Part shown: piece after piece, positions 1 to 64,000 of the stretch
How the letters are laid out: each line of letters begins with the position of its first letter
How positions within the stretch are numbered: the stretch's first letter is position 1
Assembly: GCA_013205085.1 (NCBI GenBank)
Contig: JABMLH010000006.1
Coordinates: 186,001-250,000 of the forward strand
Length of the DNA: 64,000 nt
Reading direction: 5' to 3'
Source of the DNA: Microbacteriaceae bacterium VKM Ac-2854
Lineage (GTDB): Bacteria > Actinomycetota > Actinomycetes > Actinomycetales > Microbacteriaceae
The notes under the pieces: generated by a model
What the model saw: only the letters and a program-made list of their open reading frames with translations
What the model was told of the DNA's origin: nothing
The model's database searches: none
Made by a program: the position numbers and the translations under genes

Positions 1-663
1 TCCCGAGCAGCGATCCTCGAACAGGTCGACGCATCGCTGCGTCGGCTCGGCACCGACTACATCGACGTCTACTACATCCACCGCTTCGACAGCGACACCC
101 CAGTCGAGGAGACGATGCAGGCGCTCGATGACGTCGTCCGCTCCGGAAAGGTCCGCTACGTCGGCGCCTCCTCGATGTACGCGTGGCAGTTCGCGAAGCT
201 GCAGACCGCCGCTGCAGTGGGCGGTTGGACGCCGTTCGTTGCGATGGAGGACCAGTACAACCTGCTCAAGCGCGAGGAGGAGCGCGAGATGATCCCGATG
301 TGTCTGGACACCGGCGTGGGCCTCACCCCCTACTCCCCCAACGGCAAGGGCCGGCTCACCCGCCCGCGCGGGCAGGACACCGCACGCTCGCGCACCGACG
401 ACGTCGCGAAGGCGTTCGACACCGACGCCGACGGTGCCGTCATCGACGTCGTTGAACAGATCGCGCGCGAGCGCGAGGTGCCGATGGCACGGATCGCCCT
501 CGCCTGGGTGCTCGCGCGACCGGTCGTGGCCGCCCCGATCGTCGGCGCCACGAAGCCGCATCACCTGCCGGACGCCGTCGCTGCCCTGGACGTGCGCCTC
601 ACCGACGACGAGATCGCCCGGCTCGAGGCCCCGTACGTCACCCAGGAGCCGTTCTGGTGGTGA
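1..663 (+). CDS. aldo/keto reductase, 5'-truncated by window edge
   Basis: The frame is open from base 1 and ends in TGA at 661-663, giving the last 220 residues of an NADPH-dependent aldo/keto reductase. Visible family marks are the segment LGTDYIDVYYIHRFD, which matches the TIM-barrel strand usually read as YIDLYxxHxxD, then GKVRYVGASS, and a C-terminal cofactor region PIVGATKPHHL. The N-terminal catalytic Asp/Tyr/Lys lie outside the window. The class resembles the potassium-channel-beta-like, multi-substrate reductases. Substrate cannot be told. No obvious operon partner follows. Confidence 0.9.
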   Translation, partial: SRAAILEQVDASLRRLGTDYIDVYYIHRFDSDTPVEETMQALDDVVRSGKVRYVGASSMYAWQFAKLQTAAAVGGWTPFVAMEDQYNLLKREEEREMIPMCLDTGVGLTPYSPNGKGRLTRPRGQDTARSRTDDVAKAFDTDADGAVIDVVEQIAREREVPMARIALAWVLARPVVAAPIVGATKPHHLPDAVAALDVRLTDDEIARLEAPYVTQEPFWW

Positions 664-749
664 CGCGGGGTCGCGGAGAGGCCGGGCCTGCCCTGTGACC
701 GGAAGTCGCCGCGACGGTGGCGGGACGTCTCCTCCTCCACAGGGTGGAT

Positions 750-765
750 TCGAGCACATGTTCTA
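750..765. promoter_or_regulatory. SOS (LexA)-like box
   Basis: TCGAGCACATGTTCTA differs at two positions from the actinobacterial LexA operator TCGAACNNNNGTTCGA. It lies 54 bases before the ATG of a DUF222 gene remnant. In Mycobacterium tuberculosis several DUF222/13E12 repeat genes are known SOS targets, so the position is meaningful. Function is inferred only. Confidence 0.45.
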
Positions 766-819
766 GTGTTTTGAGATTGCGGCCTTTCGAGAGTCGCTCA
801 CTTGAGCTACTATATCGGT

Positions 820-912
820 ATGGGAACCAGGACACAGCTCGCCGAAACGGTGAGCACCGCACGCGACGCACTGCAGGAGGCAGTGGACGTCGCCTTCGAA
901 TCCGTGCCGACC
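820..912 (+). pseudogene. 5' remnant of a DUF222/HNH (13E12-type) gene
   Basis: Thirty-one codons beginning MGTRTQLAETVSTARDALQ align without gaps to the N-terminus of the long DUF222/HNH gene elsewhere in this window (LTEQVGTARTALGTAVHTAF, start at 48468 on the minus strand). Shared positions include TARxAL, AV and AF. After about codon 31 similarity stops and the frame runs into the palindrome array. A TATATCG-like -10 at 811-817 and an SOS-like box precede it. I read it as the dead 5' end of a third DUF222 copy. Confidence 0.55.
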
Positions 913-981
913 CGGCCGGAGACCCGCTCACCGCTCCCGCATCCGCCGGCCCAACCGCGGGTGAGACGCACTCCGTTCAGA

Positions 982-1447
982 GGGTTGTCACTCCGTCCCA
1001 CTCGCAGAGCTCGCAGAACGGACTGACAACCCGCATCCGCCGCCCCGCGTCCGCCGAACCTGCATCCGCCGGGCCTCCCGCGAAGAGGAGGCCACCCTCC
1101 GCAGAGGGTTGTCACTCCGTCCCACTCGCAGAGCTCGCAGAACGGACTGACAACCCGCATCCGCCGCCCCGCGTCCGCCGACCCTGCATCCGCCGGGCCT
1201 CCCGCGAAGAGGAGGCCACCCTCCGCAGAGGGTTGTCACTCCGTCCCACTCGCAGAGCTCGCAGAACGGACTGACAACCCGCATCCGCCGCCCCGCGTCC
1301 GCCGACCCTGCATCCGCCGCTCCGCATCCGCCGCTCCGCATCCGCCGCTCCCGCATCCGCCGGGCCTCCCGCGGATAGGAGGCCACCCTCCCCAGGGGGT
1401 TGTCACTCCGTCACACTCGCAGAGCTCGCAGAACGGACTGACAACCC
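982..1447. repeat. four direct copies of a 51-bp palindromic element
   Basis: The copies lie at 982-1032, 1106-1156, 1230-1280 and 1397-1447. Each has 15-base arms, GGGTTGTCACTCCGT and ACGGACTGACAACCC, which pair at 14 of 15 positions, and a 21-base loop containing CTCGCAGA twice. The first three copies are base-for-base the same and spaced exactly 124 bp apart; the fourth has one loop change and a 167-bp step. Spacers consist of degenerate GCATCCGCC motifs. The block GTGAGACGCACTCC occurs just before copy 1 (961-974) and again after the array (1513-1526). No credible gene lies between 913 and 1612. Confidence 0.85.
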
Positions 1448-1612
1448 GCATCCGCCGCTCCGCGTCCGCCGACCCCGGGTCCACCGCTCGCGCATCCGCC
1501 GGCCCGAACGCGAGTGAGACGCACTCCCTCCAGAGGGCCGCCGGTCCCGAGAGTGAAAAGAAATGAGCCGCCCCGTCGGAACGTTTGTCAGGCGGACGCG
1601 GTAAACAGGAGC

Positions 1613-3019
1613 ATGGAACCGCAGCAGTACGACATCGCCGTCATCGGAGCCGGGCCCGCCGGCACAGCCGCCGCCCTGCGCGCGGCGGAACTCGGGGCCC
1701 GGGTGGTTGTGCTCGAGGCCGGGAAGGTCGGTGGCACCTGCGTCAACACCGGCTGCGTGCCGACGCGGGTGCTCGCTAAGACGGCGCGGATGATCCGCGA
1801 GACGCGCACGGCCGGCGCCTATGGGATCGCGGTCGACGAACCGCTGATCGACTGGCCGCGGACCGTCGCCCGGGTCCGGGAGCGGGTGGACCGCGTCCGG
1901 TCGATCAAGCGCGAGGCCGATCGATTCGCAGCCGCCGGAGTGCAGCTCATCCAGGAGGGCCGCGCGCGATTCGAGAGCGATGACACCCTCGTGCTGGACA
2001 GCGGCCGACGCATCCGCGCCACGGCCGTCATCATCTGCGTCGGCGGCCACTCGCGGCGCCTTCCGGTGCCCGGCGCGGAACTCGCGACCGTGCCGGAGGA
2101 CGTGCTGACGCTGGCCGAACTCCCCCGTCGCGTCGCGGTGATCGGCGGCGGCAACACCGGCGCCCAGCTCGTGACGATCTTCAACGCCTTCGGATCCGAC
2201 GTGACCCTGCTCGACGTCGCCCCGCGCATCCTGACGACCTCCGACGCGTCGATCTCCTCGGCGGTCGCGGCGTCCTTCGTGCAGCAGGGCGTCACGGTGC
2301 GCACCGGGATCGATACGGTCGAGTCGCTCCGGCGCACGGCGGACGGATCGATCGCGCTGCGTTGGCGAGACGACGGCGAGTCGGAGGAGAACGAGTTCGA
2401 CGCGGTGATCATGGCGACGGGGTGGCCGGCCGACGTCGACGACCTCGGACTCGAACGGGCCGGCATCGAGACGGTCCGCTCCGCCATCCCGGCCGACCAG
2501 TACTTCCGCACGATCGTGCCGCACATCTTCGCCGTCGGCGATGCGAACGGACGCGACATGCTCGTCCAGGCCGCGCAGTTCGAGGGCGAAGCCGCGGCGG
2601 AGAACGCCGTGCTCGGCGCGAACCGGCGCACCCCTCACCACCTGCTGCCGGCCGGTGGCTTCACGGATCCCGACTACGCCGGGGTCGGCCTGACGGAGGA
2701 CGAGGCGCGAGCGCGGGATCCCCGATGCGTCGTCGCGACCATCCCCTACGCGCAGATGGATCGGGCGGTGATCGACGACCGCGAGATCGGCTTCCTGAAG
2801 CTGATCGCCGATCGGCGTCGCGAGCTGATCCTCGGCGCCCACGCCGTCGGCGAGAACGCGGTCGAGGTCATCCAGTCCGTCACCACGGCGATGGCGGCCG
2901 GGATCGACGTGTCCACCCTCGCGAATGTGCGCTTCGCGTATCCCACCTACTCGGTGATCATCGGGATGGCCGCGCGCGCCCTCGCCGGGACGCCGGAGGC
3001 GCCCTCGAACCTCGAGTGA
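1613..3019 (+). CDS. FAD-dependent pyridine nucleotide-disulfide oxidoreductase
   Basis: 468 residues of the mercuric reductase/dihydrolipoamide dehydrogenase fold. A Rossmann GAGPAG at residues 12-17 binds FAD, the redox disulfide is GGTCVNTGC (Cys43, Cys48), a second NAD-binding GGGNTGA follows near residue 180, and the FAD motif IFAVGDAN is present. The C-terminal interface reads FAYPTYSVI where classical members have HPTxSE, so the catalytic His-Glu pair is missing. That argues against lipoamide or Hg(II) as substrate. Start chosen at ATG 1613 after AACAGGAG. It lies 94 bp upstream of a LysR gene on the same strand. Confidence 0.85.
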   Translation: MEPQQYDIAVIGAGPAGTAAALRAAELGARVVVLEAGKVGGTCVNTGCVPTRVLAKTARMIRETRTAGAYGIAVDEPLIDWPRTVARVRERVDRVRSIKREADRFAAAGVQLIQEGRARFESDDTLVLDSGRRIRATAVIICVGGHSRRLPVPGAELATVPEDVLTLAELPRRVAVIGGGNTGAQLVTIFNAFGSDVTLLDVAPRILTTSDASISSAVAASFVQQGVTVRTGIDTVESLRRTADGSIALRWRDDGESEENEFDAVIMATGWPADVDDLGLERAGIETVRSAIPADQYFRTIVPHIFAVGDANGRDMLVQAAQFEGEAAAENAVLGANRRTPHHLLPAGGFTDPDYAGVGLTEDEARARDPRCVVATIPYAQMDRAVIDDREIGFLKLIADRRRELILGAHAVGENAVEVIQSVTTAMAAGIDVSTLANVRFAYPTYSVIIGMAARALAGTPEAPSNLE

Positions 3020-3100
3020 CGCTCGGGCTCATGGGACGGGGTCGGAGCGTCGCGGCCACCCGCGTCGGTATCGGCGCACCCACGCCGGAGCGCACGTGGG

Positions 3101-3115
3101 ATAGCTTGTCGCTAT
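3101..3115. promoter_or_regulatory. LysR-type box ATAG-N7-CTAT over the regulator's start
   Basis: ATAG (3101-3104) and CTAT (3112-3115) form the inverted repeat ATAG-N7-CTAT, the T-N11-A architecture of LysR-family operators. The right half overlaps the ATG of the LysR gene at 3114. The same two half-sites with the same spacing recur in front of mesX, which suggests autoregulation by this protein. Confidence 0.6.
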
Positions 3116-4067
3116 GGTCCGGGACGGTCTGAGCGCGACACGTGGCGTCACCCTGCAACAGTTGCGGTACTTCATCGAAGTCGCCGCCGAGGGCTCGATC
3201 AGCGCCGCCGCCGACCTCCTCTACGTGTCGCAGCCCACGATGTCGGCCGCGCTGAAGGATCTCGAGAACCGCACCGGCTGCACCCTGTTCATCCGTTCCG
3301 TCCGCGGGGTCAGGCTGACGGAGGACGGCACCGAGTTCCTCGGCTACGCCCGCCAGGTGGTCGAACAGGCGGAGCTGCTCGAGCAGCGCTACCTCGGTCG
3401 GGCGCCGTCGCGCCGCCTCCTCGCCGTGTCCACCCAGCACTACTCGTTCGTCGTCGACGCCTTCGTGCGGATGGTGAAGGCCTCCGACGCGGCGGAGTAC
3501 GCGTTCAGCCTCCGCGAGACCCGCACCTGGGACATCATCGAGGACGTCCGCACGCTGCGCAGCGAGCTCGGCGTGCTGTACCGCAACGACTTCAATCGCA
3601 ACGTCATCGACAAGCTGCTGCGCGACTCCGGACTCGTGTTCACCCCGCTCTTCCTCGCGACCCCGCACATCTTCATCGCGCGGACGAACCCGCTCGCCGA
3701 ACGCTCGAGCGTCACCCTCGCCGACCTGGAGGAGCTGCCGAGGCTCACCTTCGATCAGGGAGCGAACAACTCGTTCTACTTCGCGGAGGAGATCCTCTCC
3801 ACCCGCTCGTCGAAGCAGGACATCCGGGTGAGCGACCGGGCGACCATCTTCAATCTGATGATCGGTCTCGGCGGATACACCATCTCCACCGGCATCATCT
3901 CGGACGATCTCGACCCGTCCATCATCGCCGTCCCGCTCGACGTCGACGAGCGGATCGAGATCGGCTGGATCGGCCAGTCCTCCATCTCGCTGACCGCGCA
4001 GGCGCAACGTTTCGTGGCGGAGATGCGCGACGTAGTGGCGGATTTCGGGGTCGAACTCCTGACATAG
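3114..4067 (+). CDS. LysR-family transcriptional regulator, likely regulator of mesXD
   Basis: 317 residues. A winged helix-turn-helix occupies residues 13-72 (LQQLRYFIEVAAEGSISAAA, then SQPTMSAALKDLE), followed by an effector-binding domain with the two-lobed LysR fold to the end. It sits 138 bp upstream of mesX-mesD on the same strand. Identical ATAG-N7-CTAT boxes lie at its own start and before mesX, so control of methionine synthesis in response to a sulfur-pathway metabolite is a reasonable inference. The effector is not readable from sequence. Confidence 0.88.
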   Translation: MVRDGLSATRGVTLQQLRYFIEVAAEGSISAAADLLYVSQPTMSAALKDLENRTGCTLFIRSVRGVRLTEDGTEFLGYARQVVEQAELLEQRYLGRAPSRRLLAVSTQHYSFVVDAFVRMVKASDAAEYAFSLRETRTWDIIEDVRTLRSELGVLYRNDFNRNVIDKLLRDSGLVFTPLFLATPHIFIARTNPLAERSSVTLADLEELPRLTFDQGANNSFYFAEEILSTRSSKQDIRVSDRATIFNLMIGLGGYTISTGIISDDLDPSIIAVPLDVDERIEIGWIGQSSISLTAQAQRFVAEMRDVVADFGVELLT

Positions 4068-4071
4068 GAGT

Positions 4072-4090
4072 CCATAGGGTTCGGCTATGG
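4072..4090. promoter_or_regulatory. LysR-type box CCATAG-N7-CTATGG upstream of mesX
   Basis: A perfect six-base inverted repeat with a seven-base spacer; its core ATAG-N7-CTAT is the same as the box at 3101-3115. It lies 116 bases before the mesX start. A further CTATGG with CCATAC 11 bases on (4116-4137), and a direct repeat AGGCATCACA at 4093-4102 and 4191-4200, share this 138-bp region. Confidence 0.65.
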
Positions 4091-4205
4091 CCAGGCATCA
4101 CAGATACCGATGGGGCTATGGCTGGGGGTTGCCCATACGCTGGGATCTCGGCGCCGGAGATGACGCTCTTCGGCCGACCACGAGACTTTGAGGCATCACA
4201 CCAGA

Positions 4206-5195
4206 ATGACGAACGACTGCGCTTTCAGCATCAGTACCACCCGCTTCGACGAGGAGTACTCGCCGTCGTCCCATTCTCGCAACACCACGAACTTCGCGAA
4301 CCTGGCGCGGGGCGAGAACCGCCAGCAGAACCTCCGCAACGCGTTGACGATGATCAACAACCGCTTCAACGACCTGGTGCACTGGGACAATCCCCGGCAG
4401 GATCGCTACGCCGTCGAGCTCGACATCGTCTCGGTCGACCTGCAGATCGATGCGGCCGGCGACGAGGCGGCGTTCCCGATCATCGAGATCCTGGATGTGC
4501 TGATCGTGGACACACAGACCGGTGCGCGTATCGATGGGATCGTGGGCAACAACTTCTCGTCCTACATCCGCGACTACGACTTCAGCGTGCTGCTGCCCGA
4601 ACACGCGGCGAAGGCCACCGGCCAGAGCACCCCGAGCGGCTTCGGTGAGTTGCACGGGCGCATCTTCGAGCGCTTCCTCGACTCCGACGCGTATCGGGAG
4701 CGGTTCTCGCAGCCTCCCGTCATCTGCATCAGCGTCTCGACCTCGCGCACCTATCGTCGGCTCGTGAACGAGCACCCGATCCTCGGTGTCGAGTACCAGC
4801 AGGACGACTACTCCCTGACCGACCAGTACTTCGCGAAGATGGGGCTGAAGGTTCGATACTTCATGCCCCGCGGTGCCGTTGCGCCCCTGGCCTTCTACCA
4901 CCGGGGCGATCTGCTCAACGACTACGCCCCCCTGGCGCTCGCCGGCACCATCAGCACGATGGAGACGTTCCAGAAGATCTACCGCCCGGAGATCTACAAC
5001 GCGAACACGGTGGCTGCGGATGTGTACCAGCCGAGCCTGAAGCACGGCGACTACTCGCAGACGCAGGTCTCCTACGACCGCGTCGAGCGCGATCAGCTGG
5101 CCCGCACCCAGGGCGCGTTCACCGCGAAGACCCTGATGGAGCCGTACGGCGCCGTGCTCGAGCACTGGGCGGCCCGAAGCCCTGTGAGCGCCTGA
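4206..5195 (+). CDS. mesX: DUF1852 protein, MesX component of oxygen-dependent methionine synthase
   Basis: 329 residues matching the DUF1852 family along its length, with the family-typical N-terminal stretches STRFDEEY and TTNFANLARGENRQ and the central LVHWDNPRQDRYAVEL. Genetic work on aerobic bacteria showed that the core methionine synthase MesD needs a DUF1852 partner and oxygen but not methylfolate or cobalamin; the methyl source is unknown. Start taken at ATG 4206, the position matching family members, although the upstream Shine-Dalgarno is weak. It is followed after 76 bp by mesD and the two are probably cotranscribed. Confidence 0.88.
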   Translation: MTNDCAFSISTTRFDEEYSPSSHSRNTTNFANLARGENRQQNLRNALTMINNRFNDLVHWDNPRQDRYAVELDIVSVDLQIDAAGDEAAFPIIEILDVLIVDTQTGARIDGIVGNNFSSYIRDYDFSVLLPEHAAKATGQSTPSGFGELHGRIFERFLDSDAYRERFSQPPVICISVSTSRTYRRLVNEHPILGVEYQQDDYSLTDQYFAKMGLKVRYFMPRGAVAPLAFYHRGDLLNDYAPLALAGTISTMETFQKIYRPEIYNANTVAADVYQPSLKHGDYSQTQVSYDRVERDQLARTQGAFTAKTLMEPYGAVLEHWAARSPVSA

Positions 5196-5256
5196 CACGC
5201 TGACTGCCTGACACGCCGACCGTACGACACGCTGACCGCACGACACGCGCACGACC
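5193..5256. repeat. 16-bp x4 tandem array beginning at the mesX stop
   Basis: Four contiguous degenerate 16-bp units related to TGACACGCTGACTGCC. The TGA that opens unit 1 is the mesX stop codon. The array fills most of the 76-bp gap to mesD and ends 15 bases before its start. Confidence 0.9.
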
Positions 5257-5271
5257 CGCGAGGAATCTCTG

Positions 5272-6297
5272 ATGAACACACTCCTGCCCACCTCGATCGT
5301 CGGCAGCCTGCCCAAGCCCTCCTGGCTCTCGGAGCCGGAGAAACTCTGGTCGCCCTGGAAGCTCGAGGGTGACGAACTGCGCGAGGGAAAACTCGACGCG
5401 CAGGCCCTGGCCGCCGACGAGCAGACCCACGCGGGCCTCGACATCGTCAGCGACGGCGAACAGACCCGCCAGCACTTCGTCACCACGTTCATCGAGGGCC
5501 TCAGCGGGGTCGACTTCGAACGACGCGAGACGGTGCGCATCCGTAACCGCTACGACGCGAGCGTGCCGACGGTGGTCGGTGCGGTGAGCCGGGAGAAGTC
5601 CGTCTTCGCGGACGACGCGAGGAGCCTGCGCGCTCAGACCACCCAGCCGATCAAGTGGGCGCTGCCCGGCCCGATGACGATGATCGACACGCTGTACGAC
5701 GACCACTACAAGAGCCGCGAGAAGCTGGCGTGGGAGTTCGCGACGATCCTGAACCAGGAGGCTCGGGATCTGGAGGCGGCGGGCGTCGACATCATCCAGT
5801 TCGACGAGCCCGCGTTCAACGTGTTCTTCGACGAGGTGAACGACTGGGGCGTCGCCGCGCTGGAGCGTGCGACGGAGGGGCTGCGATGCGAGACCGCGGT
5901 GCACATCTGCTACGGCTACGGCATCAAGGCGAACAACGATTGGAAGGCGACGCTCGGCTCGGAGTGGCGCCAGTACGAGGAGTCGTTCCCCCTGCTGCAG
6001 CAGTCGACGCTCGACATCGTCTCGCTGGAGCGCCACAACTCGCACGTGCCGGTCGAGTTGATCGAGCTGCTGCGCGGCAAGAAGGTGATGGTCGGGGCGA
6101 TCGACGTCGCCAGCAACAGCATCGAGACGCCGGAGGAGGTCGCCGCCACCCTCCGCAGCACGCTGCCCTTCGTCGACGCCGACAAGCTCTACCCGAGCAG
6201 CAACTGCGGCATGGCGCCCCTGCCGCGCCGCGTGGCGCGCGACAAGATGGTCGCGCTCGCCCAGGGTGCACACATCCTGCGCGCAGAACTCTCCTAG
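5272..6297 (+). CDS. mesD: core methionine synthase MesD (MetE C-terminal-like)
   Basis: 341 residues, about the length of only the catalytic half of MetE; the N-terminal folate-binding domain is absent. Zinc ligands can be placed as His211 and Cys213 (VHICYGYG), Glu253 (SLERHNS) and Cys312 (SNCGMAPL), the His-Cys-Glu-Cys set of MetE. The N-terminal TSIVGSLPKPSW is the homocysteine-side motif of the family. Adjacent mesX identifies it as the MesD family of folate-independent synthases, which transfers a methyl group to homocysteine in an oxygen-dependent manner. Shine-Dalgarno GAGGAA precedes ATG 5272. Confidence 0.88.
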   Translation: MNTLLPTSIVGSLPKPSWLSEPEKLWSPWKLEGDELREGKLDAQALAADEQTHAGLDIVSDGEQTRQHFVTTFIEGLSGVDFERRETVRIRNRYDASVPTVVGAVSREKSVFADDARSLRAQTTQPIKWALPGPMTMIDTLYDDHYKSREKLAWEFATILNQEARDLEAAGVDIIQFDEPAFNVFFDEVNDWGVAALERATEGLRCETAVHICYGYGIKANNDWKATLGSEWRQYEESFPLLQQSTLDIVSLERHNSHVPVELIELLRGKKVMVGAIDVASNSIETPEEVAATLRSTLPFVDADKLYPSSNCGMAPLPRRVARDKMVALAQGAHILRAELS

Positions 6298-6435
6298 CTC
6301 GTGCGGGGCCGGGCGTCAGGCTCGAGTTCGCGCTCGGCCTCGGCCTCGGCCTCGGGCTCGGGCGGAGACGGTGCCGAACACCGATCGCCGGGTCCGGCCG
6401 AACTCCGCAGCGCCCCGACCCGGCAGGATGGGCGG

Positions 6436-6879
6436 ATGGAACCCATGCTCGAAGAGACCGTCGCCGCCGATCCCGAGGTGCTCGCGCTCGCAGCCGAGCA
6501 GGAGGCCGAGGTGATGGCCCGCTACGGCGAGGACGACGCCGGCCCAGGGCCCTCGCCGGCCAGCCCCGCCGTGCTGATCCGGATCGACGGACGAGCGGTC
6601 GGCTGCGTCGCGGTCGAGCCGCACGGCGAGGGGCCGGGCGAGATCAAGCGGATGTACGTGCATCCGGAGGCCCGCGGCCGCGGACTCTCGCGGCTGCTGC
6701 TGGAGCGGGCGGAACAGATCGCGGTCCGCGAAGGCATCCGCACGCTGCGCCTCGAGACCGGCACCGAGCAGCCCGAGGCGATCGCGCTGTACCGACGTGC
6801 GGGCTACGGGCCGATCCCGTGCTACGGCTACTGGAAGGACGACCCCAGCACGCGATGCTTCGAGAAGGTGCTCGTGTGA
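6436..6879 (+). CDS. GNAT-family N-acetyltransferase
   Basis: 147 residues. The acetyl-CoA pyrophosphate loop is seen as IKRMYVHPEARGRGLSRLLL (V-x-P-x-x-R-G-x-G), and the C-terminal LYRRAGYGPIPCYGYWKDD is typical of the small PhnO/YjaB-like GNATs. Start ATG 6436 was preferred because upstream codons are low-complexity Ala/Ser/Gly. Acceptor unknown. It converges with arfB across a short hairpin. Confidence 0.85.
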   Translation: MEPMLEETVAADPEVLALAAEQEAEVMARYGEDDAGPGPSPASPAVLIRIDGRAVGCVAVEPHGEGPGEIKRMYVHPEARGRGLSRLLLERAEQIAVREGIRTLRLETGTEQPEAIALYRRAGYGPIPCYGYWKDDPSTRCFEKVLV

Positions 6880-6925
6880 AATGTCGGATGCGAGGCGGTC
6901 CCCGCCCGGGTCGGACGGCGCGACA

Positions 6926-6959
6926 GCGCTGAGCAACACAGCACTCAGCACCTCAGCGC
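6926..6959. terminator. possible bidirectional terminator hairpin
   Basis: GCGCTGAG (6926-6933) pairs with CTCAGCGC (6952-6959) over an 18-base loop, between the convergent GNAT and arfB genes. There is no U-tract, as is common in actinobacteria. Confidence 0.4.
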
Positions 6960-7017
6960 AATGAACGACTGCGCCCCGAACGACCGCGCCACCAACGACC
7001 GCCACCCGGCGCCGCAC

Positions 7018-7440
7018 CTAGTCGGCCGTCGGCCGCCGGCGCTGCTGCTTCGTGTCGGATCGGCGCTGCTTCGCCGCGAGATGCCGCCGTGCCGAGCCCC
7101 GAGTGGGGCGGGTGGCGCGCCGGATGGCGGCGGGCGGCGCCAGCGCGGCGGCCACGAGGGCGCGGAGATGCTCGAGCGCGATCTCGCGGTTGCGCAGCTG
7201 CGAGCGCTGCTGCGACACGGTCACCGTGATCGCCCCCGCGACCGTGTGCCCGGCGAGACGCTGCAGGATGCGCAGCCGCTGCTCATCGCTGAGCGCCGCC
7301 GATCGCGCCGCGTCCCAGGTGAGCTGAACCCGGCTGTCGGAGGTGTTGACGTGCTGCCCACCGGGCCCGGACGAGCGGGAGAACTTCCACTGCAGTTCGG
7401 ACGCCGGGATGGTGAGCTCGTCCGTCACCTCGAGGTCCAT
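7018..7440 (-). CDS. arfB: ArfB peptidyl-tRNA hydrolase, ribosome rescue factor
   Basis: 140 residues. The release-factor catalytic loop GPGGQHVNTSDSRVQL carries the GGQ motif that hydrolyses peptidyl-tRNA, and the tail (AAKQRRSDTKQQRRRP) is the basic extension that enters the empty mRNA channel of stalled ribosomes. Length agrees with ArfB rather than RF1/RF2. It starts 26 bp after the hydroquinone reductase gene on the same strand, so the two are likely cotranscribed. Confidence 0.92.
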   Translation of the reverse strand: MDLEVTDELTIPASELQWKFSRSSGPGGQHVNTSDSRVQLTWDAARSAALSDEQRLRILQRLAGHTVAGAITVTVSQQRSQLRNREIALEHLRALVAAALAPPAAIRRATRPTRGSARRHLAAKQRRSDTKQQRRRPTAD

Positions 7441-7466
7441 GCCGCAAGCCTGCCACGCTGCGGCGA

Positions 7467-8453
7467 TCAGCCGAGCTTCTCCCGCCCGTGCGTGGTGCGC
7501 CAGGACGCCGTCTCGGGGCCCTTCGGCACGATTCCGGTCGGGTTGATGTCCTGATGGACGACGTAGTAGTGCGTCTTGATCTGCTCGAAGTCGATGGTCT
7601 CGCCGAAGCCGGGAGTCTGGAAGAGGTCGCGGGCGTAGGCCCAGAGGGCCGGCATCTCGGTCAGCTTGTTGCGATTGCATTTGAAGTGGCCGTGATAGAC
7701 GGCGTCGAATCGGGCCAAGGTGGTGAACAACCGCACGTCGGCCTCCGTGATGGCATCGCCCATCAGGTAGCGGCGATCGGTCAGCCGCTCCTCGAGCCAG
7801 TCCATCGCCGTCCAGAGCCGGTCGTACGCGTCGTTGTACGCCTCCTGCGAACCCGCGAAACCGCAGCGGTACACGCCGTTGTTCACCTCGGTGAAGACGC
7901 GCTTCATCACGATCTCCATCTCGTCGCGGACGTCGTCCGGCCAGAGATCGGGAGCGTCCGGACGGTGGTGATCGCGCCACTCGAAGAAGAAGTCGTGCGT
8001 GATCGCGGGGAAGTCGTTCGTCACGACGGCCTTCGTCGGCACATCAACGATCGCCGGAACCGTGATGCCACGCGGGTACTCCGGATCGCGGGCGAAGAAC
8101 GCCTGCTGCAGCCGCTCGTAGCCGAGGACGGGATCGACGCCGCCCGGGTCGAGGTCGAAGGTCCAGCTGCGTCGATCGTGGGTCGGACCGGCCAGCCCCA
8201 TCGAGATCACGCCCTCCAGACCGAGCAGGCCGCGCACGATGATCGCCCGGTTCGCCCACGGGCAGGCGCGCGCGGCGATCAAGCGGTAACGGCCGGGCTG
8301 CACCGGCCACGTCGGCACATCGAACTCCGCGACGCGCGGGTCGGCGGAGCGCCCGGGGACCGCGGTGATGCGGTCGGGGATGTACTGCATGTCCCGCTCG
8401 AAGGGCTTGCCCTTGTCGGTGTACGTGGTTGCCTCGTCGCTCACCCTCCCCAC
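7467..8453 (-). CDS. glutathionyl-hydroquinone reductase-type GST (Xi class)
   Basis: 328 residues. The catalytic cysteine motif ACPWANRA (CPW-x-x-R) followed by GLLGLEGVISMGLAGP, and the C-terminal LTxxDVRLFTTLxRFDxVYHxHFKCN block (about residues 238-262), are diagnostic for the Xi class that reductively removes thiols from quinone conjugates. Actinobacteria often lack glutathione, so mycothiol conjugates could be the substrate (inference). Start is a GTG at 8453; another GTG lies three codons in. Confidence 0.88.
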   Translation of the reverse strand: MGRVSDEATTYTDKGKPFERDMQYIPDRITAVPGRSADPRVAEFDVPTWPVQPGRYRLIAARACPWANRAIIVRGLLGLEGVISMGLAGPTHDRRSWTFDLDPGGVDPVLGYERLQQAFFARDPEYPRGITVPAIVDVPTKAVVTNDFPAITHDFFFEWRDHHRPDAPDLWPDDVRDEMEIVMKRVFTEVNNGVYRCGFAGSQEAYNDAYDRLWTAMDWLEERLTDRRYLMGDAITEADVRLFTTLARFDAVYHGHFKCNRNKLTEMPALWAYARDLFQTPGFGETIDFEQIKTHYYVVHQDINPTGIVPKGPETASWRTTHGREKLG

Positions 8454-8560
8454 GTTACGGGTCTGCGGGCCGCGCCGCTGGAGGGGAAGCCGAGTCTGGC
8501 AATCGCATCGGCATCGCTTGGCAACCCCTATCCGCCTCGACGTGGAGGGCGTTGTCTCAG

Positions 8561-8610
8561 CACACGCGAAGACTCAACACACACGAAGACTCAACACACG
8601 AAGAACTGAG
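8561..8610. repeat. 17-bp x3 tandem array upstream of the Mn-catalase
   Basis: Units related to CACACACGAAGACTCAA at 8561-8577 and 8578-8594, then a partial unit to 8610. It lies 16 bp before the catalase start, in the leader region of the divergent intergenic space 8454-8625. Confidence 0.8.
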
Positions 8611-8625
8611 ACCGACGGAGGCTCC

Positions 8626-9598
8626 ATGTACTTCCACGTGCAACGACTCATCAACGACATCGAGCAGGACGAGCCGGATCCCGCGGCGGCCAACGCGTTG
8701 CAGGAGGGCCTCGGCGGACAGTTCGGCGAGATGCGCACCATGATGCAATACCTCTTCCAGGCGATGACCCCTCCTCTTGTGTGAATGCGGCCGCGGGGCA
8801 GCGGCGAAGCCGTACCGCGACCTGATCCAGGGCATCGGCACCGAGGAGATCAGCCACGTCGAGTTGATCGGCACCACGATCTCCCGCCTGCTCGACGGAT
8901 CGCCGCAGTACCAGGGCAAGAAGACCGACCCGATCGATCAGCCCGGCGCCGGCGGCGCGACTCCGCTGAAGATCGCACTCGACACGAGCAACATCCACCA
9001 CTACCTCGTCGGCGCGCAGGGTGCTCTGCCGGTCGACGCGGCGGGCAATGCCTGGTCGGGGAGCTACGTCTACAACTCGGGCAACCTGGTTCTCGATCTG
9101 CTGTACAACCTGATGCTCGAATCCACCGGTCGGCTGCAGAAGTCGCGCATCTACGAGATGACGGACAACAAGACGGCCCGCTCGACCATCGCCTACCTGA
9201 TCGTGCGCGACCAGGCGCACGAGAACGCCTACGCGAAGGCGCTGGAGACCCTCGGCATCGACTGGAAGAAGACCCTGCCGATCCCCAAGACCAACGCCGA
9301 GAAGTTCCCCGAGGTCAAGAAGCTCGTTGATCTCGGCCTGCAGTCGAAGCAGTACACCTTCGACCTCGAGGGGGCGTCGGAGGCCGGCAAGATCTTCCAG
9401 GGTGCGTCGCCGTCGAACGACGGCACCACGCTGATCTCGGACGAGCAGGCGCCCAAGGGTGTGCCGTCGGTGATCGCGCCGGAGCGCTTCGAGGAGTACG
9501 CGCCCGGGCTGGACGCCGATCTGCTGAAGCTGATCCAGAACACCGCCGAGATGGAACTCGCCGACATCAACGCCTTCTACGGACCGGTGAAGCCGTGA
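8626..9598 (+). pseudogene. manganese catalase, frame-disrupted near codon 48
   Basis: The first 47 codons read as a normal Mn-catalase (MYFHVQRLINDIEQDEPDPA to MMQYLFQAM), then the frame stops at TGA 8782. The remainder, from RGAAAKPYRDLIQGIGTEE on, continues in the +1 frame to 9598 and holds the second metal-ligand set (EEISHVE, DQAHENAYAKALE). The family normally has about two residues between FQxM and RG; here 25 bases separate them, an excess of 19 that destroys the frame and includes an 8-base GCGGCCGC. As written no full-length enzyme can be made. Confidence 0.8.
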
Positions 9599-9735
9599 CC
9601 GGCACGACGCCGGCCGGGCCGGGCGAGCCGCAGTCCGTCGAGCCGAGCGACCCGAAGACCGTCGACCCCGAGGCCGTCGACCCCGAGACCGGCACCGAGC
9701 CCGACGGCTCGCCCGTCGAGAACCCCTCGGGCTGA
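9595..9735 (+). CDS. small acidic Pro/Asp-rich protein overlapping the catalase end
   Basis: A 46-residue frame starting at GTG 9595, overlapping the catalase TGA as GTGA, which suggests translational coupling. The sequence is low complexity with two copies of a VDPE-type motif (KTVDPEAVDPETGTEPDG). Many Mn-catalases carry a disordered C-terminal tail, so this could be a detached tail rather than a separate protein. No domain recognised. Confidence 0.4.
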   Translation: MTGTTPAGPGEPQSVEPSDPKTVDPEAVDPETGTEPDGSPVENPSG

Positions 9736-9790
9736 CGCGTCGCGTCCGACGTCTACCCCGACACTCCGCCCGCCCTTCGAAAGGAACCCG

Positions 9791-9952
9791 ATGACCGCCG
9801 ACACGAACGACACGAACAGCTCGACCAGCTCGACCAGCCCCGACGACGCCGAGAAGCAGCGGACGCAGAACCTGCCGACGGGAGCCGGGGAGGGCGCGGA
9901 TGCGCAGGCGGACACCGCCTCGGGCGGCGCGCCCGAGGATCCCGAGTCCTGA
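9791..9952 (+). CDS. small hydrophilic protein, function unknown
   Basis: 53 residues from ATG 9791 behind AAAGGA. Composition is Thr/Asp/Ser/Gly/Ala rich and probably disordered, with no hydrophobic segment. It follows the catalase locus and ends just before a strong inverted repeat, so it may be the last gene of that transcript. Confidence 0.5.
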   Translation: MTADTNDTNSSTSSTSPDDAEKQRTQNLPTGAGEGADAQADTASGGAPEDPES

Positions 9953-9957
9953 GCCCC

Positions 9958-10017
9958 GTCAGGCTAGCCCCGATCCCGCGAGCCCCAACCCCGCGAGCCC
10001 CGGTGGGCTAGCCTGAC
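9958..10017. terminator. 13-bp inverted repeat, probable terminator
   Basis: GTCAGGCTAGCCC (9958-9970) is the exact reverse complement of GGGCTAGCCTGAC (10005-10017). The 34-base loop repeats CCCGCGAGCCCC. It begins five bases after a stop codon. Confidence 0.65.
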
Positions 10018-10056
10018 GACGTTCGTCTTCCGCCACGACCGGAGAGTTGGCCGATT

Positions 10057-10383
10057 TTGGGTTCCATGATCTACGGAATGGCCCCGGCCATCGACATCGA
10101 TGACCGGGCGCTGCGCCATGTGCAGGCCGTTATCATCGCGAAGCTGCGGCGGAACGAGTCCTTCAGCTTCAGCTGGGACGGCGAGCCGGATGTGGACGGC
10201 GACGAGTCGACGGCGCGGCGCGCGCAGCACGGCAGCGTGTGGCTGTCGAAGAGTTCGATGCTCTACTTCAGCTACGACTCCCCGCGCACGGACGCGCTCA
10301 ACCCGGCCTGGTTGGACGTGCTGACCCGGTCGGCCGGCACTCCCGGCGGCCTGCGCGTGCTGCCGGAACCGGCCGGGTCTTAG
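10057..10383 (+). CDS. DUF7882-like small conserved protein, copy 1
   Basis: 108 residues. Alignment with the neighbouring minus-strand gene (10693-10397) shows the same order of blocks: MGxxIY, IDDRALRHVQAVIIAKLRR against VEDRVLAHLELVITTKLRR, ESFxFxW, then a NPAWLDVL/NRAWIEAL helix and a terminal LPEP. The alignment supports TTG 10057 as start because it restores the MGxxIY opening. I remember such ~100-residue proteins as common in Microbacteriaceae, often misnamed ATP-dependent DNA ligase; function is not established. Confidence 0.7.
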   Translation: MGSMIYGMAPAIDIDDRALRHVQAVIIAKLRRNESFSFSWDGEPDVDGDESTARRAQHGSVWLSKSSMLYFSYDSPRTDALNPAWLDVLTRSAGTPGGLRVLPEPAGS

Positions 10384-10396
10384 GCACGCGCCGCCG

Positions 10397-10693
10397 CTAC
10401 TGCGGTTCGGGCAGGATGACCAGGCCGGCGGTCGTATCGGCCGACGCCATCAGCGCCTCGATCCAGGCGCGATTGATGGCCGGCGGCCGGTTGCCGTAGA
10501 AGCGGTAGACGAGCGGGATCGCCGGGTGCAGCCACACCTTGCGGCGGCCGCTTCCCATCGAGACGTCCTCCTGCCAGGTGAAGGCGAACGACTCGTCGCG
10601 ACGCAGCTTCGTGGTGATCACCAGTTCGAGGTGGGCGAGGACGCGATCCTCCACATCGAGTTTGGTGTCATCCCGGTAGATGAAGAGCCCCAC
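10397..10693 (-). CDS. DUF7882-like small conserved protein, copy 2
   Basis: 98 residues from a GTG at 10693, convergent with its paralogue and only 13 bp from it. Blocks: MGLFIYRDDTKLDVEDRVLA, RRDESFAFTW, WLHPAIPLVYRFYGN, NRAWIEALMASAD and LVILPEPQ. The inserted hydrophilic segment in copy 1 (DVDGDESTARRAQ) is replaced here by DVSMGSGRRK. The face-to-face arrangement suggests an inverted duplication of one ancestor that has since diverged strongly. Confidence 0.75.
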   Translation of the reverse strand: MGLFIYRDDTKLDVEDRVLAHLELVITTKLRRDESFAFTWQEDVSMGSGRRKVWLHPAIPLVYRFYGNRPPAINRAWIEALMASADTTAGLVILPEPQ

Positions 10694-10775
10694 GCGACAC
10701 AGCCTTCCGTCGTTGCTCGGGTGTCCACCCTACGAGGACGGTTCAGTGTAAGCGTCACGGAGTCGGACGAACGCC

Positions 10776-10806
10776 CACGGATGCACACGGATGCACACGG
10801 ATACAC
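10776..10806. repeat. 10-bp x3 tandem array
   Basis: CACGGATGCA is repeated three times, the last copy with one change, in the 200-bp non-coding gap between the DUF7882-like pair and the next gene. Confidence 0.8.
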
Positions 10807-10895
10807 CCCTGATGCCCATGGATGCCTCCCCTAGCGGTCGGCGCTGAAATCTGCCATCCCCATTCGCGGATCGACCCATCCCGCAGACTGAGGCC

Positions 10896-11222
10896 ATGAG
10901 ACGTCTGCATTTCGCCGGAGACAGCATCCTCGTCGGGGATGAGGTGGCCCGCGCCATCGAGGAGTACGCGATGCAGCTCGCTCGGCGGCAAGGGGCGGAC
11001 CTGCTCATCCTCCCGGCGACGAGTCGACGCGAACGCATCGACGTGCTGCTGGGCCCCGCGAGCCAGCTCTTCAGCGAGGCCGCCGACGGTCCCGCCGCCG
11101 ACGACGGCGACGACGCCGTCCTGGCGGACATCCGTTCGCGTCAGCACGGCGGTGCGAGCCACGGCCAACCCGTATTCGAGGATGACCCGCAGACGCTGCC
11201 GATCACGGACTTCGACCTCTAG
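10896..11222 (+). CDS. hypothetical protein, 108 aa
   Basis: Starts MRRLHFAGDSILVGDEVARA and has a predicted alpha/beta N-terminal half (IEEYAMQLARRQGADLLILP) followed by an acidic, probably disordered C-terminus ending TLPITDFDL. Codon third positions are GC-rich as expected for a real gene here. I recognise no family. It is monocistronic by position. Confidence 0.6.
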   Translation: MRRLHFAGDSILVGDEVARAIEEYAMQLARRQGADLLILPATSRRERIDVLLGPASQLFSEAADGPAADDGDDAVLADIRSRQHGGASHGQPVFEDDPQTLPITDFDL

Positions 11223-11294
11223 AACCGGGCGACGCCGAGATTCTGTGACCGCTCGACGCGCTGGTGCGGCGTTGACCGGTCTGAGGGCGTGCGT

Positions 11295-11354
11295 TGCTCG
11301 ATCAGGGGTTCCGGTGCTCGATCAGGGCGAGCGCTGCTCGATCAGGGCGAGCTG
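11295..11354. repeat. 20-bp x3 tandem array across a stop codon
   Basis: Three units related to TGCTCGATCAGGGCGAGCGC (11295-11314, 11315-11334, 11335-11354). On the minus strand the inner two units encode the last residues of the VOC gene, LALIEQRSP, and the stop (TCA 11322-11324 on the plus strand). Confidence 0.85.
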
Positions 11355-11765
11355 CGTGCCGTCCGGGTCGATCAGGTAGCCGGCGCGGAGCCCGAAATCC
11401 TGCAGGCGAACGGGATGCAGGCGCGGCATCCCGACCGTCGCCCGTGGCACCCCCGAGCGATCGATCGCGTCGAACAGCTCGTCCACGTCGGCCACGCGGA
11501 TGCTGCACATGAAGCTGCTCGTGAACGGATCGAGATCCTCAGCCGGGAAGAACTCCAGCTGCACGCTCGCTCGGGCGAGGATCAGCCAGCCCTCGTCGCG
11601 GAAGATCCGCTCGAACCCGAAGCCGCCGTAGAACCGCTCGGTCCTGTCGAAGTCGCGGGAGGGCAGGTTCGGCACGGCCAGGTCGGGGATCGCCGGGTTC
11701 GGGAGCGCCGGGTTCGCATTCTCCGGGCGCGCATCCGCCGGGTCGGGTGAGGATGACGTGGCCAT
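11322..11765 (-). CDS. bleomycin-resistance-type VOC protein
   Basis: 147 residues of the glyoxalase/bleomycin resistance fold. The family opening AVPNLPSRDFDRTERFYGGF is followed by LEFFPAEDLDPF and a C-terminal YLIDPDGTQLALIEQ with the conserved DPDG-x-x-(I/L). Such small dimeric proteins sequester glycopeptide drugs or have lost that role. The N-terminus carries a Pro/Asn-rich stretch (ENANPALPNPAIPDL). Start ATG 11765 chosen; an in-frame ATG five codons upstream is possible. Confidence 0.78.
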   Translation of the reverse strand: MATSSSPDPADARPENANPALPNPAIPDLAVPNLPSRDFDRTERFYGGFGFERIFRDEGWLILARASVQLEFFPAEDLDPFTSSFMCSIRVADVDELFDAIDRSGVPRATVGMPRLHPVRLQDFGLRAGYLIDPDGTQLALIEQRSP

Positions 11766-11857
11766 GACCAACCATGGCACGGAGCGGGTACTCTAAATGC
11801 GAGGTCGACGGGGCCCGCGAATTTTGGCCGCCCGTGAGAAGAAACCCGTTTGACCCG

Positions 11858-12235
11858 ATGAGAATCCGCCACTTCCTGCATCCCGAGGCGATGCTCCTGC
11901 ACGACGTCATCGCGACCGAGTACTGGCCGCGCTCCGCCGTTCCCCGTCGTCTCGGTCGGCTCGGTCGTCGGCTTCGGGAGTGGGAGGACGGCGCGAAGTT
12001 CGCCACCTTCCTGTTCCAGGTCGCCCGCGACTCCGGCGTCATCGCGCCCGAGCGCGCCGACTTCGCCGGCTGGCCGCCGCACTCGGTACTCCTCGCCTCC
12101 GACGACGAGGCACTGCGCCGCCTCGCCTGGCGCGAGATCGACCGCGCGGAGCGCGCGGCCTCCGGCGACGCGGCGTTCGGCGCCGACGCGAGCCGCCGCG
12201 AGCGCTACCCGTACCGGCGGGTGCTCGGCGCCTGA
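11858..12235 (+). CDS. hypothetical protein, 125 aa
   Basis: Begins MRIRHFLHPEAMLLHDVIAT and continues with an Arg-rich, largely helical protein with no membrane segment or recognisable motif; WREIDRAERAA near residue 91 is its longest amphipathic stretch. Start ATG 11858 has GAGAAGAA upstream, rather far away. It is read divergently from the VOC gene. Codon usage fits a real gene; function unknown. Confidence 0.55.
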   Translation: MRIRHFLHPEAMLLHDVIATEYWPRSAVPRRLGRLGRRLREWEDGAKFATFLFQVARDSGVIAPERADFAGWPPHSVLLASDDEALRRLAWREIDRAERAASGDAAFGADASRRERYPYRRVLGA

Positions 12236-12356
12236 TCGGCCGAGGGCGGCTGGGCCGCGCGGGCCGAGGGTCAGGCGACGGGCGAGGGGATCCGGGCGAC
12301 GGATCCGCTCGCGCTGCTGCTGGATTCTCGCGATGGTGAGGCGTAGCGTGCCGGGT

Positions 12357-12392
12357 ATGAAGATCGTCGATCGTTCTCAGCCCGCGCGCTGA
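12357..12392 (+). CDS. possible 11-aa leader peptide before the ABC-F gene
   Basis: ATG 12357 opens an 11-codon frame, [11 protein letters not shown]-stop, that ends 68 bases before the ABC-F start. Antibiotic-responsive ABC-F genes are commonly preceded by short leader frames where drug-stalled ribosomes relieve attenuation. No strong Shine-Dalgarno precedes it, and I could not find a clear competing hairpin pair, so this is only a candidate. Confidence 0.3.
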
Positions 12393-12460
12393 CGTCGTCG
12401 AGCCCGAGGCTCCGAGGTCGGTGCACATCTGACACCGCTATCGGACGCATCGGAGACCTC

Positions 12461-14056
12461 ATGTCACGCGCTTCATCGATCACGCTCAGCGACGTCGGCC
12501 TCACCTGGCCGGACGGATCCGTCGCCCTCTCGGGCATCAGCGGCACCTTCGCCGCCGGACGCACCGGGCTGGTCGGCAGCAACGGATCCGGCAAGTCGAC
12601 TCTGCTCAGGCTGATCGCCGGTGACCTCGCGCCCAGCACCGGCAGCATCACCGTCGACGGCGACGTCGGCACCCTCGCGCAGGATCTGCCGCTCGCGGAA
12701 GACACCCGGATCGCCGAGCTCCTCGGCGTCGATCACACGCTGCGGGCTCTGCGCGCCATCGAGAGCGGTCAAATCGACGACGCGCACTTCGACGCCGTGG
12801 GCGACGACTGGGATGTGCACACGCGCGCCGACGAGGCACTGCGCGACATCGGTCTCGGCGCGGCCGACCTCGACCGCCGCGTCGGCGAGCTCTCCGGAGG
12901 CGAGAGCATCCTCGTCGCTCTCGCCGGGCTGCGGATGCGGTCCTCGGCGATCACCCTGTTGGACGAGCCGACCAACAACCTCGACCGACGCGCCCGCGCC
13001 CTGCTCGCGACGCAGCTGCGCTCGTGGCCGGGAACCCTGGTCGTGGTCAGCCACGACACCGAGTTGCTGGAGCTCGTGGACGAGATCGCCGAGTTGCACG
13101 GCGGCCGACTCAGCACCTTCGGCGGCGCGTACAGCGCCTGGCGGCAGTACCTCGCCCAGGAGCAGGCCGCCGCGGCGCAGGCCGTGCGCAGCGCCGAGCA
13201 GACGGTCAAACTCGAGAAGCGGCAGCGGGTCGAGGCCGAGACCAAGCTCGCCCGCCGTGCCCGCTACGCGAAGACCGATTTCGAGAACAAGCGCAAACCC
13301 AAGATCGTGATGAAGCAGCGCGCCACGGAGGCGCAGGTCTCGGCCGGCAGGCTGCGCACCGAGTTCGACGCAAAGGTCGAGACGGCGCGGTCCGCGTTGG
13401 ATCGGGCCGAGTCGCGGCTGCGCGACGACGTGCGCATCCGGATCGAGCTGCCGGACCCGGGCGTTGCACACGGCCGCCGCATCGCCGAGCTGCGCGGCGC
13501 GTCCGGGCCGATCATCGTTCAGGGGCCGGAGCGCGTCGCGATCACCGGAGCGAACGGGGCGGGCAAAACGACCCTGCTCGAGTCGCTGATCCACGGCGCG
13601 CCCACCGCAGCCGGCACGCTGCTCACCGATCGCGTCGGCTACCTGCCCCAGCGCCTCGACCAGCTCGACGACGACGCGAGTGTGCTGGAGAATGTGCGCT
13701 CCGCGGCGCCGGAGGTGCCGCCCGGCACCATCCGGGCACGGCTCGCCCGCTTCCTGCTGCGCGGCGAGACGGTGCACCGCGCCGTGCGGACCCTCTCGGG
13801 CGGCGAACGGTTCCGCGTCGCGCTCGCGCGGCTGGTGCTGGCGGATCCGATCCCGCAGCTGCTCATCCTGGACGAACCGACGAACAACCTCGACCTCGAC
13901 GGCGTCGACCAGTTGGTGGATGCGCTCCTGGCCTTCGCGGGAGCGGTGATCGTCGTCAGCCACGACAACGCGTTCCTGGCGCGGATCGGGATCCGGACGC
14001 GGCTGGAGTTGCACGGGGGCGAGCTGCGCAAGGTCGAGCTGCGCGGTTCGGCCTAG
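12461..14056 (+). CDS. ABC-F family ATPase
   Basis: 531 residues with two ABC domains in one chain and no membrane segments. Walker A motifs: GSNGSGKST near residue 41 and GANGAGKTT near residue 364. Signatures LSGGES and LSGGERF, each followed by [10 protein letters not shown] or [11 protein letters not shown]. The interdomain linker (about residues 225-320) is charged and helical, as needed to reach the ribosomal P/A site. ABC-F proteins act on ribosomes either as housekeeping factors or as drug-protection proteins; the length and linker fit the resistance-type actinobacterial group but do not prove it. Shine-Dalgarno GGAGA. Confidence 0.88.
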
Positions 14057-14086
14057 CTCCGGCAATCGCAGCATCGGCCGGTCCGG

Positions 14087-15238
14087 TCAGCTCAGTTCCG
14101 CGATCCGCATCGCGAGGGAGCGTCGCGCCTGGGGTATCGCGAGGAGCAGACGCAGGCCTCCGTTTCGGAGGTGTCGTCTCTGCGGCCCGCGGACCGTCGC
14201 CAGCCGCGTCATCCGGTCGGTCAAGGCGATCACTCGTTCTGCGACCGGCCGACGCCGGTTCTCGAAGCCATCCAGCGCCGAAGCTCCGACGGCCCCATGG
14301 ATGACCGCGGCAAGAGTGCCGGCCAGGTCGACGGCGTCCTGGATACCGGTGTTCATCCCTTGGCCGCCGGCGGGACTGTGCACGTGGGCGGCATCGCCGA
14401 TGAGGAAGACCGGACCCGATCGATAACTGCTCGCGAGTCGGTGCGACACCCGGAATCGGGACGTCCAGGCGATGTCGAGCACGCGGGTGCCGCTCGGTGC
14501 ACGCTCGGAGAGGATCGCCTGGATGTCGGCTTGCGACGGCCGCTCCGGAGCCTCGTCGACCGTCGCGACGACGCGATGCCGACCGCCTGGCAGCGGCGCG
14601 ACGACGACGAGGCCGTTCTCGGCGAAGAACAGCTGCACTTCGTCGCGTGGGAGCGGCCACTGCATCACAACGTCCGCGAGCACGAACGACTGCTGATAGT
14701 CGCTCCCGACGAACGCGATGCCGAGCTGCTCGCGCACCCGGCTGTGCGCACCGTCCGCTCCGATCACGAATCGGGAGCGGATGATCGTGGTCGAGCCGTC
14801 GGCGCGGGTCACGGAACTCAGCACGAGCGCACCGTCGTGCTGGAGGGACTGCAGCGACGCGGATCGTTGCACCGCGACGCCGAGTTCACCCAGCCGCGCC
14901 TCGAGCAGTTGCTCGGTTCGGGACTGCGGCAGCATCAGCGTGAACGGGTAGGGCGTCGGAAGGCCGGAGAAGTCCAGCCGGGCGATGAGGGCGTCGCCGT
15001 CGCGAACGGTGAAACGGGGAACAGTGACGCCCTCGAGGAGCAGCCGCTCGGTGACGCCCAGGGCGGCGAGCACTTCCAGAGTCCGGGCGTGGATCACGGC
15101 GGCCCGCGAGGTGTTCGCACCGGTCTCGACGGCGTCGATGATCGCGACGCGGACGCCGGCATCCGCCAGGGCGCAGGCGGCCGAGAGGCCGCTCGGTCCG
15201 GCTCCGACGATCAGGACGTCGATCTCCTGTCTATTCAT
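14087..15238 (-). CDS. FAD-dependent aromatic monooxygenase (PHBH class)
   Basis: 383 residues. FAD-binding GAGPSGLSAA near residue 12, the DG motif FVIGADGAHSRVRE, and the GD motif LIGDAAHVHSPAGGQGMNTG are all intact, as in the PheA/TetX-like class A monooxygenases. The length lacks the thioredoxin-like C-terminal domain of phenol hydroxylase. Start ATG 15238 sits behind GAGGAGG; an in-frame ATG eight codons upstream lies within an operator palindrome and is less likely. It is transcribed divergently from a TetR gene, and two palindromes lie between them, so the substrate or a related compound is probably the inducer. Confidence 0.87.
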   Translation of the reverse strand: MNRQEIDVLIVGAGPSGLSAACALADAGVRVAIIDAVETGANTSRAAVIHARTLEVLAALGVTERLLLEGVTVPRFTVRDGDALIARLDFSGLPTPYPFTLMLPQSRTEQLLEARLGELGVAVQRSASLQSLQHDGALVLSSVTRADGSTTIIRSRFVIGADGAHSRVREQLGIAFVGSDYQQSFVLADVVMQWPLPRDEVQLFFAENGLVVVAPLPGGRHRVVATVDEAPERPSQADIQAILSERAPSGTRVLDIAWTSRFRVSHRLASSYRSGPVFLIGDAAHVHSPAGGQGMNTGIQDAVDLAGTLAAVIHGAVGASALDGFENRRRPVAERVIALTDRMTRLATVRGPQRRHLRNGGLRLLLAIPQARRSLAMRIAELS

Positions 15239-15253
15239 GGAAGGCCTCCTCTC

Positions 15254-15271
15254 GGTCAACATGTGTTGACC
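15254..15271. promoter_or_regulatory. TetR operator O1
   Basis: GGTCAACATGTGTTGACC is a perfect 18-bp palindrome between the divergent monooxygenase and TetR genes, 16 bases before the monooxygenase ATG. Confidence 0.75.
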
Positions 15272-15306
15272 GCTGGTCGGGAACGCTACGCCTCCAGCAC
15301 GCGCGG

Positions 15307-15322
15307 GTCAACGCCCGTTGAC
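15307..15322. promoter_or_regulatory. TetR operator O2
   Basis: GTCAACGCCCGTTGAC is a second perfect palindrome with the same GTCAAC/GTTGAC half-sites as O1. It is immediately followed by TATCCT, a possible -10, and the TetR ATG at 15335. Confidence 0.72.
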
Positions 15323-15334
15323 TATCCTGGGTCC

Positions 15335-15922
15335 ATGACGAGTCCTTCGCCACGCTCGGAGCAGGCCGAGCAGACCCGCACGCGCATCCTGACCGCGGCC
15401 AGGACCCGCTTCGCCGAGCGCGGCTTCGCGGCGACGACGGTGCGCACGGTGGCGTCGGATGCGGGGATCGATCCGGCCATGATCATTCGGTACTTCGGCA
15501 GCAAGGCGAACCTCTTCGCGGCCGCGTCGACCGTGGACCTCGCCCTCACCGACTTCGCCGACGTCGCCCTGGGGGACCTCGGCACGGCGATCGCCGGCCG
15601 GTTCCTGGACCTGTGGGAGCCGGCCGAGACCGGCGATCCGCTCCGAGTTCTGCTGACGTCCGCTCTCCGGGGATCGCCGGCGGCCGAGCGGATGCGGAGT
15701 GTGTTCGCCGAGCAGCTGCGGCCCGCCATCCGTCACGCCATCGCCGAGGACCCCGAGACCGGCGGCGCCCGGGCAGCGATGATCGCATCGCAGCTGCTCG
15801 GCTTCGCCCTCGCCCGGTACGTCATCCGGCTCGACCCGATCGTGACGATGTCGCGAGCCGACGCCGTAGCCTGGCTCGCGCCGGCCGTGCAATCGCACCT
15901 CGAGCACCCTCGCAGCCGCTGA
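15335..15922 (+). CDS. TetR-family repressor of the divergent monooxygenase
   Basis: 195 residues. N-terminal helix-turn-helix at residues 14-60 (RTRILTAARTRFAERGFAAT, then IIRYFGSKANLF, where YFGSK is the TetR signature), followed by an all-helical ligand domain matching the TetR_C AefR/PsrA-like set (RMRSVFAEQLRPAI). The two palindromes directly upstream are its likely operators, making this a self-contained switch for the monooxygenase. Confidence 0.9.
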   Translation: MTSPSPRSEQAEQTRTRILTAARTRFAERGFAATTVRTVASDAGIDPAMIIRYFGSKANLFAAASTVDLALTDFADVALGDLGTAIAGRFLDLWEPAETGDPLRVLLTSALRGSPAAERMRSVFAEQLRPAIRHAIAEDPETGGARAAMIASQLLGFALARYVIRLDPIVTMSRADAVAWLAPAVQSHLEHPRSR

Positions 15923-16017
15923 TCGAGCGGATCCTCGGCGTCGCTCGGCGCGACCCCCGGCCTGGCGATCCGCCGGTGACGTCGACCTCGTATGACGCCG
16001 CACCGCGAGCACGCCGC

Positions 16018-16497
16018 TCAGGTCAAGGCCTCGCCCCGATAGGCCGTCCGGAACCGCGAGTCGATCCGCACCGCGTCGAAGACCGTGAAGATGCTGCTCG
16101 CGATGCGTCCGCCGAAGCGGAACGCGACGATCTCGTCGTCGTCCTCGATGGCGTGCACGGCCGGTTCGCTGGCGCCGTCGAAGGAGATCGCGATCGCCGA
16201 CCACACGACCGGCGGCGTGCGGGCGGCGACCCCGGCCGCGGCTCGCTCGGCAGCCAGGTGCGCCTCGACCGCGGAATCCAACGAGACGTCGCCCTCCCCC
16301 GCCGTCGTCCGCACCGAGCCCTCGGCGAAACGCGCCTCGGCGCGGAGCCGGTACCGTGCTTCGCACCAGCCGGGCTGCGCCGTGCGCGCCCAACAGAATC
16401 GCGCGACCGGATGCAGGAAGGGCTGAGTGATCAGCCCGGCGAGAGGACCGAACTGCGAATGCCCCGCGATCGGGACGGCCGGTTGCAGCGTCTGCAT
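16018..16497 (-). CDS. hypothetical protein, 159 aa
   Basis: Starts MQTLQPAVPIAGHSQFGPLA behind GGTGGGAG, a good ribosome site. The chain looks soluble and beta-rich, with regularly spaced hydrophobic strands (VVWSAIAISFDG, IVAFRFGGRIASSIFTVFDA). No known motif. It converges with the TetR gene and diverges from a membrane protein gene. I cannot assign a family. Confidence 0.6.
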   Translation of the reverse strand: MQTLQPAVPIAGHSQFGPLAGLITQPFLHPVARFCWARTAQPGWCEARYRLRAEARFAEGSVRTTAGEGDVSLDSAVEAHLAAERAAAGVAARTPPVVWSAIAISFDGASEPAVHAIEDDDEIVAFRFGGRIASSIFTVFDAVRIDSRFRTAYRGEALT

Positions 16498-16624
16498 GCT
16501 CCCACCTTGAGGCCGGGAGACCTTCGCGGCAACGGCTGGACACGGGTCGTCATCCGCGCAGGCGGCGACGGTTGTTCACCGGATCCGGGTGGAGGTCGAC
16601 GCGCGATCCGACGAGCATGAGTGC

Positions 16625-17203
16625 GTGAGCGCAGAAGACAGCAGCGCAGGGCACACCAGCGCAGTAGACACCAGCGCAGTAGACACCAGCGCAGGGCACA
16701 CCAGCGCAGGGCACACCAGCGAGCGGCCGATCCTCCGCGTGCTCGGCCGCGGGTTCACGGTCGGCGCGGTCGCCGTCGGCCTCGCGGCGGTGATCGCGTA
16801 CGGCCTCGGCTTCGAACTCGGAATCCTCGTCCTGATCGGCGCTCTCGGGTTCTTCACCGCCGGAATCGGCTTGTCGGCCGTGGCAGGGCCGGGTCGGCGG
16901 CCGCTTCGATCCCGGCCGAGCTGGACCCCGGTGCGCCTCACCGGGACGGCCATCGGGTCCGCGCTCCTTGTTCCGCTCCTGTACACGGCCGGGATGGCGT
17001 ACGGGGCGTCGTGGCTGGAGTGGGATCCGCAGCTCGGAACGCATTTCTACAACGAGCGGCCCGGCGGATTCATCGTGATCATCGCCGCGCTCACGGCGTG
17101 CGTCACCGCGGGCGCGGTCGCCATCGCCTCCGCCGCAGCGGCGATGGTCGGTTTCGCGCGGCGCCGGAGTCGGCGGAGTCGGCGCGCGGTGGTCGATCGC
17201 TGA
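16625..17203 (+). CDS. small integral membrane protein with an N-terminal pentapeptide repeat
   Basis: 192 residues with about four membrane segments (GFTVGAVAVGLAAVIAYGLG, then FELGILVLIGALGFFTAGIG, a third near TAIGSALLVPLLYTAGM and a fourth near FIVIIAALTACVTAGAV) and a basic C-terminal tail. Residues 7-32 are SAGHT/SAVDT repeats encoded by a 15-bp minisatellite. A GTG at 16625 is used as start because the repeat begins right after it; a GTG at 16589 is also in frame. Function unknown. Confidence 0.6.
   Translation: MSAEDSSAGHTSAVDTSAVDTSAGHTSAGHTSERPILRVLGRGFTVGAVAVGLAAVIAYGLGFELGILVLIGALGFFTAGIGLSAVAGPGRRPLRSRPSWTPVRLTGTAIGSALLVPLLYTAGMAYGASWLEWDPQLGTHFYNERPGGFIVIIAALTACVTAGAVAIASAAAAMVGFARRRSRRSRRAVVDR
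16643..16720. repeat. 15-bp x5 in-frame coding array
   Basis: Five units of AGCGCAGGGCACACC or AGCGCAGTAGACACC, plus a closing AGC. They encode SAGHT and SAVDT at the N-terminus of the membrane protein. Confidence 0.9.
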
Positions 17204-17346
17204 CGCGGACGGCCGCACCCGAGGATCGCTGCTGCAGCGCGTTCAGTGCCGGGGGTATGCGATCGGGCGTTCGTACCGAATCCGATCGCCTTGAATCGGG
17301 CGTCCCACCTGTTCCGCAGCGGGAACAGTTGTCCAGTGGTGTCGTA

Positions 17347-17397
17347 CCTGCAGCGAGATCAGGCCTGCAGCGGGATCAATTCTGCAACGGGATCCAC
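17347..17397. repeat. 17-bp x3 tandem array across a stop codon
   Basis: Units of CCTGCAGCGGGATCAAT type at 17347-17363, 17364-17380 and 17381-17397. Read on the minus strand, the first unit encodes the end of the hydrolase (IPLQN) and the junction supplies its stop at 17376-17378; the other two lie beyond it. Confidence 0.85.
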
Positions 17398-18232
17398 TCC
17401 GCCAGAGCGGCGACGATCTCACCGGGCCGATCCTCGGGCAAGAAGTGCGTGCCCGGCCCCACCGACACGATGGTCATCGCGCGTCCGTTCGTGCGGCACC
17501 ATTCCACCTCCGCCACACCGACGACCGCGCCCGGCTCCCCGTGCAGGAGGAGCGTGGGCACACCGTCTCCGGCCAGTACGGCCTGGTTCTGCGTAACAAC
17601 ATCCACCACGTCAGCGGGCTCGGCGGCGATCGGGATCTCCCGCACCCACTGCAGGATCGGCAGCCGCGATGCGGGGTCCGGGAAGGGCGCCCGATAGCGG
17701 TCGTGTTCCGCGCGCGTGAGTTCGCGCAGCATCCCGAGGGCAGCACCGTCTCGATGAAGATGTTCCGCTCCAGCACCAGCTCCTCGCCGCTGCCGACGGC
17801 GCGCAGACGGGAGAACAGCGCCGCTGCATCCTCCCCCAGATCGGCCCAGCTCTCGATCGGGTGCAGGTGCGACTCCAGCACCGCGACGCGGCGGCACCGA
17901 TCCGGATGCCGTCGCGCCAACGCGAGCGCGAGCACGCCACCCCAGTCGTGGCCGACGACCGTGAGTCGGGTGAGGTCGAGCGCCTCGACGAAGCCCGACA
18001 CGTATTCGAGGTGATCGGTGAATCGGTAGCCGCGCGCGGACTCGCCCGACTCGCCCATCCCGATCAGGTCGAGGGCGAGACAGCGGTGGCCGAGCAGGGC
18101 GAGCGGCGGCAGCACGTTCCGCCAGAGGAACGAGGAAGTGGGATTGCCGTGCAGGAAGAGAACGGCGTCGCCGCGTCCTTCCTCGACGTACGCCAGGCGG
18201 CTGTCGAGCACGCGCGCCGTTTTCGTCGCCAT
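17376..18232 (-). pseudogene. haloalkane dehalogenase-like alpha/beta hydrolase with a frameshift
   Basis: The N-terminal part (from ATG 18232) reads MATKTARVLDSRLAYVEEG, has the oxyanion motif HGNPTSSFLWRN and the nucleophile elbow GHDWGG (Asp), as in haloalkane dehalogenases. After ERNIFIETVLPSG the frame is lost. The other frame resumes exactly there with GMLRELTRAEHDRYRAPFPD and runs to the stop at 17376, including the histidine region GPGTHFLPEDRP. One missing G in the run at 17733-17735 (CCC on the plus strand) explains it. Either a true mutation or a one-base sequence error. Confidence 0.78.
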
Positions 18233-18487
18233 CGGGCCGGTCCCTTCACGCCGAGGGTTCGGGCCCACGATAGGCCGCCTCGCCCACGGAGACAACGGGG
18301 TCTCCCCTCTTCGCCGAGGAGCCGGTGACGCCGTCCACGCGCACTACGTTGAAGGGATGCCCGACCGCCGCGAGACCGAACTGCACGGCACGCCCCTCCC
18401 GACGGCTCGTCCGGATGGATCACGGTCCGTGGCGCACGCGAACACAACCTGCGCGACATCGATGTCGACCTGCCGCGCGACTGCTTC

Positions 18488-20791
18488 GTGGTGTTCACCG
18501 GGGTCTCCGGCTCCGGCAAGTCCTCGCTCGCCTTCGGCACCGTCTTCGCCGAGTCGCAGCGGCGCTACTTCGAGTCGGTCGCGCCCTACGCCCGGCGGCT
18601 GATGGCGCAGGTCGGTGCCCCCGAGATCGACACGATCGACGGCGTTCCGCCGGCCGTCGCGTTGCAGCAAGCGCGCGGCGCGACCAGCTCCCGGTCGTCC
18701 CTGGGCACGTTGAGCTCCCTGTCGGACGTGCTGCGGCTGCTCTACAGTCGAGCCGGAACGTACCCGGAGACGGCCGAGCACCTGCCGGCGGCCGCGTTCT
18801 CGCCCAACACGGCCGTCGGCGCGTGCCCGGTCTGCCAAGGGAGCGGCGTCGCCCGCAGCACCACCGAGGCCCTGCTCGTGCCCGACCCGAGCCTGTCGAT
18901 CGACGACGGCGCGATCGGCATCTGGGCGAACAAGGCGTGGGTCGGCTTGAACGTGCGCCGAATGGTGACGAAGCTCGGCATCGACATCCACGCCCCGTGG
19001 CGCACGCTGCCGCAGCAGACCCGCGACTGGCTGCTGTTCACCGACGAGGAGCCGCGGATGCTGCTCCAGGGCAACAAGCAGGGCGAGGCAAGCGCCTACC
19101 ACGGCCACTGGTCATCGGCCGAGAAGTACCTGATGCGCAACCTGGCCAAGACGCAGTCCGCGACGCAGCGCGAGAAGCTCGAGGCGTTCCGGGCGGAGGG
19201 ACCCTGCCCGAGCTGCCACGGCAAGCGGCTGCGCCCCGCCGCCCTCGCGGTGACCTTCGCCGGCGCCGACATCGCCGAGCTGGCCGCGATGCCGCTGTCG
19301 GACGTGTGCGCGCTGCTCGACTCCGGCCTGGAGCAACAGGCGAGAGGCACCGGGCGGCACGGCGCGGCCGCGTCCTCCGCGGCTCGCTCGCTCGTCGCGG
19401 ACTTCCGCGCGCGGGTCGAGGCGATCATCGCGCTCGGCCTGGGCTATCTCTCGATGGATCGATCCAGCACGGCGCTCTCCCCCGGCGAGCTGCAGCGCGT
19501 CCGCCTGGCCGGCCAGCTGCGCGCCGGGCTGTTCGGGGTGCTCTACGTCCTCGACGAGCCCTCGGCCGGGCTGCATCCGGCCGACTCCGAAGCCCTGTAC
19601 TCGGCGCTGCGCGAACTCGTCGCCGGCGGCAACTCGCTGTTCGTGGTCGAATACGACCTGTCGATCGCCGCGAACGCCGACTGGGTCGTGGACGTGGGTC
19701 CGAGCGCCGGTGTGCTCGGCGGTGACATCGTGTACAGCGGCCCGCCCGCGGGCCTCGCGGAGGCGCCCGCATCGGTGACGGCGGAGTTCATGTTCGCCCG
19801 CAGCACGCCGCCCGTGCTCGCCGCTCGCGAGCCCTCGTCGTGGCTCGAGCTCGCGCACCTGTCGCGGCACAACGTCGACGACGTCACCATTCGCCTTCCG
19901 CTCGGCGTGATGACCGCGATCACCGGCGTCTCGGGATCCGGCAAGTCGTCGCTGTTGGCGGCGATGGTCGAGCGGCTGGAGGCCGGGAACGCGGCGTCGG
20001 GCGCCGCTCACCGGATCATCACGATCGACCAGAAGCCGATCGGACGCTCGCCGCGCTCGAACCTCGCGACCTACACCGGCCTGTTCGACGCCGTGCGCCG
20101 GCTGTTCGCTGCGACACCGGAGGCGAAGCAGCGCGGCTGGGCCGCCGGACGGTTCTCGTTCAACGTCGCCGACGGCCGCTGCCCGAGCTGCGAGGGCGAG
20201 GGATTCATCGCGATCGAGCTCGTGTTCCTGCCGACCAGCTACTCGTCGTGCCCGGCCTGCCATGGCGCACGCTACAACCCCGAGACGTTGGAGGTGCGCT
20301 ACCACGATCGCGATATCGGGCAGGTGCTGGCCATGACGGTGATCGAGGCGGCCGAGTTCTTCGCCGACGTGCCGGCCGTGCATCGCTCGCTGACGACCCT
20401 GCTCGACGTCGGCCTCGGCTACCTCACGCTGGGGCAGCCGGCGACCGAACTCTCGGGAGGCGAGGCGCAGCGCATCAAGCTCACGACCGAGCTGCAACGC
20501 CCGCGCCGCGAGGGCACCGTCTTCGTGCTCGACGAACCCACGGGCGGGCTGCATCCCGTCAATGTGCGCGATCTCGTGCGGGTGCTGCGTCGACTGACGG
20601 ATGCCGGCGACACGGTCGTGACGGTGGAGCACGACATGCAGGTCGTCGCCGCGGCCGATTGGGTCATCGAGCTCGGCCCCGGCGGCGGCGACAAGGGCGG
20701 CACGGTGGTCGCGGAGGCCACGCCGACGCAGCTGCTCGATCGCGTGGAGAGCATCACGGCGCCCTATCTGCGGCGCGCGGTCGAGCGCTGA
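18488..20791 (+). CDS. UvrA-like excinuclease paralogue, N-terminus out of frame
   Basis: 767 residues from the first in-frame GTG. Two ABC modules: Walker A GVSGSGKSS near residue 5 and again near residue 484, signatures LSPGELQ and LSGGEAQ, each followed by VLDEPxxGLHP, and zinc CxxC pairs (CPSCHGKR, CPSCEGEG, CPACHGAR). It is shorter than true UvrA and fits the accessory, drug-resistance-associated UvrA class. The missing first strand (ITVRGAREHNLRDIDVDLPR) is encoded in the same frame upstream without a start; an ATG at 18357 would reach it if one base were restored near 18416-18421. Confidence 0.78.
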   Translation: MVFTGVSGSGKSSLAFGTVFAESQRRYFESVAPYARRLMAQVGAPEIDTIDGVPPAVALQQARGATSSRSSLGTLSSLSDVLRLLYSRAGTYPETAEHLPAAAFSPNTAVGACPVCQGSGVARSTTEALLVPDPSLSIDDGAIGIWANKAWVGLNVRRMVTKLGIDIHAPWRTLPQQTRDWLLFTDEEPRMLLQGNKQGEASAYHGHWSSAEKYLMRNLAKTQSATQREKLEAFRAEGPCPSCHGKRLRPAALAVTFAGADIAELAAMPLSDVCALLDSGLEQQARGTGRHGAAASSAARSLVADFRARVEAIIALGLGYLSMDRSSTALSPGELQRVRLAGQLRAGLFGVLYVLDEPSAGLHPADSEALYSALRELVAGGNSLFVVEYDLSIAANADWVVDVGPSAGVLGGDIVYSGPPAGLAEAPASVTAEFMFARSTPPVLAAREPSSWLELAHLSRHNVDDVTIRLPLGVMTAITGVSGSGKSSLLAAMVERLEAGNAASGAAHRIITIDQKPIGRSPRSNLATYTGLFDAVRRLFAATPEAKQRGWAAGRFSFNVADGRCPSCEGEGFIAIELVFLPTSYSSCPACHGARYNPETLEVRYHDRDIGQVLAMTVIEAAEFFADVPAVHRSLTTLLDVGLGYLTLGQPATELSGGEAQRIKLTTELQRPRREGTVFVLDEPTGGLHPVNVRDLVRVLRRLTDAGDTVVTVEHDMQVVAAADWVIELGPGGGDKGGTVVAEATPTQLLDRVESITAPYLRRAVER

Positions 20792-20835
20792 GGACGGCGG
20801 CTCGGCGGCCGGGTTCCGCCCGCGAGGCTCGCCCG

Positions 20836-20871
20836 CTCAGTCCACCCAGCCCACTCAGTCCACCCTGGTCG
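20836..20871. repeat. 18-bp x2 duplication across a stop codon
   Basis: CTCAGTCCACCC recurs with an 18-bp period (20836 and 20854). The copy at 20854 contains the stop of the minus-strand DUF1579-like gene (TCA 20855-20857); the other duplicates it just beyond. Confidence 0.8.
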
Positions 20872-21298
20872 CGACGCGATCGCAGAGGGTGATCCACTCG
20901 CCGTCGGGCGTGAACTCCCAGTGGAGCGTCTGCGTACGGCCGTCATCACTGAACACGATCGTGGCGCGTTCGGTGGGGCCGATGAAGCTCCAGGTGTCGC
21001 CGCTGTGCCGCACGAGGTATTCGCGGGCGAAGCCGTGGTTCTCGATGCTCCACGAGAAGTAGGTCTCGCGTTCCGCATCCCAACCGAGGAAGCTCATCGT
21101 GTCGAACGGGCCGTTCGCGCGCTCGTCCTGAACGACGAAGAAGCCGCCGGAATGCCAGCGTGCGCTGTGCACGCTGCGCCACGGCGTACCGGCGAGATCG
21201 GCGCCGTAGGCCGTCCCTTCCGCGCTCCAGTCTCCGAGGAAGACCGCGAGCGCCTGATGCTCATCCGTCGTGTGCTCATCCGCCTTGTGCTCATCCAT
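20855..21298 (-). CDS. DUF1579-like protein
   Basis: 147 residues from ATG 21298 behind GGAGGAGG. After an Asp-Glu-His repeat leader (DEHKADEHTTDEH) the chain follows the DUF1579-type barrel: LGDWSAEGTAYG, FFVVQDERANGPFDTMSFLG, FSWSIENHGFAREYLV and a final TLHWEFTPDGEWITLCD. These lipocalin-like small proteins have no assigned reaction. It lies divergent from the alpha/beta hydrolase gene at 21403. Confidence 0.68.
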   Translation of the reverse strand: MDEHKADEHTTDEHQALAVFLGDWSAEGTAYGADLAGTPWRSVHSARWHSGGFFVVQDERANGPFDTMSFLGWDAERETYFSWSIENHGFAREYLVRHSGDTWSFIGPTERATIVFSDDGRTQTLHWEFTPDGEWITLCDRVATRVD

Positions 21299-21402
21299 GC
21301 CACCAGCCTCCTCCTCCGATCGAGCGCCGACAATGCGCCCGGACTCCCCCGGCGCATCCAGCCGCGGCGGGTAGCCTCGAGCCACGCATCCGAGGAGGCA
21401 CC

Positions 21403-22344
21403 ATGGCCGTCATCGAGGTCAACGGCATCGATCTGTGGGTCGAGGAGTTCGGCGATGCCACGACGCCGGGGGTGGTACTCGTGCCGGGGGCGGCCTCGCC
21501 GTCGGACTGGTGGGACGACGAGTTCTGCCGGGCCCTCGCCGACGGCGGCTACCGCGTGCTGCGCTACGACCTGCGCGATACCGGACAGTCGACCACCCGG
21601 CCCGCCGGTGCGGCCGACTACACCGGCGATGATCTCGTCGCCGACCTGGCGGCCCTGATCGAGCGCACCGGCATCGCCCCCGCGGTCGTCGTCGGGATCT
21701 CCCTCGGCGGCGGTCTGGCCCAGCAGCTGGCGATCGCGAGGCCGCGCCTGGTGCGCTCGCTCGTCCTGATGTCGACGAGTCCGGGTGGGCCGGGATCGGA
21801 GGGGCAGGGTTCTGAGGGGCAGGGTTCTGATGGGCAGGGTTACGACGAGTTGCCGCCGATGTCGCCCGAGCTGGCCGCTGCGTTCGAGCAGGACCCGAAC
21901 GATACCGACCCGAGTGACCCCGACCCGAACGATACCGATGCCAGCCGTCGAGACGCGGCCTTCCGCCGGATCCTCGCGGAGGAGCGGCTGTTCGGCGGAA
22001 CGATCCCGATCGACGAGAGCAGGATCCGACGGATCAGCGATCGCATCATCGACCGGTCGATCGACCTCGAGGCAGGCTCGAACCACTGGTCGATCGCGTC
22101 GGCCTCCGGCACCCGCGAGCAGCTGCGCGATATCAGCGCGCCGACTCTCGTCATCCACGGCGCGGAGGATCCGCTGTTCCCACCCGGCCACGGCGAAGCC
22201 CTGGCCCGCGAGATCCCCGGCGCGAGCCTGCTCATCGTGCCCGGTCTCGGGCACCAGTTCCCGCCTCCGCCGATCTGGCCGATCATCGTGCCGGCCATCC
22301 TCGATCACCTCGACGACGCCCGTCGCTCGGCGAGCGCCGGCTGA
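21403..22344 (+). CDS. alpha/beta hydrolase with a repeat-expanded loop
   Basis: 313 residues. Catalytic elements: nucleophile elbow VGISLGGG (Ser), acid IHGAEDPLF (Asp) and GLGHQFP (His). The lid region (residues 131-180) is expanded by in-frame tandem repeats: GSEGQ/GSDGQ units of 15 bp, then DPNDTDPSD/DPNDTD. The core resembles pimeloyl-ester carboxylesterase-type hydrolases; substrate unknown. Start ATG 21403 has GAGGAGG upstream. Confidence 0.85.
   Translation: MAVIEVNGIDLWVEEFGDATTPGVVLVPGAASPSDWWDDEFCRALADGGYRVLRYDLRDTGQSTTRPAGAADYTGDDLVADLAALIERTGIAPAVVVGISLGGGLAQQLAIARPRLVRSLVLMSTSPGGPGSEGQGSEGQGSDGQGYDELPPMSPELAAAFEQDPNDTDPSDPDPNDTDASRRDAAFRRILAEERLFGGTIPIDESRIRRISDRIIDRSIDLEAGSNHWSIASASGTREQLRDISAPTLVIHGAEDPLFPPGHGEALAREIPGASLLIVPGLGHQFPPPPIWPIIVPAILDHLDDARRSASAG
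21793..21837. repeat. 15-bp x3 in-frame coding array
   Basis: GGTTCTGAGGGGCAG and two variants encode GSEGQ, GSEGQ and GSDGQ in the lid of the alpha/beta hydrolase. Confidence 0.88.
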
Positions 22345-22450
22345 CCGCGGCGTGTCAAGGGGTCGGCTCCTCTCGGCGCAGAACCCATCCGGCGGGGGCG
22401 CGCCCTCCGAATCAGAATCGACATCACACGCGTCGACCAAAGGACACCGC

Positions 22451-22873
22451 ATGCCCATCCCCGTGACCGACTACGCCCACATCCGCCTCACCGTTCGAGA
22501 CATCGAGGCCTCGCGCGCCTTCTACGACGCCGTCTTCGGCTTCGACATCGCCTTCGAGGCGCCGCCCGCGGATGCGGACGAGGCGACGAAGGAGAAGCTC
22601 GCCTTCCTCTTCGGCGGCCTGATCTACTCCTACCCGGGCGGCCTGCTGGGGCTGCGCCCCGTGGCGCCGGGCGGCGACCGCTTCGACGAGGACCGCGTGG
22701 GCCTGGACCACCTCAGCTTCGCGGTCGAATCCGCCGCGGCACTCACCGCGGCCGCCGCCACCCTCGACGCGCTGGGCATCGCGCACGAAGGAGTGAAGGA
22801 CACCGGGCCGCAGAGCATCCTCGAGTTCCGCGACCCCGACAACATCGCCCTGGAGATCTCAGCGGACAACTAG
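22451..22873 (+). CDS. VOC-family protein (glyoxalase-like)
   Basis: 140 residues. Paired beta-alpha-beta-beta-beta modules start with YAHIRLTVRDIEASRAFYDA and GLDHLSFAVESAAAL, and the chain ends SILEFRDPDNIALEI, the usual metal-binding Glu segment of the vicinal oxygen chelate fold. No substrate can be named. It follows the hydrolase on the same strand after 106 bp and precedes a clear hairpin. Confidence 0.85.
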   Translation: MPIPVTDYAHIRLTVRDIEASRAFYDAVFGFDIAFEAPPADADEATKEKLAFLFGGLIYSYPGGLLGLRPVAPGGDRFDEDRVGLDHLSFAVESAAALTAAAATLDALGIAHEGVKDTGPQSILEFRDPDNIALEISADN

Positions 22874-22921
22874 GCGAACCGACGAACGAGCCGAACCGGC
22901 GAACCGGCGAACTGATGATCC

Positions 22922-22949
22922 GGTGGCGGAGCCGACGGCTTCCGCCACC
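22922..22949. terminator. terminator hairpin after the VOC gene
   Basis: GGTGGCGGA (22922-22930) pairs with TCCGCCACC (22941-22949) around a 10-base loop that can itself pair GCC with GGC. It sits 49 bases after the stop; between them is a degenerate CGAACCGG repeat. Confidence 0.7.
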
Positions 22950-23040
22950 GTGATCACGAGGCGGGGGCTGCGCCGGCGGCCCAGGTGAATAGCTGGTGAA
23001 TCCGATCGGCGCCCCATTCCGAGGTCGTGTCGACAGGCGC

Positions 23041-24264
23041 ATGCTCGTCCCCGTGGATTCCTCCGTACTCCTCGTCCTGGTCATCGTCACCGCCCTCGCG
23101 TTCGACTTCACCAACGGCTTTCACGACACGGCCAACGCGATGGCGACCTCCATCGCGACCGGGGCGCTGAAGCCGAAAGTCGCCGTGACGCTGTCGGCTG
23201 TGCTGAACCTCGTCGGCGCCTTCTTGAGCATCGAGGTCGCGCTGACCGTCACGAACGCGGTGGTCAAGATCCAGGACTCCTCGGGCGCTCCCGACCCTGC
23301 GCTTCTGGAAGGCGGCGGATCCGCGCTCCTTCTCATCGTTCTCGCCGGCCTGATCGGCGGCGTGATCTGGAATCTGCTTACCTGGCTGCTCGGCCTGCCC
23401 TCCAGTTCTTCGCACGCCCTGTTCGGCGGGTTGATCGGTTCCGCGCTCGCCGGACTCGGCGTGAACGGCGTGAACTGGGCCGGCGACGGCAGCAAGCTCG
23501 ACGGCGTGGTCGGCAAGGTGATCCTGCCCGCGCTGATGTCGCCCCTGCTCGCCGGCGCCGTCGCCGCGATCGGCACCTGGCTGGTGTTCCGCGTGATCGG
23601 CAACCTCGCCGGCCGCCGGCTCGACCGCGGGTTCCGGATCGGCCAGATCGGCAGCGCCTCGCTGGTCTCCCTCGCGCACGGCACGAACGACGCGCAGAAG
23701 ACGATGGGCGTGATCACCCTGGCGCTGATCGCAGCGGGTGGCTGGACCGACACCGAGTCGGTGCCGTTCTGGGTCAAGCTGGCCTGCGCTCTCGCGATCT
23801 CGCTCGGCACCTACATCGGCGGCTGGCGGATCATCCGCACCGTCGGCAAGGGCCTGGTCGAGATCAACACCCCGCAGGGTATGGCGGCCGAGAGCTCCTC
23901 CGCCGCCGTGATCCTCGCCTCCAGCCACCTCGGCTTCGCGCTGTCGACCACCCACGTCGCCACCGGCTCGATCCTGGGATCGGGGATCGGCCGGCCCGGC
24001 GCGCAGGTGCGCTGGCGCGTCGCGCTGCGGATGGTGATCGCCTGGGTCATCACGCTGCCTGCGGCCGCGCTGGTCGGAGCCGTGATGTGGTGGCTCGGTC
24101 ACCTCGTCGGCGGCGCGATCGGCGGGATCCTGATGGTCGCCGTGCTCGCCGTGGTCGCGGTCGCCTTCTACATCCGCTCGCGGCGCGACAGCATCGGCGC
24201 CCACAACGTCAACGACGAGTGGCAGGACTCGAACCGCCCGTCGCCGCAGACCACCAACGCCTAA
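23041..24264 (+). CDS. pitA: PiT-family low-affinity inorganic phosphate transporter
   Basis: 407 residues, about ten membrane helices. PiT signature repeats are present in both halves: FDFTNGFHDTANAMATSIAT near the N-terminus and SLAHGTNDAQKTMGVI in the middle. Also LPSSSSHALFGGLIG and STTHVATGSILGSG, the paired re-entrant motifs. It moves metal-phosphate with protons across the membrane. ATG 23041 is used; a GTG at 22996 or 23053 is possible. It heads a tight three-gene operon conserved with mycobacterial pitA-Rv0544c-Rv0543c (from memory). Confidence 0.9.
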   Translation: MLVPVDSSVLLVLVIVTALAFDFTNGFHDTANAMATSIATGALKPKVAVTLSAVLNLVGAFLSIEVALTVTNAVVKIQDSSGAPDPALLEGGGSALLLIVLAGLIGGVIWNLLTWLLGLPSSSSHALFGGLIGSALAGLGVNGVNWAGDGSKLDGVVGKVILPALMSPLLAGAVAAIGTWLVFRVIGNLAGRRLDRGFRIGQIGSASLVSLAHGTNDAQKTMGVITLALIAAGGWTDTESVPFWVKLACALAISLGTYIGGWRIIRTVGKGLVEINTPQGMAAESSSAAVILASSHLGFALSTTHVATGSILGSGIGRPGAQVRWRVALRMVIAWVITLPAAALVGAVMWWLGHLVGGAIGGILMVAVLAVVAVAFYIRSRRDSIGAHNVNDEWQDSNRPSPQTTNA

Positions 24265-24273
24265 GGACCCGCC

Positions 24274-24606
24274 GTGCTCTCACTCTTCCTCGCCGCCGCC
24301 GGACAGGTCGCCCTCGTCGCCGTGCTGCTCGGAGCCGGTCTGCCCGCCCTGTTCGCCGTCGGGGTGCGTTCGTTCGCCCTCGCCGGGAACGCGCAGGATG
24401 CCGGGCCTGCCGATTTCGCGGGCAGCACCGGGCGTTCGGGCCGCTCGAACGCCATCCCGGTTCCGGTGCTGCGTGGCTTCGGTGTGCTCTGCTTCGCGAT
24501 CGTGATCGCCGCCGTCGCGATCGGCCTGACCATCATCATCGCCACCGGCTTCGGCCAGCAGGTCAGCTTCGAGAACATCATCCCGACCTTCGTCGAGAAG
24601 GGCTGA
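24274..24606 (+). CDS. two-helix membrane protein of the pit operon
   Basis: 110 residues from a GTG nine bases after pitA. Two hydrophobic segments, VALVAVLLGAGLPALFAVGV and VLCFAIVIAAVAIGLTIIIA, flank a polar Gly/Ser/Asn loop. Position and topology match the membrane protein found between pit and DUF3349 genes in mycobacteria. Biochemical role unknown; accessory function in phosphate transport is an inference from synteny. Confidence 0.75.
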   Translation: MLSLFLAAAGQVALVAVLLGAGLPALFAVGVRSFALAGNAQDAGPADFAGSTGRSGRSNAIPVPVLRGFGVLCFAIVIAAVAIGLTIIIATGFGQQVSFENIIPTFVEKG

Positions 24607-24608
24607 CG

Positions 24609-25286
24609 ATGCCGAGTCCCGACGCACCGGTGGACGGCGTCGTCGCCCGGGTGGTCGGCTGGCTCCGCGCCGGGTATCCGATGGGAGTGCCCGAGCAGGA
24701 CTACGTTCCGCTGCTGGGGATCCTGCAGCGCAGCCTGACCACGGAGGAGCTGGAGCTGGTCGTCGACCGGCTCGTCGAGGATGCCGAGCAGGCGGATGCG
24801 GCGGGCGGCGAGCTGCGGCACGCGCAGTTGCGCGATCGGGTCGAGCAGCTGCTGCTCGGCCCCGCGCTGCCGGAGGACCTGCTCCGGGTGTCGGTGCGCC
24901 TGGCCGGCGCGGGCTGGCCGCTCGGAGCGCCGGAGGGGGCGCTGGAGGGGGCACTGGACGGTGGATGGGAGGGTGGGCCGGATGGGTCGCTGACGGTCGA
25001 ACCGCAGCGCTCCGGCCTCGTGGCGCGCGTCGTCTCGTGGCTGCGCGCCGGATATCCGGCCGGGCTGCCGGAGCGGGACTTCGTGCCGCTCGTCGCCCTG
25101 CTGCGGCGACGATTGACCGACGAGGAGATCGTCGCCGTCAGCAGCCACCTCCCGGCGCCGGCGAGCCGCGTCGACGTGGGCGCAGCGATCGCGCAGATCA
25201 CGTCGGAGTTGCCCTCGGAGGACGACATCGAGCGCGTGCGCCGGTACCTCGCCGAGAACGGCAGACCGGGCGACTTCCCGGTCTGA
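24609..25286 (+). CDS. tandem DUF3349 protein
   Basis: 225 residues containing two DUF3349 domains, at about residues 8-60 (VVARVVGWLRAGYPMGVPEQ, then DYVPLLGILQRSLTTEEL) and 138-190 (LVARVVSWLRAGYPAGLPER, then DFVPLVALLRRRLTDEEI), joined by a low-complexity Gly/Glu/Ala linker. The mycobacterial relative has a single domain. It starts two bases after the previous stop, so it is in the pit operon. A 15-bp repeat array runs across its stop codon. Confidence 0.85.
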   Translation: MPSPDAPVDGVVARVVGWLRAGYPMGVPEQDYVPLLGILQRSLTTEELELVVDRLVEDAEQADAAGGELRHAQLRDRVEQLLLGPALPEDLLRVSVRLAGAGWPLGAPEGALEGALDGGWEGGPDGSLTVEPQRSGLVARVVSWLRAGYPAGLPERDFVPLVALLRRRLTDEEIVAVSSHLPAPASRVDVGAAIAQITSELPSEDDIERVRRYLAENGRPGDFPV

Positions 25287-25370
25287 GCGCCGTCAGTGGG
25301 AGCGCCGACTGCGTGAGCGCCGACTGTGTGAGCGCCGTCTGCGTGGGCGCCGACTACGTGAGCGCCGACT
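25281..25370. repeat. 15-bp x6 tandem array across a stop codon
   Basis: Six contiguous units related to GCGTGAGCGCCGACT fill 25281-25370. Unit 1 contains the last Val codon and the TGA (25284-25286) of the DUF3349 gene. The array ends 18 bp before the stop of the convergent response regulator. Confidence 0.92.
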
Positions 25371-25388
25371 GATTTCCGGGCGGCGGCG

Positions 25389-26012
25389 CTAGATCCAGCC
25401 GCGTTGCTGCGCGAGCAGCACGGCCTGCTGGCGCGTCTCGACGGCGAGTTTGGCCAGCACCGCCGAGACGTGGTTGCGCACGGTGCCGGGCGCGAGCGAG
25501 AGTGCGCCGGCGATCTGCGCCGTCGTCTCGCCGCGCCGACCGGCTCGGAGCACGTCGAGCTCACGGTCGGTCAGCGGGCACCGTTCGTCGCTCAGCGCGT
25601 CGGCCGCGATCTCGGGGTCGACGTACCGGGCCCCGGCCGCGACGCGGCGGATGACGGCGGCGAGGTCGCCCGCATCGCGCGATTTCGGCACGAATCCGGC
25701 CACCCCGGCGGTGAGGGCGCGTCGCAGCACGCCGGGGCGCGCGTGGCGCGTCACCACGACGCAGCGAGCCGCCACCGTGCGCCGCAGTCGCTCCGCGACC
25801 TCGACACCGTCGAGCCCGGGCATCTCGAGGTCGAGCAGGCAGACATCCGGATGCAGCAGCTCCGCCTCGACGATCGCCTCCTCACCGTTCGCGCATTCCG
25901 CGATCACGTCGATGTCGTCCTCCAGGCGCAGCAGTGCGGCGAGCGCCGACCGGATCATCGCCTCGTCGTCGGCGAGCAGCACCCGGATCCGCGCGGCCGG
26001 CTCGCCGCTCAC
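25389..26012 (-). CDS. LuxR/NarL-type response regulator
   Basis: 207 residues. Receiver domain at residues 9-125 with the acidic pair DDEA, phosphorylated Asp in LLDLEMPGLDG and the conserved Lys in VPKSRD; the position after the strand carrying the switch Thr/Ser is VVVTRHA. C-terminal LuxR helix-turn-helix (LTDRELDVLRAGRRGETTAQ). Its GTG start overlaps the kinase stop as GTGA, so the two are translated together. Confidence 0.92.
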   Translation of the reverse strand: MSGEPAARIRVLLADDEAMIRSALAALLRLEDDIDVIAECANGEEAIVEAELLHPDVCLLDLEMPGLDGVEVAERLRRTVAARCVVVTRHARPGVLRRALTAGVAGFVPKSRDAGDLAAVIRRVAAGARYVDPEIAADALSDERCPLTDRELDVLRAGRRGETTAQIAGALSLAPGTVRNHVSAVLAKLAVETRQQAVLLAQQRGWI

Positions 26013-27322
26013 GGCCGGTCCCTCTGCTCGACGGGGGCCGTGACCACGACCGTGAACTCGGTGCGTCCGCGCACGACCTGCACGGTGCCGCCCGCCTCGC
26101 CGGCCCGACGCGCGATCCCGTCCAGGCCGGAGCCGTGCGGGCCAGAACCGTCGGGGCCAGAGCCGTCCAGGCCGGCATCGCCGGGGCCGGCATCGCCGGG
26201 CGGCGGCGCGACGTCGTTGCGGATCTCGTAGCGCCAGAACCCGTCGGCCCGCGTGAGCGCCAGGGCGGCGTGCCGTCCGCCGCCGTGTCGGAGCACGTTC
26301 GTGGTCGTCTCGCGGATCACCGGGCCGAAGACCGCGCCGGGCGCCGCGTCCGCATCCGGGGCGACCTCGGCCCGCACCTGGAGCCCGGCGGCCCGAAGGA
26401 GGTCTCGGGCATTGGCCAGCTCATCACTCAACGACACCGATCGGAACCGGGTGGCGAGGTCACGGGTGCCCTGCCGGGCCTCGTCGACGCTCACCCGCGC
26501 CGCGCGCAGCTGCTCCAACGCGCCGTCTGGGTCGCGTGCGAGCAGCCGCTCCGCGAGTTCCAGCTGCAGGGCGATCACCTGCAGGTGGTGACCCTGCAGG
26601 TCGTGCACGTCGGTCGCGACGCTGAGCCGCTCCTGGGTCGCGGCCAGCCGCGCCTCGGAGATCCGCGCCCGATCCAGCGCGGTCAGCACGTCCCACCACC
26701 ACAGCGACAGCACCGAGGAGGGCAGCAGGATGGCGCAGAAGAAGCCGAAGACGAAGTGATCCGTGGCCGCATCGAGCGGCGCTCGCGCGAACGCCGCGTG
26801 CTCGTCGATGATCCAGACTCCGACGACGAGCAGTGTCGAGAGCACCGTCAGCCGCGTCCGCACCGTCGGCGCCCAGTCGAGCAGCAGCAGCGACTGGCCG
26901 ACGGGCACGAGCAGCATCAGCCACAGCCCGCTGATCGCGAAGCCGAGCACGCCGAATCCGGCCGCGACCGCCACGAGAGCGAGCACCGGCGCCGAAGGCC
27001 GCGCCGCGGACTCGCCCGAACGCTGCCGGTAGACGTTCAACAGTGCCGCCGTCGAGCCGACCCAGACCACCCCGACCCCGAGCACGGCCGCCTGTTCGGC
27101 CGGGCCGAAGCCGCCCTGCACCAGGGTGGCCGTGCCGGTGAGTACCAGAATGAGCTCGAATCCGAGGATGGCCGACGCGGTGTACCACCAGGTCGCCGCG
27201 ATGCCCCTGGCGTTCGATCGCGACGGTCGAACCCGCGCGGTCACGGCGGCGCCGGAGGGCACAGCGGCGCCGGAGGTCATGGGGGTGCCCGGCCCTGCGG
27301 CGCTCTCGATTCGGCGGTTCAC
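26009..27322 (-). CDS. NarL-family sensor histidine kinase with a repeat-expanded ATP lid
   Basis: 437 residues. About six membrane helices in residues 45-210, then the HisKA_3 motif DVHDLQGHHLQVIALQLELA, N box RETTTNVLRHG and G box GSGLDGIARRAG. Between the N and G boxes, where the ATP lid sits, a 15-bp array encodes GDAG(P/L) and GSG(P/L)(D/H) units. No extracellular sensor domain is evident. GTG 27322 has GGAGG upstream. It is the first gene of the two-gene operon. Confidence 0.9.
   Translation of the reverse strand: MNRRIESAAGPGTPMTSGAAVPSGAAVTARVRPSRSNARGIAATWWYTASAILGFELILVLTGTATLVQGGFGPAEQAAVLGVGVVWVGSTAALLNVYRQRSGESAARPSAPVLALVAVAAGFGVLGFAISGLWLMLLVPVGQSLLLLDWAPTVRTRLTVLSTLLVVGVWIIDEHAAFARAPLDAATDHFVFGFFCAILLPSSVLSLWWWDVLTALDRARISEARLAATQERLSVATDVHDLQGHHLQVIALQLELAERLLARDPDGALEQLRAARVSVDEARQGTRDLATRFRSVSLSDELANARDLLRAAGLQVRAEVAPDADAAPGAVFGPVIRETTTNVLRHGGGRHAALALTRADGFWRYEIRNDVAPPPGDAGPGDAGLDGSGPDGSGPHGSGLDGIARRAGEAGGTVQVVRGRTEFTVVVTAPVEQRDRP
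26121..26195. repeat. 15-bp x5 in-frame coding array in the kinase
   Basis: Five units such as TCGGGGCCAGAGCCG (plus strand) encode the Gly/Asp/Ser-rich insert just before the G box of the histidine kinase. Confidence 0.85.
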
Positions 27323-27337
27323 GCCTCCACCCTAGGT

Positions 27338-27355
27338 CCGTGACAGATGTCACGG
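27338..27355. promoter_or_regulatory. 18-bp palindrome in a divergent promoter region
   Basis: CCGTGACAGATGTCACGG is a perfect palindrome 15 bp upstream of the kinase start and 126 bp before the divergent small membrane protein gene. It is a candidate operator, possibly for the adjacent response regulator. Binding partner inferred only. Confidence 0.5.
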
Positions 27356-27481
27356 TCGGAGATGCGAATGGCCCGGATGCGGGTGACAGCACGACACTGC
27401 CGCGGCGCGAGGGGATGCGGTGGGCTGGAGGCACAACGGCGCGGACGACCTGTCCCGCCTCGAGAGCTGAGGAGCCACCTG

Positions 27482-28054
27482 ATGGATCTGATCGCACGAT
27501 TCCACGAACTCATGGCGCAGGTCCCCGAGATCCTGCAGCCCGTCATCGTCGCCCTCGCCGGCGCCGTTCCGTTCATCGAAGGCGAGGGAGCCGCGTCGAT
27601 CGGGATCCTCGGCGGTGTGCATCCGGTTCTCGCCGTTGCCGCCGGAGCGACCGGCAACTTCGTCTGCGTGCTGCTGCTGGTGCTGCTCAGCTCCGGAGCG
27701 CGCTCGGCCATCGTCTCGCGACAGCACGCCAGGAGCGCCGCCCGAGAGCCCGCGCTGGTGGGCTCGGGCGTCGGCGCGGCCGTCTCCGCCGACCCCGCGC
27801 CGGTCGCCCCGAGCGCGAACGGTGCTCGCTCGGCGGCGCGACGCGCGAAGTTCCAGCGCGCCCTCGAGCGCTACGGCGTTCCCGGCGTCAGCCTGCTCGG
27901 CCCGCTGCTGCTGCCGACCCAGTTCACCGCCACGATGCTCGCCGCGGCGGGCGTGAGCAGGGTCCGTGTGCTCGCCTGGCAGGCCGTCGCCATCCTCGGC
28001 TGGACGACCCTGCTCGGCGTCGTGATGGGCGGCGTCGTCCACGCCGTCGGCTAG
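27482..28054 (+). CDS. putative small multidrug export-type membrane protein
   Basis: 190 residues with about four hydrophobic segments. The N-terminal half contains ALAGAVPFIEGEGAASIGIL, the acidic membrane motif typical of the Sm_multidrug_ex family (COG2426-like), and the C-terminal half has YGVPGVSLLGPLLLPTQFTA. A cytoplasmic Ala/Arg-rich loop separates them. Transport function is a family name rather than shown here. The divergent location to the two-component system suggests a possible target of that system. Confidence 0.75.
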   Translation: MDLIARFHELMAQVPEILQPVIVALAGAVPFIEGEGAASIGILGGVHPVLAVAAGATGNFVCVLLLVLLSSGARSAIVSRQHARSAAREPALVGSGVGAAVSADPAPVAPSANGARSAARRAKFQRALERYGVPGVSLLGPLLLPTQFTATMLAAAGVSRVRVLAWQAVAILGWTTLLGVVMGGVVHAVG

Positions 28055-28142
28055 CTGGAGCGACCGCGCCGAGGTCGCCGCAGCGAATGACGTCGAAGAG
28101 TCCTCAACCGCCTCGAAAGCCGCCCGCAAGCGCCGTTCGGCG

Positions 28143-28985
28143 TCATCTGCTGCGAGCACCCGGCCCGCTCGGCGCCTGACCGAGTCGCTGCTCGTCGCCG
28201 ACGATCGAGCGGGACGACGAACGGGACGACCCAGCGGCGCCCGCTGCGAGCCACTGGGCGAACGTGGTCGACGAGAACGTCGCATCCGGATACGGCAACA
28301 GCTCGTCGGCCGTCAGGGCGCTGCCGAAGTAGCGTGCGAGCGGATCCGCGACCACCTCGCGCGGATCCGCGTGCGCGCGCAGCTGCGTCCGCACCAACTG
28401 CGCCAACGCGAACACCTCCGGTCCGGCGAACTCGATCATGCCGCCGAGCGGTCCTCCGACCGCCACGTCGGCGACCGCGGCAGCCACATCGTCGGCCGCC
28501 ATCGGCCGGATGTTCGCCTCGGCCAGGCGCACCGAGCCCGCCCGTGTCGCCGACTCCGCGATGCTGCGCACGAACTCGTAGAACTGCGTCACGTGCACGA
28601 TCGAGAACGGCGCGTTCGAGGCGCGGATCAGCGACTCCTGCACCGATTTCGCCCGGAAGTAGCCGGCCTGGGTCGCCGCGAGTCGGTCGGTGCCGACTAC
28701 CGAGAGTGCGACGTGGTGGCGCACCCCGGCGGCCCGGCCGTAGGTGAGCAGATTCAGCGTCGCCGTCTCGAAATACTCGAGGACGCCGAGCTCGTCGGTG
28801 TACGACGAGTTGGAGACGTCGATGACGACCTCCGCACCGGCGAGCGCCGCGGCGAGGCCGTCGCCCGTGTACGCGTTGACGCCGGTCTCCCGCGCAGCGG
28901 CGAGCACATCGTGTCCGCCGTCGGCGAGCAGCGGAACCAGCTTCGCCCCGATCAGGCCGGTGCCACCGACGACGACGATCCTCAT
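28143..28985 (-). CDS. NmrA-like NAD(P)-binding protein, paralogue B
   Basis: 280 residues. Rossmann motif VVGGTGLIGAKLV at the N-terminus, IDVSNSSYTDE after strand four, and FSIVHVTQFYEFVRSI in the region that packs on the nicotinamide. It belongs to the atypical short-chain NmrA/NAD-dependent epimerase group. It closely parallels the upstream gene along its whole length and overlaps it by ATGA (28982-28985), so the pair arose by tandem duplication. The C-terminus has an extra basic Ser/Arg-rich tail. Last gene of the ECF41 operon. Confidence 0.85.
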   Translation of the reverse strand: MRIVVVGGTGLIGAKLVPLLADGGHDVLAAARETGVNAYTGDGLAAALAGAEVVIDVSNSSYTDELGVLEYFETATLNLLTYGRAAGVRHHVALSVVGTDRLAATQAGYFRAKSVQESLIRASNAPFSIVHVTQFYEFVRSIAESATRAGSVRLAEANIRPMAADDVAAAVADVAVGGPLGGMIEFAGPEVFALAQLVRTQLRAHADPREVVADPLARYFGSALTADELLPYPDATFSSTTFAQWLAAGAAGSSRSSSRSIVGDEQRLGQAPSGPGARSR

Positions 28986-29764
28986 GACGCCGGTACCGTC
29001 TGCGCCGCGAGGAAGGCGGCGAACGTGGTCGGGAAGATCGTGGCGTCCTCATCCGGCAGCAGGCTGCGAGTGTCGAGCACCATTCCGAAGTACGGCGCGT
29101 CGTCGTCGGTGACGACCGTGCGCGGGTCGCCGATCGCCGCGAGGCCCTGCCGGATGAACGCGTCCATCCCGAAGCTCTCCGGCCCGGCGATCTCGAGCGT
29201 GCCGTTCTGCGGCGCGCCCACAGCGGTGCGCGCGACGGCCGTCGCTACGTCGGCGGAGGCGATCGGCTGCACGAGCGCCGACGTGAGACGCACCGTGTCG
29301 CCCTCGGTCGACGTCGCCGCGATGCTGCGGACGAACTCGAAGAACTGGGTCGCGTGCACGATCGAATACGGCAGACCGGAGGCGGCGATCAATCGCTCCT
29401 GCGCCACCTTCGCGCGCATGTAGCCGCCCTCGGTCAGCCGCTCGGTGCCGACGACCGACAGCGCGAGGTAGTGGCCGACGCCCGCCTCCTCCGCCGCCGC
29501 GATCAGGTTGCGGGTGGAGGTGCTGAAGAACGCCATCACGTCGTCGTCCGCGAAGGACGGTGAATTGGAGACGTCGATCACCACGTCCGCTCCGGTCAAC
29601 GCGGCGGCGAGACCGTCGCCGGTGAGCGTGTTCACCCCGGTGCCCGGCGAGGCTGCGACCGCCTCGTGGCCGTGCTCGGCGAGCTTCGAGACGACCTGGC
29701 TGCCGATCAGGCCGGTGCCTCCGATGACGACGATCTTCAGGATCTGCTTCACGCTCTGCTTCAT
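28982..29764 (-). CDS. NmrA-like NAD(P)-binding protein, paralogue A
   Basis: 260 residues from ATG 29764 (MKQSVKQILKIVVIGGTGLI). Rossmann GGTGLIGS, IDVSNSPSF, LALSVVGTERL and YSIVHATQFFEFVRSIA match paralogue B block by block. Oxidoreductases and epimerases of this kind are common neighbours of ECF41 sigma factors, so it is a probable sigma target within the same transcript. Substrate unknown. Confidence 0.87.
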   Translation of the reverse strand: MKQSVKQILKIVVIGGTGLIGSQVVSKLAEHGHEAVAASPGTGVNTLTGDGLAAALTGADVVIDVSNSPSFADDDVMAFFSTSTRNLIAAAEEAGVGHYLALSVVGTERLTEGGYMRAKVAQERLIAASGLPYSIVHATQFFEFVRSIAATSTEGDTVRLTSALVQPIASADVATAVARTAVGAPQNGTLEIAGPESFGMDAFIRQGLAAIGDPRTVVTDDDAPYFGMVLDTRSLLPDEDATIFPTTFAAFLAAQTVPAS

Positions 29765-29811
29765 GGTCTGCCCTTCGCTGGATGCGGGTGCCTGCTGCGC
29801 CCGTCTGCCAG

Positions 29812-30201
29812 CTAGGACCACGGTGACGTCGGATCTGTGACCGGACCCTCCGGATTCCACCCGAGCAGTCGTGCCCGGTCCGTCACGATCCACAGCTCGG
29901 CGACCCGTGCGCCCCGGGTGGCGAGGACGATGATCACCTCGACGCGGCCCGCGCGGCGCAGCACCAGCGCCGGCCGTCCGTTCACACTGTGCTGGCGCGG
30001 CTCGCGGCCGGTCGCGGCCTCGAGGATGCTCGCCGCCGCGTCCTTCGCCGGAACCGTGCGGGCGCTCGCCGCGGTGGTCACTCGCACGCGGGGACGCAGC
30101 AGCGGCGCGAGTTCGGTGTGATCCTCATGCGCGCACGCGGCCACGATCGCCTCGGCCAGCGCGAGGTCGAGGCGGGCGCGGCGCGCGCGCACCCAGCCCA
30201 C
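29812..30201 (-). CDS. stand-alone SnoaL-like protein resembling the sigma factor C-terminal domain
   Basis: 129 residues from GTG 30201, five bases after the sigma factor stop. The C-terminal half NGRPALVLRRAGRVEVIIVL aligns with NGRPAVAIERDGVATTVVTV in the ECF41 sigma factor, and TDRARLLGW aligns with its NPAKLTRV. The N-terminal helices (AIVAACAHEDHTELAPLLRP) match the first helix and strand of a SnoaL/NTF2 fold. It looks like the regulatory domain of the sigma factor encoded a second time as a free protein. Confidence 0.65.
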   Translation of the reverse strand: MGWVRARRARLDLALAEAIVAACAHEDHTELAPLLRPRVRVTTAASARTVPAKDAAASILEAATGREPRQHSVNGRPALVLRRAGRVEVIIVLATRGARVAELWIVTDRARLLGWNPEGPVTDPTSPWS

Positions 30202-30206
30202 CCGGC

Positions 30207-31160
30207 TCAGCCCACCCGCGTGAGCTTCGCCGGATTCATCAGCCAGAGCAGCCGGTCGATGCCGTCCGCCGACGCGACCACGGTGACCACCGTCGTCGCG
30301 ACACCGTCGCGCTCGATCGCGACAGCAGGCCGACCGTTCGTCTCGATCCAGCGCAGCTGCGCTCCGCTCCAGAAGTGCGAGGAGAAGGCGGCGACGAATG
30401 TCGCCACGCGCGCACGGCCGAGCACGTTCTTGCGCGCAGCCAGCTTCGCGCCGCCTCCGTCGGACGTGCTGATGATGTCGGCCGCGAAGAGCGCCTCCAG
30501 GCCGCGGATGTCACCGGACTGCGCCGCGGCGAGGAACTCCGCCAGCAGGCGACGATGTTCCACCGGCGCAGCCTGGCGACGGCGACCGGCCGCCAAGTGC
30601 CGCCGCGCCCGGCTGACGAGTTGCCGCACCGCCGGCTCACGCTGCTGCACGACTTCGGCGATCATCGGGTAGGGGTAGTCGAACGCCTCGCGCAGCACGT
30701 AAGCGGCGCGTTCCGCGGGCGACAGACTCTCCAGGAGCAACAGGACCGCGAACTCCAGCGCCTCGCCTCGTTCAGCGCCGAGCAGCGGGTCGGCGCTGGT
30801 GTCGATCGGATCCGGCAGCCACGGGCCGACGTAGCTCTCGTGCCGGACCCGGGCCGAAGCCGACAGATTCATCGCGAGGCGGGTCACGACCGTCGCGAGG
30901 AACGCCGCAGGGTTCTCGACGACCGAACGATCGGTTCCCTGCCAGCGCAGCCACGAGTCCTGCACGATGTCTTCCGCCTCAGCGACGCTGCCGAGCATCC
31001 GATACGCGATGCCGAACAGGCGCGGACGAACGGCCGCGAAGACCACGGCCGCCTCGTCGAGGTCGGTGAGGTCGGTGAGGTCGGGGGCGTCGGGAGTGGG
31101 CGTGGCGACGTCGGGGATGGGCGTGGCGTCGGGAACGTCAGCACCGGCGGCGGTGGTCAT
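30207..31160 (-). CDS. ECF41-type RNA polymerase sigma factor with SnoaL C-terminal domain
   Basis: 317 residues. Sigma region 2 (RPRLFGIAYRMLGSVAEAED, IVQDSWLRW) at about 40-105, region 4 (LSPAERAAYVLREAFDYPYP, then VRQLVSRARRHL) at about 150-210, then a SnoaL-like domain. ECF41 marks are all present: YVGPWLPDP in the linker (WLPEP), STSDGGGAK (DGGGK) and NPAKL (NPDKL). In this group the C-terminal domain replaces an anti-sigma factor. ATG 31160 was chosen over an upstream start with an Arg-rich lead. It heads a four-gene operon. Confidence 0.92.
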   Translation of the reverse strand: MTTAAGADVPDATPIPDVATPTPDAPDLTDLTDLDEAAVVFAAVRPRLFGIAYRMLGSVAEAEDIVQDSWLRWQGTDRSVVENPAAFLATVVTRLAMNLSASARVRHESYVGPWLPDPIDTSADPLLGAERGEALEFAVLLLLESLSPAERAAYVLREAFDYPYPMIAEVVQQREPAVRQLVSRARRHLAAGRRRQAAPVEHRRLLAEFLAAAQSGDIRGLEALFAADIISTSDGGGAKLAARKNVLGRARVATFVAAFSSHFWSGAQLRWIETNGRPAVAIERDGVATTVVTVVASADGIDRLLWLMNPAKLTRVG

Positions 31161-31212
31161 GGCGGCTCGTCTCTTCCGGCGGGTCGGCGCGCGGAGCTGT
31201 CTCACCAGCTGA

Positions 31213-31239
31213 GACCGGGCGGACTCCCATTCTGTGACA
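31213..31239 (-). promoter_or_regulatory. ECF41-like promoter of the sigma operon
   Basis: On the minus strand TGTCACA (31239-31233), a 16-base spacer, then GGTC (31216-31213). The published ECF41 promoter, as I recall it, is TGTCACA-N16-CGTC, so -35 and spacing agree and the -10 has one mismatch. It ends 52 bases before the sigma ATG and implies autoregulation. The rest of 31240-31535 holds nothing I can identify. Confidence 0.6.
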
Positions 31240-31535
31240 GCAGCTGCCGGCGACCGGCGCGGCGGCGGGGCCCTGAACCCGAAGTGCCTGTTCAACGCGG
31301 ACGGATCGGCGGAACACCTCGGGTTCGGGACGACGTCGCCTCGAGCCGGGTTCCCGGTGCCGCGTCGTCACGGGCCGCAACTCCTCGGCGCCACCGGCTG
31401 CACAGCGTCACTAGGAATGACGCCGATCCCGATGCGAGGAATTCCGGATACATGCTCACGCACGGACAACCGGACGAACATCCCCGGTTCTGGCGTCACG
31501 GGATCGGGTACGCGATCCGCCCGAAGTCGAGGGGT

Positions 31536-32153
31536 TCATGTCCGCCGGTTCCCGGTGTCGGGGCTCGGTGGTGGCGGTGCGGGTTTCCGAGGCCGGAACC
31601 GCTGCACGGCCCGGGGTCTGCGGTGCCGGTGGTTCCCTTCGGCAGGCTCAGGACAGGCCGGCGCGGCGTCTGGTGCGGGTCGATCTGCCACGGCGGCACG
31701 AAGAACGGGACTCCGTCACGCATCCGTCACCGCCACCCGATGCGCCGACGCGGAAGTGACCTCACCCGCGCGCACCGCGGCGGCGAGCGCAGGCAGCTTC
31801 GCGGCGAGCGGTTCGCCGTGCAGGGTCACCCGGGGCGTGACCTGACCGGCGAGCTGCACCCGCCGCTTCGCCTCCGACGAGCCGACCCGGCAGACCACGT
31901 TCAGCACCGCCGCGGCGTTGCGCAGCTGGTACTCCTCGTGCGCCCGCGCCTCCACCAGGCCGGCCGCCGCGGCGACGGTCAGCGCCTGGGCCGAACGCAG
32001 GATCTCCTCCGCGACGATCGCGAACGCGACCGCGTCCTCCGCTCGCCGCATCCCGCACACCGCGTCGAACGCGGTGTGCACCGCGGTGCCGAGGGCGGTG
32101 CGGGCGGTGCCGACCTGCTCGGTGAGCGGTGTGGGGGTGAACGAAGATGCCAT
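31536..32153 (-). pseudogene. DUF222/HNH (13E12-type) copy with an internal deletion
   Basis: From ATG 32153 the product MASSFTPTPLTEQVGTARTA matches the longer copy at 48468 almost residue for residue through HRVAVTDA, then the sequence jumps to the HNH tail (MRDGVPFFVPPWQIDPHQTP) in another frame. The junction is GGATGCG; both parent positions in the long copy contain GATGCG, so about 0.9 kb was lost at a six-base microhomology. A 25-base CCTTCGGCAGGCTCAGG-type element is also inserted in the tail. No functional endonuclease can be made. Confidence 0.88.
31635..31659. repeat. CTTCGGCAGGCTCAG-type interspersed repeat
   Basis: A 25-base block (positions 31635-31659) absent from the matching site of the long DUF222 copy. 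Variants of TTCGACAGGCTCAG are dispersed between genes of many GC-rich bacteria; read on the other strand it gives the tell-tale peptide LSLPKG. A related TTCCGACAGGCTC lies in the terminator at 56966-56978. Confidence 0.65.
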
Positions 32154-32267
32154 ACGAATACGGTACGCGGTACCTCCGACATCGAATGCGCCTCCAGCCC
32201 CGGAACGGGACAACTCACCCCCAAACCGGGCCTGTGGAGGAAGAGACCGGCGCGAGAAGCAGTCGCG

Positions 32268-33935
32268 TCAGTACGCTCCGTCGCTCCCGAACACCGCTCG
32301 AACGGTCTTCAGCAGGATGACGATGTCCTCGGTCATCGACCAGTTCTCGACGTAGTAGAGGTCGTGTCGCACCGTGTCCTCCCACGAGAGGTTGGAGCGG
32401 CCGCTGACCTGCCAGAGCCCGGTGATCCCCGGCTTCATCAGGAAGCGGCGGTGCACGTGATCCTCGTACTGCTCGACCTCGCGGGCGAGCGGCGGACGCG
32501 GCCCGATCAGCGACATCTCACCGCGGAACACGTTGAGGAACTGCGGGATCTCATCGAGGCTGTAGCGCCGCAGCACGGCGCCGACGCGGGTGACCCGCGG
32601 ATCGTTGGTCATCTTGAAGAGCACGGTGTTGCCGACCGTGGCCTGCGCGGTCTGCGTGGCCTCGTGGGTCTGCTGCATCTGCTGGGTCTGCTGCATCTGC
32701 TGGGTCTGCTGCATCTGCTGGGCCTGCTGGGTCTGCAGGGTCTGCAAGGCTGCGAGCCGCGCCTCGGCGTCGACGACCATCGAACGGAACTTGAGCATCC
32801 GGAAGGTGCTGCCGTTCAGCCCGATCCGCTCCTGCCGGAACAGCACCGGGCCCGGACTCGTCGTCTTCACCAGCACCGCGATCAGCAGCAGGATCGGCGA
32901 ACTGAGCAGGATGAGCAGCGTGGACGCCACGATGTCGAACAGGCGCTTGGCGAAGCGCTGACGGCCACCGAACACCGGCGTCTCGACGTGGATCAGCGGG
33001 AGGCCGGCAACGGGACGGGTGTGGATGCGCGGGCCGCCGATGTCGGTCAGGTTCGACGCCAGCACGAGGTGCTCGCGGCCGGGCTCGAGCGACCAACTCA
33101 GCTCACGGATGCGCGCAGGCGGAAGATCCGCCGATCCGGTCACAACGACGGTGCCGGCACCGCTGGCGTCCATCACCGCGCGCAGCTGCTCCATCGACCG
33201 GAAGCGGTCGCAGCGCACCCCCGCGATCTCCATGGCTCCGGTCCGATCCGCGCCGGCCTGCGCCGCTCCGGCCGGCCCTGCTCCGGCTTCCTCAGCAGAG
33301 GTGAGCACGATCGCGACGATCGTGTAGCTCGCCTCGCGGCTGCGACCGAGCTCGTGGACGGTGCGCAGAACGCTCGACTCCGAGCCCAGCAGCACGACCT
33401 GGGTGCGCGAGAGTCCGGCGCGGCGGCGGCGTCCGAGCCAGACCCGCCACGAGAGCCGGCCCACCAGAAGCAGGAACAGACCGACGGGGAGCGCGGTGAT
33501 GATGTAGCCGCGGGCCAACAGGATCTGCAGCAGGAACGCGATGATCGCGATGACCCCGAAGAGACCGATGCTCGAGTTGACCACACGCCGGTACTCGGCC
33601 AGTCCGACGCCGACGATCCGACGATCGCGGGTGTCGAAGAGTTCCAGCGTCGCCAGCCAGGCGAGCACGATCACCGTCGAGACCACGGTGTAGCTCAGCG
33701 ACAGATTCGCGCGGTCGTTGAAGATGACGTCGGAATCGAGGTTCATCCCGAACCGGAACAGCTGGGTGCCGTACACGGCCACCACAACGGCGACGATGTC
33801 GGTGATCAGGAGGCGGGTGCGGTACTCGACGTACCAGGGTGCCGGGCGCGACGGGGCGCTCGGGGTGCTGCTCAATTCGGGTGGCTCCTCGAATTCGCTG
33901 GTGCGTGGCGGAAGCGACAGACCCCCTGTCGACAT
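32268..33935 (-). CDS. undecaprenyl-phosphate sugar-1-phosphate transferase (WbaP/CpsE type) with a Gln-rich insert
   Basis: 555 residues. Four N-terminal helices (residues 45-175), a CoA-binding-like middle domain, then the catalytic domain from KRLFDIVASTLLILLSSPIL, with KTTSPGPVLFRQERIGLNG, MTNDPRVTRVGAVLRRYSLD, IPQFLNVFRGEMSLIGPRPP and PGITGLWQVSGRSNLSW, the full set of family motifs. It starts lipid-linked repeat-unit assembly of an exopolysaccharide. Between DAEARLAAL and the FKMTND strand, about 35 residues of QQMQQT repeats replace a normally short loop. The large glycosyltransferase cluster lies 16 kb away. Confidence 0.92.
   Translation of the reverse strand: MSTGGLSLPPRTSEFEEPPELSSTPSAPSRPAPWYVEYRTRLLITDIVAVVVAVYGTQLFRFGMNLDSDVIFNDRANLSLSYTVVSTVIVLAWLATLELFDTRDRRIVGVGLAEYRRVVNSSIGLFGVIAIIAFLLQILLARGYIITALPVGLFLLLVGRLSWRVWLGRRRRAGLSRTQVVLLGSESSVLRTVHELGRSREASYTIVAIVLTSAEEAGAGPAGAAQAGADRTGAMEIAGVRCDRFRSMEQLRAVMDASGAGTVVVTGSADLPPARIRELSWSLEPGREHLVLASNLTDIGGPRIHTRPVAGLPLIHVETPVFGGRQRFAKRLFDIVASTLLILLSSPILLLIAVLVKTTSPGPVLFRQERIGLNGSTFRMLKFRSMVVDAEARLAALQTLQTQQAQQMQQTQQMQQTQQMQQTHEATQTAQATVGNTVLFKMTNDPRVTRVGAVLRRYSLDEIPQFLNVFRGEMSLIGPRPPLAREVEQYEDHVHRRFLMKPGITGLWQVSGRSNLSWEDTVRHDLYYVENWSMTEDIVILLKTVRAVFGSDGAY
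32668..32745. repeat. 18-bp in-frame array encoding QQMQQT
   Basis: Three exact units of GTCTGCTGCATCTGCTGG at 32668-32685, 32686-32703 and 32704-32721, then degenerate continuation to about 32745. Antisense reading gives the Gln/Met/Thr loop of the sugar transferase. Confidence 0.92.
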
Positions 33936-34141
33936 CGTCGCGCTCGGATTCGAGCGATGGCGGCGCAGACGGCCTCGACCGGATGGGGCAGGTGTCGGCT
34001 TGACGCGCGGTCGGCTGGAACGGGTATGACCACGCGCTATCGCGCCATCGCTACCGTAACGGCTGCGGCCGCCAAATGTCGGTCCAGGGCCAGATCCGCG
34101 TGGGCGGTTGACGATGGCTCGCGATATGGACTAGCGCGGGG

Positions 34142-36235
34142 TTACGCCGGCAGGGCCACCGATCGCAGAGCCCCGGCGCGCCCGCCCGCCTTCACAACCA
34201 CCATGATCTCGGGTTCGAGTCGACGACGCGCCAGGGAGACGCGACCGCCGAACCGACCGGCGTCGCCATCGACGGGGCGCAGGATGTGTCCGTCGGCCCA
34301 GACCTGCACGTCCCCGTGCGCCGCGTCGGAGCTCTGCACGTCGACCAGACTCACGTCCGAGAGCTGCACCTCGACGAGCCACGACCGGGCGTCGCGGCCG
34401 ACGGTCACAACGAACTCGGGCGGCACCGCCGAAGCCGCATCCACCTCCACATCCGCAGCCGCATCCACAGCCGCCCGCACATCCGCAGCCGCCGCACGGA
34501 TCCGGTTGCTCGGCAGCGTCGGCGTGAGGAAGGCGGGCTCGCGTCGCTTCGTCGCCTGCTCGAACGCGCCGGCCCGGTCCAGCAGCGCGTCGTCGCTGTA
34601 GGCGGGGCCGGCGAACGTCAGCCCGACGGGCATCTGGATGTCGGCCATGAACCCCATCGGCACGGTGACGGTGGGGATGCCGAGGTGACGGATCACCCGG
34701 TTGCCGTTCGAGTAGACGACGCCGTTGCGCGAGGCCGCCGCCAGGCTCTCCGGCCGCTCGAACAGGTCGTCGCGACCGACGTCGCCCGCCGCCGGGAACA
34801 CAACAAGATCCAGGCCCAGCCGCGTCAGCCATTCCTCGAAGTCGATCTCGCGTGCGCGTTCGAGGCCGCGCAGCAGTTCGGCGAGGCCCGGCACCGCGTC
34901 GTAATGCGCGGGGAGTCCCTCCTTCACCAGCTCCGCGAGCCGCTGCCAGTCGAAGCCGCCGCGCGCGCGGGTGATCCACACCGGCACCGGAGCGTCGCCG
35001 ACCGGGAAGACGGTGTCGCCGTCGACATCGGCCCACGAGTCCAGCGCCGGATCCGCGTTGTCGCGCAGAAAACCGTCCAGCGCCATCGCGGTGACGGTGC
35101 CGCCCTCCAGCGCCCGCCAGTTCGCCGGCACCAGACCGCGAGCGGGCAGACCCTGCGCGCCGGGCCGATCCTCCTCGTAGTTCGAGACGACCGGGAAGTC
35201 GACCTCGACCACCTCGGCCCCCAGCGCTCGCAGGTCCTCGGCCGCGCGCTCCCAGAGCAGACGCACGGCGGGGCGGATCACCGGCGGATCCAGCGGAATC
35301 GGATCCTCGCCGATGTACAGCTTCGGCACGCCGATCCGCAGCCCGTCCAGGCGATCGGGGCGCGGGCGGGCGATCGGATGCGGCAGCACGTCGCTCGGCG
35401 CAGGCAACGCCACCGCGCTCTGCTGCCGCCAGAAATCGCCCCGCGTCTCGGCATCCTCGACGGCGAGGGTGTCGAGCAGGAGCAGCAGATCCGCGACGCT
35501 GCGGGTGTGCGGCACAACGACATCGCACGTCGGCCGCAGCGGCCAGTTGCCGCGGATCGATAGCACCCCGCGCGAGGGCGTGTACGCCACGAGGCTGTTG
35601 TTCGACGCCGGCGAGCGGCCGGAGGACACGGTCTCCTCACCCATCCCGAATGCGCACAGGTTCGCGGCGACCGCGGTGCCCGATCCGCTGGAGGAGCCCG
35701 ACCCGTACGCCGCCGTGAGGTACTCGGGGTGGTACGGGCTGCGCGTGTAGTCGTACACCCCCGGCTGGATGCCGCCGGCGGCCATCGGCGGCATGTTGGT
35801 CTTGCCGAGCAGCACCGCACCGGCCGCGCGCAACTGGGTGACGGATGCCGCGTCATCAGAGGCGATCAGCCCGGCGAGGGCCGGGCTGCCGGAAGCGACG
35901 GTGAGCCCGGCGACCGTGTAGCTGTCCTTGACGGTGAAGGGGATGCCCTCGAGCGGTCCCGCCGCACCGCGACGGCGCCGCGCATCCGACGCCGCCGCGT
36001 TGTCGAGACAGCTGGGGTCGAGCACGGCGATCGCGTGCAGACAGAGTCCGGTGCGGTCGTAGTAGGCGATCCGGTTCAGGTAGGCGCAGACGAGATCGAC
36101 GCTGGTGATCTCGAACGCCGCGAGCGCGCGGAGCATCTCCGTAAGGCTCATCTCGACGATGTCGAGCTGCTCCGTGCTGCGCTGACTCGTGATTCGCTCA
36201 CTCGCACCGCTCGGGTCCATGTCGCTCGGGTCCAT
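34142..36235 (-). CDS. amidase-signature enzyme with a C-terminal extension
   Basis: 697 residues. The Ser-cisSer-Lys triad region is visible: Lys in GIPFTVKDSYT, the Gly/Ser-rich signature YGSGSSSGSGTAVAANLCAF, and the nucleophile in the following SSGRSPAS block. The amidase domain covers about residues 25-570. A further ~110 residues, opening with an Ala/Asp/Val-rich linker and then beta strands (FVVTVGRDARSWLVEVQLSD), are unusual for the family. Such enzymes hydrolyse small amides; substrate unknown. ATG 36235 lies behind GGGAGG; MDPSD/MDPSG at the start is a 15-bp duplication. The 206 bp between it and the sugar transferase show nothing else. Confidence 0.85.
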   Translation of the reverse strand: MDPSDMDPSGASERITSQRSTEQLDIVEMSLTEMLRALAAFEITSVDLVCAYLNRIAYYDRTGLCLHAIAVLDPSCLDNAAASDARRRRGAAGPLEGIPFTVKDSYTVAGLTVASGSPALAGLIASDDAASVTQLRAAGAVLLGKTNMPPMAAGGIQPGVYDYTRSPYHPEYLTAAYGSGSSSGSGTAVAANLCAFGMGEETVSSGRSPASNNSLVAYTPSRGVLSIRGNWPLRPTCDVVVPHTRSVADLLLLLDTLAVEDAETRGDFWRQQSAVALPAPSDVLPHPIARPRPDRLDGLRIGVPKLYIGEDPIPLDPPVIRPAVRLLWERAAEDLRALGAEVVEVDFPVVSNYEEDRPGAQGLPARGLVPANWRALEGGTVTAMALDGFLRDNADPALDSWADVDGDTVFPVGDAPVPVWITRARGGFDWQRLAELVKEGLPAHYDAVPGLAELLRGLERAREIDFEEWLTRLGLDLVVFPAAGDVGRDDLFERPESLAAASRNGVVYSNGNRVIRHLGIPTVTVPMGFMADIQMPVGLTFAGPAYSDDALLDRAGAFEQATKRREPAFLTPTLPSNRIRAAAADVRAAVDAAADVEVDAASAVPPEFVVTVGRDARSWLVEVQLSDVSLVDVQSSDAAHGDVQVWADGHILRPVDGDAGRFGGRVSLARRRLEPEIMVVVKAGGRAGALRSVALPA

Positions 36236-36374
36236 GCCGCCGCCTCCCGTTATCGTGCTCCCATTCTCATGCACCGAGTCCCCCGTTCCCCGACCCGCGG
36301 CCGCCGCCCCGGGCCCCGTCAACCCCGGGCGCCGATCCTTCCCGCCTTCGGATCCGCGTGCCTAAGCTGACGGC

Positions 36375-37088
36375 ATGAGCGGGCGGACCCGGGAGCAGCT
36401 GCTGGTGGAGACGTTCGTCGCCGTCGCGGACACGCTCGTGGAGGACTACGACGTGGTCACGCTGCTGCACGATCTGGTCGATCGCTGCGCGTCGATCTTC
36501 GAGGCCACCGACGTCGGCATCATCCTCGCCGCGCCGCAGCGCGAACTCGTCGTCGTCGCGTCGACGAGCGAGCGGACGCGGCTGATCGAACTGCTGCAGC
36601 TCTCGGGCGCGGGCGGCCCGTGTCTCGAGGCGTTCCAGACCGGGCGGATGGTGACGGCGAGCGATGCGGCGAGCATCGCGCAACGCTGGCCTGCGTTCGC
36701 AGCCCACGTCGACGGGTCCGGATATCAGTCGATGCAGGCCGTGCCGATGCGGCTGCGCGAGCAGACCATCGGCTCGCTCAACCTGTTCAATGATCGCCCC
36801 GGTCACCTCGGCGCCGACGACGCCGCCGCCGTGCAGGCGCTCGCCGATGTCGCCACCATCGGCATCCTGCACGAGCGCCTGCTGCGGGATGCGGTGGCGA
36901 CCCGGGCCCAGCTGCAGCATGCGCTGGTGTCGCGCGTGGTGATCGAGCAGGCCAAGGGCGTGGTCGCCCACCGGCGTCGGATCAGCCCGGACGAGGCGTT
37001 CCAGCTGCTGCGGCGCCGGGCACGATCGCACCAGGCCCGGCTCACCGACGTCGCGCAGGCCGTGATCGACGGCCTGATCACCGTGTGA
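36375..37088 (+). CDS. GAF-ANTAR transcription antitermination regulator
   Basis: 237 residues. GAF sensor domain at about residues 20-165 (VDRCASIFEATDVGIILAAP, GGPCLEAFQTGRMVTASDAA, VPMRLREQTIGSLNLF) and C-terminal ANTAR domain (LQHALVSRVVIEQAKGVVAH, DEAFQLLRRRARSHQ). ANTAR proteins bind paired RNA hairpins in leaders and prevent termination. The AxxxxxGxxM-type ANTAR core is conserved as EQAKGVV. A 17-bp array crosses its stop. Confidence 0.9.
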   Translation: MSGRTREQLLVETFVAVADTLVEDYDVVTLLHDLVDRCASIFEATDVGIILAAPQRELVVVASTSERTRLIELLQLSGAGGPCLEAFQTGRMVTASDAASIAQRWPAFAAHVDGSGYQSMQAVPMRLREQTIGSLNLFNDRPGHLGADDAAAVQALADVATIGILHERLLRDAVATRAQLQHALVSRVVIEQAKGVVAHRRRISPDEAFQLLRRRARSHQARLTDVAQAVIDGLITV

Positions 37089-37126
37089 CCGAGATCGCGG
37101 TGTGACCGAGGTCGCGGTGACGCGGG
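37076..37126. repeat. 17-bp x3 tandem array across a stop codon
   Basis: GATCACCGTGTGACCGA, GATCGCGGTGTGACCGA and a degenerate third copy. Unit 1 holds the last codons and TGA (37086-37088) of the GAF-ANTAR gene. Confidence 0.88.
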
Positions 37127-37255
37127 CGCAAGGCCTGCCGCGCGGCGGTCCGCGGTCGTAGCGTGGTGACTCAGCCGACGTCGGCCCAGCCGGCGTAGAC
37201 CGGCAGACGCGAACCAGCCGACGAAACCACAGCAGACGAAGACCAGAGGTGCACC

Positions 37256-37705
37256 GTGGCCGAGCAGGACCCGACAGACACACCCGACCAGGCGCACCGT
37301 CGCCCGGCCGGCGTCGACGACGCGACGGTCACCGCGCTGGGCAAGCTCTCGGAGGCGCTCGAGACCGTGGAGCACGCGCGCGGCCTGCTCTACGGCTTCC
37401 ACCGGCTGACGGGCGCGGCGGATCTCGCCGCCGGCGAGGCCGTCGAACTACTGCGGGAGGCCGGTCACGACACGCTCGCCGACCGCATCGACGAGGAGCT
37501 GATCGGCCGCAACGTGATCGAGGGCCGCTGGACGTTCCAGATCGTCGAGGAGTACAACGACGGCTACTACGCCACGTTCCGCGCGCTCGAACGCGAAGCG
37601 CGCGACTCCCTCGCCGCCGGACGCCGGCACCTGTTCGAGGCGGAGATGAAGGAGGACCGGCGTAGTCACGGCCGACGGCACCACGAGGCGCGGCCGGCGC
37701 AATGA
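37256..37705 (+). CDS. conserved hypothetical helical protein downstream of GAF-ANTAR
   Basis: 149 residues from GTG 37256. Mainly helical: ATVTALGKLSEALETVEHAR, then AAGEAVELLREAGHDTLADR and WTFQIVEEYNDGYYATFRAL, with a charged His/Arg-rich tail. I remember similar proteins as widespread in actinobacteria without a function. It is preceded by several CAGCCGACG-like repeats in the 167-bp gap. Confidence 0.65.
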   Translation: MAEQDPTDTPDQAHRRPAGVDDATVTALGKLSEALETVEHARGLLYGFHRLTGAADLAAGEAVELLREAGHDTLADRIDEELIGRNVIEGRWTFQIVEEYNDGYYATFRALEREARDSLAAGRRHLFEAEMKEDRRSHGRRHHEARPAQ

Positions 37706-37718
37706 CGCCCGAGCGCGT

Positions 37719-37754
37719 GCCCGGCTGATCCCAGCCGACTGACCACGGCCGGGC
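37719..37754. terminator. possible terminator between convergent genes
   Basis: GCCCGGC (37719-37725) pairs with GCCGGGC (37748-37754), with a nested GGCTG/CAGCC stem, in the 55-bp gap between two convergent genes. Confidence 0.5.
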
Positions 37755-37760
37755 GGGACC

Positions 37761-39092
37761 TCAATCGCGCCGGTAGACCTCGAGCAAGAAATCCGCCTCG
37801 CGGTGCTCGATCACCCGGGTCAGGCCCGACGCCGCGGCGAAGCTCCGATGCACCAGTTCCGGCTGCTGTCGGAAGTCGGGTTCCGGATGCAGCCAGTGGC
37901 ACAGCACGACCTCGCCGTCCGCCGGCAGCTCGCGCCCGACCCGCAGCGCGATGCGCAGCCACGCCTCTGGGTCGAGGTAGTAGCCCACCTCGGAGAGCAC
38001 GATCAGGTCGTGTTCTCCGGCCGGCCACGCGGCGGCCGCATCCCGTGCCTCGGCCCGCGCGTGCGGCATCGGCCGCAGGCGCTCCGAAGCAGCAGCGACC
38101 GCTCGCGGGGCGATGTCGACCGCGAGTAACTCGTCCGAGCGCTGCGCGAGCTCGACCGAGAGCACCCCGATCGAGCAACCGACCTCGAGGGCGCTGCGAT
38201 AACGCTCCCGGGTGAGCGCAGCGAGGGTGACGGCGCGCTTGCGCCGCTCGTACCAGCGGGTTGTGAAGCCCCACGGATCGGCGACGCGATGCAGCTCATC
38301 GAAGCGCGTCGCTGTTGGGTTCTCTGGCAGGTCTTCTGGCAGGAACAGGATCTCGCGCGACGAGTCGAAGTGCTCCAGGAACGCCGGAACCAGCACCGGA
38401 GCGGCGCCGGTGATCTGGCTCGAATACGCAGCCAGGGCGGCCGCCTTCCGTGCCCGGGCGGCGGCGGAGAGCGCGAACGTGCGCGCCCGCGACCACGGCA
38501 CGTCGCCGCCGGTGCCCCACTGCCAGAGCCAGATCGGGTACTCCAGCACCCGGCGCGCGATGCCGGCAGTGTTCCCCGCGGCGGTCCCGGCAGCGGTCCC
38601 GGAGGTGCTCCCGGCAGCGGTCCCCGTGACAGCGCCGCGCACCGCCTCCGCGAGCCGCCGATGGTCGCCGTGCCGATCGCCCTGCCACGTCACGAGCACG
38701 GATCGCGCGGGGAACCGTCCGAGGGTCCGCTCGACGGCCGCACCGAGCGCGGGCTCCACATCCTTCAGGCCCGCGTCCGGCAATCCGTAGAACTCGACCG
38801 TCGCGTCCGGGGCGAGGATGCGCAACGCCGCGATCGCCTCGCCGCGGCGCACCGCCGTCGAGGCCGCGTCGTGGCCGCTGGTGGCGAGGACGAGGTGGAT
38901 ACCCACTCCCGCGTCGGCGAGGCCGGCGAGGAGCCCGCCGACTCCGAGGGTCTCGTCATCCGGATGCGCGGCGAACACGATGACCCCGGAGGAGAAGGCG
39001 TCGGCGGCGAGCGCCCGCGCGTCGGACCAGCGTGGATCGGCGCGCCACGCGGCGGCCGGCGTGACGGTGCGGGTCGCGTCGAAGCCCGCCAT
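37761..39092 (-). CDS. bifunctional PIG-L deacetylase / class I methyltransferase
   Basis: 443 residues. The N-terminal PIG-L (LmbE) domain carries FAAHPDDETLGVGGLLAGLA (zinc-binding AHPDD) and the second His region WQGDRHGDHRRLAEA. The C-terminal NodS-like SAM methyltransferase domain begins near residue 250 with LEVGCSIGVLSVELAQRSDE (motif I) and LIVLSEVGYYLD (motif IV). A 12-bp x5 in-frame array (38566-38625) encodes the GTAAG-rich loop of the deacetylase. Its ATG overlaps the upstream stop as TGATG. The fusion next to an acyl-CoA dehydrogenase-like gene and a glycosyltransferase is a combination I recall from other genomes. Confidence 0.88.
   Translation of the reverse strand: MAGFDATRTVTPAAAWRADPRWSDARALAADAFSSGVIVFAAHPDDETLGVGGLLAGLADAGVGIHLVLATSGHDAASTAVRRGEAIAALRILAPDATVEFYGLPDAGLKDVEPALGAAVERTLGRFPARSVLVTWQGDRHGDHRRLAEAVRGAVTGTAAGSTSGTAAGTAAGNTAGIARRVLEYPIWLWQWGTGGDVPWSRARTFALSAAARARKAAALAAYSSQITGAAPVLVPAFLEHFDSSREILFLPEDLPENPTATRFDELHRVADPWGFTTRWYERRKRAVTLAALTRERYRSALEVGCSIGVLSVELAQRSDELLAVDIAPRAVAAASERLRPMPHARAEARDAAAAWPAGEHDLIVLSEVGYYLDPEAWLRIALRVGRELPADGEVVLCHWLHPEPDFRQQPELVHRSFAAASGLTRVIEHREADFLLEVYRRD
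38566..38625. repeat. 12-bp x5 in-frame coding array
   Basis: Five degenerate 12-bp units (for example GCAGCGGTCCCG) encode a Gly/Thr/Ala/Ser loop after the HGDHRRLAE segment of the PIG-L domain. Confidence 0.82.
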
Positions 39093-40117
39093 CACGGCCC
39101 CGCGGGCGAGGTCAGCTGCGGATTCGCCGCGCTCGGATCCGCGGCGACGGCGCGGGCGAGAGTGCGCGCGAGGGAAGCGTCATCACGACCGCGGTGGTAC
39201 TGGGCCGCGTACAGGGCGAGGTCGGCCGTGCGGCGCGCGTACTCGGCGTCGAAGACAGCCGGCCCCGGCCCGAGCACGTCCTGGCAGGCGGAGAGCACCT
39301 CGGCCACCGCGTCCGCGACCACCCCGCGGACGCGATGCGCCCTGATCGATTCGGTGTCTCGATCCGTCGGCCCGGTGGCGGCACGGTCGATCGCCGAGGC
39401 GGCGGCCGCGAGCGACTCGGCGGCCGTCGCCATCGCGCGATGAGCCCGGCCGATCCGCGCGAGCGCCAGGGTGTCCGATGTCGATGCGGTCCGCTCGAGC
39501 AGCCGCTGCAGCAGCGGTCGGGCGCCGCCCCACCAGCACGCCGCGACGCCGATGCCGCCCCAGGCGAAACCGGGCCGGCGCAGGTACCAACCGGGCTCGC
39601 CCACCGGCACGGCCTCCGCGCGGTCGAAACGCACCGGCGAGCTCACGACCGCGGTGAGTCCGCGCGCGTGCCACGGAACATCGGTGACCGTCGCCGTCGC
39701 TCGGCGCAGCTCGACGGCGAAGAGGCCGCGCCGCTCGTCATCGACCCAGGCCGTGACGAGGGCGGAGTCGAGCGCGCCCGCGAGCGAGCACCACGGCTTC
39801 ACGCCCGACAGGGTGCCGTCGGGCCCGAGCTGCAGACGCGAACCGGGCGCCTCCGCGGCGAAGACGCCCCAGCTGCCCTCCCCCGCCGGCAGGCCGGCCT
39901 CGGCGAGGATCGCGAGCGCATCGAGGTGCGGCTCGACGACGCGGGCGGTACTGACGTCGCGCTCGGCGATCGCCGCGAACACCCGCAGCCGGGCGAGCGT
40001 GTCGACCCCGGGTCGCGGAACCCGCGGACCGAGACGGGCGGCTGCGGCCAGCACGCTCGCGACGTCGGGACCGGCCGAGGCGATCTCGTCGGCGAGCGCC
40101 GCCTCGTGCTCCTGCAT
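39092..40117 (-). CDS. acyl-CoA dehydrogenase-like flavoprotein
   Basis: 341 residues, shorter than the usual 380. The middle barrel (GSWGVFAAEAPGSRLQL, LSGVKPWCSLAGALDSALVT) and the C-terminal four-helix bundle (IGRAHRAMATAAESLAAAAS, and LGPGPAVFDAEYARRTADLA) are recognisable. The usual C-terminal catalytic Glu segment is not obvious. It is translationally coupled to the PIG-L/methyltransferase gene and diverges from a family 2 glycosyltransferase; together they look like one small biosynthetic or sugar-lipid modifying cluster. Substrate unknown. Confidence 0.8.
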   Translation of the reverse strand: MQEHEAALADEIASAGPDVASVLAAAARLGPRVPRPGVDTLARLRVFAAIAERDVSTARVVEPHLDALAILAEAGLPAGEGSWGVFAAEAPGSRLQLGPDGTLSGVKPWCSLAGALDSALVTAWVDDERRGLFAVELRRATATVTDVPWHARGLTAVVSSPVRFDRAEAVPVGEPGWYLRRPGFAWGGIGVAACWWGGARPLLQRLLERTASTSDTLALARIGRAHRAMATAAESLAAAASAIDRAATGPTDRDTESIRAHRVRGVVADAVAEVLSACQDVLGPGPAVFDAEYARRTADLALYAAQYHRGRDDASLARTLARAVAADPSAANPQLTSPAGP

Positions 40118-40158
40118 CCCCTCACGCTAGGGCAGCCACCGGCTCCGGCCGCCCGGGT

Positions 40159-40294
40159 TGACAGCGTTCAGGCCGACAGCGCTCGGCTTGACAGCGCTCG
40201 GCTTCACAGCGCTGGGCTTCACAGCGCTGGGCTTCACAGCGCTCGGCTTGACAGCGCTCGTCTTCGTCGGCGGGCTGTCCGTCGGCGGGCTGTC
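40159..40294. repeat. 15-bp x7 plus 15-bp x2 arrays in a divergent promoter region
   Basis: Seven units related to TGACAGCGCTCGGCT occupy 40159-40263, followed by two exact copies of CGTCGGCGGGCTGTC at 40265-40294. Together they make up most of the 218-bp gap between the acyl-CoA dehydrogenase-like and glycosyltransferase genes, leaving little other promoter space. Confidence 0.92.
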
Positions 40295-40335
40295 AAGCAC
40301 CCGCCGCGGATCGAGTCGAACCGTAGGCTCGGACG

Positions 40336-41100
40336 ATGCCAGCGGACGTGCGCCCCAGCGAGATCCCGATCCGGGACGTCTCCGTCGTCATCCCCGCCCG
40401 CGACGAAGGGGACACCCTGCACGCGTGCCTGACCGCGGTCGTCGCGGCGATCGACGACGTCCGCCGCGCGGATCCGACACTCGCGGTGCGGGTGGTCCTC
40501 GTGCTGGACCGGTGCACCGACGACAGCGCCCGCGTCGCCGCCCGCTTCGCGCCGGTGATCGCGATCGAGGCGGATGCAGGCTCCGTCGGCGCCGCCCGCG
40601 CTCTCGGCATCGCGGCCGCGGAACAGGCCGCACCCGACGCCGCCGGTCACTGGATCGCCAACACCGACGCGGACTCGATCGTGCCGCCGCACTGGTTGAG
40701 CACGCAGCTGCGGGAGGCCGCCGAGGGCTGCGACGTCTGGGTCGGCACCGTGACTCCGGTGCTCGACGAGCTCGACCCCGAGCGTCGAGCCGCGTGGATC
40801 CGCACGCATCCGCCCGGCGCCTCGGTCGGGCACGTGCACGGCGCGAACCTCGGCTTCCGCGCCACGAGCTACCGCGACGCCGGCGGATTCGAGCACCTTC
40901 CGGAGCACGAGGACGTCCGCCTGGTGGAACGCGCGGCCCGAGCGGGCGCCCGCATCGCCGCATCCGATGCCGCCGCGGTGCTCACCTCGGCTCGACTGCG
41001 CGGCCGGACCCCGGGCGGATACGCCGGCTATCTCGCCGATCTCACGGTCGATCTCACCGCCGATCTCACCGCCGATCTCACCGCCGTCAGCGCCTCGTAG
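40336..41100 (+). CDS. family 2 glycosyltransferase of the PIG-L cluster
   Basis: 254 residues. GT-A fold start VSVVIPARDEGDTLHACLTA, nucleotide-metal motif ANTDADSIVP (DxD as DAD), and the acceptor side EHEDVRLVERA (ED motif). No membrane segment. The last 20 residues are a 12-bp repeat (DLTV/DLTA). It faces away from the dehydrogenase gene and probably shares the control region with it. Sugar donor unknown. Confidence 0.87.
   Translation: MPADVRPSEIPIRDVSVVIPARDEGDTLHACLTAVVAAIDDVRRADPTLAVRVVLVLDRCTDDSARVAARFAPVIAIEADAGSVGAARALGIAAAEQAAPDAAGHWIANTDADSIVPPHWLSTQLREAAEGCDVWVGTVTPVLDELDPERRAAWIRTHPPGASVGHVHGANLGFRATSYRDAGGFEHLPEHEDVRLVERAARAGARIAASDAAAVLTSARLRGRTPGGYAGYLADLTVDLTADLTADLTAVSAS
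41036..41092. repeat. 12-bp x4 in-frame array at the 3' end of the glycosyltransferase
   Basis: GATCTCACCGCC-type units encode DLTV-DLTA-DLTA-DLTA immediately before the C-terminal VSAS and the stop. Confidence 0.88.
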
Positions 41101-41119
41101 CGGCCGGCTGGATGCGGGT

Positions 41120-41161
41120 CAGACCGATCCCGTGTGTGATCAGACCGCTCCCGTGTGTGAA
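41120..41161. repeat. 21-bp x2 tandem duplication
   Basis: Two 21-bp copies (41120-41140 and 41141-41161) opening with CAGACCG and sharing CCCGTGTGTGA, in the 192-bp gap before the dehydrogenase gene. The rest of that gap shows nothing notable. Confidence 0.85.
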
Positions 41162-41292
41162 ATGTCGGTCGGACCCGCCGCATCCTGCGCACCCCCGCAC
41201 CATCTGGCAAGCCCCTCACCCGGGCCGGGCGTTCAGGCGATGGTGGGAGCGGACGCCGCCACCGGGCGGCGCTCCGAACGAGAGGACAGCCC

Positions 41293-42474
41293 ATGAAGGC
41301 CGTTACCTGGCAGGGCAAGCGCACGATCCGGGTCGACGAGGTCGAGGATCCGCGGATCCAGGAGCCCACCGACGCGATCATCCGGATCACCTCGACCGCG
41401 ATCTGCGGATCGGACCTGCACCTCTACGAGCTGTTCGGCCCATTCCTGGACGCGGGCGACATCCTCGGGCACGAGTCGATGGGCGTCGTCGAGGCGATCG
41501 GGGCCGAGGTCACCGAGGTCGCCGTCGGCGACCGCGTCGTCGTGCCGTTCACCATCGCCTGCGGGCACTGCTTCATGTGCCAGCGCGGCCTGCAATCGCA
41601 GTGCGAGACCACCCAGGTGCGCGAGTACAACAGCGGCGCCACGCTCTACGGCTACACCAAGCTGTACGGGCAGGTTCCCGGCGGCCAGGCGGAGCGACTG
41701 CGCATCCACCTCGCCGACGCCAACCTGATCCGCGTCGGCAGCGAGCTGCCCGACGAGCGCTACCTGTTCCTCAGCGACATCCTGCCCACGGCCTGGCAGG
41801 GCGTGGAGTACGCGGAGATCCCCGACGGCGGATCCGTCGTCGTCTTCGGGCTCGGACCGGTCGGTCAGTTCGCCGCCCGCATCGCGAAGCATCGCGGCTT
41901 CGAGGTCGTCGCGATCGACCCGGTGCCGGAACGGCGCGCGATGGCGCAGCGGCACGGCATCGACGCCGTCGACGCGACCGACGACGTGGTCGAGCGGCTG
42001 CGCGAACGCTTCGACGGCCGCGGGCCGGACGCCGTCATCGACGCGGTCGGGATGGAGGCGCACGGCTCACCCGTCGCCGCAGTCGCGCAGGCGGTCACCG
42101 GCATCCTGCCCAAACCGCTGGCGCGCGCCATGATGCAGACCGCCGGCGTCGACCGGCTCACCGTGCTGCACAACTCCCTCGATCTCGTGCGGCGCGGCGG
42201 CACCGTCTCGCTCAGCGGCGTCTACGGCGGCGAGGCCGACCCGATGCCCATGATGTCGATGTTCGACAAGCAGGTCACGCTGCGGATGGGGCAGTGCAAC
42301 GTGCGCCGCTGGATCGACGCGATCCTGCCGCTCGTCGAGGATCCGGCCGATCCGCTGGGCACCGAAGACCTCGTGACGCACCACGTCGGAATCGACGAGG
42401 CGCCCGCGATGTACGAGATCTTCCAGAAGAAGCAGGACGGCTGCATCAAGGTGGTGCTGCACCCGGGCAGCTAG
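41293..42474 (+). CDS. zinc-dependent alcohol dehydrogenase (FdhA-like MDR)
   Basis: 393 residues. Catalytic zinc site: Cys and Asp in ICGSDLHLYE, then GHESMGVVEAIG; structural zinc loop CGHCFMCQRGLQSQC; cofactor motif VFGLGPVGQFAARI. The length and the LFLSDILPTAWQGVEYAE segment fit the glutathione-independent formaldehyde dehydrogenase-like subgroup of medium-chain dehydrogenases. In Gram-positive bacteria this group is found with many alcohols and aldehydes, so the substrate is open. A 14-15 bp array runs across the stop. Confidence 0.9.
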   Translation: MKAVTWQGKRTIRVDEVEDPRIQEPTDAIIRITSTAICGSDLHLYELFGPFLDAGDILGHESMGVVEAIGAEVTEVAVGDRVVVPFTIACGHCFMCQRGLQSQCETTQVREYNSGATLYGYTKLYGQVPGGQAERLRIHLADANLIRVGSELPDERYLFLSDILPTAWQGVEYAEIPDGGSVVVFGLGPVGQFAARIAKHRGFEVVAIDPVPERRAMAQRHGIDAVDATDDVVERLRERFDGRGPDAVIDAVGMEAHGSPVAAVAQAVTGILPKPLARAMMQTAGVDRLTVLHNSLDLVRRGGTVSLSGVYGGEADPMPMMSMFDKQVTLRMGQCNVRRWIDAILPLVEDPADPLGTEDLVTHHVGIDEAPAMYEIFQKKQDGCIKVVLHPGS

Positions 42475-42519
42475 ATCCCGGCAGCGAGGGTCCGGCAGCG
42501 AGATCCGGCGCAGCGGATC
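42463..42519. repeat. 14-15 bp x4 tandem array across a stop codon
   Basis: CCGGGCAGCTAGATC, CCGGCAGCGAGGGT, CCGGCAGCGAGATC and a fourth degenerate unit. The TAG in unit 1 (42472-42474) is the dehydrogenase stop. Confidence 0.85.
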
Positions 42520-42567
42520 GGGTGTCAAGCCCTCACCCTCGGTGGCCCGGTCGCCTTGACTCGCAGC

Positions 42568-43578
42568 ATGCGAATCGTTGTGATCGGCGCCACCGGCAAC
42601 CTGGGCACCGCCCTCCTGACCCGTCTCGCGGGCGAGGGGCACGAGGTCGTCGGGGTCGCCCGGCGCGTCCCCGACACGCGCGCGGCTCCCTACGGATCCG
42701 CGAGCTGGCGGTCCGTCGACATCGCGGCGACCGATGCGCCGGCCCGCCTCGCCCCGGTGTTCGAGGGGGCGGATGCGGTGGTGCACCTGGCCTGGGCGCT
42801 GCAGCCGAACCACAACGAGCACACCCTGCGCCGCGTGAACGTCACCGGCACGGCCGCCGTGCTCAGCGCCGTCGCCGCCGCCGGCGTCCCGCACCTGGTC
42901 GTCGCCTCCTCCGTCGGCGCCTACTCGATCGGGCCCAAGAACGCGCGGGTCGACGAGAGCTGGCCCACCGGCGGCATCGCCACCTCGCACTACAGCCGGC
43001 ACAAGGCGATGAATGAGCGTGCGCTGGACCGCTTCGAGGCGGCGCATCCGGGCGTGACCGTGGCGCGGATCCGTCCGGGTCTGGTGTTCCAGGAGAATGC
43101 GGCGACCGAGATCGCCGGGCTGTTCCTCGGGCGGCACATCCCGACCCGGTGGCTCGGCTCCGTGCGCATCCCCGTCGTGCCGCTCTCGACCAGGATCGTG
43201 TCGCAGGCCGTGCATGCCCGCGACGTCGCCGAGGCGTTCACCCTCGCGCTCGAGCAGCGGGCCTCCGGCGCGTTCAACATCGCCGCGGAGCCGGTGCTCG
43301 GGCCGGTCGAGGTCGCCGCAGCGGTCGGCGGCCGCCCCGTCCCGTTCCGCTTCGACGTGCTGCGCAGCGTGGTCTGGCTGAGCTGGAAGCTGCGCCTGCA
43401 GGCGACCGATCCGGGCTGGCTCGACATCGCCGCCGGCGTGCCGATCATGTCCACCGAACGTGCGCGGCGCGAACTCGGCTGGGCACCGACCGTGTCCGCC
43501 ACGGATGCCCTGGCCGAGATCGTGCGCGGACTCGCGCGGCGCAGCCGGGTGCCGGAGTCCGACCCGCTGCACGGCTGA
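42568..43578 (+). CDS. NAD-dependent epimerase/dehydratase (extended SDR)
   Basis: 336 residues. Rossmann motif VIGATGNLGTALL, substrate-side VVHLAWALQPN, the SDR serine segment VVASSVGAYSIGP, and the catalytic pair in HYSRHKAMNE, where Tyr-x-x-x-Lys reads YSRHK. The second half contains RIVSQAVHARDVAEAF. Extended SDR proteins of this kind act on nucleotide sugars or small ketones; nothing nearby fixes the substrate. ATG 42568 preferred over TTG 42556. Confidence 0.86.
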   Translation: MRIVVIGATGNLGTALLTRLAGEGHEVVGVARRVPDTRAAPYGSASWRSVDIAATDAPARLAPVFEGADAVVHLAWALQPNHNEHTLRRVNVTGTAAVLSAVAAAGVPHLVVASSVGAYSIGPKNARVDESWPTGGIATSHYSRHKAMNERALDRFEAAHPGVTVARIRPGLVFQENAATEIAGLFLGRHIPTRWLGSVRIPVVPLSTRIVSQAVHARDVAEAFTLALEQRASGAFNIAAEPVLGPVEVAAAVGGRPVPFRFDVLRSVVWLSWKLRLQATDPGWLDIAAGVPIMSTERARRELGWAPTVSATDALAEIVRGLARRSRVPESDPLHG

Positions 43579-43583
43579 ACGCG

Positions 43584-43635
43584 CCGGTAGCTCAGGCCAG
43601 CAGCTCGAGCCGGTAGCGCAGTGCAGCAGCTCGGG
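43584..43635. repeat. 26-bp x2 degenerate duplication
   Basis: CCGGTAGCTCAGGCCAGCAG and its diverged copy recur with a 26-bp period shortly after the epimerase stop. The rest of the 179-bp gap is unremarkable. Confidence 0.7.
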
Positions 43636-43757
43636 CAGGCAGCGCGGGCCCCGCATGCTCCCGGGCTCGCGCGCCGAGCGCAAGTCCTGTCCTCCCGGCT
43701 GACGCGCCCCTACCGTCGAGAACGCGTCGACTGCGGCGCAGCTCAGGAGGCTGTCAG

Positions 43758-44009
43758 ATGAAGGTATCGGAAGTCCGTTGGAACGATGAGGCGCGCGCGA
43801 AGATCGTGGCCGACGCCGATGAAGTGCTCCGCGCGGCGGTCGCCGACCTCGCCGGCACCATGGCGGGTCACGAACCCGATGACGTCTACGAGGCGTTGAA
43901 CGCGCGGATCAAGAACCGCTTCATCGACTACCAGCCCGGTCCGGATGTGCGCCGCTACGCCGACGCGATCGCGGCCGGCGAGGTCGAGCAGGAGCACGTC
44001 GCCTCCTGA
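43758..44009 (+). CDS. small conserved hypothetical protein, 83 aa
   Basis: MKVSEVRWNDEARAKIVADA at the N-terminus, then a helical middle (EVLRAAVADLAGTMAGHEPD) and an amphipathic C-terminus with RIKNRFIDYQPGPDVRRYAD. A good Shine-Dalgarno (CAGGAGG) precedes ATG 43758. No cysteines or membrane segments. I do not know the family; a small toxin-antitoxin type partner is not present. Confidence 0.65.
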   Translation: MKVSEVRWNDEARAKIVADADEVLRAAVADLAGTMAGHEPDDVYEALNARIKNRFIDYQPGPDVRRYADAIAAGEVEQEHVAS

Positions 44010-44106
44010 GCTTTCGCCGAACCCGGGCAGGATTCGCGTCGTCACCGCGTTGCTGCAGGGGTCGGCTCACGAGTCGACGCATCGATCGTCGCTCGAAAGG
44101 AACACC

Positions 44107-44925
44107 ATGAAGGTCTGGTTCATCACCGGTACGTCGCGAGGCTTCGGCCGGGAGTGGGCGATCGCGGCCCTGGAGCGGGGCGACAAGGTCGCCGCGACCG
44201 CGCGCAACACGGATTCACTCGCCGATCTCGTCGAGCGGTTCGGCGACGCGATCCTCCCCATCGCCCTCGACGTCAACGACCGCGAGGCCGACATCGCCGC
44301 GGTCCGCCGCGCGCACGAGACCTTCGGCCGACTCGACGTCGTCGTCAACAACGCCGGCTACGGCCACTTCGGTTTCATCGAGGAGATCACGGAGGACGAG
44401 GCGCGGGCGCAGCTCGAGACCAACCTCTTCGGTGCGCTCTGGATCACCCAGGCCGCACTGCCGTACCTGCGTGCACAGGGCAGCGGTCACATCATCCAGG
44501 TCTCCTCGATCGGCGGCATCTCCGCCTTCCCGCTCGTGGGCATCTATCACGCGTCGAAGTGGGCGCTGGAGGGCTTCAGCCAGTCCCTCGCGCAGGAGGT
44601 CGCCGGTTTCGGCATCAACGTCACCCTCATCGAGCCCGGCGGCTTCAGCACCGACTGGAGCGGCGACTCAGCCAAGACGTCCGCCCCGTTGGACGCCTAC
44701 GCCGCGCTGCACGAAGCCGTCGCCGAACAGCGCAAGGCGCGCGTCGGCACCCCGGGCGACCCGAAGGCCTCGGCCGCCGCCATCCTGCGCGTGGTCGACG
44801 CGGAGCAGCCGCCGCTGCGCGTGTTCTTCGGCACCGCTCCGCTCGGTATCGCCAAGGCCGACTACGCCGCGCGCATCGCGACGTGGGAGGAATGGGACGA
44901 GGTGTCGCGGGTGGCGCAGGGCTGA
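44107..44925 (+). CDS. short-chain dehydrogenase/reductase
   Basis: 272 residues of the classical SDR family. Cofactor motif TGTSRGFGREW (TGxxxGxG), NNAGYG, catalytic Ser in IIQVSSIGGISAF and Tyr-x-x-x-Lys in YHASKWA. The arginine after TGTS favours NADP(H). The chain ends without extension. The substrate cannot be told. A 13-bp array begins at the stop codon. Confidence 0.92.
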   Translation: MKVWFITGTSRGFGREWAIAALERGDKVAATARNTDSLADLVERFGDAILPIALDVNDREADIAAVRRAHETFGRLDVVVNNAGYGHFGFIEEITEDEARAQLETNLFGALWITQAALPYLRAQGSGHIIQVSSIGGISAFPLVGIYHASKWALEGFSQSLAQEVAGFGINVTLIEPGGFSTDWSGDSAKTSAPLDAYAALHEAVAEQRKARVGTPGDPKASAAAILRVVDAEQPPLRVFFGTAPLGIAKADYAARIATWEEWDEVSRVAQG

Positions 44926-44983
44926 GCCACTGGGTGAGGTCACGGGGCTGAATCACTGGGCTGAACCCTCGGGCTGGGGCACG
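44919..44983. repeat. 13-bp x5 tandem array across a stop codon
   Basis: Five units of GGGCTGAGCCACT type at 44919, 44932, 44945, 44958 and 44971. The TGA of unit 1 (44923-44925) is the SDR stop; units 3 and 4 repeat CTGA. Confidence 0.92.
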
Positions 44984-45005
44984 GAACGGGCGTAGCCTGC
45001 CGGTT

Positions 45006-45434
45006 ATGGCTCTGCGTCTGCGACAGGTCGTCCTCGACACCGAAGACACCCGCGCGCTCGCCGCGTTCTACCTCGCTCTCCTCGGTGCGCGCTACCGGCC
45101 GGGCGACGAACCGCCGGCCGACGGCTCGGACGACCACGCCGAGTGGGTCGCCATCCGCACTCCGGACGGCGACCGCCTCGCCTTCCAACGAGTCGCCGAG
45201 CTGCCCCGTGTGACGTGGCCGGAGGGTCCTGTGCGGCAACAGCTGCACCTCGACTTCATGGTGGCGAACGCCGACGAGCTCGAGCGGCAGCGCGCGCTCG
45301 CGGTCTCCCTCGGCGCCGAGGTGATCGACGATCAGAGCGGCGACCCGGAGGAGGCGCTCTACGTGTTCGCGGACCCCGCCGGTCATCCGTTCTGCATCTT
45401 CGTCGCGCCCGACTACGCCGCCCCACCCTGGTGA
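45006..45434 (+). CDS. VOC-family protein (glyoxalase-like)
   Basis: 142 residues. Opening RLRQVVLDTEDTRALAAFYL and second module QQLHLDFMVANADELERQRA, then VFADPAGHPFCIFVAPD. The H-x-D near the second module start and the C-terminal F in place of the metal Glu suggest a non-metal member, typical of the actinobacterial VOC proteins in this class. Function unknown. It converges with the AraC/GyrI regulator. Confidence 0.85.
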   Translation: MALRLRQVVLDTEDTRALAAFYLALLGARYRPGDEPPADGSDDHAEWVAIRTPDGDRLAFQRVAELPRVTWPEGPVRQQLHLDFMVANADELERQRALAVSLGAEVIDDQSGDPEEALYVFADPAGHPFCIFVAPDYAAPPW

Positions 45435-45511
45435 GCGCGCGCCCTCTCGCCGCCCGATCGCGCCTGGCCCGACCACGCCTGAGCATGACCGGCTGAACCC
45501 GCGCCGCGGAT

Positions 45512-46378
45512 TCACTCGCGCTCGACCGGGAGCCAGAGTTCGCAGGTGGCCGAGCTGAAGTCGTCGGCGCGTTCGAGCACGGCGACGATCGAGGGGCCCG
45601 GCCGCAGCCGCCACGGATTCGACGGGAACCACTCCGTCGCCGTGGCGGCCCACGCCGACTGCAGGGCATCCGGATACGCTCCCTCGACCCGGAAGACCGC
45701 CCACGTGCCCGCCGGCACCTCGATCACGTCGAGATCGTCGGGCGTCCGGGTCGCGTCGGTGACGGCGACGCCGTGCAGGTAGGTGAGCTCGCTGCCTTCC
45801 GTGGAGTCCGGATCGACGTCGGCGCTCACCTGGAGCAGGCCGGCGGGCTCGGTGTCGCCCAACTGCTTCAGCCGCTGGTGCTCGGCCGAGGGGAGCGCGG
45901 TGATGTGGGCCTGGATGTGCGGATTGACGCCGCGATGGATCAGCGGGACGCGAGCGGCGTGGCCGATCAAGCGGAAGGACGGTCGGTCGGTGATCCGAGT
46001 GTGCATCGGGGTGTTCCCTTCGACGGTCAGGCGGAACCTGAGTTGTGGTTGTGCGCGAAGAGGGCCGCCGTCGCGGCGCACCGCGGCGGGTGCGGCACCG
46101 TGCACCGCTCGGAACGCCCGCCCGAAGGCCTCGGTCGAGCCGTAGCCGTAGCGCACCGCGATGCTCAGCACCTCGGCGTCGCCGAGCAGATCGCTCGCCG
46201 CGAGCGTCATCCGACGCCGGCGGATGTACTCAGAGAGCGGCATGCCGGCCAGCGACGAGAACATCCGCCGGAGGTGGTACTCCGTCGTACCGAGTTCGCT
46301 CGCCAGTCCGGCCACGTCGAGTTCGTCGGTCAGACGGTCCTCGATCAGTTCGACGAGGGTGTTGAGTGCTGCGATCAC
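45512..46378 (-). CDS. AraC-family regulator with GyrI-like effector domain
   Basis: 288 residues. N-terminal AraC double helix-turn-helix at residues 1-105 (ELDVAGLASELGTTEYHLRR, then SIAVRYGYGSTEAFGRAFRA) and C-terminal GyrI/BacR-type ligand domain (RITDRPSFRLIGHAARVPLI, DVIEVPAGTWAVFRVEGAYP). This layout is that of Rob/SoxS-like multidrug sensors. GTG 46378 gives the usual VIAALN start; ATG 46402 is eight codons upstream. It diverges from a SnoaL-like gene that it may control. Confidence 0.88.
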   Translation of the reverse strand: MIAALNTLVELIEDRLTDELDVAGLASELGTTEYHLRRMFSSLAGMPLSEYIRRRRMTLAASDLLGDAEVLSIAVRYGYGSTEAFGRAFRAVHGAAPAAVRRDGGPLRAQPQLRFRLTVEGNTPMHTRITDRPSFRLIGHAARVPLIHRGVNPHIQAHITALPSAEHQRLKQLGDTEPAGLLQVSADVDPDSTEGSELTYLHGVAVTDATRTPDDLDVIEVPAGTWAVFRVEGAYPDALQSAWAATATEWFPSNPWRLRPGPSIVAVLERADDFSSATCELWLPVERE

Positions 46379-46533
46379 GGCTCTCCCTTCGGCTTCGAGC
46401 ATCGCGGGTCCATCGGATCGGCACCCGATGTTCCGGGACCGATCGGATCGGGTCGGCGACGGGATCGCACCGCTCGTCCATCTGTCACCACTACAGTGCT
46501 CCCCGAACGGACGTGAGCGAAGGAGCATCCAGA

Positions 46534-46887
46534 ATGACGACACCGCGTGAGCTGCTGCAGGCGAACCTGCACAGTGTTTTCGGCAACCGGGACAGCGCCT
46601 CCCGCCGGTCGGCGATCGACACGATCTACACCGAGGATGTCGCGTTCACCGACCCGGAGGGGACGGTGGTCGGGCGGGACGCGCTCGAACAGAAGGCGGT
46701 GGCACTGCTGTCGACCGCTCCGGAATCCTTCGTCTTCGTTCCCGACGGCATCGAGTACACCAGCCCCGACACCGGCGCCCTGGCCTGGGCGTTCGGGCCG
46801 GCCGGCGCGCCCGTCGCGCGGGGCATCGACATCATCACCATCACGGACGGACGCATCAGCGCGCTGCACACCCTGCTGCACGAGTAA
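46534..46887 (+). CDS. SnoaL-like (NTF2-fold) protein
   Basis: 117 residues: LLQANLHSVFGNRDSASRRS at the start, then IYTEDVAFTDPEGTVVGRDA, DTGALAWAFGPAGAPVARGI and DIITITDGRISALHTLL, a complete cone-shaped NTF2 fold like the ketosteroid-isomerase-like SnoaL proteins. Catalytic residues are not diagnostic. AGGAG lies 9 bases before ATG 46534. Its promoter is shared with the AraC/GyrI gene. Confidence 0.82.
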   Translation: MTTPRELLQANLHSVFGNRDSASRRSAIDTIYTEDVAFTDPEGTVVGRDALEQKAVALLSTAPESFVFVPDGIEYTSPDTGALAWAFGPAGAPVARGIDIITITDGRISALHTLLHE

Positions 46888-46991
46888 GAGGTTCCGCCGC
46901 CGAGACCCGCCGGTGGAGCCGGAGCCCTGCGGTCGAGCTTGCCGACGGGTCCTGGGTGCCCGAGGGACACCGAAACCTCGATCCGACGGGT

Positions 46992-48468
46992 TCATGTCCG
47001 CCGGTTCCCGGTGTCGGTGTTCGGTGGTGGTGCGGGTTTCCGGGGCCGGAACCGTTGCTCCGCCCGGGGTCTGCGGTGCCGGTGGTTGCGGCGGGGTGTC
47101 TGGTGCGGGTCGATCTGCCAGGGTGGCACGAAGTACGGGATGCCGTCGCGCATCACGATCTTCCACGCCGAGTGGTGCACGAGGGTGTGGTGCTGGCGGC
47201 ACAGCAGAACCGTGTTCTCGAGGGTGGTCGGGCCACCGTCTGCCCAGTGGATCACGTGATGCGCATCCGCCCAGGTGGCGGGCAGATCGCACTGCGGGAA
47301 AGCGCAGCCCCCGTCGCGGGCCATGAGGATCTTGCGCAGCGGGCCCTCGACGAGGCGCTTCTCGGGCGCCGGCGTCCAGAACCTGCCCGTCGGAGCCGAG
47401 CACGACGGGGAGGATGCCCGCGTCGCACGCGAGCTGCCGGATCCGCCCCGCAGGCACCGGGCCGGCGAAGGTGGTCTCGGCCGTGCCCACCTTCTCGCGC
47501 AGCTCATCGAACGGAACGGTCACGATGACGGTCGGTCGGGTACCGCCGTTGCGCGGCAGCCGGCTGGTGCGGGATGCGAGTTCACACGTGGCGACGAGCC
47601 CGTCCAGCAGCAGTTGCGGGCGGGTGCGGCCGGTGACGTTCACGAGGATCGGGTCGCCGCCGTCTCCCGGGTCGATGCTCACGTCTGCAGTGGTGTCGGT
47701 GTTCTCTCCTTCGGTCATGGCGTCGTCGCAGCCGGTGTTCGGCTGCTGCAGTCGCGGGTTGGTGAACGTGCCGATCGTGGACAGCACGGTCTCGTACTGC
47801 AGCCGGGTCATGCATCCGGAGAACGGGATCAGCCCGTCGCGCTCGATCCCGAAGGTGATGCCCTGCCGCATCCGCAGGATCGCGTCAGTCGGTTCGGTGC
47901 CATCCGGGTGCGCGTCCTCGATGGTCCGCTTCGCACACACGGTCACGAACGCGTCGTCCTCGGTCCGAGCGATCTCCAACAGCCCTGAGATCAGCGCCTC
48001 CCGGGCCTCCTCGGTGACGACGGTCGCGATCTTCGCATCCGTGACCGCGACCCGGTGCGCGGAGGCGGCGGTGACCTCGCCCGCGCGAACGGCGGCGGCG
48101 AGGTCGGGCAGCTTCGCGGCGAGGGGTTCGCCGTGCAGGGTCACCCGGGGCGTGACCTGGCCGGCGAGGTGCACCCGCCGCTTCGCCTCCGACGACGCGA
48201 CCCGGCACACCACGTTCAGCACCGCGGCGGCGTTGCGCAGCTGGTACTCCTCGTGAGCCCGCGCCTCCACCAGGCCCGCGGCTGCCGCGATGGTCAGCGC
48301 CTGAGCGGACCGGAGGATCTCTTCGGCGACGATGGCGAACGCGACGGCTTCTTCGGCTCGCCGCATCCCACACACCGCGTCGAACGCGGTGTGCACCGCG
48401 GTGCCGAGGGCGGTGCGGGCGGTGCCGACCTGCTCGGTGAGCGGTGTGGGGGTGAGCGAAGATGCCAT
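46992..48468 (-). pseudogene. full-length DUF222/HNH endonuclease gene with one frameshift
   Basis: From ATG 48468 (MASSLTPTPLTEQVGTARTA) the DUF222 domain reads through to LPVVLGSDGQVLDAG. The following EKRLVEGPLRKILMARDGG and the HNH part (CAFPQCDL, AHHVIHWADGGPTTLENTVL, CRQHHTLVH) are in the next frame and end at 46992. The break lies near 47368-47386, where one extra base explains it. DUF222/HNH proteins (13E12 repeats of mycobacteria) are multicopy nuclease-like genes. Homology with the copy at 31.5-32.2 kb extends about 100 bp upstream of the start. Confidence 0.85.
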
Positions 48469-48738
48469 ACACATACGGTACGCGGCACCTCTGACATCGA
48501 ACGCGCCTCCAGCCCCGGAACGGGACAACTCACCCCGAAACCGGGCCTGTGGAGGAAGAGACCGGCCCAGTCGGCGAAGGTTACCTCCGCCACGTTCCGG
48601 ATACACCACCCTCGTACAGCTCTCCCGACGCGAGGGCAACCCACCTGCGCGGAGACGCCGGAGCGAGCAGGCTGGCGGCATGGTCACGCCGTAGAACTCC
48701 ACCCACCCCCTCCACCGCTTCACCTAGAAGGAACCCGT

Positions 48739-49137
48739 ATGCCCGCCTCCCCCGCCCTCGGCGCCCACCCCATCGGCGTTGTGCTGCTCTCGCAGAACCT
48801 CGCCGCCTCCCGCGCGTTCTACGCCGACACGCTCGGCCTCGAGGTGCTCGAGTCCTCCGACAGCGCCGTCAGCTACGCCTCCGGCTCGACGCGGCTGACG
48901 GTCACGGATTCGACGACCGGCTCGAAGGATGAACAGACCAAGGCGTCCTGGCGGGTCGATGACCTCCGGGCCGCCCTCGACTGGCTCGCCGAGCGCGGGG
49001 TGACCCCGCAGGAGTACGACTCCGACGAGCTGAAGACCGTCGACGGCATCGCCGATCGGGGTTCCGTGTGGTCGGCGTGGATCCTCGATCCCGACGGCAA
49101 CGCGCTCGGCATCGAGCAGCCGAAGGAGACCCCGTAG
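48739..49137 (+). CDS. VOC-family protein (glyoxalase-like)
   Basis: 132 residues from ATG 48739 behind AAGGA. HPIGVVLLSQNLAASRAFYA, ASWRVDDLRAALDWLAERGV and SAWILDPDGNALGI mark the two VOC modules with the DPDGN-x-(L/I) C-terminus. This is the third VOC gene on the plus strand and the fourth in the window. Function unknown. Its last 70 bases may overlap the glycosyltransferase start. Confidence 0.85.
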   Translation: MPASPALGAHPIGVVLLSQNLAASRAFYADTLGLEVLESSDSAVSYASGSTRLTVTDSTTGSKDEQTKASWRVDDLRAALDWLAERGVTPQEYDSDELKTVDGIADRGSVWSAWILDPDGNALGIEQPKETP

Positions 49138-50378
49138 CGGAGCGCGCGGGCACCGAGCGCTGGCTGGTCGGCGTCACGGAGTACGCCGGCCTCACCGGAT
49201 ACACCGGCGGAATCGGGCGGCACTACGCCTCGTTGCTGCCCGCCCTCGTGCGACGAGGCGTCGGCATCGACCTGATCGTGTTCTCCGACGAACCGCGACC
49301 GGCCGTCGACACGATCGACGGCGTCCGGCTGCTGGGCTGGCATCGGCTCCGCCGCGTTCCGGCGGTCGCATTGCCGCTCGCGCGGGCGGGCGTGTTCCGG
49401 CGCGCGTTCGGGCGCGGACGCTACGCCGCCGTGTTCGCCCCCGAGTGGGCGGGCGTGGCCGCGCTGCTGCCCCGGCGAGCTCCGCTGGTGACGAATCTCG
49501 CGACGAGCACCCGCGTGGCCAACCGCGTGGCCGGCTTCCGCCTGCGCTCCTTCGGCCGGCGGCGTTTCGCGGTCGCCGCGCAGAGCCTGCTGGAGGATCG
49601 ACAGATCCGGCGCTCCCGCGGCCTGGTGCCGATCTCGCGGGCGATGCTCGCCGCGAACCGACGCGAGCTGGGCGCGCTACCTGCGGCGATCGTGGTGCGC
49701 AATTGCATCGACGTATCGCGGGTGCAGGATGCGGCGCCGCGGGCATCACTGCCGCCGGGCTGGCCGACGGAACCAACCGCACAGGCCGAACAGACCGAAC
49801 AAACCGAACAAACCGAACAAACCGAACAGACCGTACTGTTCCTCGGCCGACTCGAGCGGCGCAAGGGCGTGGTGGCGGCGATGGCCGCGCTGGCGCGGAT
49901 CCTGCCGGCCCGCCCCGAGCTGCGCTTCGTTCTCGCCGGCTCGTCGGGCGACGCGCGATTCGAGCCCGATCGCGCCGAGCTGCTGGCGATGGCGCCGCTG
50001 GAGTGTCGCGACCGCGTCGTCTTCCTCGGCCACGTCGCGGGCGACGAGCTGTATCGCGGCATCGTCTCGGCCGACGTCGTGATCTGCCCGTCGCTCTGGG
50101 AGGGCTTCGGGCAGGTCGCCCTGGAGGCGAAGGCGCTCGGCACCCCGGTGGTGGTCACCGGCGGCAGCGGCTACGACGACTTCTGCACCGACGGCGTGGA
50201 CGCTCTCGTGGTGCCGCCCGGTGACGACGCCGCGCTGGCGGCGGCGGTCACCCGATTGCTGGCGGATCCGACGCTGCGCGCGCGGATCGCCGCGACAGCG
50301 CGGGCGGGGATGCACGCGTACACGGCGGACGCGGTCGCGCCCGACATCCACGCGGCGGTGCACCGGCTGCTCGACTGA
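49068..50378 (+). CDS. family 4 glycosyltransferase (GT-B), cluster gene 1
   Basis: Up to 436 residues. The fold begins at WLVGVTEYAGLTGYTGGIGR and the C-terminal nucleotide-sugar half carries LFLGRLERRKGVVAAMAALA, VFLGHVAGDELYRGI and the E-x7-E motif CPSLWEGFGQVALEAKALGT. In the linker between domains a 9-bp in-frame array encodes EQT five times. No start lies near the fold, so a GTG at 49068 or 49077 inside the preceding VOC gene must be used, or a base is missing. It converges to within 12 bp of the minus-strand operon. Confidence 0.82.
   Translation: MVGVDPRSRRQRARHRAAEGDPVAERAGTERWLVGVTEYAGLTGYTGGIGRHYASLLPALVRRGVGIDLIVFSDEPRPAVDTIDGVRLLGWHRLRRVPAVALPLARAGVFRRAFGRGRYAAVFAPEWAGVAALLPRRAPLVTNLATSTRVANRVAGFRLRSFGRRRFAVAAQSLLEDRQIRRSRGLVPISRAMLAANRRELGALPAAIVVRNCIDVSRVQDAAPRASLPPGWPTEPTAQAEQTEQTEQTEQTEQTVLFLGRLERRKGVVAAMAALARILPARPELRFVLAGSSGDARFEPDRAELLAMAPLECRDRVVFLGHVAGDELYRGIVSADVVICPSLWEGFGQVALEAKALGTPVVVTGGSGYDDFCTDGVDALVVPPGDDAALAAAVTRLLADPTLRARIAATARAGMHAYTADAVAPDIHAAVHRLLD
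49788..49832. repeat. 9-bp x5 in-frame coding array
   Basis: GAACAGACC or GAACAAACC five times (49788-49832) encodes EQT-EQT-EQT-EQT-EQT in the interdomain linker of the glycosyltransferase. Confidence 0.92.
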
Positions 50379-50390
50379 GAGCGCCGCCCC

Positions 50391-51245
50391 TCAGACCCGG
50401 CGCCACCCGTCGCCCTCGCGCTGCACCGAACCCGCCGCCGCAAAACGCTCCAGCCACCCCGTCATCGGCCAGGTGCCCCACCGGCTCGCGAACAGCGCGC
50501 CGTTGCGCAGGATGTCGTCGAGGTGCTGCCAGGGCGGATTCGAGGTGGGGTGCCACTGGTGGTGCGCGTGCGCCCCACCGACCCAGGCGAGCGGCCTGCC
50601 CTGCTCGCGCAGCGCGAACGCGAAGTCGGTGTCCTCGCCGCCGTAGCCCTCGTACGCCTCGTCGAAGCGCAGCTGCGACCACGTCTCGGCGGTCACGGCG
50701 AACGACAGCGACCAGAACAGCGTGTACTCCGTCGAGAGCTGCACCACACCGACGGGCGGATCCGGCCGGGCGGGATGCGGATCCGCCTCCGCGTCCAGCG
50801 CGAAGGGATCGCGGGCGTTCTCGCCCTCCGCGAGGTAGGTCACCGGGCCGCAGAGCACCGCGTCCGGGTGCAGTTCGGCCGCTCGCCGGTAGCGCTCGAG
50901 CAGTTCGACGCCCGGAACGCAGTCGGCGTCGAGGAAGACGATCAGCTCGGCGCCGAGCGCGACGGCGGCATCCGCACCCGCGTTGCGACCGGCGGCGAGG
51001 CGGAAGCCGTCGGGTCCGGGCGGCACGTGCAGCAGCCGCGCCACGGCCACTCCCAGGAGCGGATCCGCGTCGAGCCCGACCACAACGACGTCCACGTCGG
51101 GCAGCAGCCGCAGCTGGTTGCGCAGGTGCGCCAGCCGCGACGCGGTGCAGAGGGTGACCACAACGGTCTTCAGCGCGGGCCCGGCACTCAGCGCAGCCCC
51201 CGCCGTCAGCGCAGCCCGCGCCCCCAGCGGAACACGGGCCGTCAC
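50391..51245 (-). CDS. family 2 glycosyltransferase, cluster gene 2
   Basis: 284 residues. GT-A pattern: LKTVVVTLCTASRLAHLRNQ, LAAGRNAGADAAVALGAELI, metal motif VFLDADCVPG, and the acceptor-domain GYGGEDTDFAFALRE. The WVGGAHAHHQWHP tail is like that of chondroitin-polymerase-type GT2 enzymes. GTG 51245 overlaps the upstream stop as GTGA. Last gene of a four-gene operon read from 54536. Confidence 0.85.
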   Translation of the reverse strand: MTARVPLGARAALTAGAALSAGPALKTVVVTLCTASRLAHLRNQLRLLPDVDVVVVGLDADPLLGVAVARLLHVPPGPDGFRLAAGRNAGADAAVALGAELIVFLDADCVPGVELLERYRRAAELHPDAVLCGPVTYLAEGENARDPFALDAEADPHPARPDPPVGVVQLSTEYTLFWSLSFAVTAETWSQLRFDEAYEGYGGEDTDFAFALREQGRPLAWVGGAHAHHQWHPTSNPPWQHLDDILRNGALFASRWGTWPMTGWLERFAAAGSVQREGDGWRRV

Positions 51246-52225
51246 CGCAGCACCCCGGCGATCGCAGCCGCGGCCCGCTGCGCCGCCCCCGCCGTGCCCC
51301 AGCGCTGCCACATCGGCCGCAGAGCGCGCGCCCGCTCCAGCACCGCCGGCCATCGCTCGGCCGCGGGCCACACCGGCTCCACCACGGCCAGACCGGCGCG
51401 GTCGAGGGCGGCGGCGGTGGCGCGCTGCTCGTCGAACGGGCGCTCCTGCGGGATCACCACGGCATGGGCGCCCGCCGCCGCGATGTCCGCGACCGCGTTC
51501 TGGCCCGCCCAGGTGACCACAAGATCCGCCGCCGCGATCGCGGGCCACGGATCCTCGCGCCACGCGCCCCGCCCGAGCAGCATCCACGGCTCCCCCGTCG
51601 CCGCCGCGGCGGCCGCGACCTCCGCATCCGACACGTTCGAGCCGCCCTGGCCGGCGAGCAGCACAACGCCTCGACCGCGCTCGTGCGGCTCGCGGCCGTC
51701 GAAGCGACTGATACCGCCGGTGTAGACCACCGCCTCCGCCCGTGAGCGCAGGTGTCGAGGCTGCATCGACTCCGACGGCCACGGCGCCACGATCCGCGTC
51801 GCCGCGCGGTAGGCGAGCGCGTGCGGCTCGTCGTCCCGGGCTCCGGGCTGAGTGACGACGACCACCGGCACGCCGAGCAGGCGGGCGAACAGCACCACCT
51901 CGACCGAGACGTCCACCACGAGGGCGGCGAGCTGCCGCTCGGCGGAGACGGCGGCGATCGCGGCCAGCCGCGCGCGGTGCCCGAGGTGCCCGAGCGGCGC
52001 CCAGTGCAGCAGACCGTCGGCCGTCGGATCCTCGGGCTCGCGCTCGCCCTCCCGGGTGTCGTCACGCGGCAGCAGCACCCAGACGGTGTCCGCCGGCAGC
52101 TGCGCGGGTTCCGGGAGCGAGCTGAAGCAGATCACCGCCGCGTCCAGGTGCGGGCGCACCGCGAGCATCCGCGCCAGGTGGCCGCCGCCGTGATGATGGA
52201 TGTACCAACCGACCACGGGCCTCAC
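51242..52225 (-). CDS. GT28/MGT-like glycosyltransferase, cluster gene 3
   Basis: 327 residues. GT-B layout with short N-terminal half (VVGWYIHHHGGGHLARMLAV) and C-terminal donor half GGSNVSDAEVAAAA, AAADLVVTWAGQNAVADIAA and VIPQERPFDEQRATAAAL, the MurG-like pattern of a small loop binding UDP-sugar. The His-His-His-Gly-Gly-Gly-His entry is notable and reminiscent of MurG/DgdG-type GGTGGH. It is coupled at both ends by GTGA overlaps. Confidence 0.82.
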   Translation of the reverse strand: MRPVVGWYIHHHGGGHLARMLAVRPHLDAAVICFSSLPEPAQLPADTVWVLLPRDDTREGEREPEDPTADGLLHWAPLGHLGHRARLAAIAAVSAERQLAALVVDVSVEVVLFARLLGVPVVVVTQPGARDDEPHALAYRAATRIVAPWPSESMQPRHLRSRAEAVVYTGGISRFDGREPHERGRGVVLLAGQGGSNVSDAEVAAAAAATGEPWMLLGRGAWREDPWPAIAAADLVVTWAGQNAVADIAAAGAHAVVIPQERPFDEQRATAAALDRAGLAVVEPVWPAAERWPAVLERARALRPMWQRWGTAGAAQRAAAAIAGVLR

Positions 52226-53430
52226 GCCGCGCTCCGGCGCTCGTCGGGCTGCCGGTCGGGCTGGATGTCGGGCTGTCGGTCGGGCTGTCGGTACAGCTGC
52301 TCCAGGCGCGCCACCTGATTCACGAGGGCGTAGTGCCGCACGGCGTCGGCGCGGATGCCCGCCCGAGCCGGCGCATCCGTCGCCTCGAGCAGCTCACGCG
52401 TCGCGCCGGCGAGCGCGTCGATGTCGCCCACCGGCGCCGTCCGCACGCCGCGCGTGCAGGCGGCGATCTCGGGGATCCCGCCGATGGCGAACGCGGCGAC
52501 GGGAGTGCCGCACAGCAGCGCCTCCGGCACGACCAGGCCGAACGGCTCCTGCCACACCGGGGTCACCAGGGCGACGGCGGAGCGGCCGACCAGCGCGGCG
52601 AGCGCCGGCTGCGCCAGCACTCCGGCGTAGCGGATGTCGTCGCCGAGCAGCGGCAGCACCTCGCGGCGCGCGTACTCGGGGTCGCCGATGCGCCCGACCA
52701 GCGTCAGCGGTTGCCCGAGCCGGCGCGCGACGTCGATCGCGAGGTGGGCGCCCTTCTCGGGAACGAGTCGCCCCGACCAGACCAGCCCGTGCCGCGACGC
52801 GCTTCCGAGCGGCCAATCCGTGTCGTCGATCCCGTTGGGCAACACGCTCGACTCGATCCCGGCGCGGGCCCACTCGGCGCGGGTGTGCTCGCTCACCGCG
52901 ACGAAGCGCGAACGCCGGCCCGTGGCGTGACCGACGGCGTGACCGGCCGAGGCCTGAGCGAGCTCCGCGGTCGCGGACACGGCCCGTTCGGCGGCCGCGT
53001 GCGCGGCGACCAACTCCGGCAGCACCGGCGTGTGCAGGGTGGTCAGCATCGGCGCGCCGAGTTCGACCGCGCGGCGCAGCGGCAACGGATGCAGGCTGTG
53101 GTTGGCGATGGCGTCGATGCGATCGCCCTCCGCCACGAGCAGATCAAGCGCCCGGTTCAACGCCGCGCCCGCGCGCTCGGGGTGACCGACGGGGTAATCG
53201 GTGTCGTTCTCCGCCTCGTGCTCGGCCCAGTCCGCGGGCGGCAGCACGAACTCGCTCGGGCCGTCGTCGAGGAAGTCGGAGCCCGCGACGGCGATCAGCC
53301 GCACCCGGTGACCGCGCGAGCGCAGCATCCGCACCAGGTTCCAGACGGCGGATTCGAGGCCGCCGGCGTGCGGCTGCCGGATCGGATGGCGGGAGGGGCC
53401 GATGACGACGATGTCGAGGGGCGCGCTCAC
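52222..53430 (-). CDS. family 4 glycosyltransferase, cluster gene 4
   Basis: 402 residues. N-terminal IVVIGPSRHPIRQPHAGGLE, AVWNLVRMLRSRGH, then VAVSEHTRAEWA, WSGRLVPEKGAHLAIDVARR, LVGRIGDPEYARREVLPLLG and the donor motif VTPVWQEPFGLVVPEALLCG (E-x7-E). The C-terminus is a 12-bp repeat giving RQPD units. GTG 53430 and the upstream stop overlap as GTGA. It is a retaining GT-B enzyme of GT4; donor unknown. Confidence 0.88.
   Translation of the reverse strand: MSAPLDIVVIGPSRHPIRQPHAGGLESAVWNLVRMLRSRGHRVRLIAVAGSDFLDDGPSEFVLPPADWAEHEAENDTDYPVGHPERAGAALNRALDLLVAEGDRIDAIANHSLHPLPLRRAVELGAPMLTTLHTPVLPELVAAHAAAERAVSATAELAQASAGHAVGHATGRRSRFVAVSEHTRAEWARAGIESSVLPNGIDDTDWPLGSASRHGLVWSGRLVPEKGAHLAIDVARRLGQPLTLVGRIGDPEYARREVLPLLGDDIRYAGVLAQPALAALVGRSAVALVTPVWQEPFGLVVPEALLCGTPVAAFAIGGIPEIAACTRGVRTAPVGDIDALAGATRELLEATDAPARAGIRADAVRHYALVNQVARLEQLYRQPDRQPDIQPDRQPDERRSAA
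52241..52288. repeat. 12-bp x4 in-frame coding array
   Basis: CGGTCGGGCTGT-type units encode the C-terminal RQPD repeats of the family 4 glycosyltransferase. Confidence 0.85.
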
Positions 53431-54536
53431 GCGCCGGCCCGCTCGGCAAGGAGGCGCAGATAGAGCTCGGCGTGCCGCTCGGCGGTGATCGTGTCGGTGG
53501 CGAGTCGCTCGCCGTGCCGGGCGGCTCGGAGCAGGGTGCGCTGCACGGAGCCCGCTCGCGGCCCGCGCAGCAGTCGACCGACGGCGTCGGCGAGGGTGCC
53601 GTCCTCGAACTCGGCGACCGTGTCGTCCGAGTGCTGCTGCGCGTAGAAACCCCGGCGCGGCACCGCGACGGGAACCCCGAGGTCCCAGCACAGTTCGAGC
53701 CACCCCGAGTGGCTGCCGTAGCCGTAGGGCAGCACCGCGACGTCGAGGGCGTTCAGGGCGTCGGCGAGCGCCGCGTCGTCCAAGCGGTCGTGCTCGATGA
53801 GTTCCGCGGTCGATCCGGCGCCCGCGAGCAGGCGGCGGATCGCATCCCGCCGCTCCGGGTCGCGCACCTGCCGGTGCATCCGGATCTGCGCGCGCGTCGG
53901 CACCCCCGCCGCGCTCAGCTCGGCGGCGGCGTCCAGCGCGGCGTGCACGGCGACGACCGCATCGATGTTGGGCCGCAGATCCTTCAGCGCGACCCCGATC
54001 ACGGCCGTCGGATTCAGCGCCGGGTCGACGACATCGGTAGTGAGCAGGCGCGGATGCGGCAGCACCTGAGCCGCCCGCCCCCAGCGGGCCCGGATCTCGG
54101 CGGCGGCTCCCTCGGTGAGGGTGATCAGCGCGTCGGCGGCGGGGATCAGCACGTCCAGCTGCGCCCGGTAAGCCGCCTGCTCGCTCAGCTGCGGGTGCTC
54201 GAGGTCGTGCACCGTGACGACCACGGGCCAGCCGTTCGCCCGGGCGGCGGCGACCGCCGCGCGCAGCTCGGCGGGCGGGTACGACTCGGTGCCGAAGTGG
54301 ATGTGCAGCAGGTCGGCGTCGTCGCGGTGTCGACGGATCCAGTCGGCCCTCAGCGCTTGCGGGGGCCACCACTGCTCGGCCGGGGCGCCGGGTACGGGCG
54401 GATCGGGCAGCAGGAACACCCGCGGATCCGCGCCGATGCTGCGCACGTACGGGTGCGCGGCGGGCACCGATTGCACGCGCGCGGACGGCGTGCCGGAGAG
54501 GGCCGTGGTGATCGGCGGCAGCATCGGGATGGTCAT
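53427..54536 (-). CDS. glycosyltransferase (GT-B), first gene of the minus operon
   Basis: 369 residues from ATG 54536 behind GAGGAGG. LLHIHFGTESYPPAELRAAV and VVVTVHDLEHPQLSEQAAYR show the N-terminal GT-B half, followed by a donor domain with LNALDVAVLPYGYGSHSGWL and LGVPVAVPRRGFYAQQ. The E-x7-E motif is not conserved, so it is a divergent member. It leads the coupled set of four glycosyltransferases, and its promoter is in the divergent gap 54537-54687. Confidence 0.82.
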   Translation of the reverse strand: MTIPMLPPITTALSGTPSARVQSVPAAHPYVRSIGADPRVFLLPDPPVPGAPAEQWWPPQALRADWIRRHRDDADLLHIHFGTESYPPAELRAAVAAARANGWPVVVTVHDLEHPQLSEQAAYRAQLDVLIPAADALITLTEGAAAEIRARWGRAAQVLPHPRLLTTDVVDPALNPTAVIGVALKDLRPNIDAVVAVHAALDAAAELSAAGVPTRAQIRMHRQVRDPERRDAIRRLLAGAGSTAELIEHDRLDDAALADALNALDVAVLPYGYGSHSGWLELCWDLGVPVAVPRRGFYAQQHSDDTVAEFEDGTLADAVGRLLRGPRAGSVQRTLLRAARHGERLATDTITAERHAELYLRLLAERAGA

Positions 54537-54586
54537 GTTCCTCCTCACGCGTGCGAGTTCACGGCAGCGCGTTGCGGCCTCAATGC

Positions 54587-54649
54587 GGGGATGTCGCGGG
54601 GGATGTCGCGACCGGGAGGCTACTTAGAAAATGGCATGAAGAATCCATT
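54587..54649. promoter_or_regulatory. divergent control region of the glycosyltransferase cluster
   Basis: Two exact contiguous copies of GGGGATGTCGCG (54587-54598, 54599-54610), then the most AT-rich stretch of the area (TTAGAAAATGG) with inverted repeat AATGG-N10-CCATT (54630-54649). It lies between the operons starting at 54536 (minus) and 54688 (plus). Confidence 0.5.
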
Positions 54650-54687
54650 GCCGCACCCGATTGACGGGAGGGGTTCGATCGGACAGC

Positions 54688-55710
54688 ATGATGCCGATGT
54701 CGCTCCCCGTGACCCTTCTGCTCGGTCCTCCTCGGCACGGTGTTGTGCAGTACGCCCGTGAACTCGCGCAGGCCGGACGCCTGCCGATCGGCGCGCTCGC
54801 GGGCGCCGAGCGGGTGCACGTGCACGTCACGGATCAGGCGCTCGCGGGCAGCCCCGACGCGGCGGCCCGGCGCATCGCCGCCATCGCGACCCGAGCCCGG
54901 TTGACGGTGACCCTGCACGACGTGCCGCAGGAATCGGACGGGGCGCGCAACCTCGCCCGGCGCGGCGCCGCCTATCGCGAGATCGCCGCCCTCGCCGACG
55001 CGGTCGCGGTCAGCAGCCGGCACGAGGCGGCCCTGCTCGCCGAGCACCTCGACGTGCGCGCGCACGTCGTGCCACTGGGCACGCGCCGGAGTGCGGCTGC
55101 GGACGCCGGCCCCACGCGCCGCGGCGACATCCTGCTCGCCGGCTACGTCTATCCCGGCAAGGGACACGAGAGCGCGATCCGCGCGGCGGCCGAGCTGAGT
55201 CGCCGAGTCGGCGCGGCGATCGGGGTGCAGGCGCTCGGCGCCGTGAGCGCGGGGCACGCGGAGGAGGAACGGCGACTGCGCCGCCTCGCCGCGTCTCTCG
55301 GCGTGGCCTTCGAGATCACCGGCTTCCTCGACGCGCCGGCGTACGCCGCCCGATTGCGCGGCCCGGGCATCCCGGTCCTCGCCCACCAGCACATCTCCGC
55401 CTCGCGCTCGCTGCTGGACTGGCTCGACGCCGGCCGCCGCCCGCTCGTGGCCGACTCGGCCTACGTGGCGGAGGCGGCGCAGCTGCGGCCGGGCACGATG
55501 ACGCGGTACGACCCGCGTGCCGACGAGCGTACGGACGAGCGTACGGACGGCTCGGCACCCGGCTCGATGGACGGCCTCGCGGATGCGCTCGAGGCCGCCT
55601 GGCGCGAACCGGAGACGACGGTCATCCCGCCCGGCACGCCGCTGCGGCCGAGCCTCGTCGACGCGGCCGACGCCTATCGCGCGTGGTGGCTGACGGCGGA
55701 GCGCCGATGA
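54688..55710 (+). CDS. glycosyltransferase (GT-B), cluster gene 6
   Basis: 340 residues from ATG 54688. LPVTLLLGPPRHGVVQYARE at the N-terminus, TVTLHDVPQE, ALADAVAVSSRHEAALLAEH, and a donor half beginning ILLAGYVYPGKGHESAIRAA with VAFEITGFLDAPAYAARL. Overall GT4-like though the E-x7-E segment is replaced by HQHISASRSLLDWLDAG. The C-terminal region holds a short ERTDERTD repeat. It overlaps the next gene by ATGA. Confidence 0.8.
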   Translation: MMPMSLPVTLLLGPPRHGVVQYARELAQAGRLPIGALAGAERVHVHVTDQALAGSPDAAARRIAAIATRARLTVTLHDVPQESDGARNLARRGAAYREIAALADAVAVSSRHEAALLAEHLDVRAHVVPLGTRRSAAADAGPTRRGDILLAGYVYPGKGHESAIRAAAELSRRVGAAIGVQALGAVSAGHAEEERRLRRLAASLGVAFEITGFLDAPAYAARLRGPGIPVLAHQHISASRSLLDWLDAGRRPLVADSAYVAEAAQLRPGTMTRYDPRADERTDERTDGSAPGSMDGLADALEAAWREPETTVIPPGTPLRPSLVDAADAYRAWWLTAERR

Positions 55711-56933
55711 TCCCCGGGAACCGCTGGGATCTGCTCGACGGCCTGCAGCCCGATCCGCTCCCCCGCGTCTCCGTCGTGGTGCCGCACTACCGCCAGCAAA
55801 GCGAACTAGACCGCACGCTGCTCGCCCTGGCCCGCCAGGACTATCCGCCCGCGTTGATCGAGGTGATCGTGGTCGACGACGGATCGCCGCAGCCGCCGCG
55901 AGTGCCGAGCGGTGTGCGGCTGCTGCGCCAGAGCGACCTCGGCTTCCGGCTCGCCGCCGCGCGCAACCTCGGCGCCGCCCACGCGACGGGCGAGGTGTTG
56001 TGCTTCCTCGATGCGGACACCGCGCCGGAGCCGGGCTACCTGCGCGCGCTGACGCGACTGCCCGCACTCTGCCCGGAGGCCGTCACGGTCGGGCGGCGGC
56101 GCCACGCCGACTTCGGGGCGGTGGCGCCGGATGCAGCGGTGCAGGAGGCGGGCCCCGCACACGAGTTGGCGGAACCGGGCTGGCTGCGTGAGGGCTACCG
56201 AGCCAGCGCGGATCTGCTGCACGCCGACGACCGCAGCTACCGCTACGTGATCGGCGCGGTCACCGCGTGTTCGCGGGCGTTCTTCGAGACCGTCGGCGGC
56301 TACGACGAGTCGTTCACGAGCTACGGCGGCGAGGACTGGGAGTGGGCGTACCGCGCCTGGCTGGCGGGGGCCGTGTTCGCGCACGTTCCGAGCGCTGTGG
56401 CGTGGCACGACGGGCCGGAGTGGGCCGGCCGCGACGCTTCGGCGCTCGAGGATCGCAATGCGGAGGCGCTCCGGCTGGCCGAGTTGATCCCGGTGCCGGG
56501 TTCACGACCGCGCGGCCTCCGACCGGAGCACGCCGACATCGTGCTCACGGTCGCCCCGGAACTGACCGGGACCGAGCGCTTCCTCGCGATCGACTCGGCG
56601 CTGGCCTCGCTCCCCGAGGCGGATGCCGCGCCGCGGTGGACGGACCGGGTGCGCATCGAGGTCGAGCTGTTGAGCCCCCTGCGCGTGCACGGCCCGGCGC
56701 TGCGCACGGCCGTCGAGCGCGTCGCCGCCGAGGGGCTGGGTTCGCTCACGGCGGCGGATGCGGACGGCCGCCCGCTGCTGCGCGTCCGTTCGCGCCGGGC
56801 CGCCGCGCGCGAGTGGCGGCACCCCGGGCCGGCGCTGTTTCCTCATCCGACCGAGCAGGTGGCCGGGATCGAGGCCGTCACCACAACACCGAGCCTCGAG
56901 GCCTACCTCGGCGGCTGGGACTCCACGGAGTGA
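55707..56933 (+). CDS. family 2 glycosyltransferase with C-terminal domain, cluster gene 7
   Basis: 408 residues. GT-A half: VSVVVPHYRQQSELDRTLLA, IEVIVVDDGSPQPP, FRLAAARNLGAAHATGEVLC, FLDADTAPEPG and the galactosyltransferase-like SYGGEDWEWAYRAWLAGAV. Beyond residue 270 an extra domain of about 130 residues (IVLTVAPELTGTERFLAIDS) has no clear relative. ATG 55707 overlaps the upstream TGA. The gene ends in a strong hairpin. Confidence 0.85.
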   Translation: MIPGNRWDLLDGLQPDPLPRVSVVVPHYRQQSELDRTLLALARQDYPPALIEVIVVDDGSPQPPRVPSGVRLLRQSDLGFRLAAARNLGAAHATGEVLCFLDADTAPEPGYLRALTRLPALCPEAVTVGRRRHADFGAVAPDAAVQEAGPAHELAEPGWLREGYRASADLLHADDRSYRYVIGAVTACSRAFFETVGGYDESFTSYGGEDWEWAYRAWLAGAVFAHVPSAVAWHDGPEWAGRDASALEDRNAEALRLAELIPVPGSRPRGLRPEHADIVLTVAPELTGTERFLAIDSALASLPEADAAPRWTDRVRIEVELLSPLRVHGPALRTAVERVAAEGLGSLTAADADGRPLLRVRSRRAAAREWRHPGPALFPHPTEQVAGIEAVTTTPSLEAYLGGWDSTE

Positions 56934-56978
56934 GCCTGCCGGAACCGCTCCCTCGCAGGCAGCGGTTCCGACAGGCTC
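56932..56978. terminator. strong terminator after the glycosyltransferase cluster
   Basis: GAGCCTG-C-CGGAACCGCT pairs with AGCGGTTCCG-A-CAGGCTC, arms 56932-56949 and 56961-56978, 17 of 18 paired over an 11-base loop. The left arm starts within the stop codon. The right arm contains TTCCGACAGGCTC, related to the dispersed repeat at 31635. Confidence 0.8.
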
Positions 56979-56997
56979 GATCGGAGAGCGGGGTGAC

Positions 56998-57453
56998 TCA
57001 GGCCTGCACGTCGCCGCGCCAGGCGCCGTCGGCCGCGCCCTGCGCCTCGATGTACTCCTTGAAGTTCTTCAGGTCCTTCTTCACCGCGTGGCTGCCGGCA
57101 CCGACGGCCGAACCGAGCTTCTCCAGCAGGCCGGTCGGCTCCCAGTCGAGCTGAACGGTGACGCGGGTCTCGGTCTCCGAGAGCTTGTGGAACGTGACGA
57201 CACCGGCGTGGTCGGTCTCGCCTCCGGTGCTGGTCCAGGCGACGCGCTCATCCGGGTGCTGCTCGGTGATCTTCGCCTCGAACTCGCGCTCGACCGGGCC
57301 GACCTTGACCTTCCACACCGTCAGCGTTTCGGTGATCTGCTGGATCGACTCGACCTCGTCGAGGAACTTCGGGAACTCCTCGAACTGCGTCCACTGGTTG
57401 TACGCGGCCGAGACGGGCACGGAGACGTCGATGGTTTCGATGATCTGAGACAT
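56998..57453 (-). CDS. SRPBCC-family polyketide cyclase/dehydrase-like protein
   Basis: 151 residues. MSQIIETIDVSVPVSAAYNQ, WTQFEEFPKFLDEVESIQQI, FEAKITEQHPDERVAWTSTG and VTVQLDWEPTGLLEKLGSAV give the complete START-like helix-grip fold, with a C-terminal helix DLKNFKEYIEAQ. These small single-domain members bind hydrophobic ligands; none is identified. Start ATG 57453 is preceded by GAAGGAG. Confidence 0.88.
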   Translation of the reverse strand: MSQIIETIDVSVPVSAAYNQWTQFEEFPKFLDEVESIQQITETLTVWKVKVGPVEREFEAKITEQHPDERVAWTSTGGETDHAGVVTFHKLSETETRVTVQLDWEPTGLLEKLGSAVGAGSHAVKKDLKNFKEYIEAQGAADGAWRGDVQA

Positions 57454-57670
57454 GGATGGTGCTCCTTCTTTGCGCGCTGCGTCGATTCACACAGCGCATC
57501 GGTTCACACTTCGGGGACGATGACCACGCTAGGAAGGCCGAGCGCCCCGGCGAAAGGAGATGCGTCGCGCGCGGAAGTCTGTTACCGCGCGAGCGCGCGT
57601 TCGTCGCGTGGCCCGGGCCCGGCGCTGTCCACCCCTATCGCCGATCCGGTGCGCCGGTTAGCGTGCGGAT

Positions 57671-57835
57671 ATGGCTGAACCGAGCTTCGACGACAACCGC
57701 CACGACCAGCTGACCAGCGCCCCGAAATCCACGGAGGCGGATGCGAAGCCGCGCATCGACACCACGCGCGTCGACGCGGAAACCGTGCGCATTGACATCC
57801 GCGACGACGCGTCCGCGCGCCCCGGCGAGGCCTGA
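57671..57835 (+). CDS. small hydrophilic protein, 54 aa
   Basis: Charged low-complexity protein: MAEPSFDDNRHDQLTSAPKS, then DTTRVDAETVRIDIRDDASA. No hydrophobic segment or known motif. Codon third positions are G/C as in real genes nearby. It is too short to assign; it could be a stress-induced disordered protein. Confidence 0.45.
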   Translation: MAEPSFDDNRHDQLTSAPKSTEADAKPRIDTTRVDAETVRIDIRDDASARPGEA

Positions 57836-57973
57836 GCAACCCGATCGTCGGCTCCGCCGGGTTGATCGGTCGGCCCCGTTCTTCGCCTGGCCGACACCTG
57901 GCAATCCCTCGGTCCACCATCCGCACCCCGCCGACCTCTCGGTAGCGTGGGGCACCCGAACCCCAGGAGCGCC

Positions 57974-58309
57974 ATGACGAAATCGAGCACGAAGTCGACC
58001 GCGAACGCGAAGAAGCGGGCCGAGAAGGCCCTCGCGAAGGCCGACAAGGCGGTGCGCGCCGCTCAGGCCGCCGTCAAGAATTCGAAGAAGAAGCACCGCA
58101 AGGCCGCCGCCGCGCTGGCCGCCGAGCTCGCCACCCTGCGAGCCGATCACGAGCGCACGATCCGCGCCCGCCTCGCAGCGGTCGAGGAACACACCGAACC
58201 GGAGGCGATCCCGGATCTGACCCCGCCCCTGCCGTCGGTACCGGTCGCGAACACCGACCCCGACTCCGCGCCGGACCTCACCCCACCCCTGCCGTCGCCC
58301 GCGAGCTGA
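57974..58309 (+). CDS. Lys/Ala-rich coiled-coil protein with a Pro-rich repeated tail
   Basis: 111 residues. Residues 5-75 are an Ala/Lys helix (KKRAEKALAKADKAVRAAQA, then AAALAAELATLRADHERTIR) with coiled-coil spacing; the tail contains PDLTPPLPS twice (about residues 84-92 and 102-110). The second half of the tail recurs as a diverged 67-bp copy 1 kb downstream. ATG 57974 has CAGGAG upstream. Possibly DNA-associated; no family recognised. Confidence 0.6.
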   Translation: MTKSSTKSTANAKKRAEKALAKADKAVRAAQAAVKNSKKKHRKAAAALAAELATLRADHERTIRARLAAVEEHTEPEAIPDLTPPLPSVPVANTDPDSAPDLTPPLPSPAS

Positions 58310-58453
58310 GGCGGGCCGGCCGGTCCGCCCGCATTGCCGGCCGGGCCTTCCGATACGACCGCTTACGGCGAGCGTTCCGTCTTGCGTCTCTTGCATACGC
58401 AGCCCGATCGAATCCAACCTGTTGATCGCGCAACGCAGGTTGAATCATTCGAA

Positions 58454-59095
58454 TCAGCCATGCTGTGCCCAACGCTGCGCCAGTCGGGTTGCTTCTGCAT
58501 CGCTTGCGGAAGCAACCCGAACTCGAGGCAGATGGATCTGAAACTCTCCCGTGCGGCACACTTCGCTAGACCGCGAATCAGGTTGGTACAGGAATTCGAT
58601 GGTAGAACCGTAGTAAATTCCGAAAACAGTAGCCTTTCGCAGAACAATGGTTCGTAGCTCCTCCCAATCAATCGAAAGCACTTGTGCGTCGAAGTCACGT
58701 CCTCCGTAGAAGAGAAATCCATCTTCGTCGAGAACCATCACCAAAGGAGTTCGCGACCCCTTCTTGACCCGGATTGGTCGGAGGGCCAACGCGACACTCT
58801 CCTCGCTCGCGGCCGCGTACGCCGCAGCCGCGTCTCCCGCTATCGACATGAACCAGGTGCGCCGAAAATGGACGAAGAGAGCCGAGACCATTGCCACAAC
58901 AAGGATACTGAGGCCAATCGACAGAGAGATCTGGGAAACATCCGAGGAATCAGGAAGGTGAGCAGAGGCGAGGTGATGAGCGCCTACGAAAGACGCCACG
59001 ACCGTTAGAGATAGAACGCGAGCCGACCAGGTTTGCTGATAATTGGACTGATACCACTTCCGCTGGTCAACGACAGATACGGAACAGTGTTTCAA
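58454..59095 (-). CDS. hypothetical membrane protein in a lower-GC islet
   Basis: Up to 213 residues from a TTG at 59095. Two membrane segments (VLSLTVVASFVGAHHLASAH; SIGLSILVVAMVSALFVHFR) precede a soluble domain with LVMVLDEDGFLFYGGRDFDA and VFGIYYGSTIEFLYQPDSRS, a beta-rich pattern like YcxB/PH-type domains but not assignable. The base composition is near 50% GC, unlike all neighbours. The start is uncertain: no good ribosome site, and a nearby ATG is out of frame. Confidence 0.55.
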   Translation of the reverse strand: MKHCSVSVVDQRKWYQSNYQQTWSARVLSLTVVASFVGAHHLASAHLPDSSDVSQISLSIGLSILVVAMVSALFVHFRRTWFMSIAGDAAAAYAAASEESVALALRPIRVKKGSRTPLVMVLDEDGFLFYGGRDFDAQVLSIDWEELRTIVLRKATVFGIYYGSTIEFLYQPDSRSSEVCRTGEFQIHLPRVRVASASDAEATRLAQRWAQHG

Positions 59096-59248
59096 TCGAG
59101 ATCACCGCCATGAGTCGATCTTCTGGCGGCCGCAACAGGGAGTGCGAAGCGGACGAAAAGTTTTGATTTGCTCATGTCACCCCGTGCCGATCCCTCCATC
59201 ACACCTTCATCCGCCCCCATCCGCGATCGCCACGCGAATCTACCGTCG

Positions 59249-59315
59249 CACCGACCCCGCCGCGATCTCGGATCTGACCCCGCCCCTGCCGTCGCCCGCG
59301 AGCTGAGGCGGGCCG
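59249..59315 (+). repeat. diverged copy of the 3' end of the coiled-coil gene (right direct repeat)
   Basis: 67 bases correspond to 58252-58318; the last 33 are identical (58286-58318 and 59283-59315), including the stop codon. In frame it reads SDLTPPLPSPAS-stop. The two copies enclose the lower-GC islet. The remaining sequence to 59472 contains no credible gene. Confidence 0.8.
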
Positions 59316-59472
59316 TCGACGTGGGCGACATGCCAGTAGTGGTGGGCTCGCGCGATGTGCAGGTCGCCCCTTCTGGCGTGTCGATCGGCCACGCGGCGCG
59401 AGGTCGCGTTCGGACGCAATAGCCTCACGAATCAGGACAGGCTCAGACCGGATGCCGCGGCAGGCTCGAGGT

Positions 59473-60651
59473 ATGACGATCACCAGAACCGCCCAGCCGT
59501 TCACGATCAGCATCGACGAGACGGAACTCGACGACCTTCGCAATCGGATCCGCAGCACCCGGTTCCCGGCAGCGCTCGGCACCGACGAGTGGAGCACCGG
59601 AGTCCCTGTCTCCCTGTTGCGATCGCTCGCCGCCACCTGGGCCGACGACTTCGATTGGCGGGCGCTCGAAGCGCGCCTCGCGGGGATCCCGCAGTACCTC
59701 GTCGAGATCGACGGGCAACGCCTCCACTACCTGCACGTGCGGTCGCCGCGCCCCGATGCGACCCCGATCCTGCTCTGCCACGGCTGGCCGGGATCGTTCC
59801 TCGAGTTCCTCGACCTGATCCCGCTGCTGAGCGAACCGGCCGATGCCGAAGCCGAAGCCTTCGATGTGATCATCCCGAGCGTGCCCGGCTTCGCGTTCTC
59901 CACGCCGCTTTCGGGCCTGGAGTGGACGACGGATCGGGTAGCAGCCGCCTTCGTCGAGCTGATGGCGAGCCTCGGCTACGAACACTACGTCGCCCAGGGC
60001 GGCGACTACGGAGCGGGCGTCGTGCCCGCGATGGGCCGACTCGATCCCGAGCACTGCTTCGCCCTGCACCTCAACGGCTCGATCGGCGCGCCGATGGGCG
60101 AGCCCGACGAGGCGGAGTTGGAGCGCTGCTCCGACGTCGAGCGCGATCGCTACCGCCGGGTGGGCGAGTTCATGCAGTCGGAGTTCGGCTACATCTCGAT
60201 CCAGTCCACCCGTCCGCAACTGATCGGAGCCGCGATGACCGACAGCCCGATCGGCCAGCTCGCGTGGATGCTCGACAAGTTCCGCGCCTGGACCTACCCG
60301 TTCGACGCCGAATCCGACGGAGCGCTGGGCCGCGACCGGATCCTCGCCCACGTCACGCTCTACTGGCTGACCCGTAGCGCCGGTTCGGCGGCGTACACGG
60401 TCTACGCCGCCGACACCGGCGCGTGGGGCGCCGCGCCCGAGAAGCCGTCGCAGCCGGTCGGCGCGATCATGTTCGCTCACGACATCGGCATCCGTCACCT
60501 CGCCGAGCAAGAGGCGCGGATCGTGCACTGGACCGAGGTGCCGGAGCACGGCGGCCACTTCGCCGCGATGGAGGAGCCCGAGCTGCTCGCGTCCGACATC
60601 CGCACGTTCCTCCGCGACCTGCGCGACCTCGACACTCGACACCTCGGCTGA
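59473..60651 (+). CDS. epoxide hydrolase (alpha/beta hydrolase with EHN domain)
   Basis: 392 residues. An N-terminal epoxide-hydrolase domain (FTISIDETELDDLRNRIRST, DDFDWRALEARLAGIPQY) precedes the catalytic fold with oxyanion motif LLCHGWPGSFLEFLDLIPLL, nucleophile GGDYGAG (Asp), and terminal His in PEHGGHFAAMEEPELL. Two tyrosines that polarise the epoxide lie in the cap (for example FGYISIQSTRPQ). It matches the microsomal EH-like bacterial group. ATG 59473 is used. Confidence 0.9.
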   Translation: MTITRTAQPFTISIDETELDDLRNRIRSTRFPAALGTDEWSTGVPVSLLRSLAATWADDFDWRALEARLAGIPQYLVEIDGQRLHYLHVRSPRPDATPILLCHGWPGSFLEFLDLIPLLSEPADAEAEAFDVIIPSVPGFAFSTPLSGLEWTTDRVAAAFVELMASLGYEHYVAQGGDYGAGVVPAMGRLDPEHCFALHLNGSIGAPMGEPDEAELERCSDVERDRYRRVGEFMQSEFGYISIQSTRPQLIGAAMTDSPIGQLAWMLDKFRAWTYPFDAESDGALGRDRILAHVTLYWLTRSAGSAAYTVYAADTGAWGAAPEKPSQPVGAIMFAHDIGIRHLAEQEARIVHWTEVPEHGGHFAAMEEPELLASDIRTFLRDLRDLDTRHLG

Positions 60652-60782
60652 ACCCGCGGTAGCGCACCACCGGCGGCAGTGTCTACCCCTGATCCGATCC
60701 GCGGCGGGTTCCGAACCACCTCCGACACCAGTGCGGCGTCCCGGCACCGGGAAGCCGACGCACAACGGAACGGATGAGAATT

Positions 60783-61619
60783 ATGCCCGAGATCACCGCG
60801 CACCACGGACTATTCAAGGACACGAATCTGCACGTCGACGACACCGGCGGAACCGGGCGACCGGTGGTGCTCATCCACGGCTGGCCGCTCTCGGGCGAGT
60901 CGTGGCAGCTCCAGGTGCCCGCGTTCGAGGCCGCCGGTTACCGCGTCGTCACCTACGACCGCCGCGGCTTCGGTCGCAGCGACAAGCCGCTGACCGGCTA
61001 CACCTACGACACCTTCACCGAAGACCTGAACGCCCTGCTGGAGGCGCTCGATCTGAACGACGTGACGCTGGTCGGATTCTCGATGGGCGGCGGCGAGGTC
61101 GCGCGCTACGTCTCGACGTACGGCACCGCACGCCTGCACAGCGTGGTCTTCGCCTCCGCCGTGCCGCCGTACCTGCTCAAGACGGCGGACAACCCCGAGG
61201 GCCCGCTCGAGAAGAGTAAGGCGGCCGAAATGACCGCGCAGCTCACCGCCTCGGAGGACGACTTCTACGACGAGTTCACCACCCAGTTCTACTCCGTGGA
61301 CGGCGTGCTCAAGGTCACGGAGGAGCAGCGCCAGGAGGCGATCGCGCTCGCGAAGCAGTCGAAGAAGCACGCCGCGCTGGCCGCGATGGCGGCATTCGCC
61401 TCGACGGACTTCCGCGAGGACCTGGCGGCGGTCTCCGTGCCGACCCTGGTCATCCACGGCGACGGCGACGCGACCGTGCCGTTCGAGGGTTCCGGAGCGC
61501 GCACGCACGCGGCGATCCCCGGGTCCGAACTCGTCGTCATCGCCGGCGCGCCCCACGGCGTCACGGTGAGCCACCCCGAGCAGTGGAACGAGGCCGTGCT
61601 CGCCTTCCTCGCGAAGTAA
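60783..61619 (+). CDS. alpha/beta hydrolase, perhydrolase/non-haem chloroperoxidase type
   Basis: 278 residues. HGWPLSGESWQLQVPAF at the oxyanion loop, YDRRGFGRSDKPLTGYTYDT, nucleophile GFSMGGGEVARYV (Ser), acid VIHGDGDATVPF (Asp) and AGAPHGVTVSH (His). This set is characteristic of the cofactor-free bacterial haloperoxidase-like esterases that also perhydrolyse acids. Start ATG 60783 (MPEITAHHG); an ATG at 60774 is also in frame. A perfect hairpin follows. Confidence 0.9.
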   Translation: MPEITAHHGLFKDTNLHVDDTGGTGRPVVLIHGWPLSGESWQLQVPAFEAAGYRVVTYDRRGFGRSDKPLTGYTYDTFTEDLNALLEALDLNDVTLVGFSMGGGEVARYVSTYGTARLHSVVFASAVPPYLLKTADNPEGPLEKSKAAEMTAQLTASEDDFYDEFTTQFYSVDGVLKVTEEQRQEAIALAKQSKKHAALAAMAAFASTDFREDLAAVSVPTLVIHGDGDATVPFEGSGARTHAAIPGSELVVIAGAPHGVTVSHPEQWNEAVLAFLAK

Positions 61620-61645
61620 GCCCGGCCGACGCGTATCGAGCGGTT

Positions 61646-61664
61646 GGGGCGCCTCAGGCGCCCC
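61646..61664. terminator. perfect 8-bp stem terminator
   Basis: GGGGCGCC-TCA-GGCGCCCC lies between the convergent perhydrolase-like and MarR genes and can serve both strands. Confidence 0.75.
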
Positions 61665-61701
61665 AGCTGTTCGGGATTTCGCGGACGGACTTCCCGGCCG
61701 C

Positions 61702-62148
61702 TCAGTCCGTGCCGTTGAAGTGGGCGAGTCGGCCGAGCAGGTCGCGCAGCTCCGGCTCCGTCCACGTCGCGGTGCGGTCGAGAACCCAGGAGTCGTGCGC
61801 GGCGAGCACAGCTCGCACGCGCGACTCGCCCTCTGCGGTGAGGGCCACCACGAGCCCGCGCCGATTGCCCGGGTCGGGCTCGCTGGCGATCAGGCCCAGC
61901 TTCTTCATCTTCAGGATCAGGTCGCCCGTAGTGAGGGTTCCCCAGCCCAGGCCATCCGCCACCGCACTCGGCTTGGCGGGCCCGTGCGAGAAGAGCCAGT
62001 GCGCGACGAAGAACCCCGTCGCGCGCAGCTCGGGATGGAATGACGCGGCGCCCGCCGCCGTCACGTCGCGGGAGGCGCCCAGCAGCGCGCTGATCTGCTC
62101 GACGAGGGCCGTTTCGACGACCTGCCGCTGGCTCGGTTCCGCGCTCAC
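61702..62148 (-). CDS. MarR-family regulator
   Basis: 148 residues from GTG 62148 (VSAEPSQRQVVETALVEQIS), which has GGAAGG at proper distance; an ATG 13 codons upstream is possible. Winged-helix motif at about residues 60-110 (PSAVADGLGWGTLTTGDLIL, KMKKLGLIASEPDPGNRRGL) with the GNRRGLVVALTAEG wing typical of MarR. It lies divergent to an MFS exporter and is its likely repressor. Confidence 0.87.
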   Translation of the reverse strand: MSAEPSQRQVVETALVEQISALLGASRDVTAAGAASFHPELRATGFFVAHWLFSHGPAKPSAVADGLGWGTLTTGDLILKMKKLGLIASEPDPGNRRGLVVALTAEGESRVRAVLAAHDSWVLDRTATWTEPELRDLLGRLAHFNGTD

Positions 62149-62277
62149 GTGACGACCACCTTCCTGTTGTTGGGCGTTCTTCACCATAACGAGCCGCGCC
62201 CGCAGCTCTGGACGCGCGGTCGGCTGCGCTGGACGCAGGGTCGGGCGCGCGGCACCGAGCGCTGCCAGGCTTTCCGC

Positions 62278-63531
62278 ATGACCTCGGATCCGCTCACCGC
62301 ACCGCTCGCCGTTCCAGAACCCGCTGCTGCAGAATTCACCGCGTCGGAACGCCCTGGCGCGCAGCCCCGCATCCGCACGGCCTGGGCGGCGATCATCGCG
62401 ATGATGGCGACCAGCTTCGTGCTGGTCACGGCCGAGTTCCTGCCGCCGAGCCTCCTGACGTCGATGGCGTCCTCGCTCGACATCTCGGAGGGACTCGCTG
62501 GGCAGGCGGTCACGGCGACGGCGATCGTGGGCTTCCTGATCGCCCCGACGATCGGGGTGCTCGCGCCGCGTCTGGACCGGCGGACGCTACTCATCGGCCT
62601 CGCCATCGCCGCCGCGGCGTCGAGTGCCCTCGTCGCCGTCTCGTCGAACTTCGTGCTGCTGCTCGTCGCCCGGTTGCTGCTCGGGGCCGCCCTGGGCGCG
62701 TTCTGGGCGATGTCGCTCGCGATCGCTGCCCGACTGTCGGCTCCGCGGCACCTGGGCCGGGCGATCATGCTCGTGAACACCGGCACCACCGTGGCCACGG
62801 TCGCCGGGGTCCCGGTCGGCACCTACCTCGGCTCGATCATGGACTGGCGAGTCATCTTCGCGGCCGTCGCCGTGGTCACGATCGTCGTGGCCGTGGCGCT
62901 GCGGGTGGCCCTGCCGCCCCTCGCGGCGGCTGCGGCGAGCGGCGGACTGCGCTCGCTGGTCGACACGCTCCGGGTGCCCGGCATCCGTGCGGGTCTCGCC
63001 GGCCACATCCTGGTCACACTCGGGCACTTCGCCGCCTTCACCTACATCCGGCTGGCGATCGAACGCGTGCCGGGGCTGGACGCGGCCGGCATCGCACTGC
63101 TGCTCGCCGGGTTCGGGCTCGGCGGCGTGGTCGGCAACGTCGTCGTCGGGATGCTCGTGGACCGTCACCTCGCGATCCTGCGCTTCGTCGTGCCGGGCCT
63201 GATCGGCCTCTCGATCGCGGCCGTCACGGCCTTCCCGAATGAACTCTGGCTGATCTGGATCGCCGTGACGATCTGGGGCGTGGGCTTCGGCTCGTGGCTG
63301 ACGACCGTGTCGACGTGGATGGGCCGACTCGTGCCCGAGCGGATGGAGTCGGGCGGCGGCCTCGTGGTCGCCGGCTTCCAGCTGGCGATCTCCGTCGGCG
63401 CCGGGCTGGGCGGCGTGCTCATCGACGCGGTTGGTGTGGTTCCCGCGCTGACGATCGCCGCGGCGTCCGCCCTCGCCGGCGGGCTCGTCTTCGGAACGGC
63501 GCGGACGCAGGCGCCGGCACCACGCCGCTGA
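62278..63531 (+). CDS. MFS transporter (DHA1 family, NepI-like)
   Basis: 417 residues, about twelve membrane helices after a 33-residue cytoplasmic lead. FVLVTAEFLPPSLLTSMASS in helix 1, the motif-A loop LAPRLDRRTLL, and GAFWAMSLAIAARLSAPRHL in helix 4-5 fit the purine-nucleoside or drug/H+ antiporters. The antiporter motif (VxxGTYLGSIMDW) is visible after helix 5. Substrate unknown. Divergent MarR and a convergent AraC gene surround it. Confidence 0.9.
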   Translation: MTSDPLTAPLAVPEPAAAEFTASERPGAQPRIRTAWAAIIAMMATSFVLVTAEFLPPSLLTSMASSLDISEGLAGQAVTATAIVGFLIAPTIGVLAPRLDRRTLLIGLAIAAAASSALVAVSSNFVLLLVARLLLGAALGAFWAMSLAIAARLSAPRHLGRAIMLVNTGTTVATVAGVPVGTYLGSIMDWRVIFAAVAVVTIVVAVALRVALPPLAAAAASGGLRSLVDTLRVPGIRAGLAGHILVTLGHFAAFTYIRLAIERVPGLDAAGIALLLAGFGLGGVVGNVVVGMLVDRHLAILRFVVPGLIGLSIAAVTAFPNELWLIWIAVTIWGVGFGSWLTTVSTWMGRLVPERMESGGGLVVAGFQLAISVGAGLGGVLIDAVGVVPALTIAAASALAGGLVFGTARTQAPAPRR

Positions 63532-63561
63532 CCGCGCCGGCCGCCCCGGCCCAGAAGCGCG

Positions 63562-64000
63562 CTACGCCGCGATCCGCCAGCGGCTCGGGGCGCTGCCCGT
63601 GTGGCGCCGGAACGCCCGGCTGAAGCCGTCCTCCGACGCGTAGCCGAGCGCGCTCGCGACCTCGGCGACGCTGGTGTCCCCGCCGGCGAGCATCCGCTTG
63701 GCCGCCTCCATCCGCACGTCCGCGAGGTAGACCAGGGGCGTGCGATCGACGGCGGAGCGGAAGCGCTCCGCGAAGGCCGAGCGCGACATCGCGGCGAGCC
63801 GGGCCAGGGCGTCGAGGGTCCAGGAGCGGCCGGGATCGGCGCGCATCGCATCGACGGCGCGCGCGATGAACGGATCGTCCACCCGGCTGAGCCACCGCTC
63901 GCTCGCGCAGCCCATCTCGCTCCACGAGCGCAGCGCCACCGAGACGACGGTCGTGGCGATGCGACCGTAGATCACGCCGTCTCCGGGCCGCGGCCCGCAC
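63562..64000 (-). CDS. AraC-family regulator, 5' end beyond window
   Basis: The frame is open to base 64000 and ends at 63562. The visible 145 residues contain the C-terminal AraC double helix-turn-helix: SWTLDALARLAAMSRSAFAE, RFRSAVDRTPLVYLADVRME, AAKRMLAGGDTSVAEVASAL, GYASEDGFSRAFRRHTGSAP. The preceding part (GDGVIYGRIATTVVSVALRS) belongs to a cupin-type ligand domain mostly outside the window. It converges 30 bp from the MFS gene and may control it. Confidence 0.88.
   Translation of the reverse strand, partial: CGPRPGDGVIYGRIATTVVSVALRSWSEMGCASERWLSRVDDPFIARAVDAMRADPGRSWTLDALARLAAMSRSAFAERFRSAVDRTPLVYLADVRMEAAKRMLAGGDTSVAEVASALGYASEDGFSRAFRRHTGSAPSRWRIAA

Follow-up and report, generated by a model that had tools for sequence, protein, structure and literature searches.

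Tandem arrays at gene ends in a Microbacteriaceae genome: probably young minisatellites tolerated at stop codons

Short tandem arrays at gene ends in Microbacteriaceae bacterium VKM Ac-2854 are probably young minisatellites that arose by local duplication, are tolerated at stop codons and are lost at start codons and, when out of frame, inside genes. They occur far above chance in non-coding DNA, sister species differ in them, and one relative has a single copy of a unit. The window, a stretch of 64,000 nucleotides of contig JABMLH010000006.1, was compared with 44 other stretches (880 kb) of the same genome and with a related genome, G004. Gene calls came from a simple script rather than from curated annotation; arrays with units shorter than 8 bases or with a TRF score below a set limit were dropped, as were overlapping genes. 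Gaps between genes shorter than 60 bases were left out of shuffle and fold tests, and those shorter than 40 bases out of coverage profiles and counts of second stops.

In window gaps of at least 60 bases, 21 arrays were detected, compared with 0.3 in dinucleotide shuffles; the 44 other stretches had 66 gap arrays (1.0 in shuffles) and G004 had 52 (1.4 in shuffles). Head-to-tail copies of units of roughly 7–60 bases, above chance by TRF against shuffles (with the exception of the site at 30194), are what is expected of minisatellites. The window looks special because its region has about threefold the array density of the remaining sampled genome (6.72 versus 2.24 per 10 kb), and density was raised in coding DNA (3.65 versus 1.52 per 10 kb) and gaps (16.9 versus 6.6 per 10 kb) alike. 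Array rates were uneven in other members of the genus, where 80 kb of each gave between 0 and 11.2 arrays per 10 kb of gap. A peak of unit lengths at 14–19 bases was set aside: its lower edge probably reflects the detection limit, as two copies reach a TRF score of 50 only once the unit is about 13 bases long.

Nine arrays had been described from sequence alone as lying across stop codons in the window. TRF identified eight of them as tandem arrays touching a stop, and at a score of at least 50 seven of the nine (all except 5193 and 30194) include a called stop codon. On the forward strand, a 16-base array of 3.4 copies by TRF (5194..5248) lies at the stop (5193-5195) of a MesX-family gene (4206-5195); the TRF array begins one base past the first stop base, and the unit layout drawn by eye includes the stop. 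A 15-base array of 5.9 copies (25284..25371) extends from the stop (25284-25286) of gene 24630-25286 and supplies three extra in-frame stops. The other forward-strand TRF arrays lie over the stops of an ANTAR/GAF gene, 36375-37088 (17-base unit, 2.2 copies, 37083..37119), an alcohol dehydrogenase-like gene, 41293-42474 (14-base unit, 4.1 copies, 42463..42519; the TAG stop itself is unrepeated), and a short-chain dehydrogenase gene, 44107-44925 (13-base unit, 3.6 copies, 44919..44965). On the reverse strand, a 20-base array of 3.5 copies (11284..11352) spans the stop (11322-11324) of gene 11322-11765, with its first copy coding. By eye, the 20-base step changed the frame here and put a TGA of the unit in frame, so this stop looks created rather than copied. 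TRF also placed a 17-base array of 2.8 copies (17347..17394) over the stop of gene 17376-17732 (reverse strand) and an 18-base array of 1.9 copies (20831..20865) over that of gene 20855-21298 (reverse strand). The remaining site, adjoining the stop of gene 30207-31160 (reverse strand), has only two imperfect 14-base copies seen by eye (30194..30221), with no TRF call even at score 30. An additional TRF array with a 36/18-base unit (51170..51251), over the stop (51242-51244) of gene 51242-52216 (reverse strand), had been missed. Inspection by eye bore out that all nine units are distinct. The statement that unit lengths are never multiples of three was wrong for the 18-base (20836) and 15-base (25281) units, and multiplication of the stop was found at seven of the nine sites; the non-coding part of the array contains no further stop at 30194 and 42463. 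The earlier observation was thus partly confirmed, and its interpretation is partly supported.

Comparison with relatives suggests, as the best reading, that the arrays are young and lineage-specific. At the 5193 site, the 16-base unit occurs just once in relative L065, which supports the earlier proposal of local duplication over a mobile family. The same proposal is supported by homologues of seven site genes: among the matches listed, arrays were present at 2 of 132 resolved homologue stops, both with another unit length. Of 136 loci submitted, 134 matched and 132 were kept, with matches ending no more than 25 residues from the end of the query; the losses were all at 11295 (7 submitted, 5 matched, 3 kept). 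The loci represent the top matches of longer lists, with some paralogues among them. Within the matches listed, arrays were found in 0/5 homologues of gene 20855-21298, 0/7 of gene 24630-25286, 0/23 of gene 41293-42474 and 0/7 of gene 44107-44925, and in 1/7 homologues of the ANTAR/GAF gene, with a 22-base unit. The 11284-11352 array was absent from the G004 homologue (L216), and gene 17376-17732 had no match in 14 genus relatives. In the gaps after 26 genes shared with G004, an array was present in VKM Ac-2854 only in four cases, in G004 only in eight, in both in none and in neither in 14, i.e., the species differed in 12 of 26 gaps. These gap pairs were chosen by the shared gene alone from 39 matched genes, 13 of which were dropped (both gaps shorter than 40 bases, or stretch end). 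Matches in G004 C20:1-100000 were found for 14 of the 67 called window genes (tblastn, 1e-10), and these did not form one syntenic block.

These comparisons also bear on the possibility that a dispersed or mobile repeat family landed at gene ends, in the manner of the mycobacterial interspersed units (MIRUs), which are described as landing at gene borders, at start codons (PMC12548453). Dispersed families with internal tandem copies do occur in this genome. However, instead of one unit recurring at many places, as in families of the MIRU or REP type, the nine sites contain nine mutually different units, and the relative carries the 5193 unit as a single-copy sequence of its own, which makes such an origin scarcely credible. 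Among 10 listed of 32 pairs sharing a 10-mer, the 11284 unit was paired with one distant array in L050.

Within genes, arrays mostly preserve the reading frame. With no limit on unit length, the unit was a multiple of three in 121/135 coding arrays versus 34/100 arrays touching non-coding DNA in the VKM Ac-2854 genome, and in 47/57 versus 25/58, respectively, in G004; a bias to multiples of three inside genes and not outside is the pattern of minisatellites. Start codons were avoided, with 3 arrays versus 9.2 expected and 1 versus 6.7 outside the window and 0 versus 3.4 within it, and arrays in the pooled sample without the window covered 21/714 stops versus 5/778 starts (p 0.001). Placement at stops had been considered too regular, a view that the 44 other stretches did not uphold. 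Under a null in which each array was free to lie anywhere within its own gap, 15 stop-spanning arrays were observed in the 44 other stretches versus 15.7 expected, 8 versus 12.5 in G004 and 8 versus 4.5 in the window (p 0.056). A looser null, in which arrays could lie in any gap, gave 8 versus 2.8 in the window (p 0.008), 17 versus 11.1 in the 44 other stretches (p 0.051) and 25 versus 14.0 when both were pooled (p 0.002), but this null leans towards stops because gene-centred arrays enter the observed side only and start avoidance is ignored. Stop placement is therefore weakly above chance in the window and not above chance in the 44 other stretches under the same-gap null. The sequence-only reading had itself named a genome-wide count no higher than chance as its refutation; the 880 kb gave such a count under the same-gap null, although not cleanly under the any-gap null. 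In the Arthrobacter group, where arrays are very few, 2 spanned stops versus 0.2 expected.

Duplications could also be made preferentially at stops by a replication or transcription event tied to gene ends, such as polymerase collision, R-loops or terminator breakage. A peak of arrays immediately past stops was present in the window, where coverage reached 0.25–0.29 within 30 bases of stops, but was missing in G004 and in the 44 other stretches (0.054–0.069 within 30 bases). In the latter, arrays covered 13/424 stops, and coverage was 0.034 at stops versus about 0.11 at 60–150 bases downstream, which gives no support to the earlier suggestion of slippage where replication meets termination. 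The 44 stretches also had 11.0 arrays per 10 kb in convergent gaps versus 4.4 in divergent gaps; however, avoidance of promoter-side DNA explains this contrast equally well, and tandem gaps exceeded convergent gaps in G004 (10.9 versus 8.0 per 10 kb). Array-bearing ends mostly lacked hairpins (fold z 0.15, 8% below -2, n=26) compared with other ends (fold z -1.15, 26% below -2, n=200). A special event at gene ends is thus unlikely. A terminator or attenuator function was likewise rejected, since a stable post-stop hairpin was mostly absent at the 26 own array ends.

The extra stop copies could also have been selected to catch readthrough or frameshifted ribosomes, as had been proposed. The further stops at the seven sites would fit this idea, as would an in-frame stop within 12 codons in 8/26 own array-bearing gene ends versus 0.12 of all ends, and the frequency of stops in frame +2 at all own gene ends (0.19 versus 0.13 on the reverse strand). 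However, in the genome-wide sample of own gene ends, in-frame second stops did not exceed expectation (0.12 versus 0.16 on the reverse strand), nor did those in frame +1 (0.11 versus 0.15). Values for G004 gene ends were 0.11, 0.16 and 0.16 versus 0.13, 0.11 and 0.18 on the reverse strand, and 0/9 array ends in G004 had an in-frame second stop. Moreover, these arrays did not recur at the ends of homologous genes (homologues among the matches listed, and G004 gaps), the frequency of arrays in gaps away from stops was no lower, and copies of a stop are a by-product of any unit containing one. A back-up stop system would have been a new discovery; the data speak against one, and we consider it very improbable.

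We favor local duplication followed by selective loss. The proposed duplication step would copy whatever local sequence is present head-to-tail, with further copy gain and point changes to follow, and placement would then follow tolerance. A duplication spanning a stop would be retained about as often as an intergenic one because the protein stays intact or only its last residues change. Duplications touching the start or upstream signals would be lost, and those within genes would survive mostly when the unit length is divisible by three. Since the first stop met in frame closes the gene, a stop-bearing unit would also tend to place the start of its array no more than about one unit from the gene end, a geometry that adds to the impression of a link to stops. 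More tentatively, an active process in the lineage may generate de novo duplications of about 13–20 bases unusually often, with the window among its regional hot spots. If so, sister species would share almost no arrays, and stops would merely be where the product is most visible. Two candidate causes were rejected. A change in TopA was set aside since G000 and 13 genus relatives do not differ in its GHIRDL and QETRRILDRL stretches, where we take the E. coli mutator residues to lie (14 of 15 genomes compared; G009 was excluded for a split match). Loss of NucS was also rejected, as NucS_C was found in 15/15 genus genomes; NucS is reported not to correct short indels (PMC8228993). A lineage rich in young minisatellites is a good place to study how tandem repeats originate from single-copy DNA, and it carries a warning that gene-end repeats can appear targeted when all that selection does is leave them in place.

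Repeats overlapping stops have already been described in Yersinia pestis and in Borgs. De novo head-to-tail duplications of 2–19 bases that need no pre-existing repeat, as reported for E. coli topA mutants (PMC6954433), resemble the proposed step, whereas the two TopA stretches compared here gave no sign of change. In the Y. pestis survey (PMC3689786), 84.1% of VNTR units were 7–21 bases long, and of 88 VNTRs 48 were intergenic, 24 were in genes as multiples of three and 16 lay over a gene end (the stop in 10 cases, the start in 6). Copy number there varies among strains, whereas our comparison is at the species level, and the arrays described here are GC-rich and imperfect, unlike those VNTRs. 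Borg repeats, from archaeal linear extrachromosomal elements, are perfect and A-rich, in contrast to the imperfect, GC-rich arrays found here in large genome contigs (PMC9879509). According to the same report, Borg arrays are independent and recent, nearly all units are unique, about half of the arrays are intergenic or have their first unit (partly) within a gene end, and genic units are divisible by three while intergenic units mostly are not (14–38% divisible).

The sequence-only reading had placed tandem arrays on the stop codons of nine genes in the window (C15:186001–250000), each with the stop inside a unit whose length is not a multiple of three, so that the stop is multiplied. With gene calls from a codon-usage script, TRF listed arrays at eight of these sites, all except 30194, and the called stop was inside the array at seven (11295, 17347, 20836, 25281, 37076, 42463 and 44919). 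At 5193, the TRF edge leaves out the first base of the stop. An additional stop-covering array was found at 51170. Two of the units, of 18 and 15 bases, are multiples of three, contrary to that reading. Further stops were present within the array at seven sites. They are out of frame at 5193 (three) and at 11295, 17347 and 37076 (one each), in frame at 20836 (one) and 25281 (three), and of both kinds at 44919 (two in frame plus one out of frame); 30194 and 42463 had none.

As repeats, the arrays exceed chance. In gaps of at least 60 bases between called genes, arrays scoring at least 50 numbered 21 in the window vs 0.3 in dinucleotide shuffles, 66 vs 1.0 in 44 other stretches of this genome (4.75 Mb, 18 contigs) and 52 vs 1.4 in the genus relative G004. 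Whether their placement on stops exceeds chance depends on the null chosen. When intergenic arrays were placed at random in any gap (score 50), a null which sets all observed spanning arrays against simulated arrays centred in gaps only and leaves start-side DNA freely open to the latter, stop-spanning arrays numbered 8 vs 2.8 expected in the window (p 0.008), 17 vs 11.1 in the 44 other stretches (p 0.051), 25 vs 14.0 in all own sequence (p 0.002) and 9 vs 9.2 in G004. Scores of 40 and 60 gave similar results (21 vs 12.8, p 0.012, and 14 vs 9.7, p 0.114, respectively, in the 44 other stretches). When each array was slid inside its own gap, the counts were 8 vs 4.5 expected in the window (p 0.056), 15 vs 15.7 in the other stretches, 8 vs 12.5 in G004, and 23 vs 28.2 in the last two samples together; under this null, the proposed preference for stops does not extend outside the window. 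Coverage profiles agree: outside the window, array coverage rose from 0.034 at the stop to about 0.11 at 60–150 bases beyond, and a peak at the stop was seen in the window only. Arrays covered 13 of 424 stops and 4 of 458 starts in the other stretches, and 8/290 and 1/320 in G004 (stops more than starts, pooled p 0.001). In other bacteria, sorted into eight groups that took in 78 of 80 loci (L123 and L127 left ungrouped), 8 stop-spanning and 1 start-spanning arrays were found vs 6.8 and 2.1 expected. Thus, arrays avoid starts, and outside the window they show no particular preference for stops.

The window itself is unusually dense: its 64 kb contain 43 arrays, or 6.72 per 10 kb, compared to 197 in the 880 kb of the other stretches (2.24 per 10 kb); it has 13.4 per 20 kb, and the densest of the other 20-kb stretches had 9. 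The adjoining stretches had 2.5 (left, L146) and 3.0 (right, L147) per 10 kb. Successive 8-kb segments of the window contained 6, 7, 7, 5, 6, 7, 4 and 1 arrays, such that positions 1–56000 have approximately three times the density found in the other sequence sampled from this genome, with a drop in the last 8 kb. The excess spans these 56 kb and involves coding DNA (3.65 vs 1.52 per 10 kb elsewhere) as well as gaps. A regional rather than stop-bound cause is needed. The higher density also raises the number of stops covered in the window (8/47 vs 13/424, p 0.0004), and the excess of stop-spanning arrays left after density is that of the same-gap test (p 0.056). A 15-base array of 7.7 copies at 40150–40264 lies in a divergent gap, with no stop nearby.

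Some arrays of this genome are members of a dispersed family whose unit is 19 bases long, and the arrays are therefore not all independent. We identified a dispersed intergenic element of about 100 bases, nearly private to this genome, whose ends are inverted repeats (CGGAAATGCAGGGT ... ACCCTGYATTTCCG) and whose 3' end is often present as 2–4 tandem copies of 19 bases. In this genome, the core of the element had 27 matches, compared to 0 or 1 per genome in 14 genus relatives (reversed control pattern, 0–2 in each). Copies occur at approximately the following positions: L033 (9825), L035 (7405), L036 (1060), L039 (11328), L041 (9182 and 10289), L044 (4867), L171 (15055), L182 (7205) and L183 (19619), and none was seen in the window. 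It is a putative MITE- or REPIN-type element. Separately, a palindromic unit (GGTTGTCACTCCGT ... ACGGACTGACAACC) occurs four times at window positions 978–1506 as part of a 124-base repeat, and CCCGCATCCGCCG arrays lie between the copies. One arm of this palindrome had 23 matches in the genome (no more than 3 mismatches), in clusters on contigs C4, C14, C15 and C18 and as singles on others; among the genus relatives, G004 had 2 matches, G002 had 1 and the remaining 12 had none.

Comparison with homologs bears on array age. The gene ending at 5193 belongs to the MesX family, and its closest named match, in Microbacteriaceae bacterium VKM Ac-2855 (88% protein identity), points to the Microbacteriaceae as the likely family of the window. 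In the relative L065, 86% identical to the window over 3.2 kb of DNA, a single 16-base unit including the stop is followed by the next gene; the window has 3.4 copies (TRF). For seven of the nine site genes (all but 17347 and 30194), 132 stops were resolved among the matches listed, and two carried an array; their units were 12 and 22 bases long, vs 16 and 17 in the window. The 17347 gene had no match among 14 genus relatives. In the sample overlap with G004 (mean identity 86%), the gaps behind 26 shared genes had an array only in this genome in four cases, only in G004 in eight and in both in none; arrays thus seem to be gained or lost on a species time scale. At 11295, the G004 homolog ends ...CTGATCGAGCGGCTCGCCCGATGA and the window gene ends ...CTGATCGAGCAGCGCTCGCCCTGA, followed by more copies. 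Judged by eye, a 20-base duplication appears to have reset the reading frame, with a TGA of the unit now serving as the stop. In that case, an array can create its own gene end, which would partly explain why arrays whose unit includes a stop seem to begin in the last codons.

Most probably, arrays start by local duplication and are enlarged by copy gain, with selection by place deciding which ones stay. The unit was a multiple of three in 121 of 135 coding arrays and in 34 of 100 touching non-coding DNA. Selection for back-up stops, suggested as a possible cause, did not hold up in the genome counts: in-frame second stops were present at 0.12 of gene ends vs 0.16 in the control, showing no excess. 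At array-bearing ends themselves, in-frame stops occurred in 8/26. Among gene ends in general, frame +2 stops exceeded the control here (0.19 vs 0.13) but not in G004 (0.16 vs 0.18). Array ends were mostly without a hairpin, and TopA showed no difference in the compared stretches. NucS, found in all 15 genus genomes, neither explains nor prevents the duplications, because it is present throughout the genus and, according to a portion of PMC8228993, does not correct short indels.

This lineage is array-rich, yet not alone. Arrays per 10 kb of gap amounted to 19.5 in the window, 7.1 in other own sequence, 8.5 in G004 and, as rough rates from 80 kb each, 11.2 in G006, 4.5 in G002, 4.1 in G005, 3.9 in G003 and 0 in G010, all genus members. 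Rates elsewhere were 2.3 in Microbacterium, 2.7 in other Microbacteriaceae, 0.4 in the Arthrobacter group, 1.3 in Rhodococcus/Gordonia/Dietzia, 0.9 in Xanthomonas, 0.6 in Betaproteobacteria, 1.1 in Enterobacterales and 1.4 in Acinetobacter. Arrays at stops have been described before, which makes those reported here a further case of a known phenomenon, with apparently high turnover: repeats likewise lie over stop codons among Y. pestis VNTRs (10 of 88 at stops and 6 of 88 at starts, in a section of PMC3689786), and likewise begin inside gene ends in Borgs, as described in excerpts of PMC9879509.
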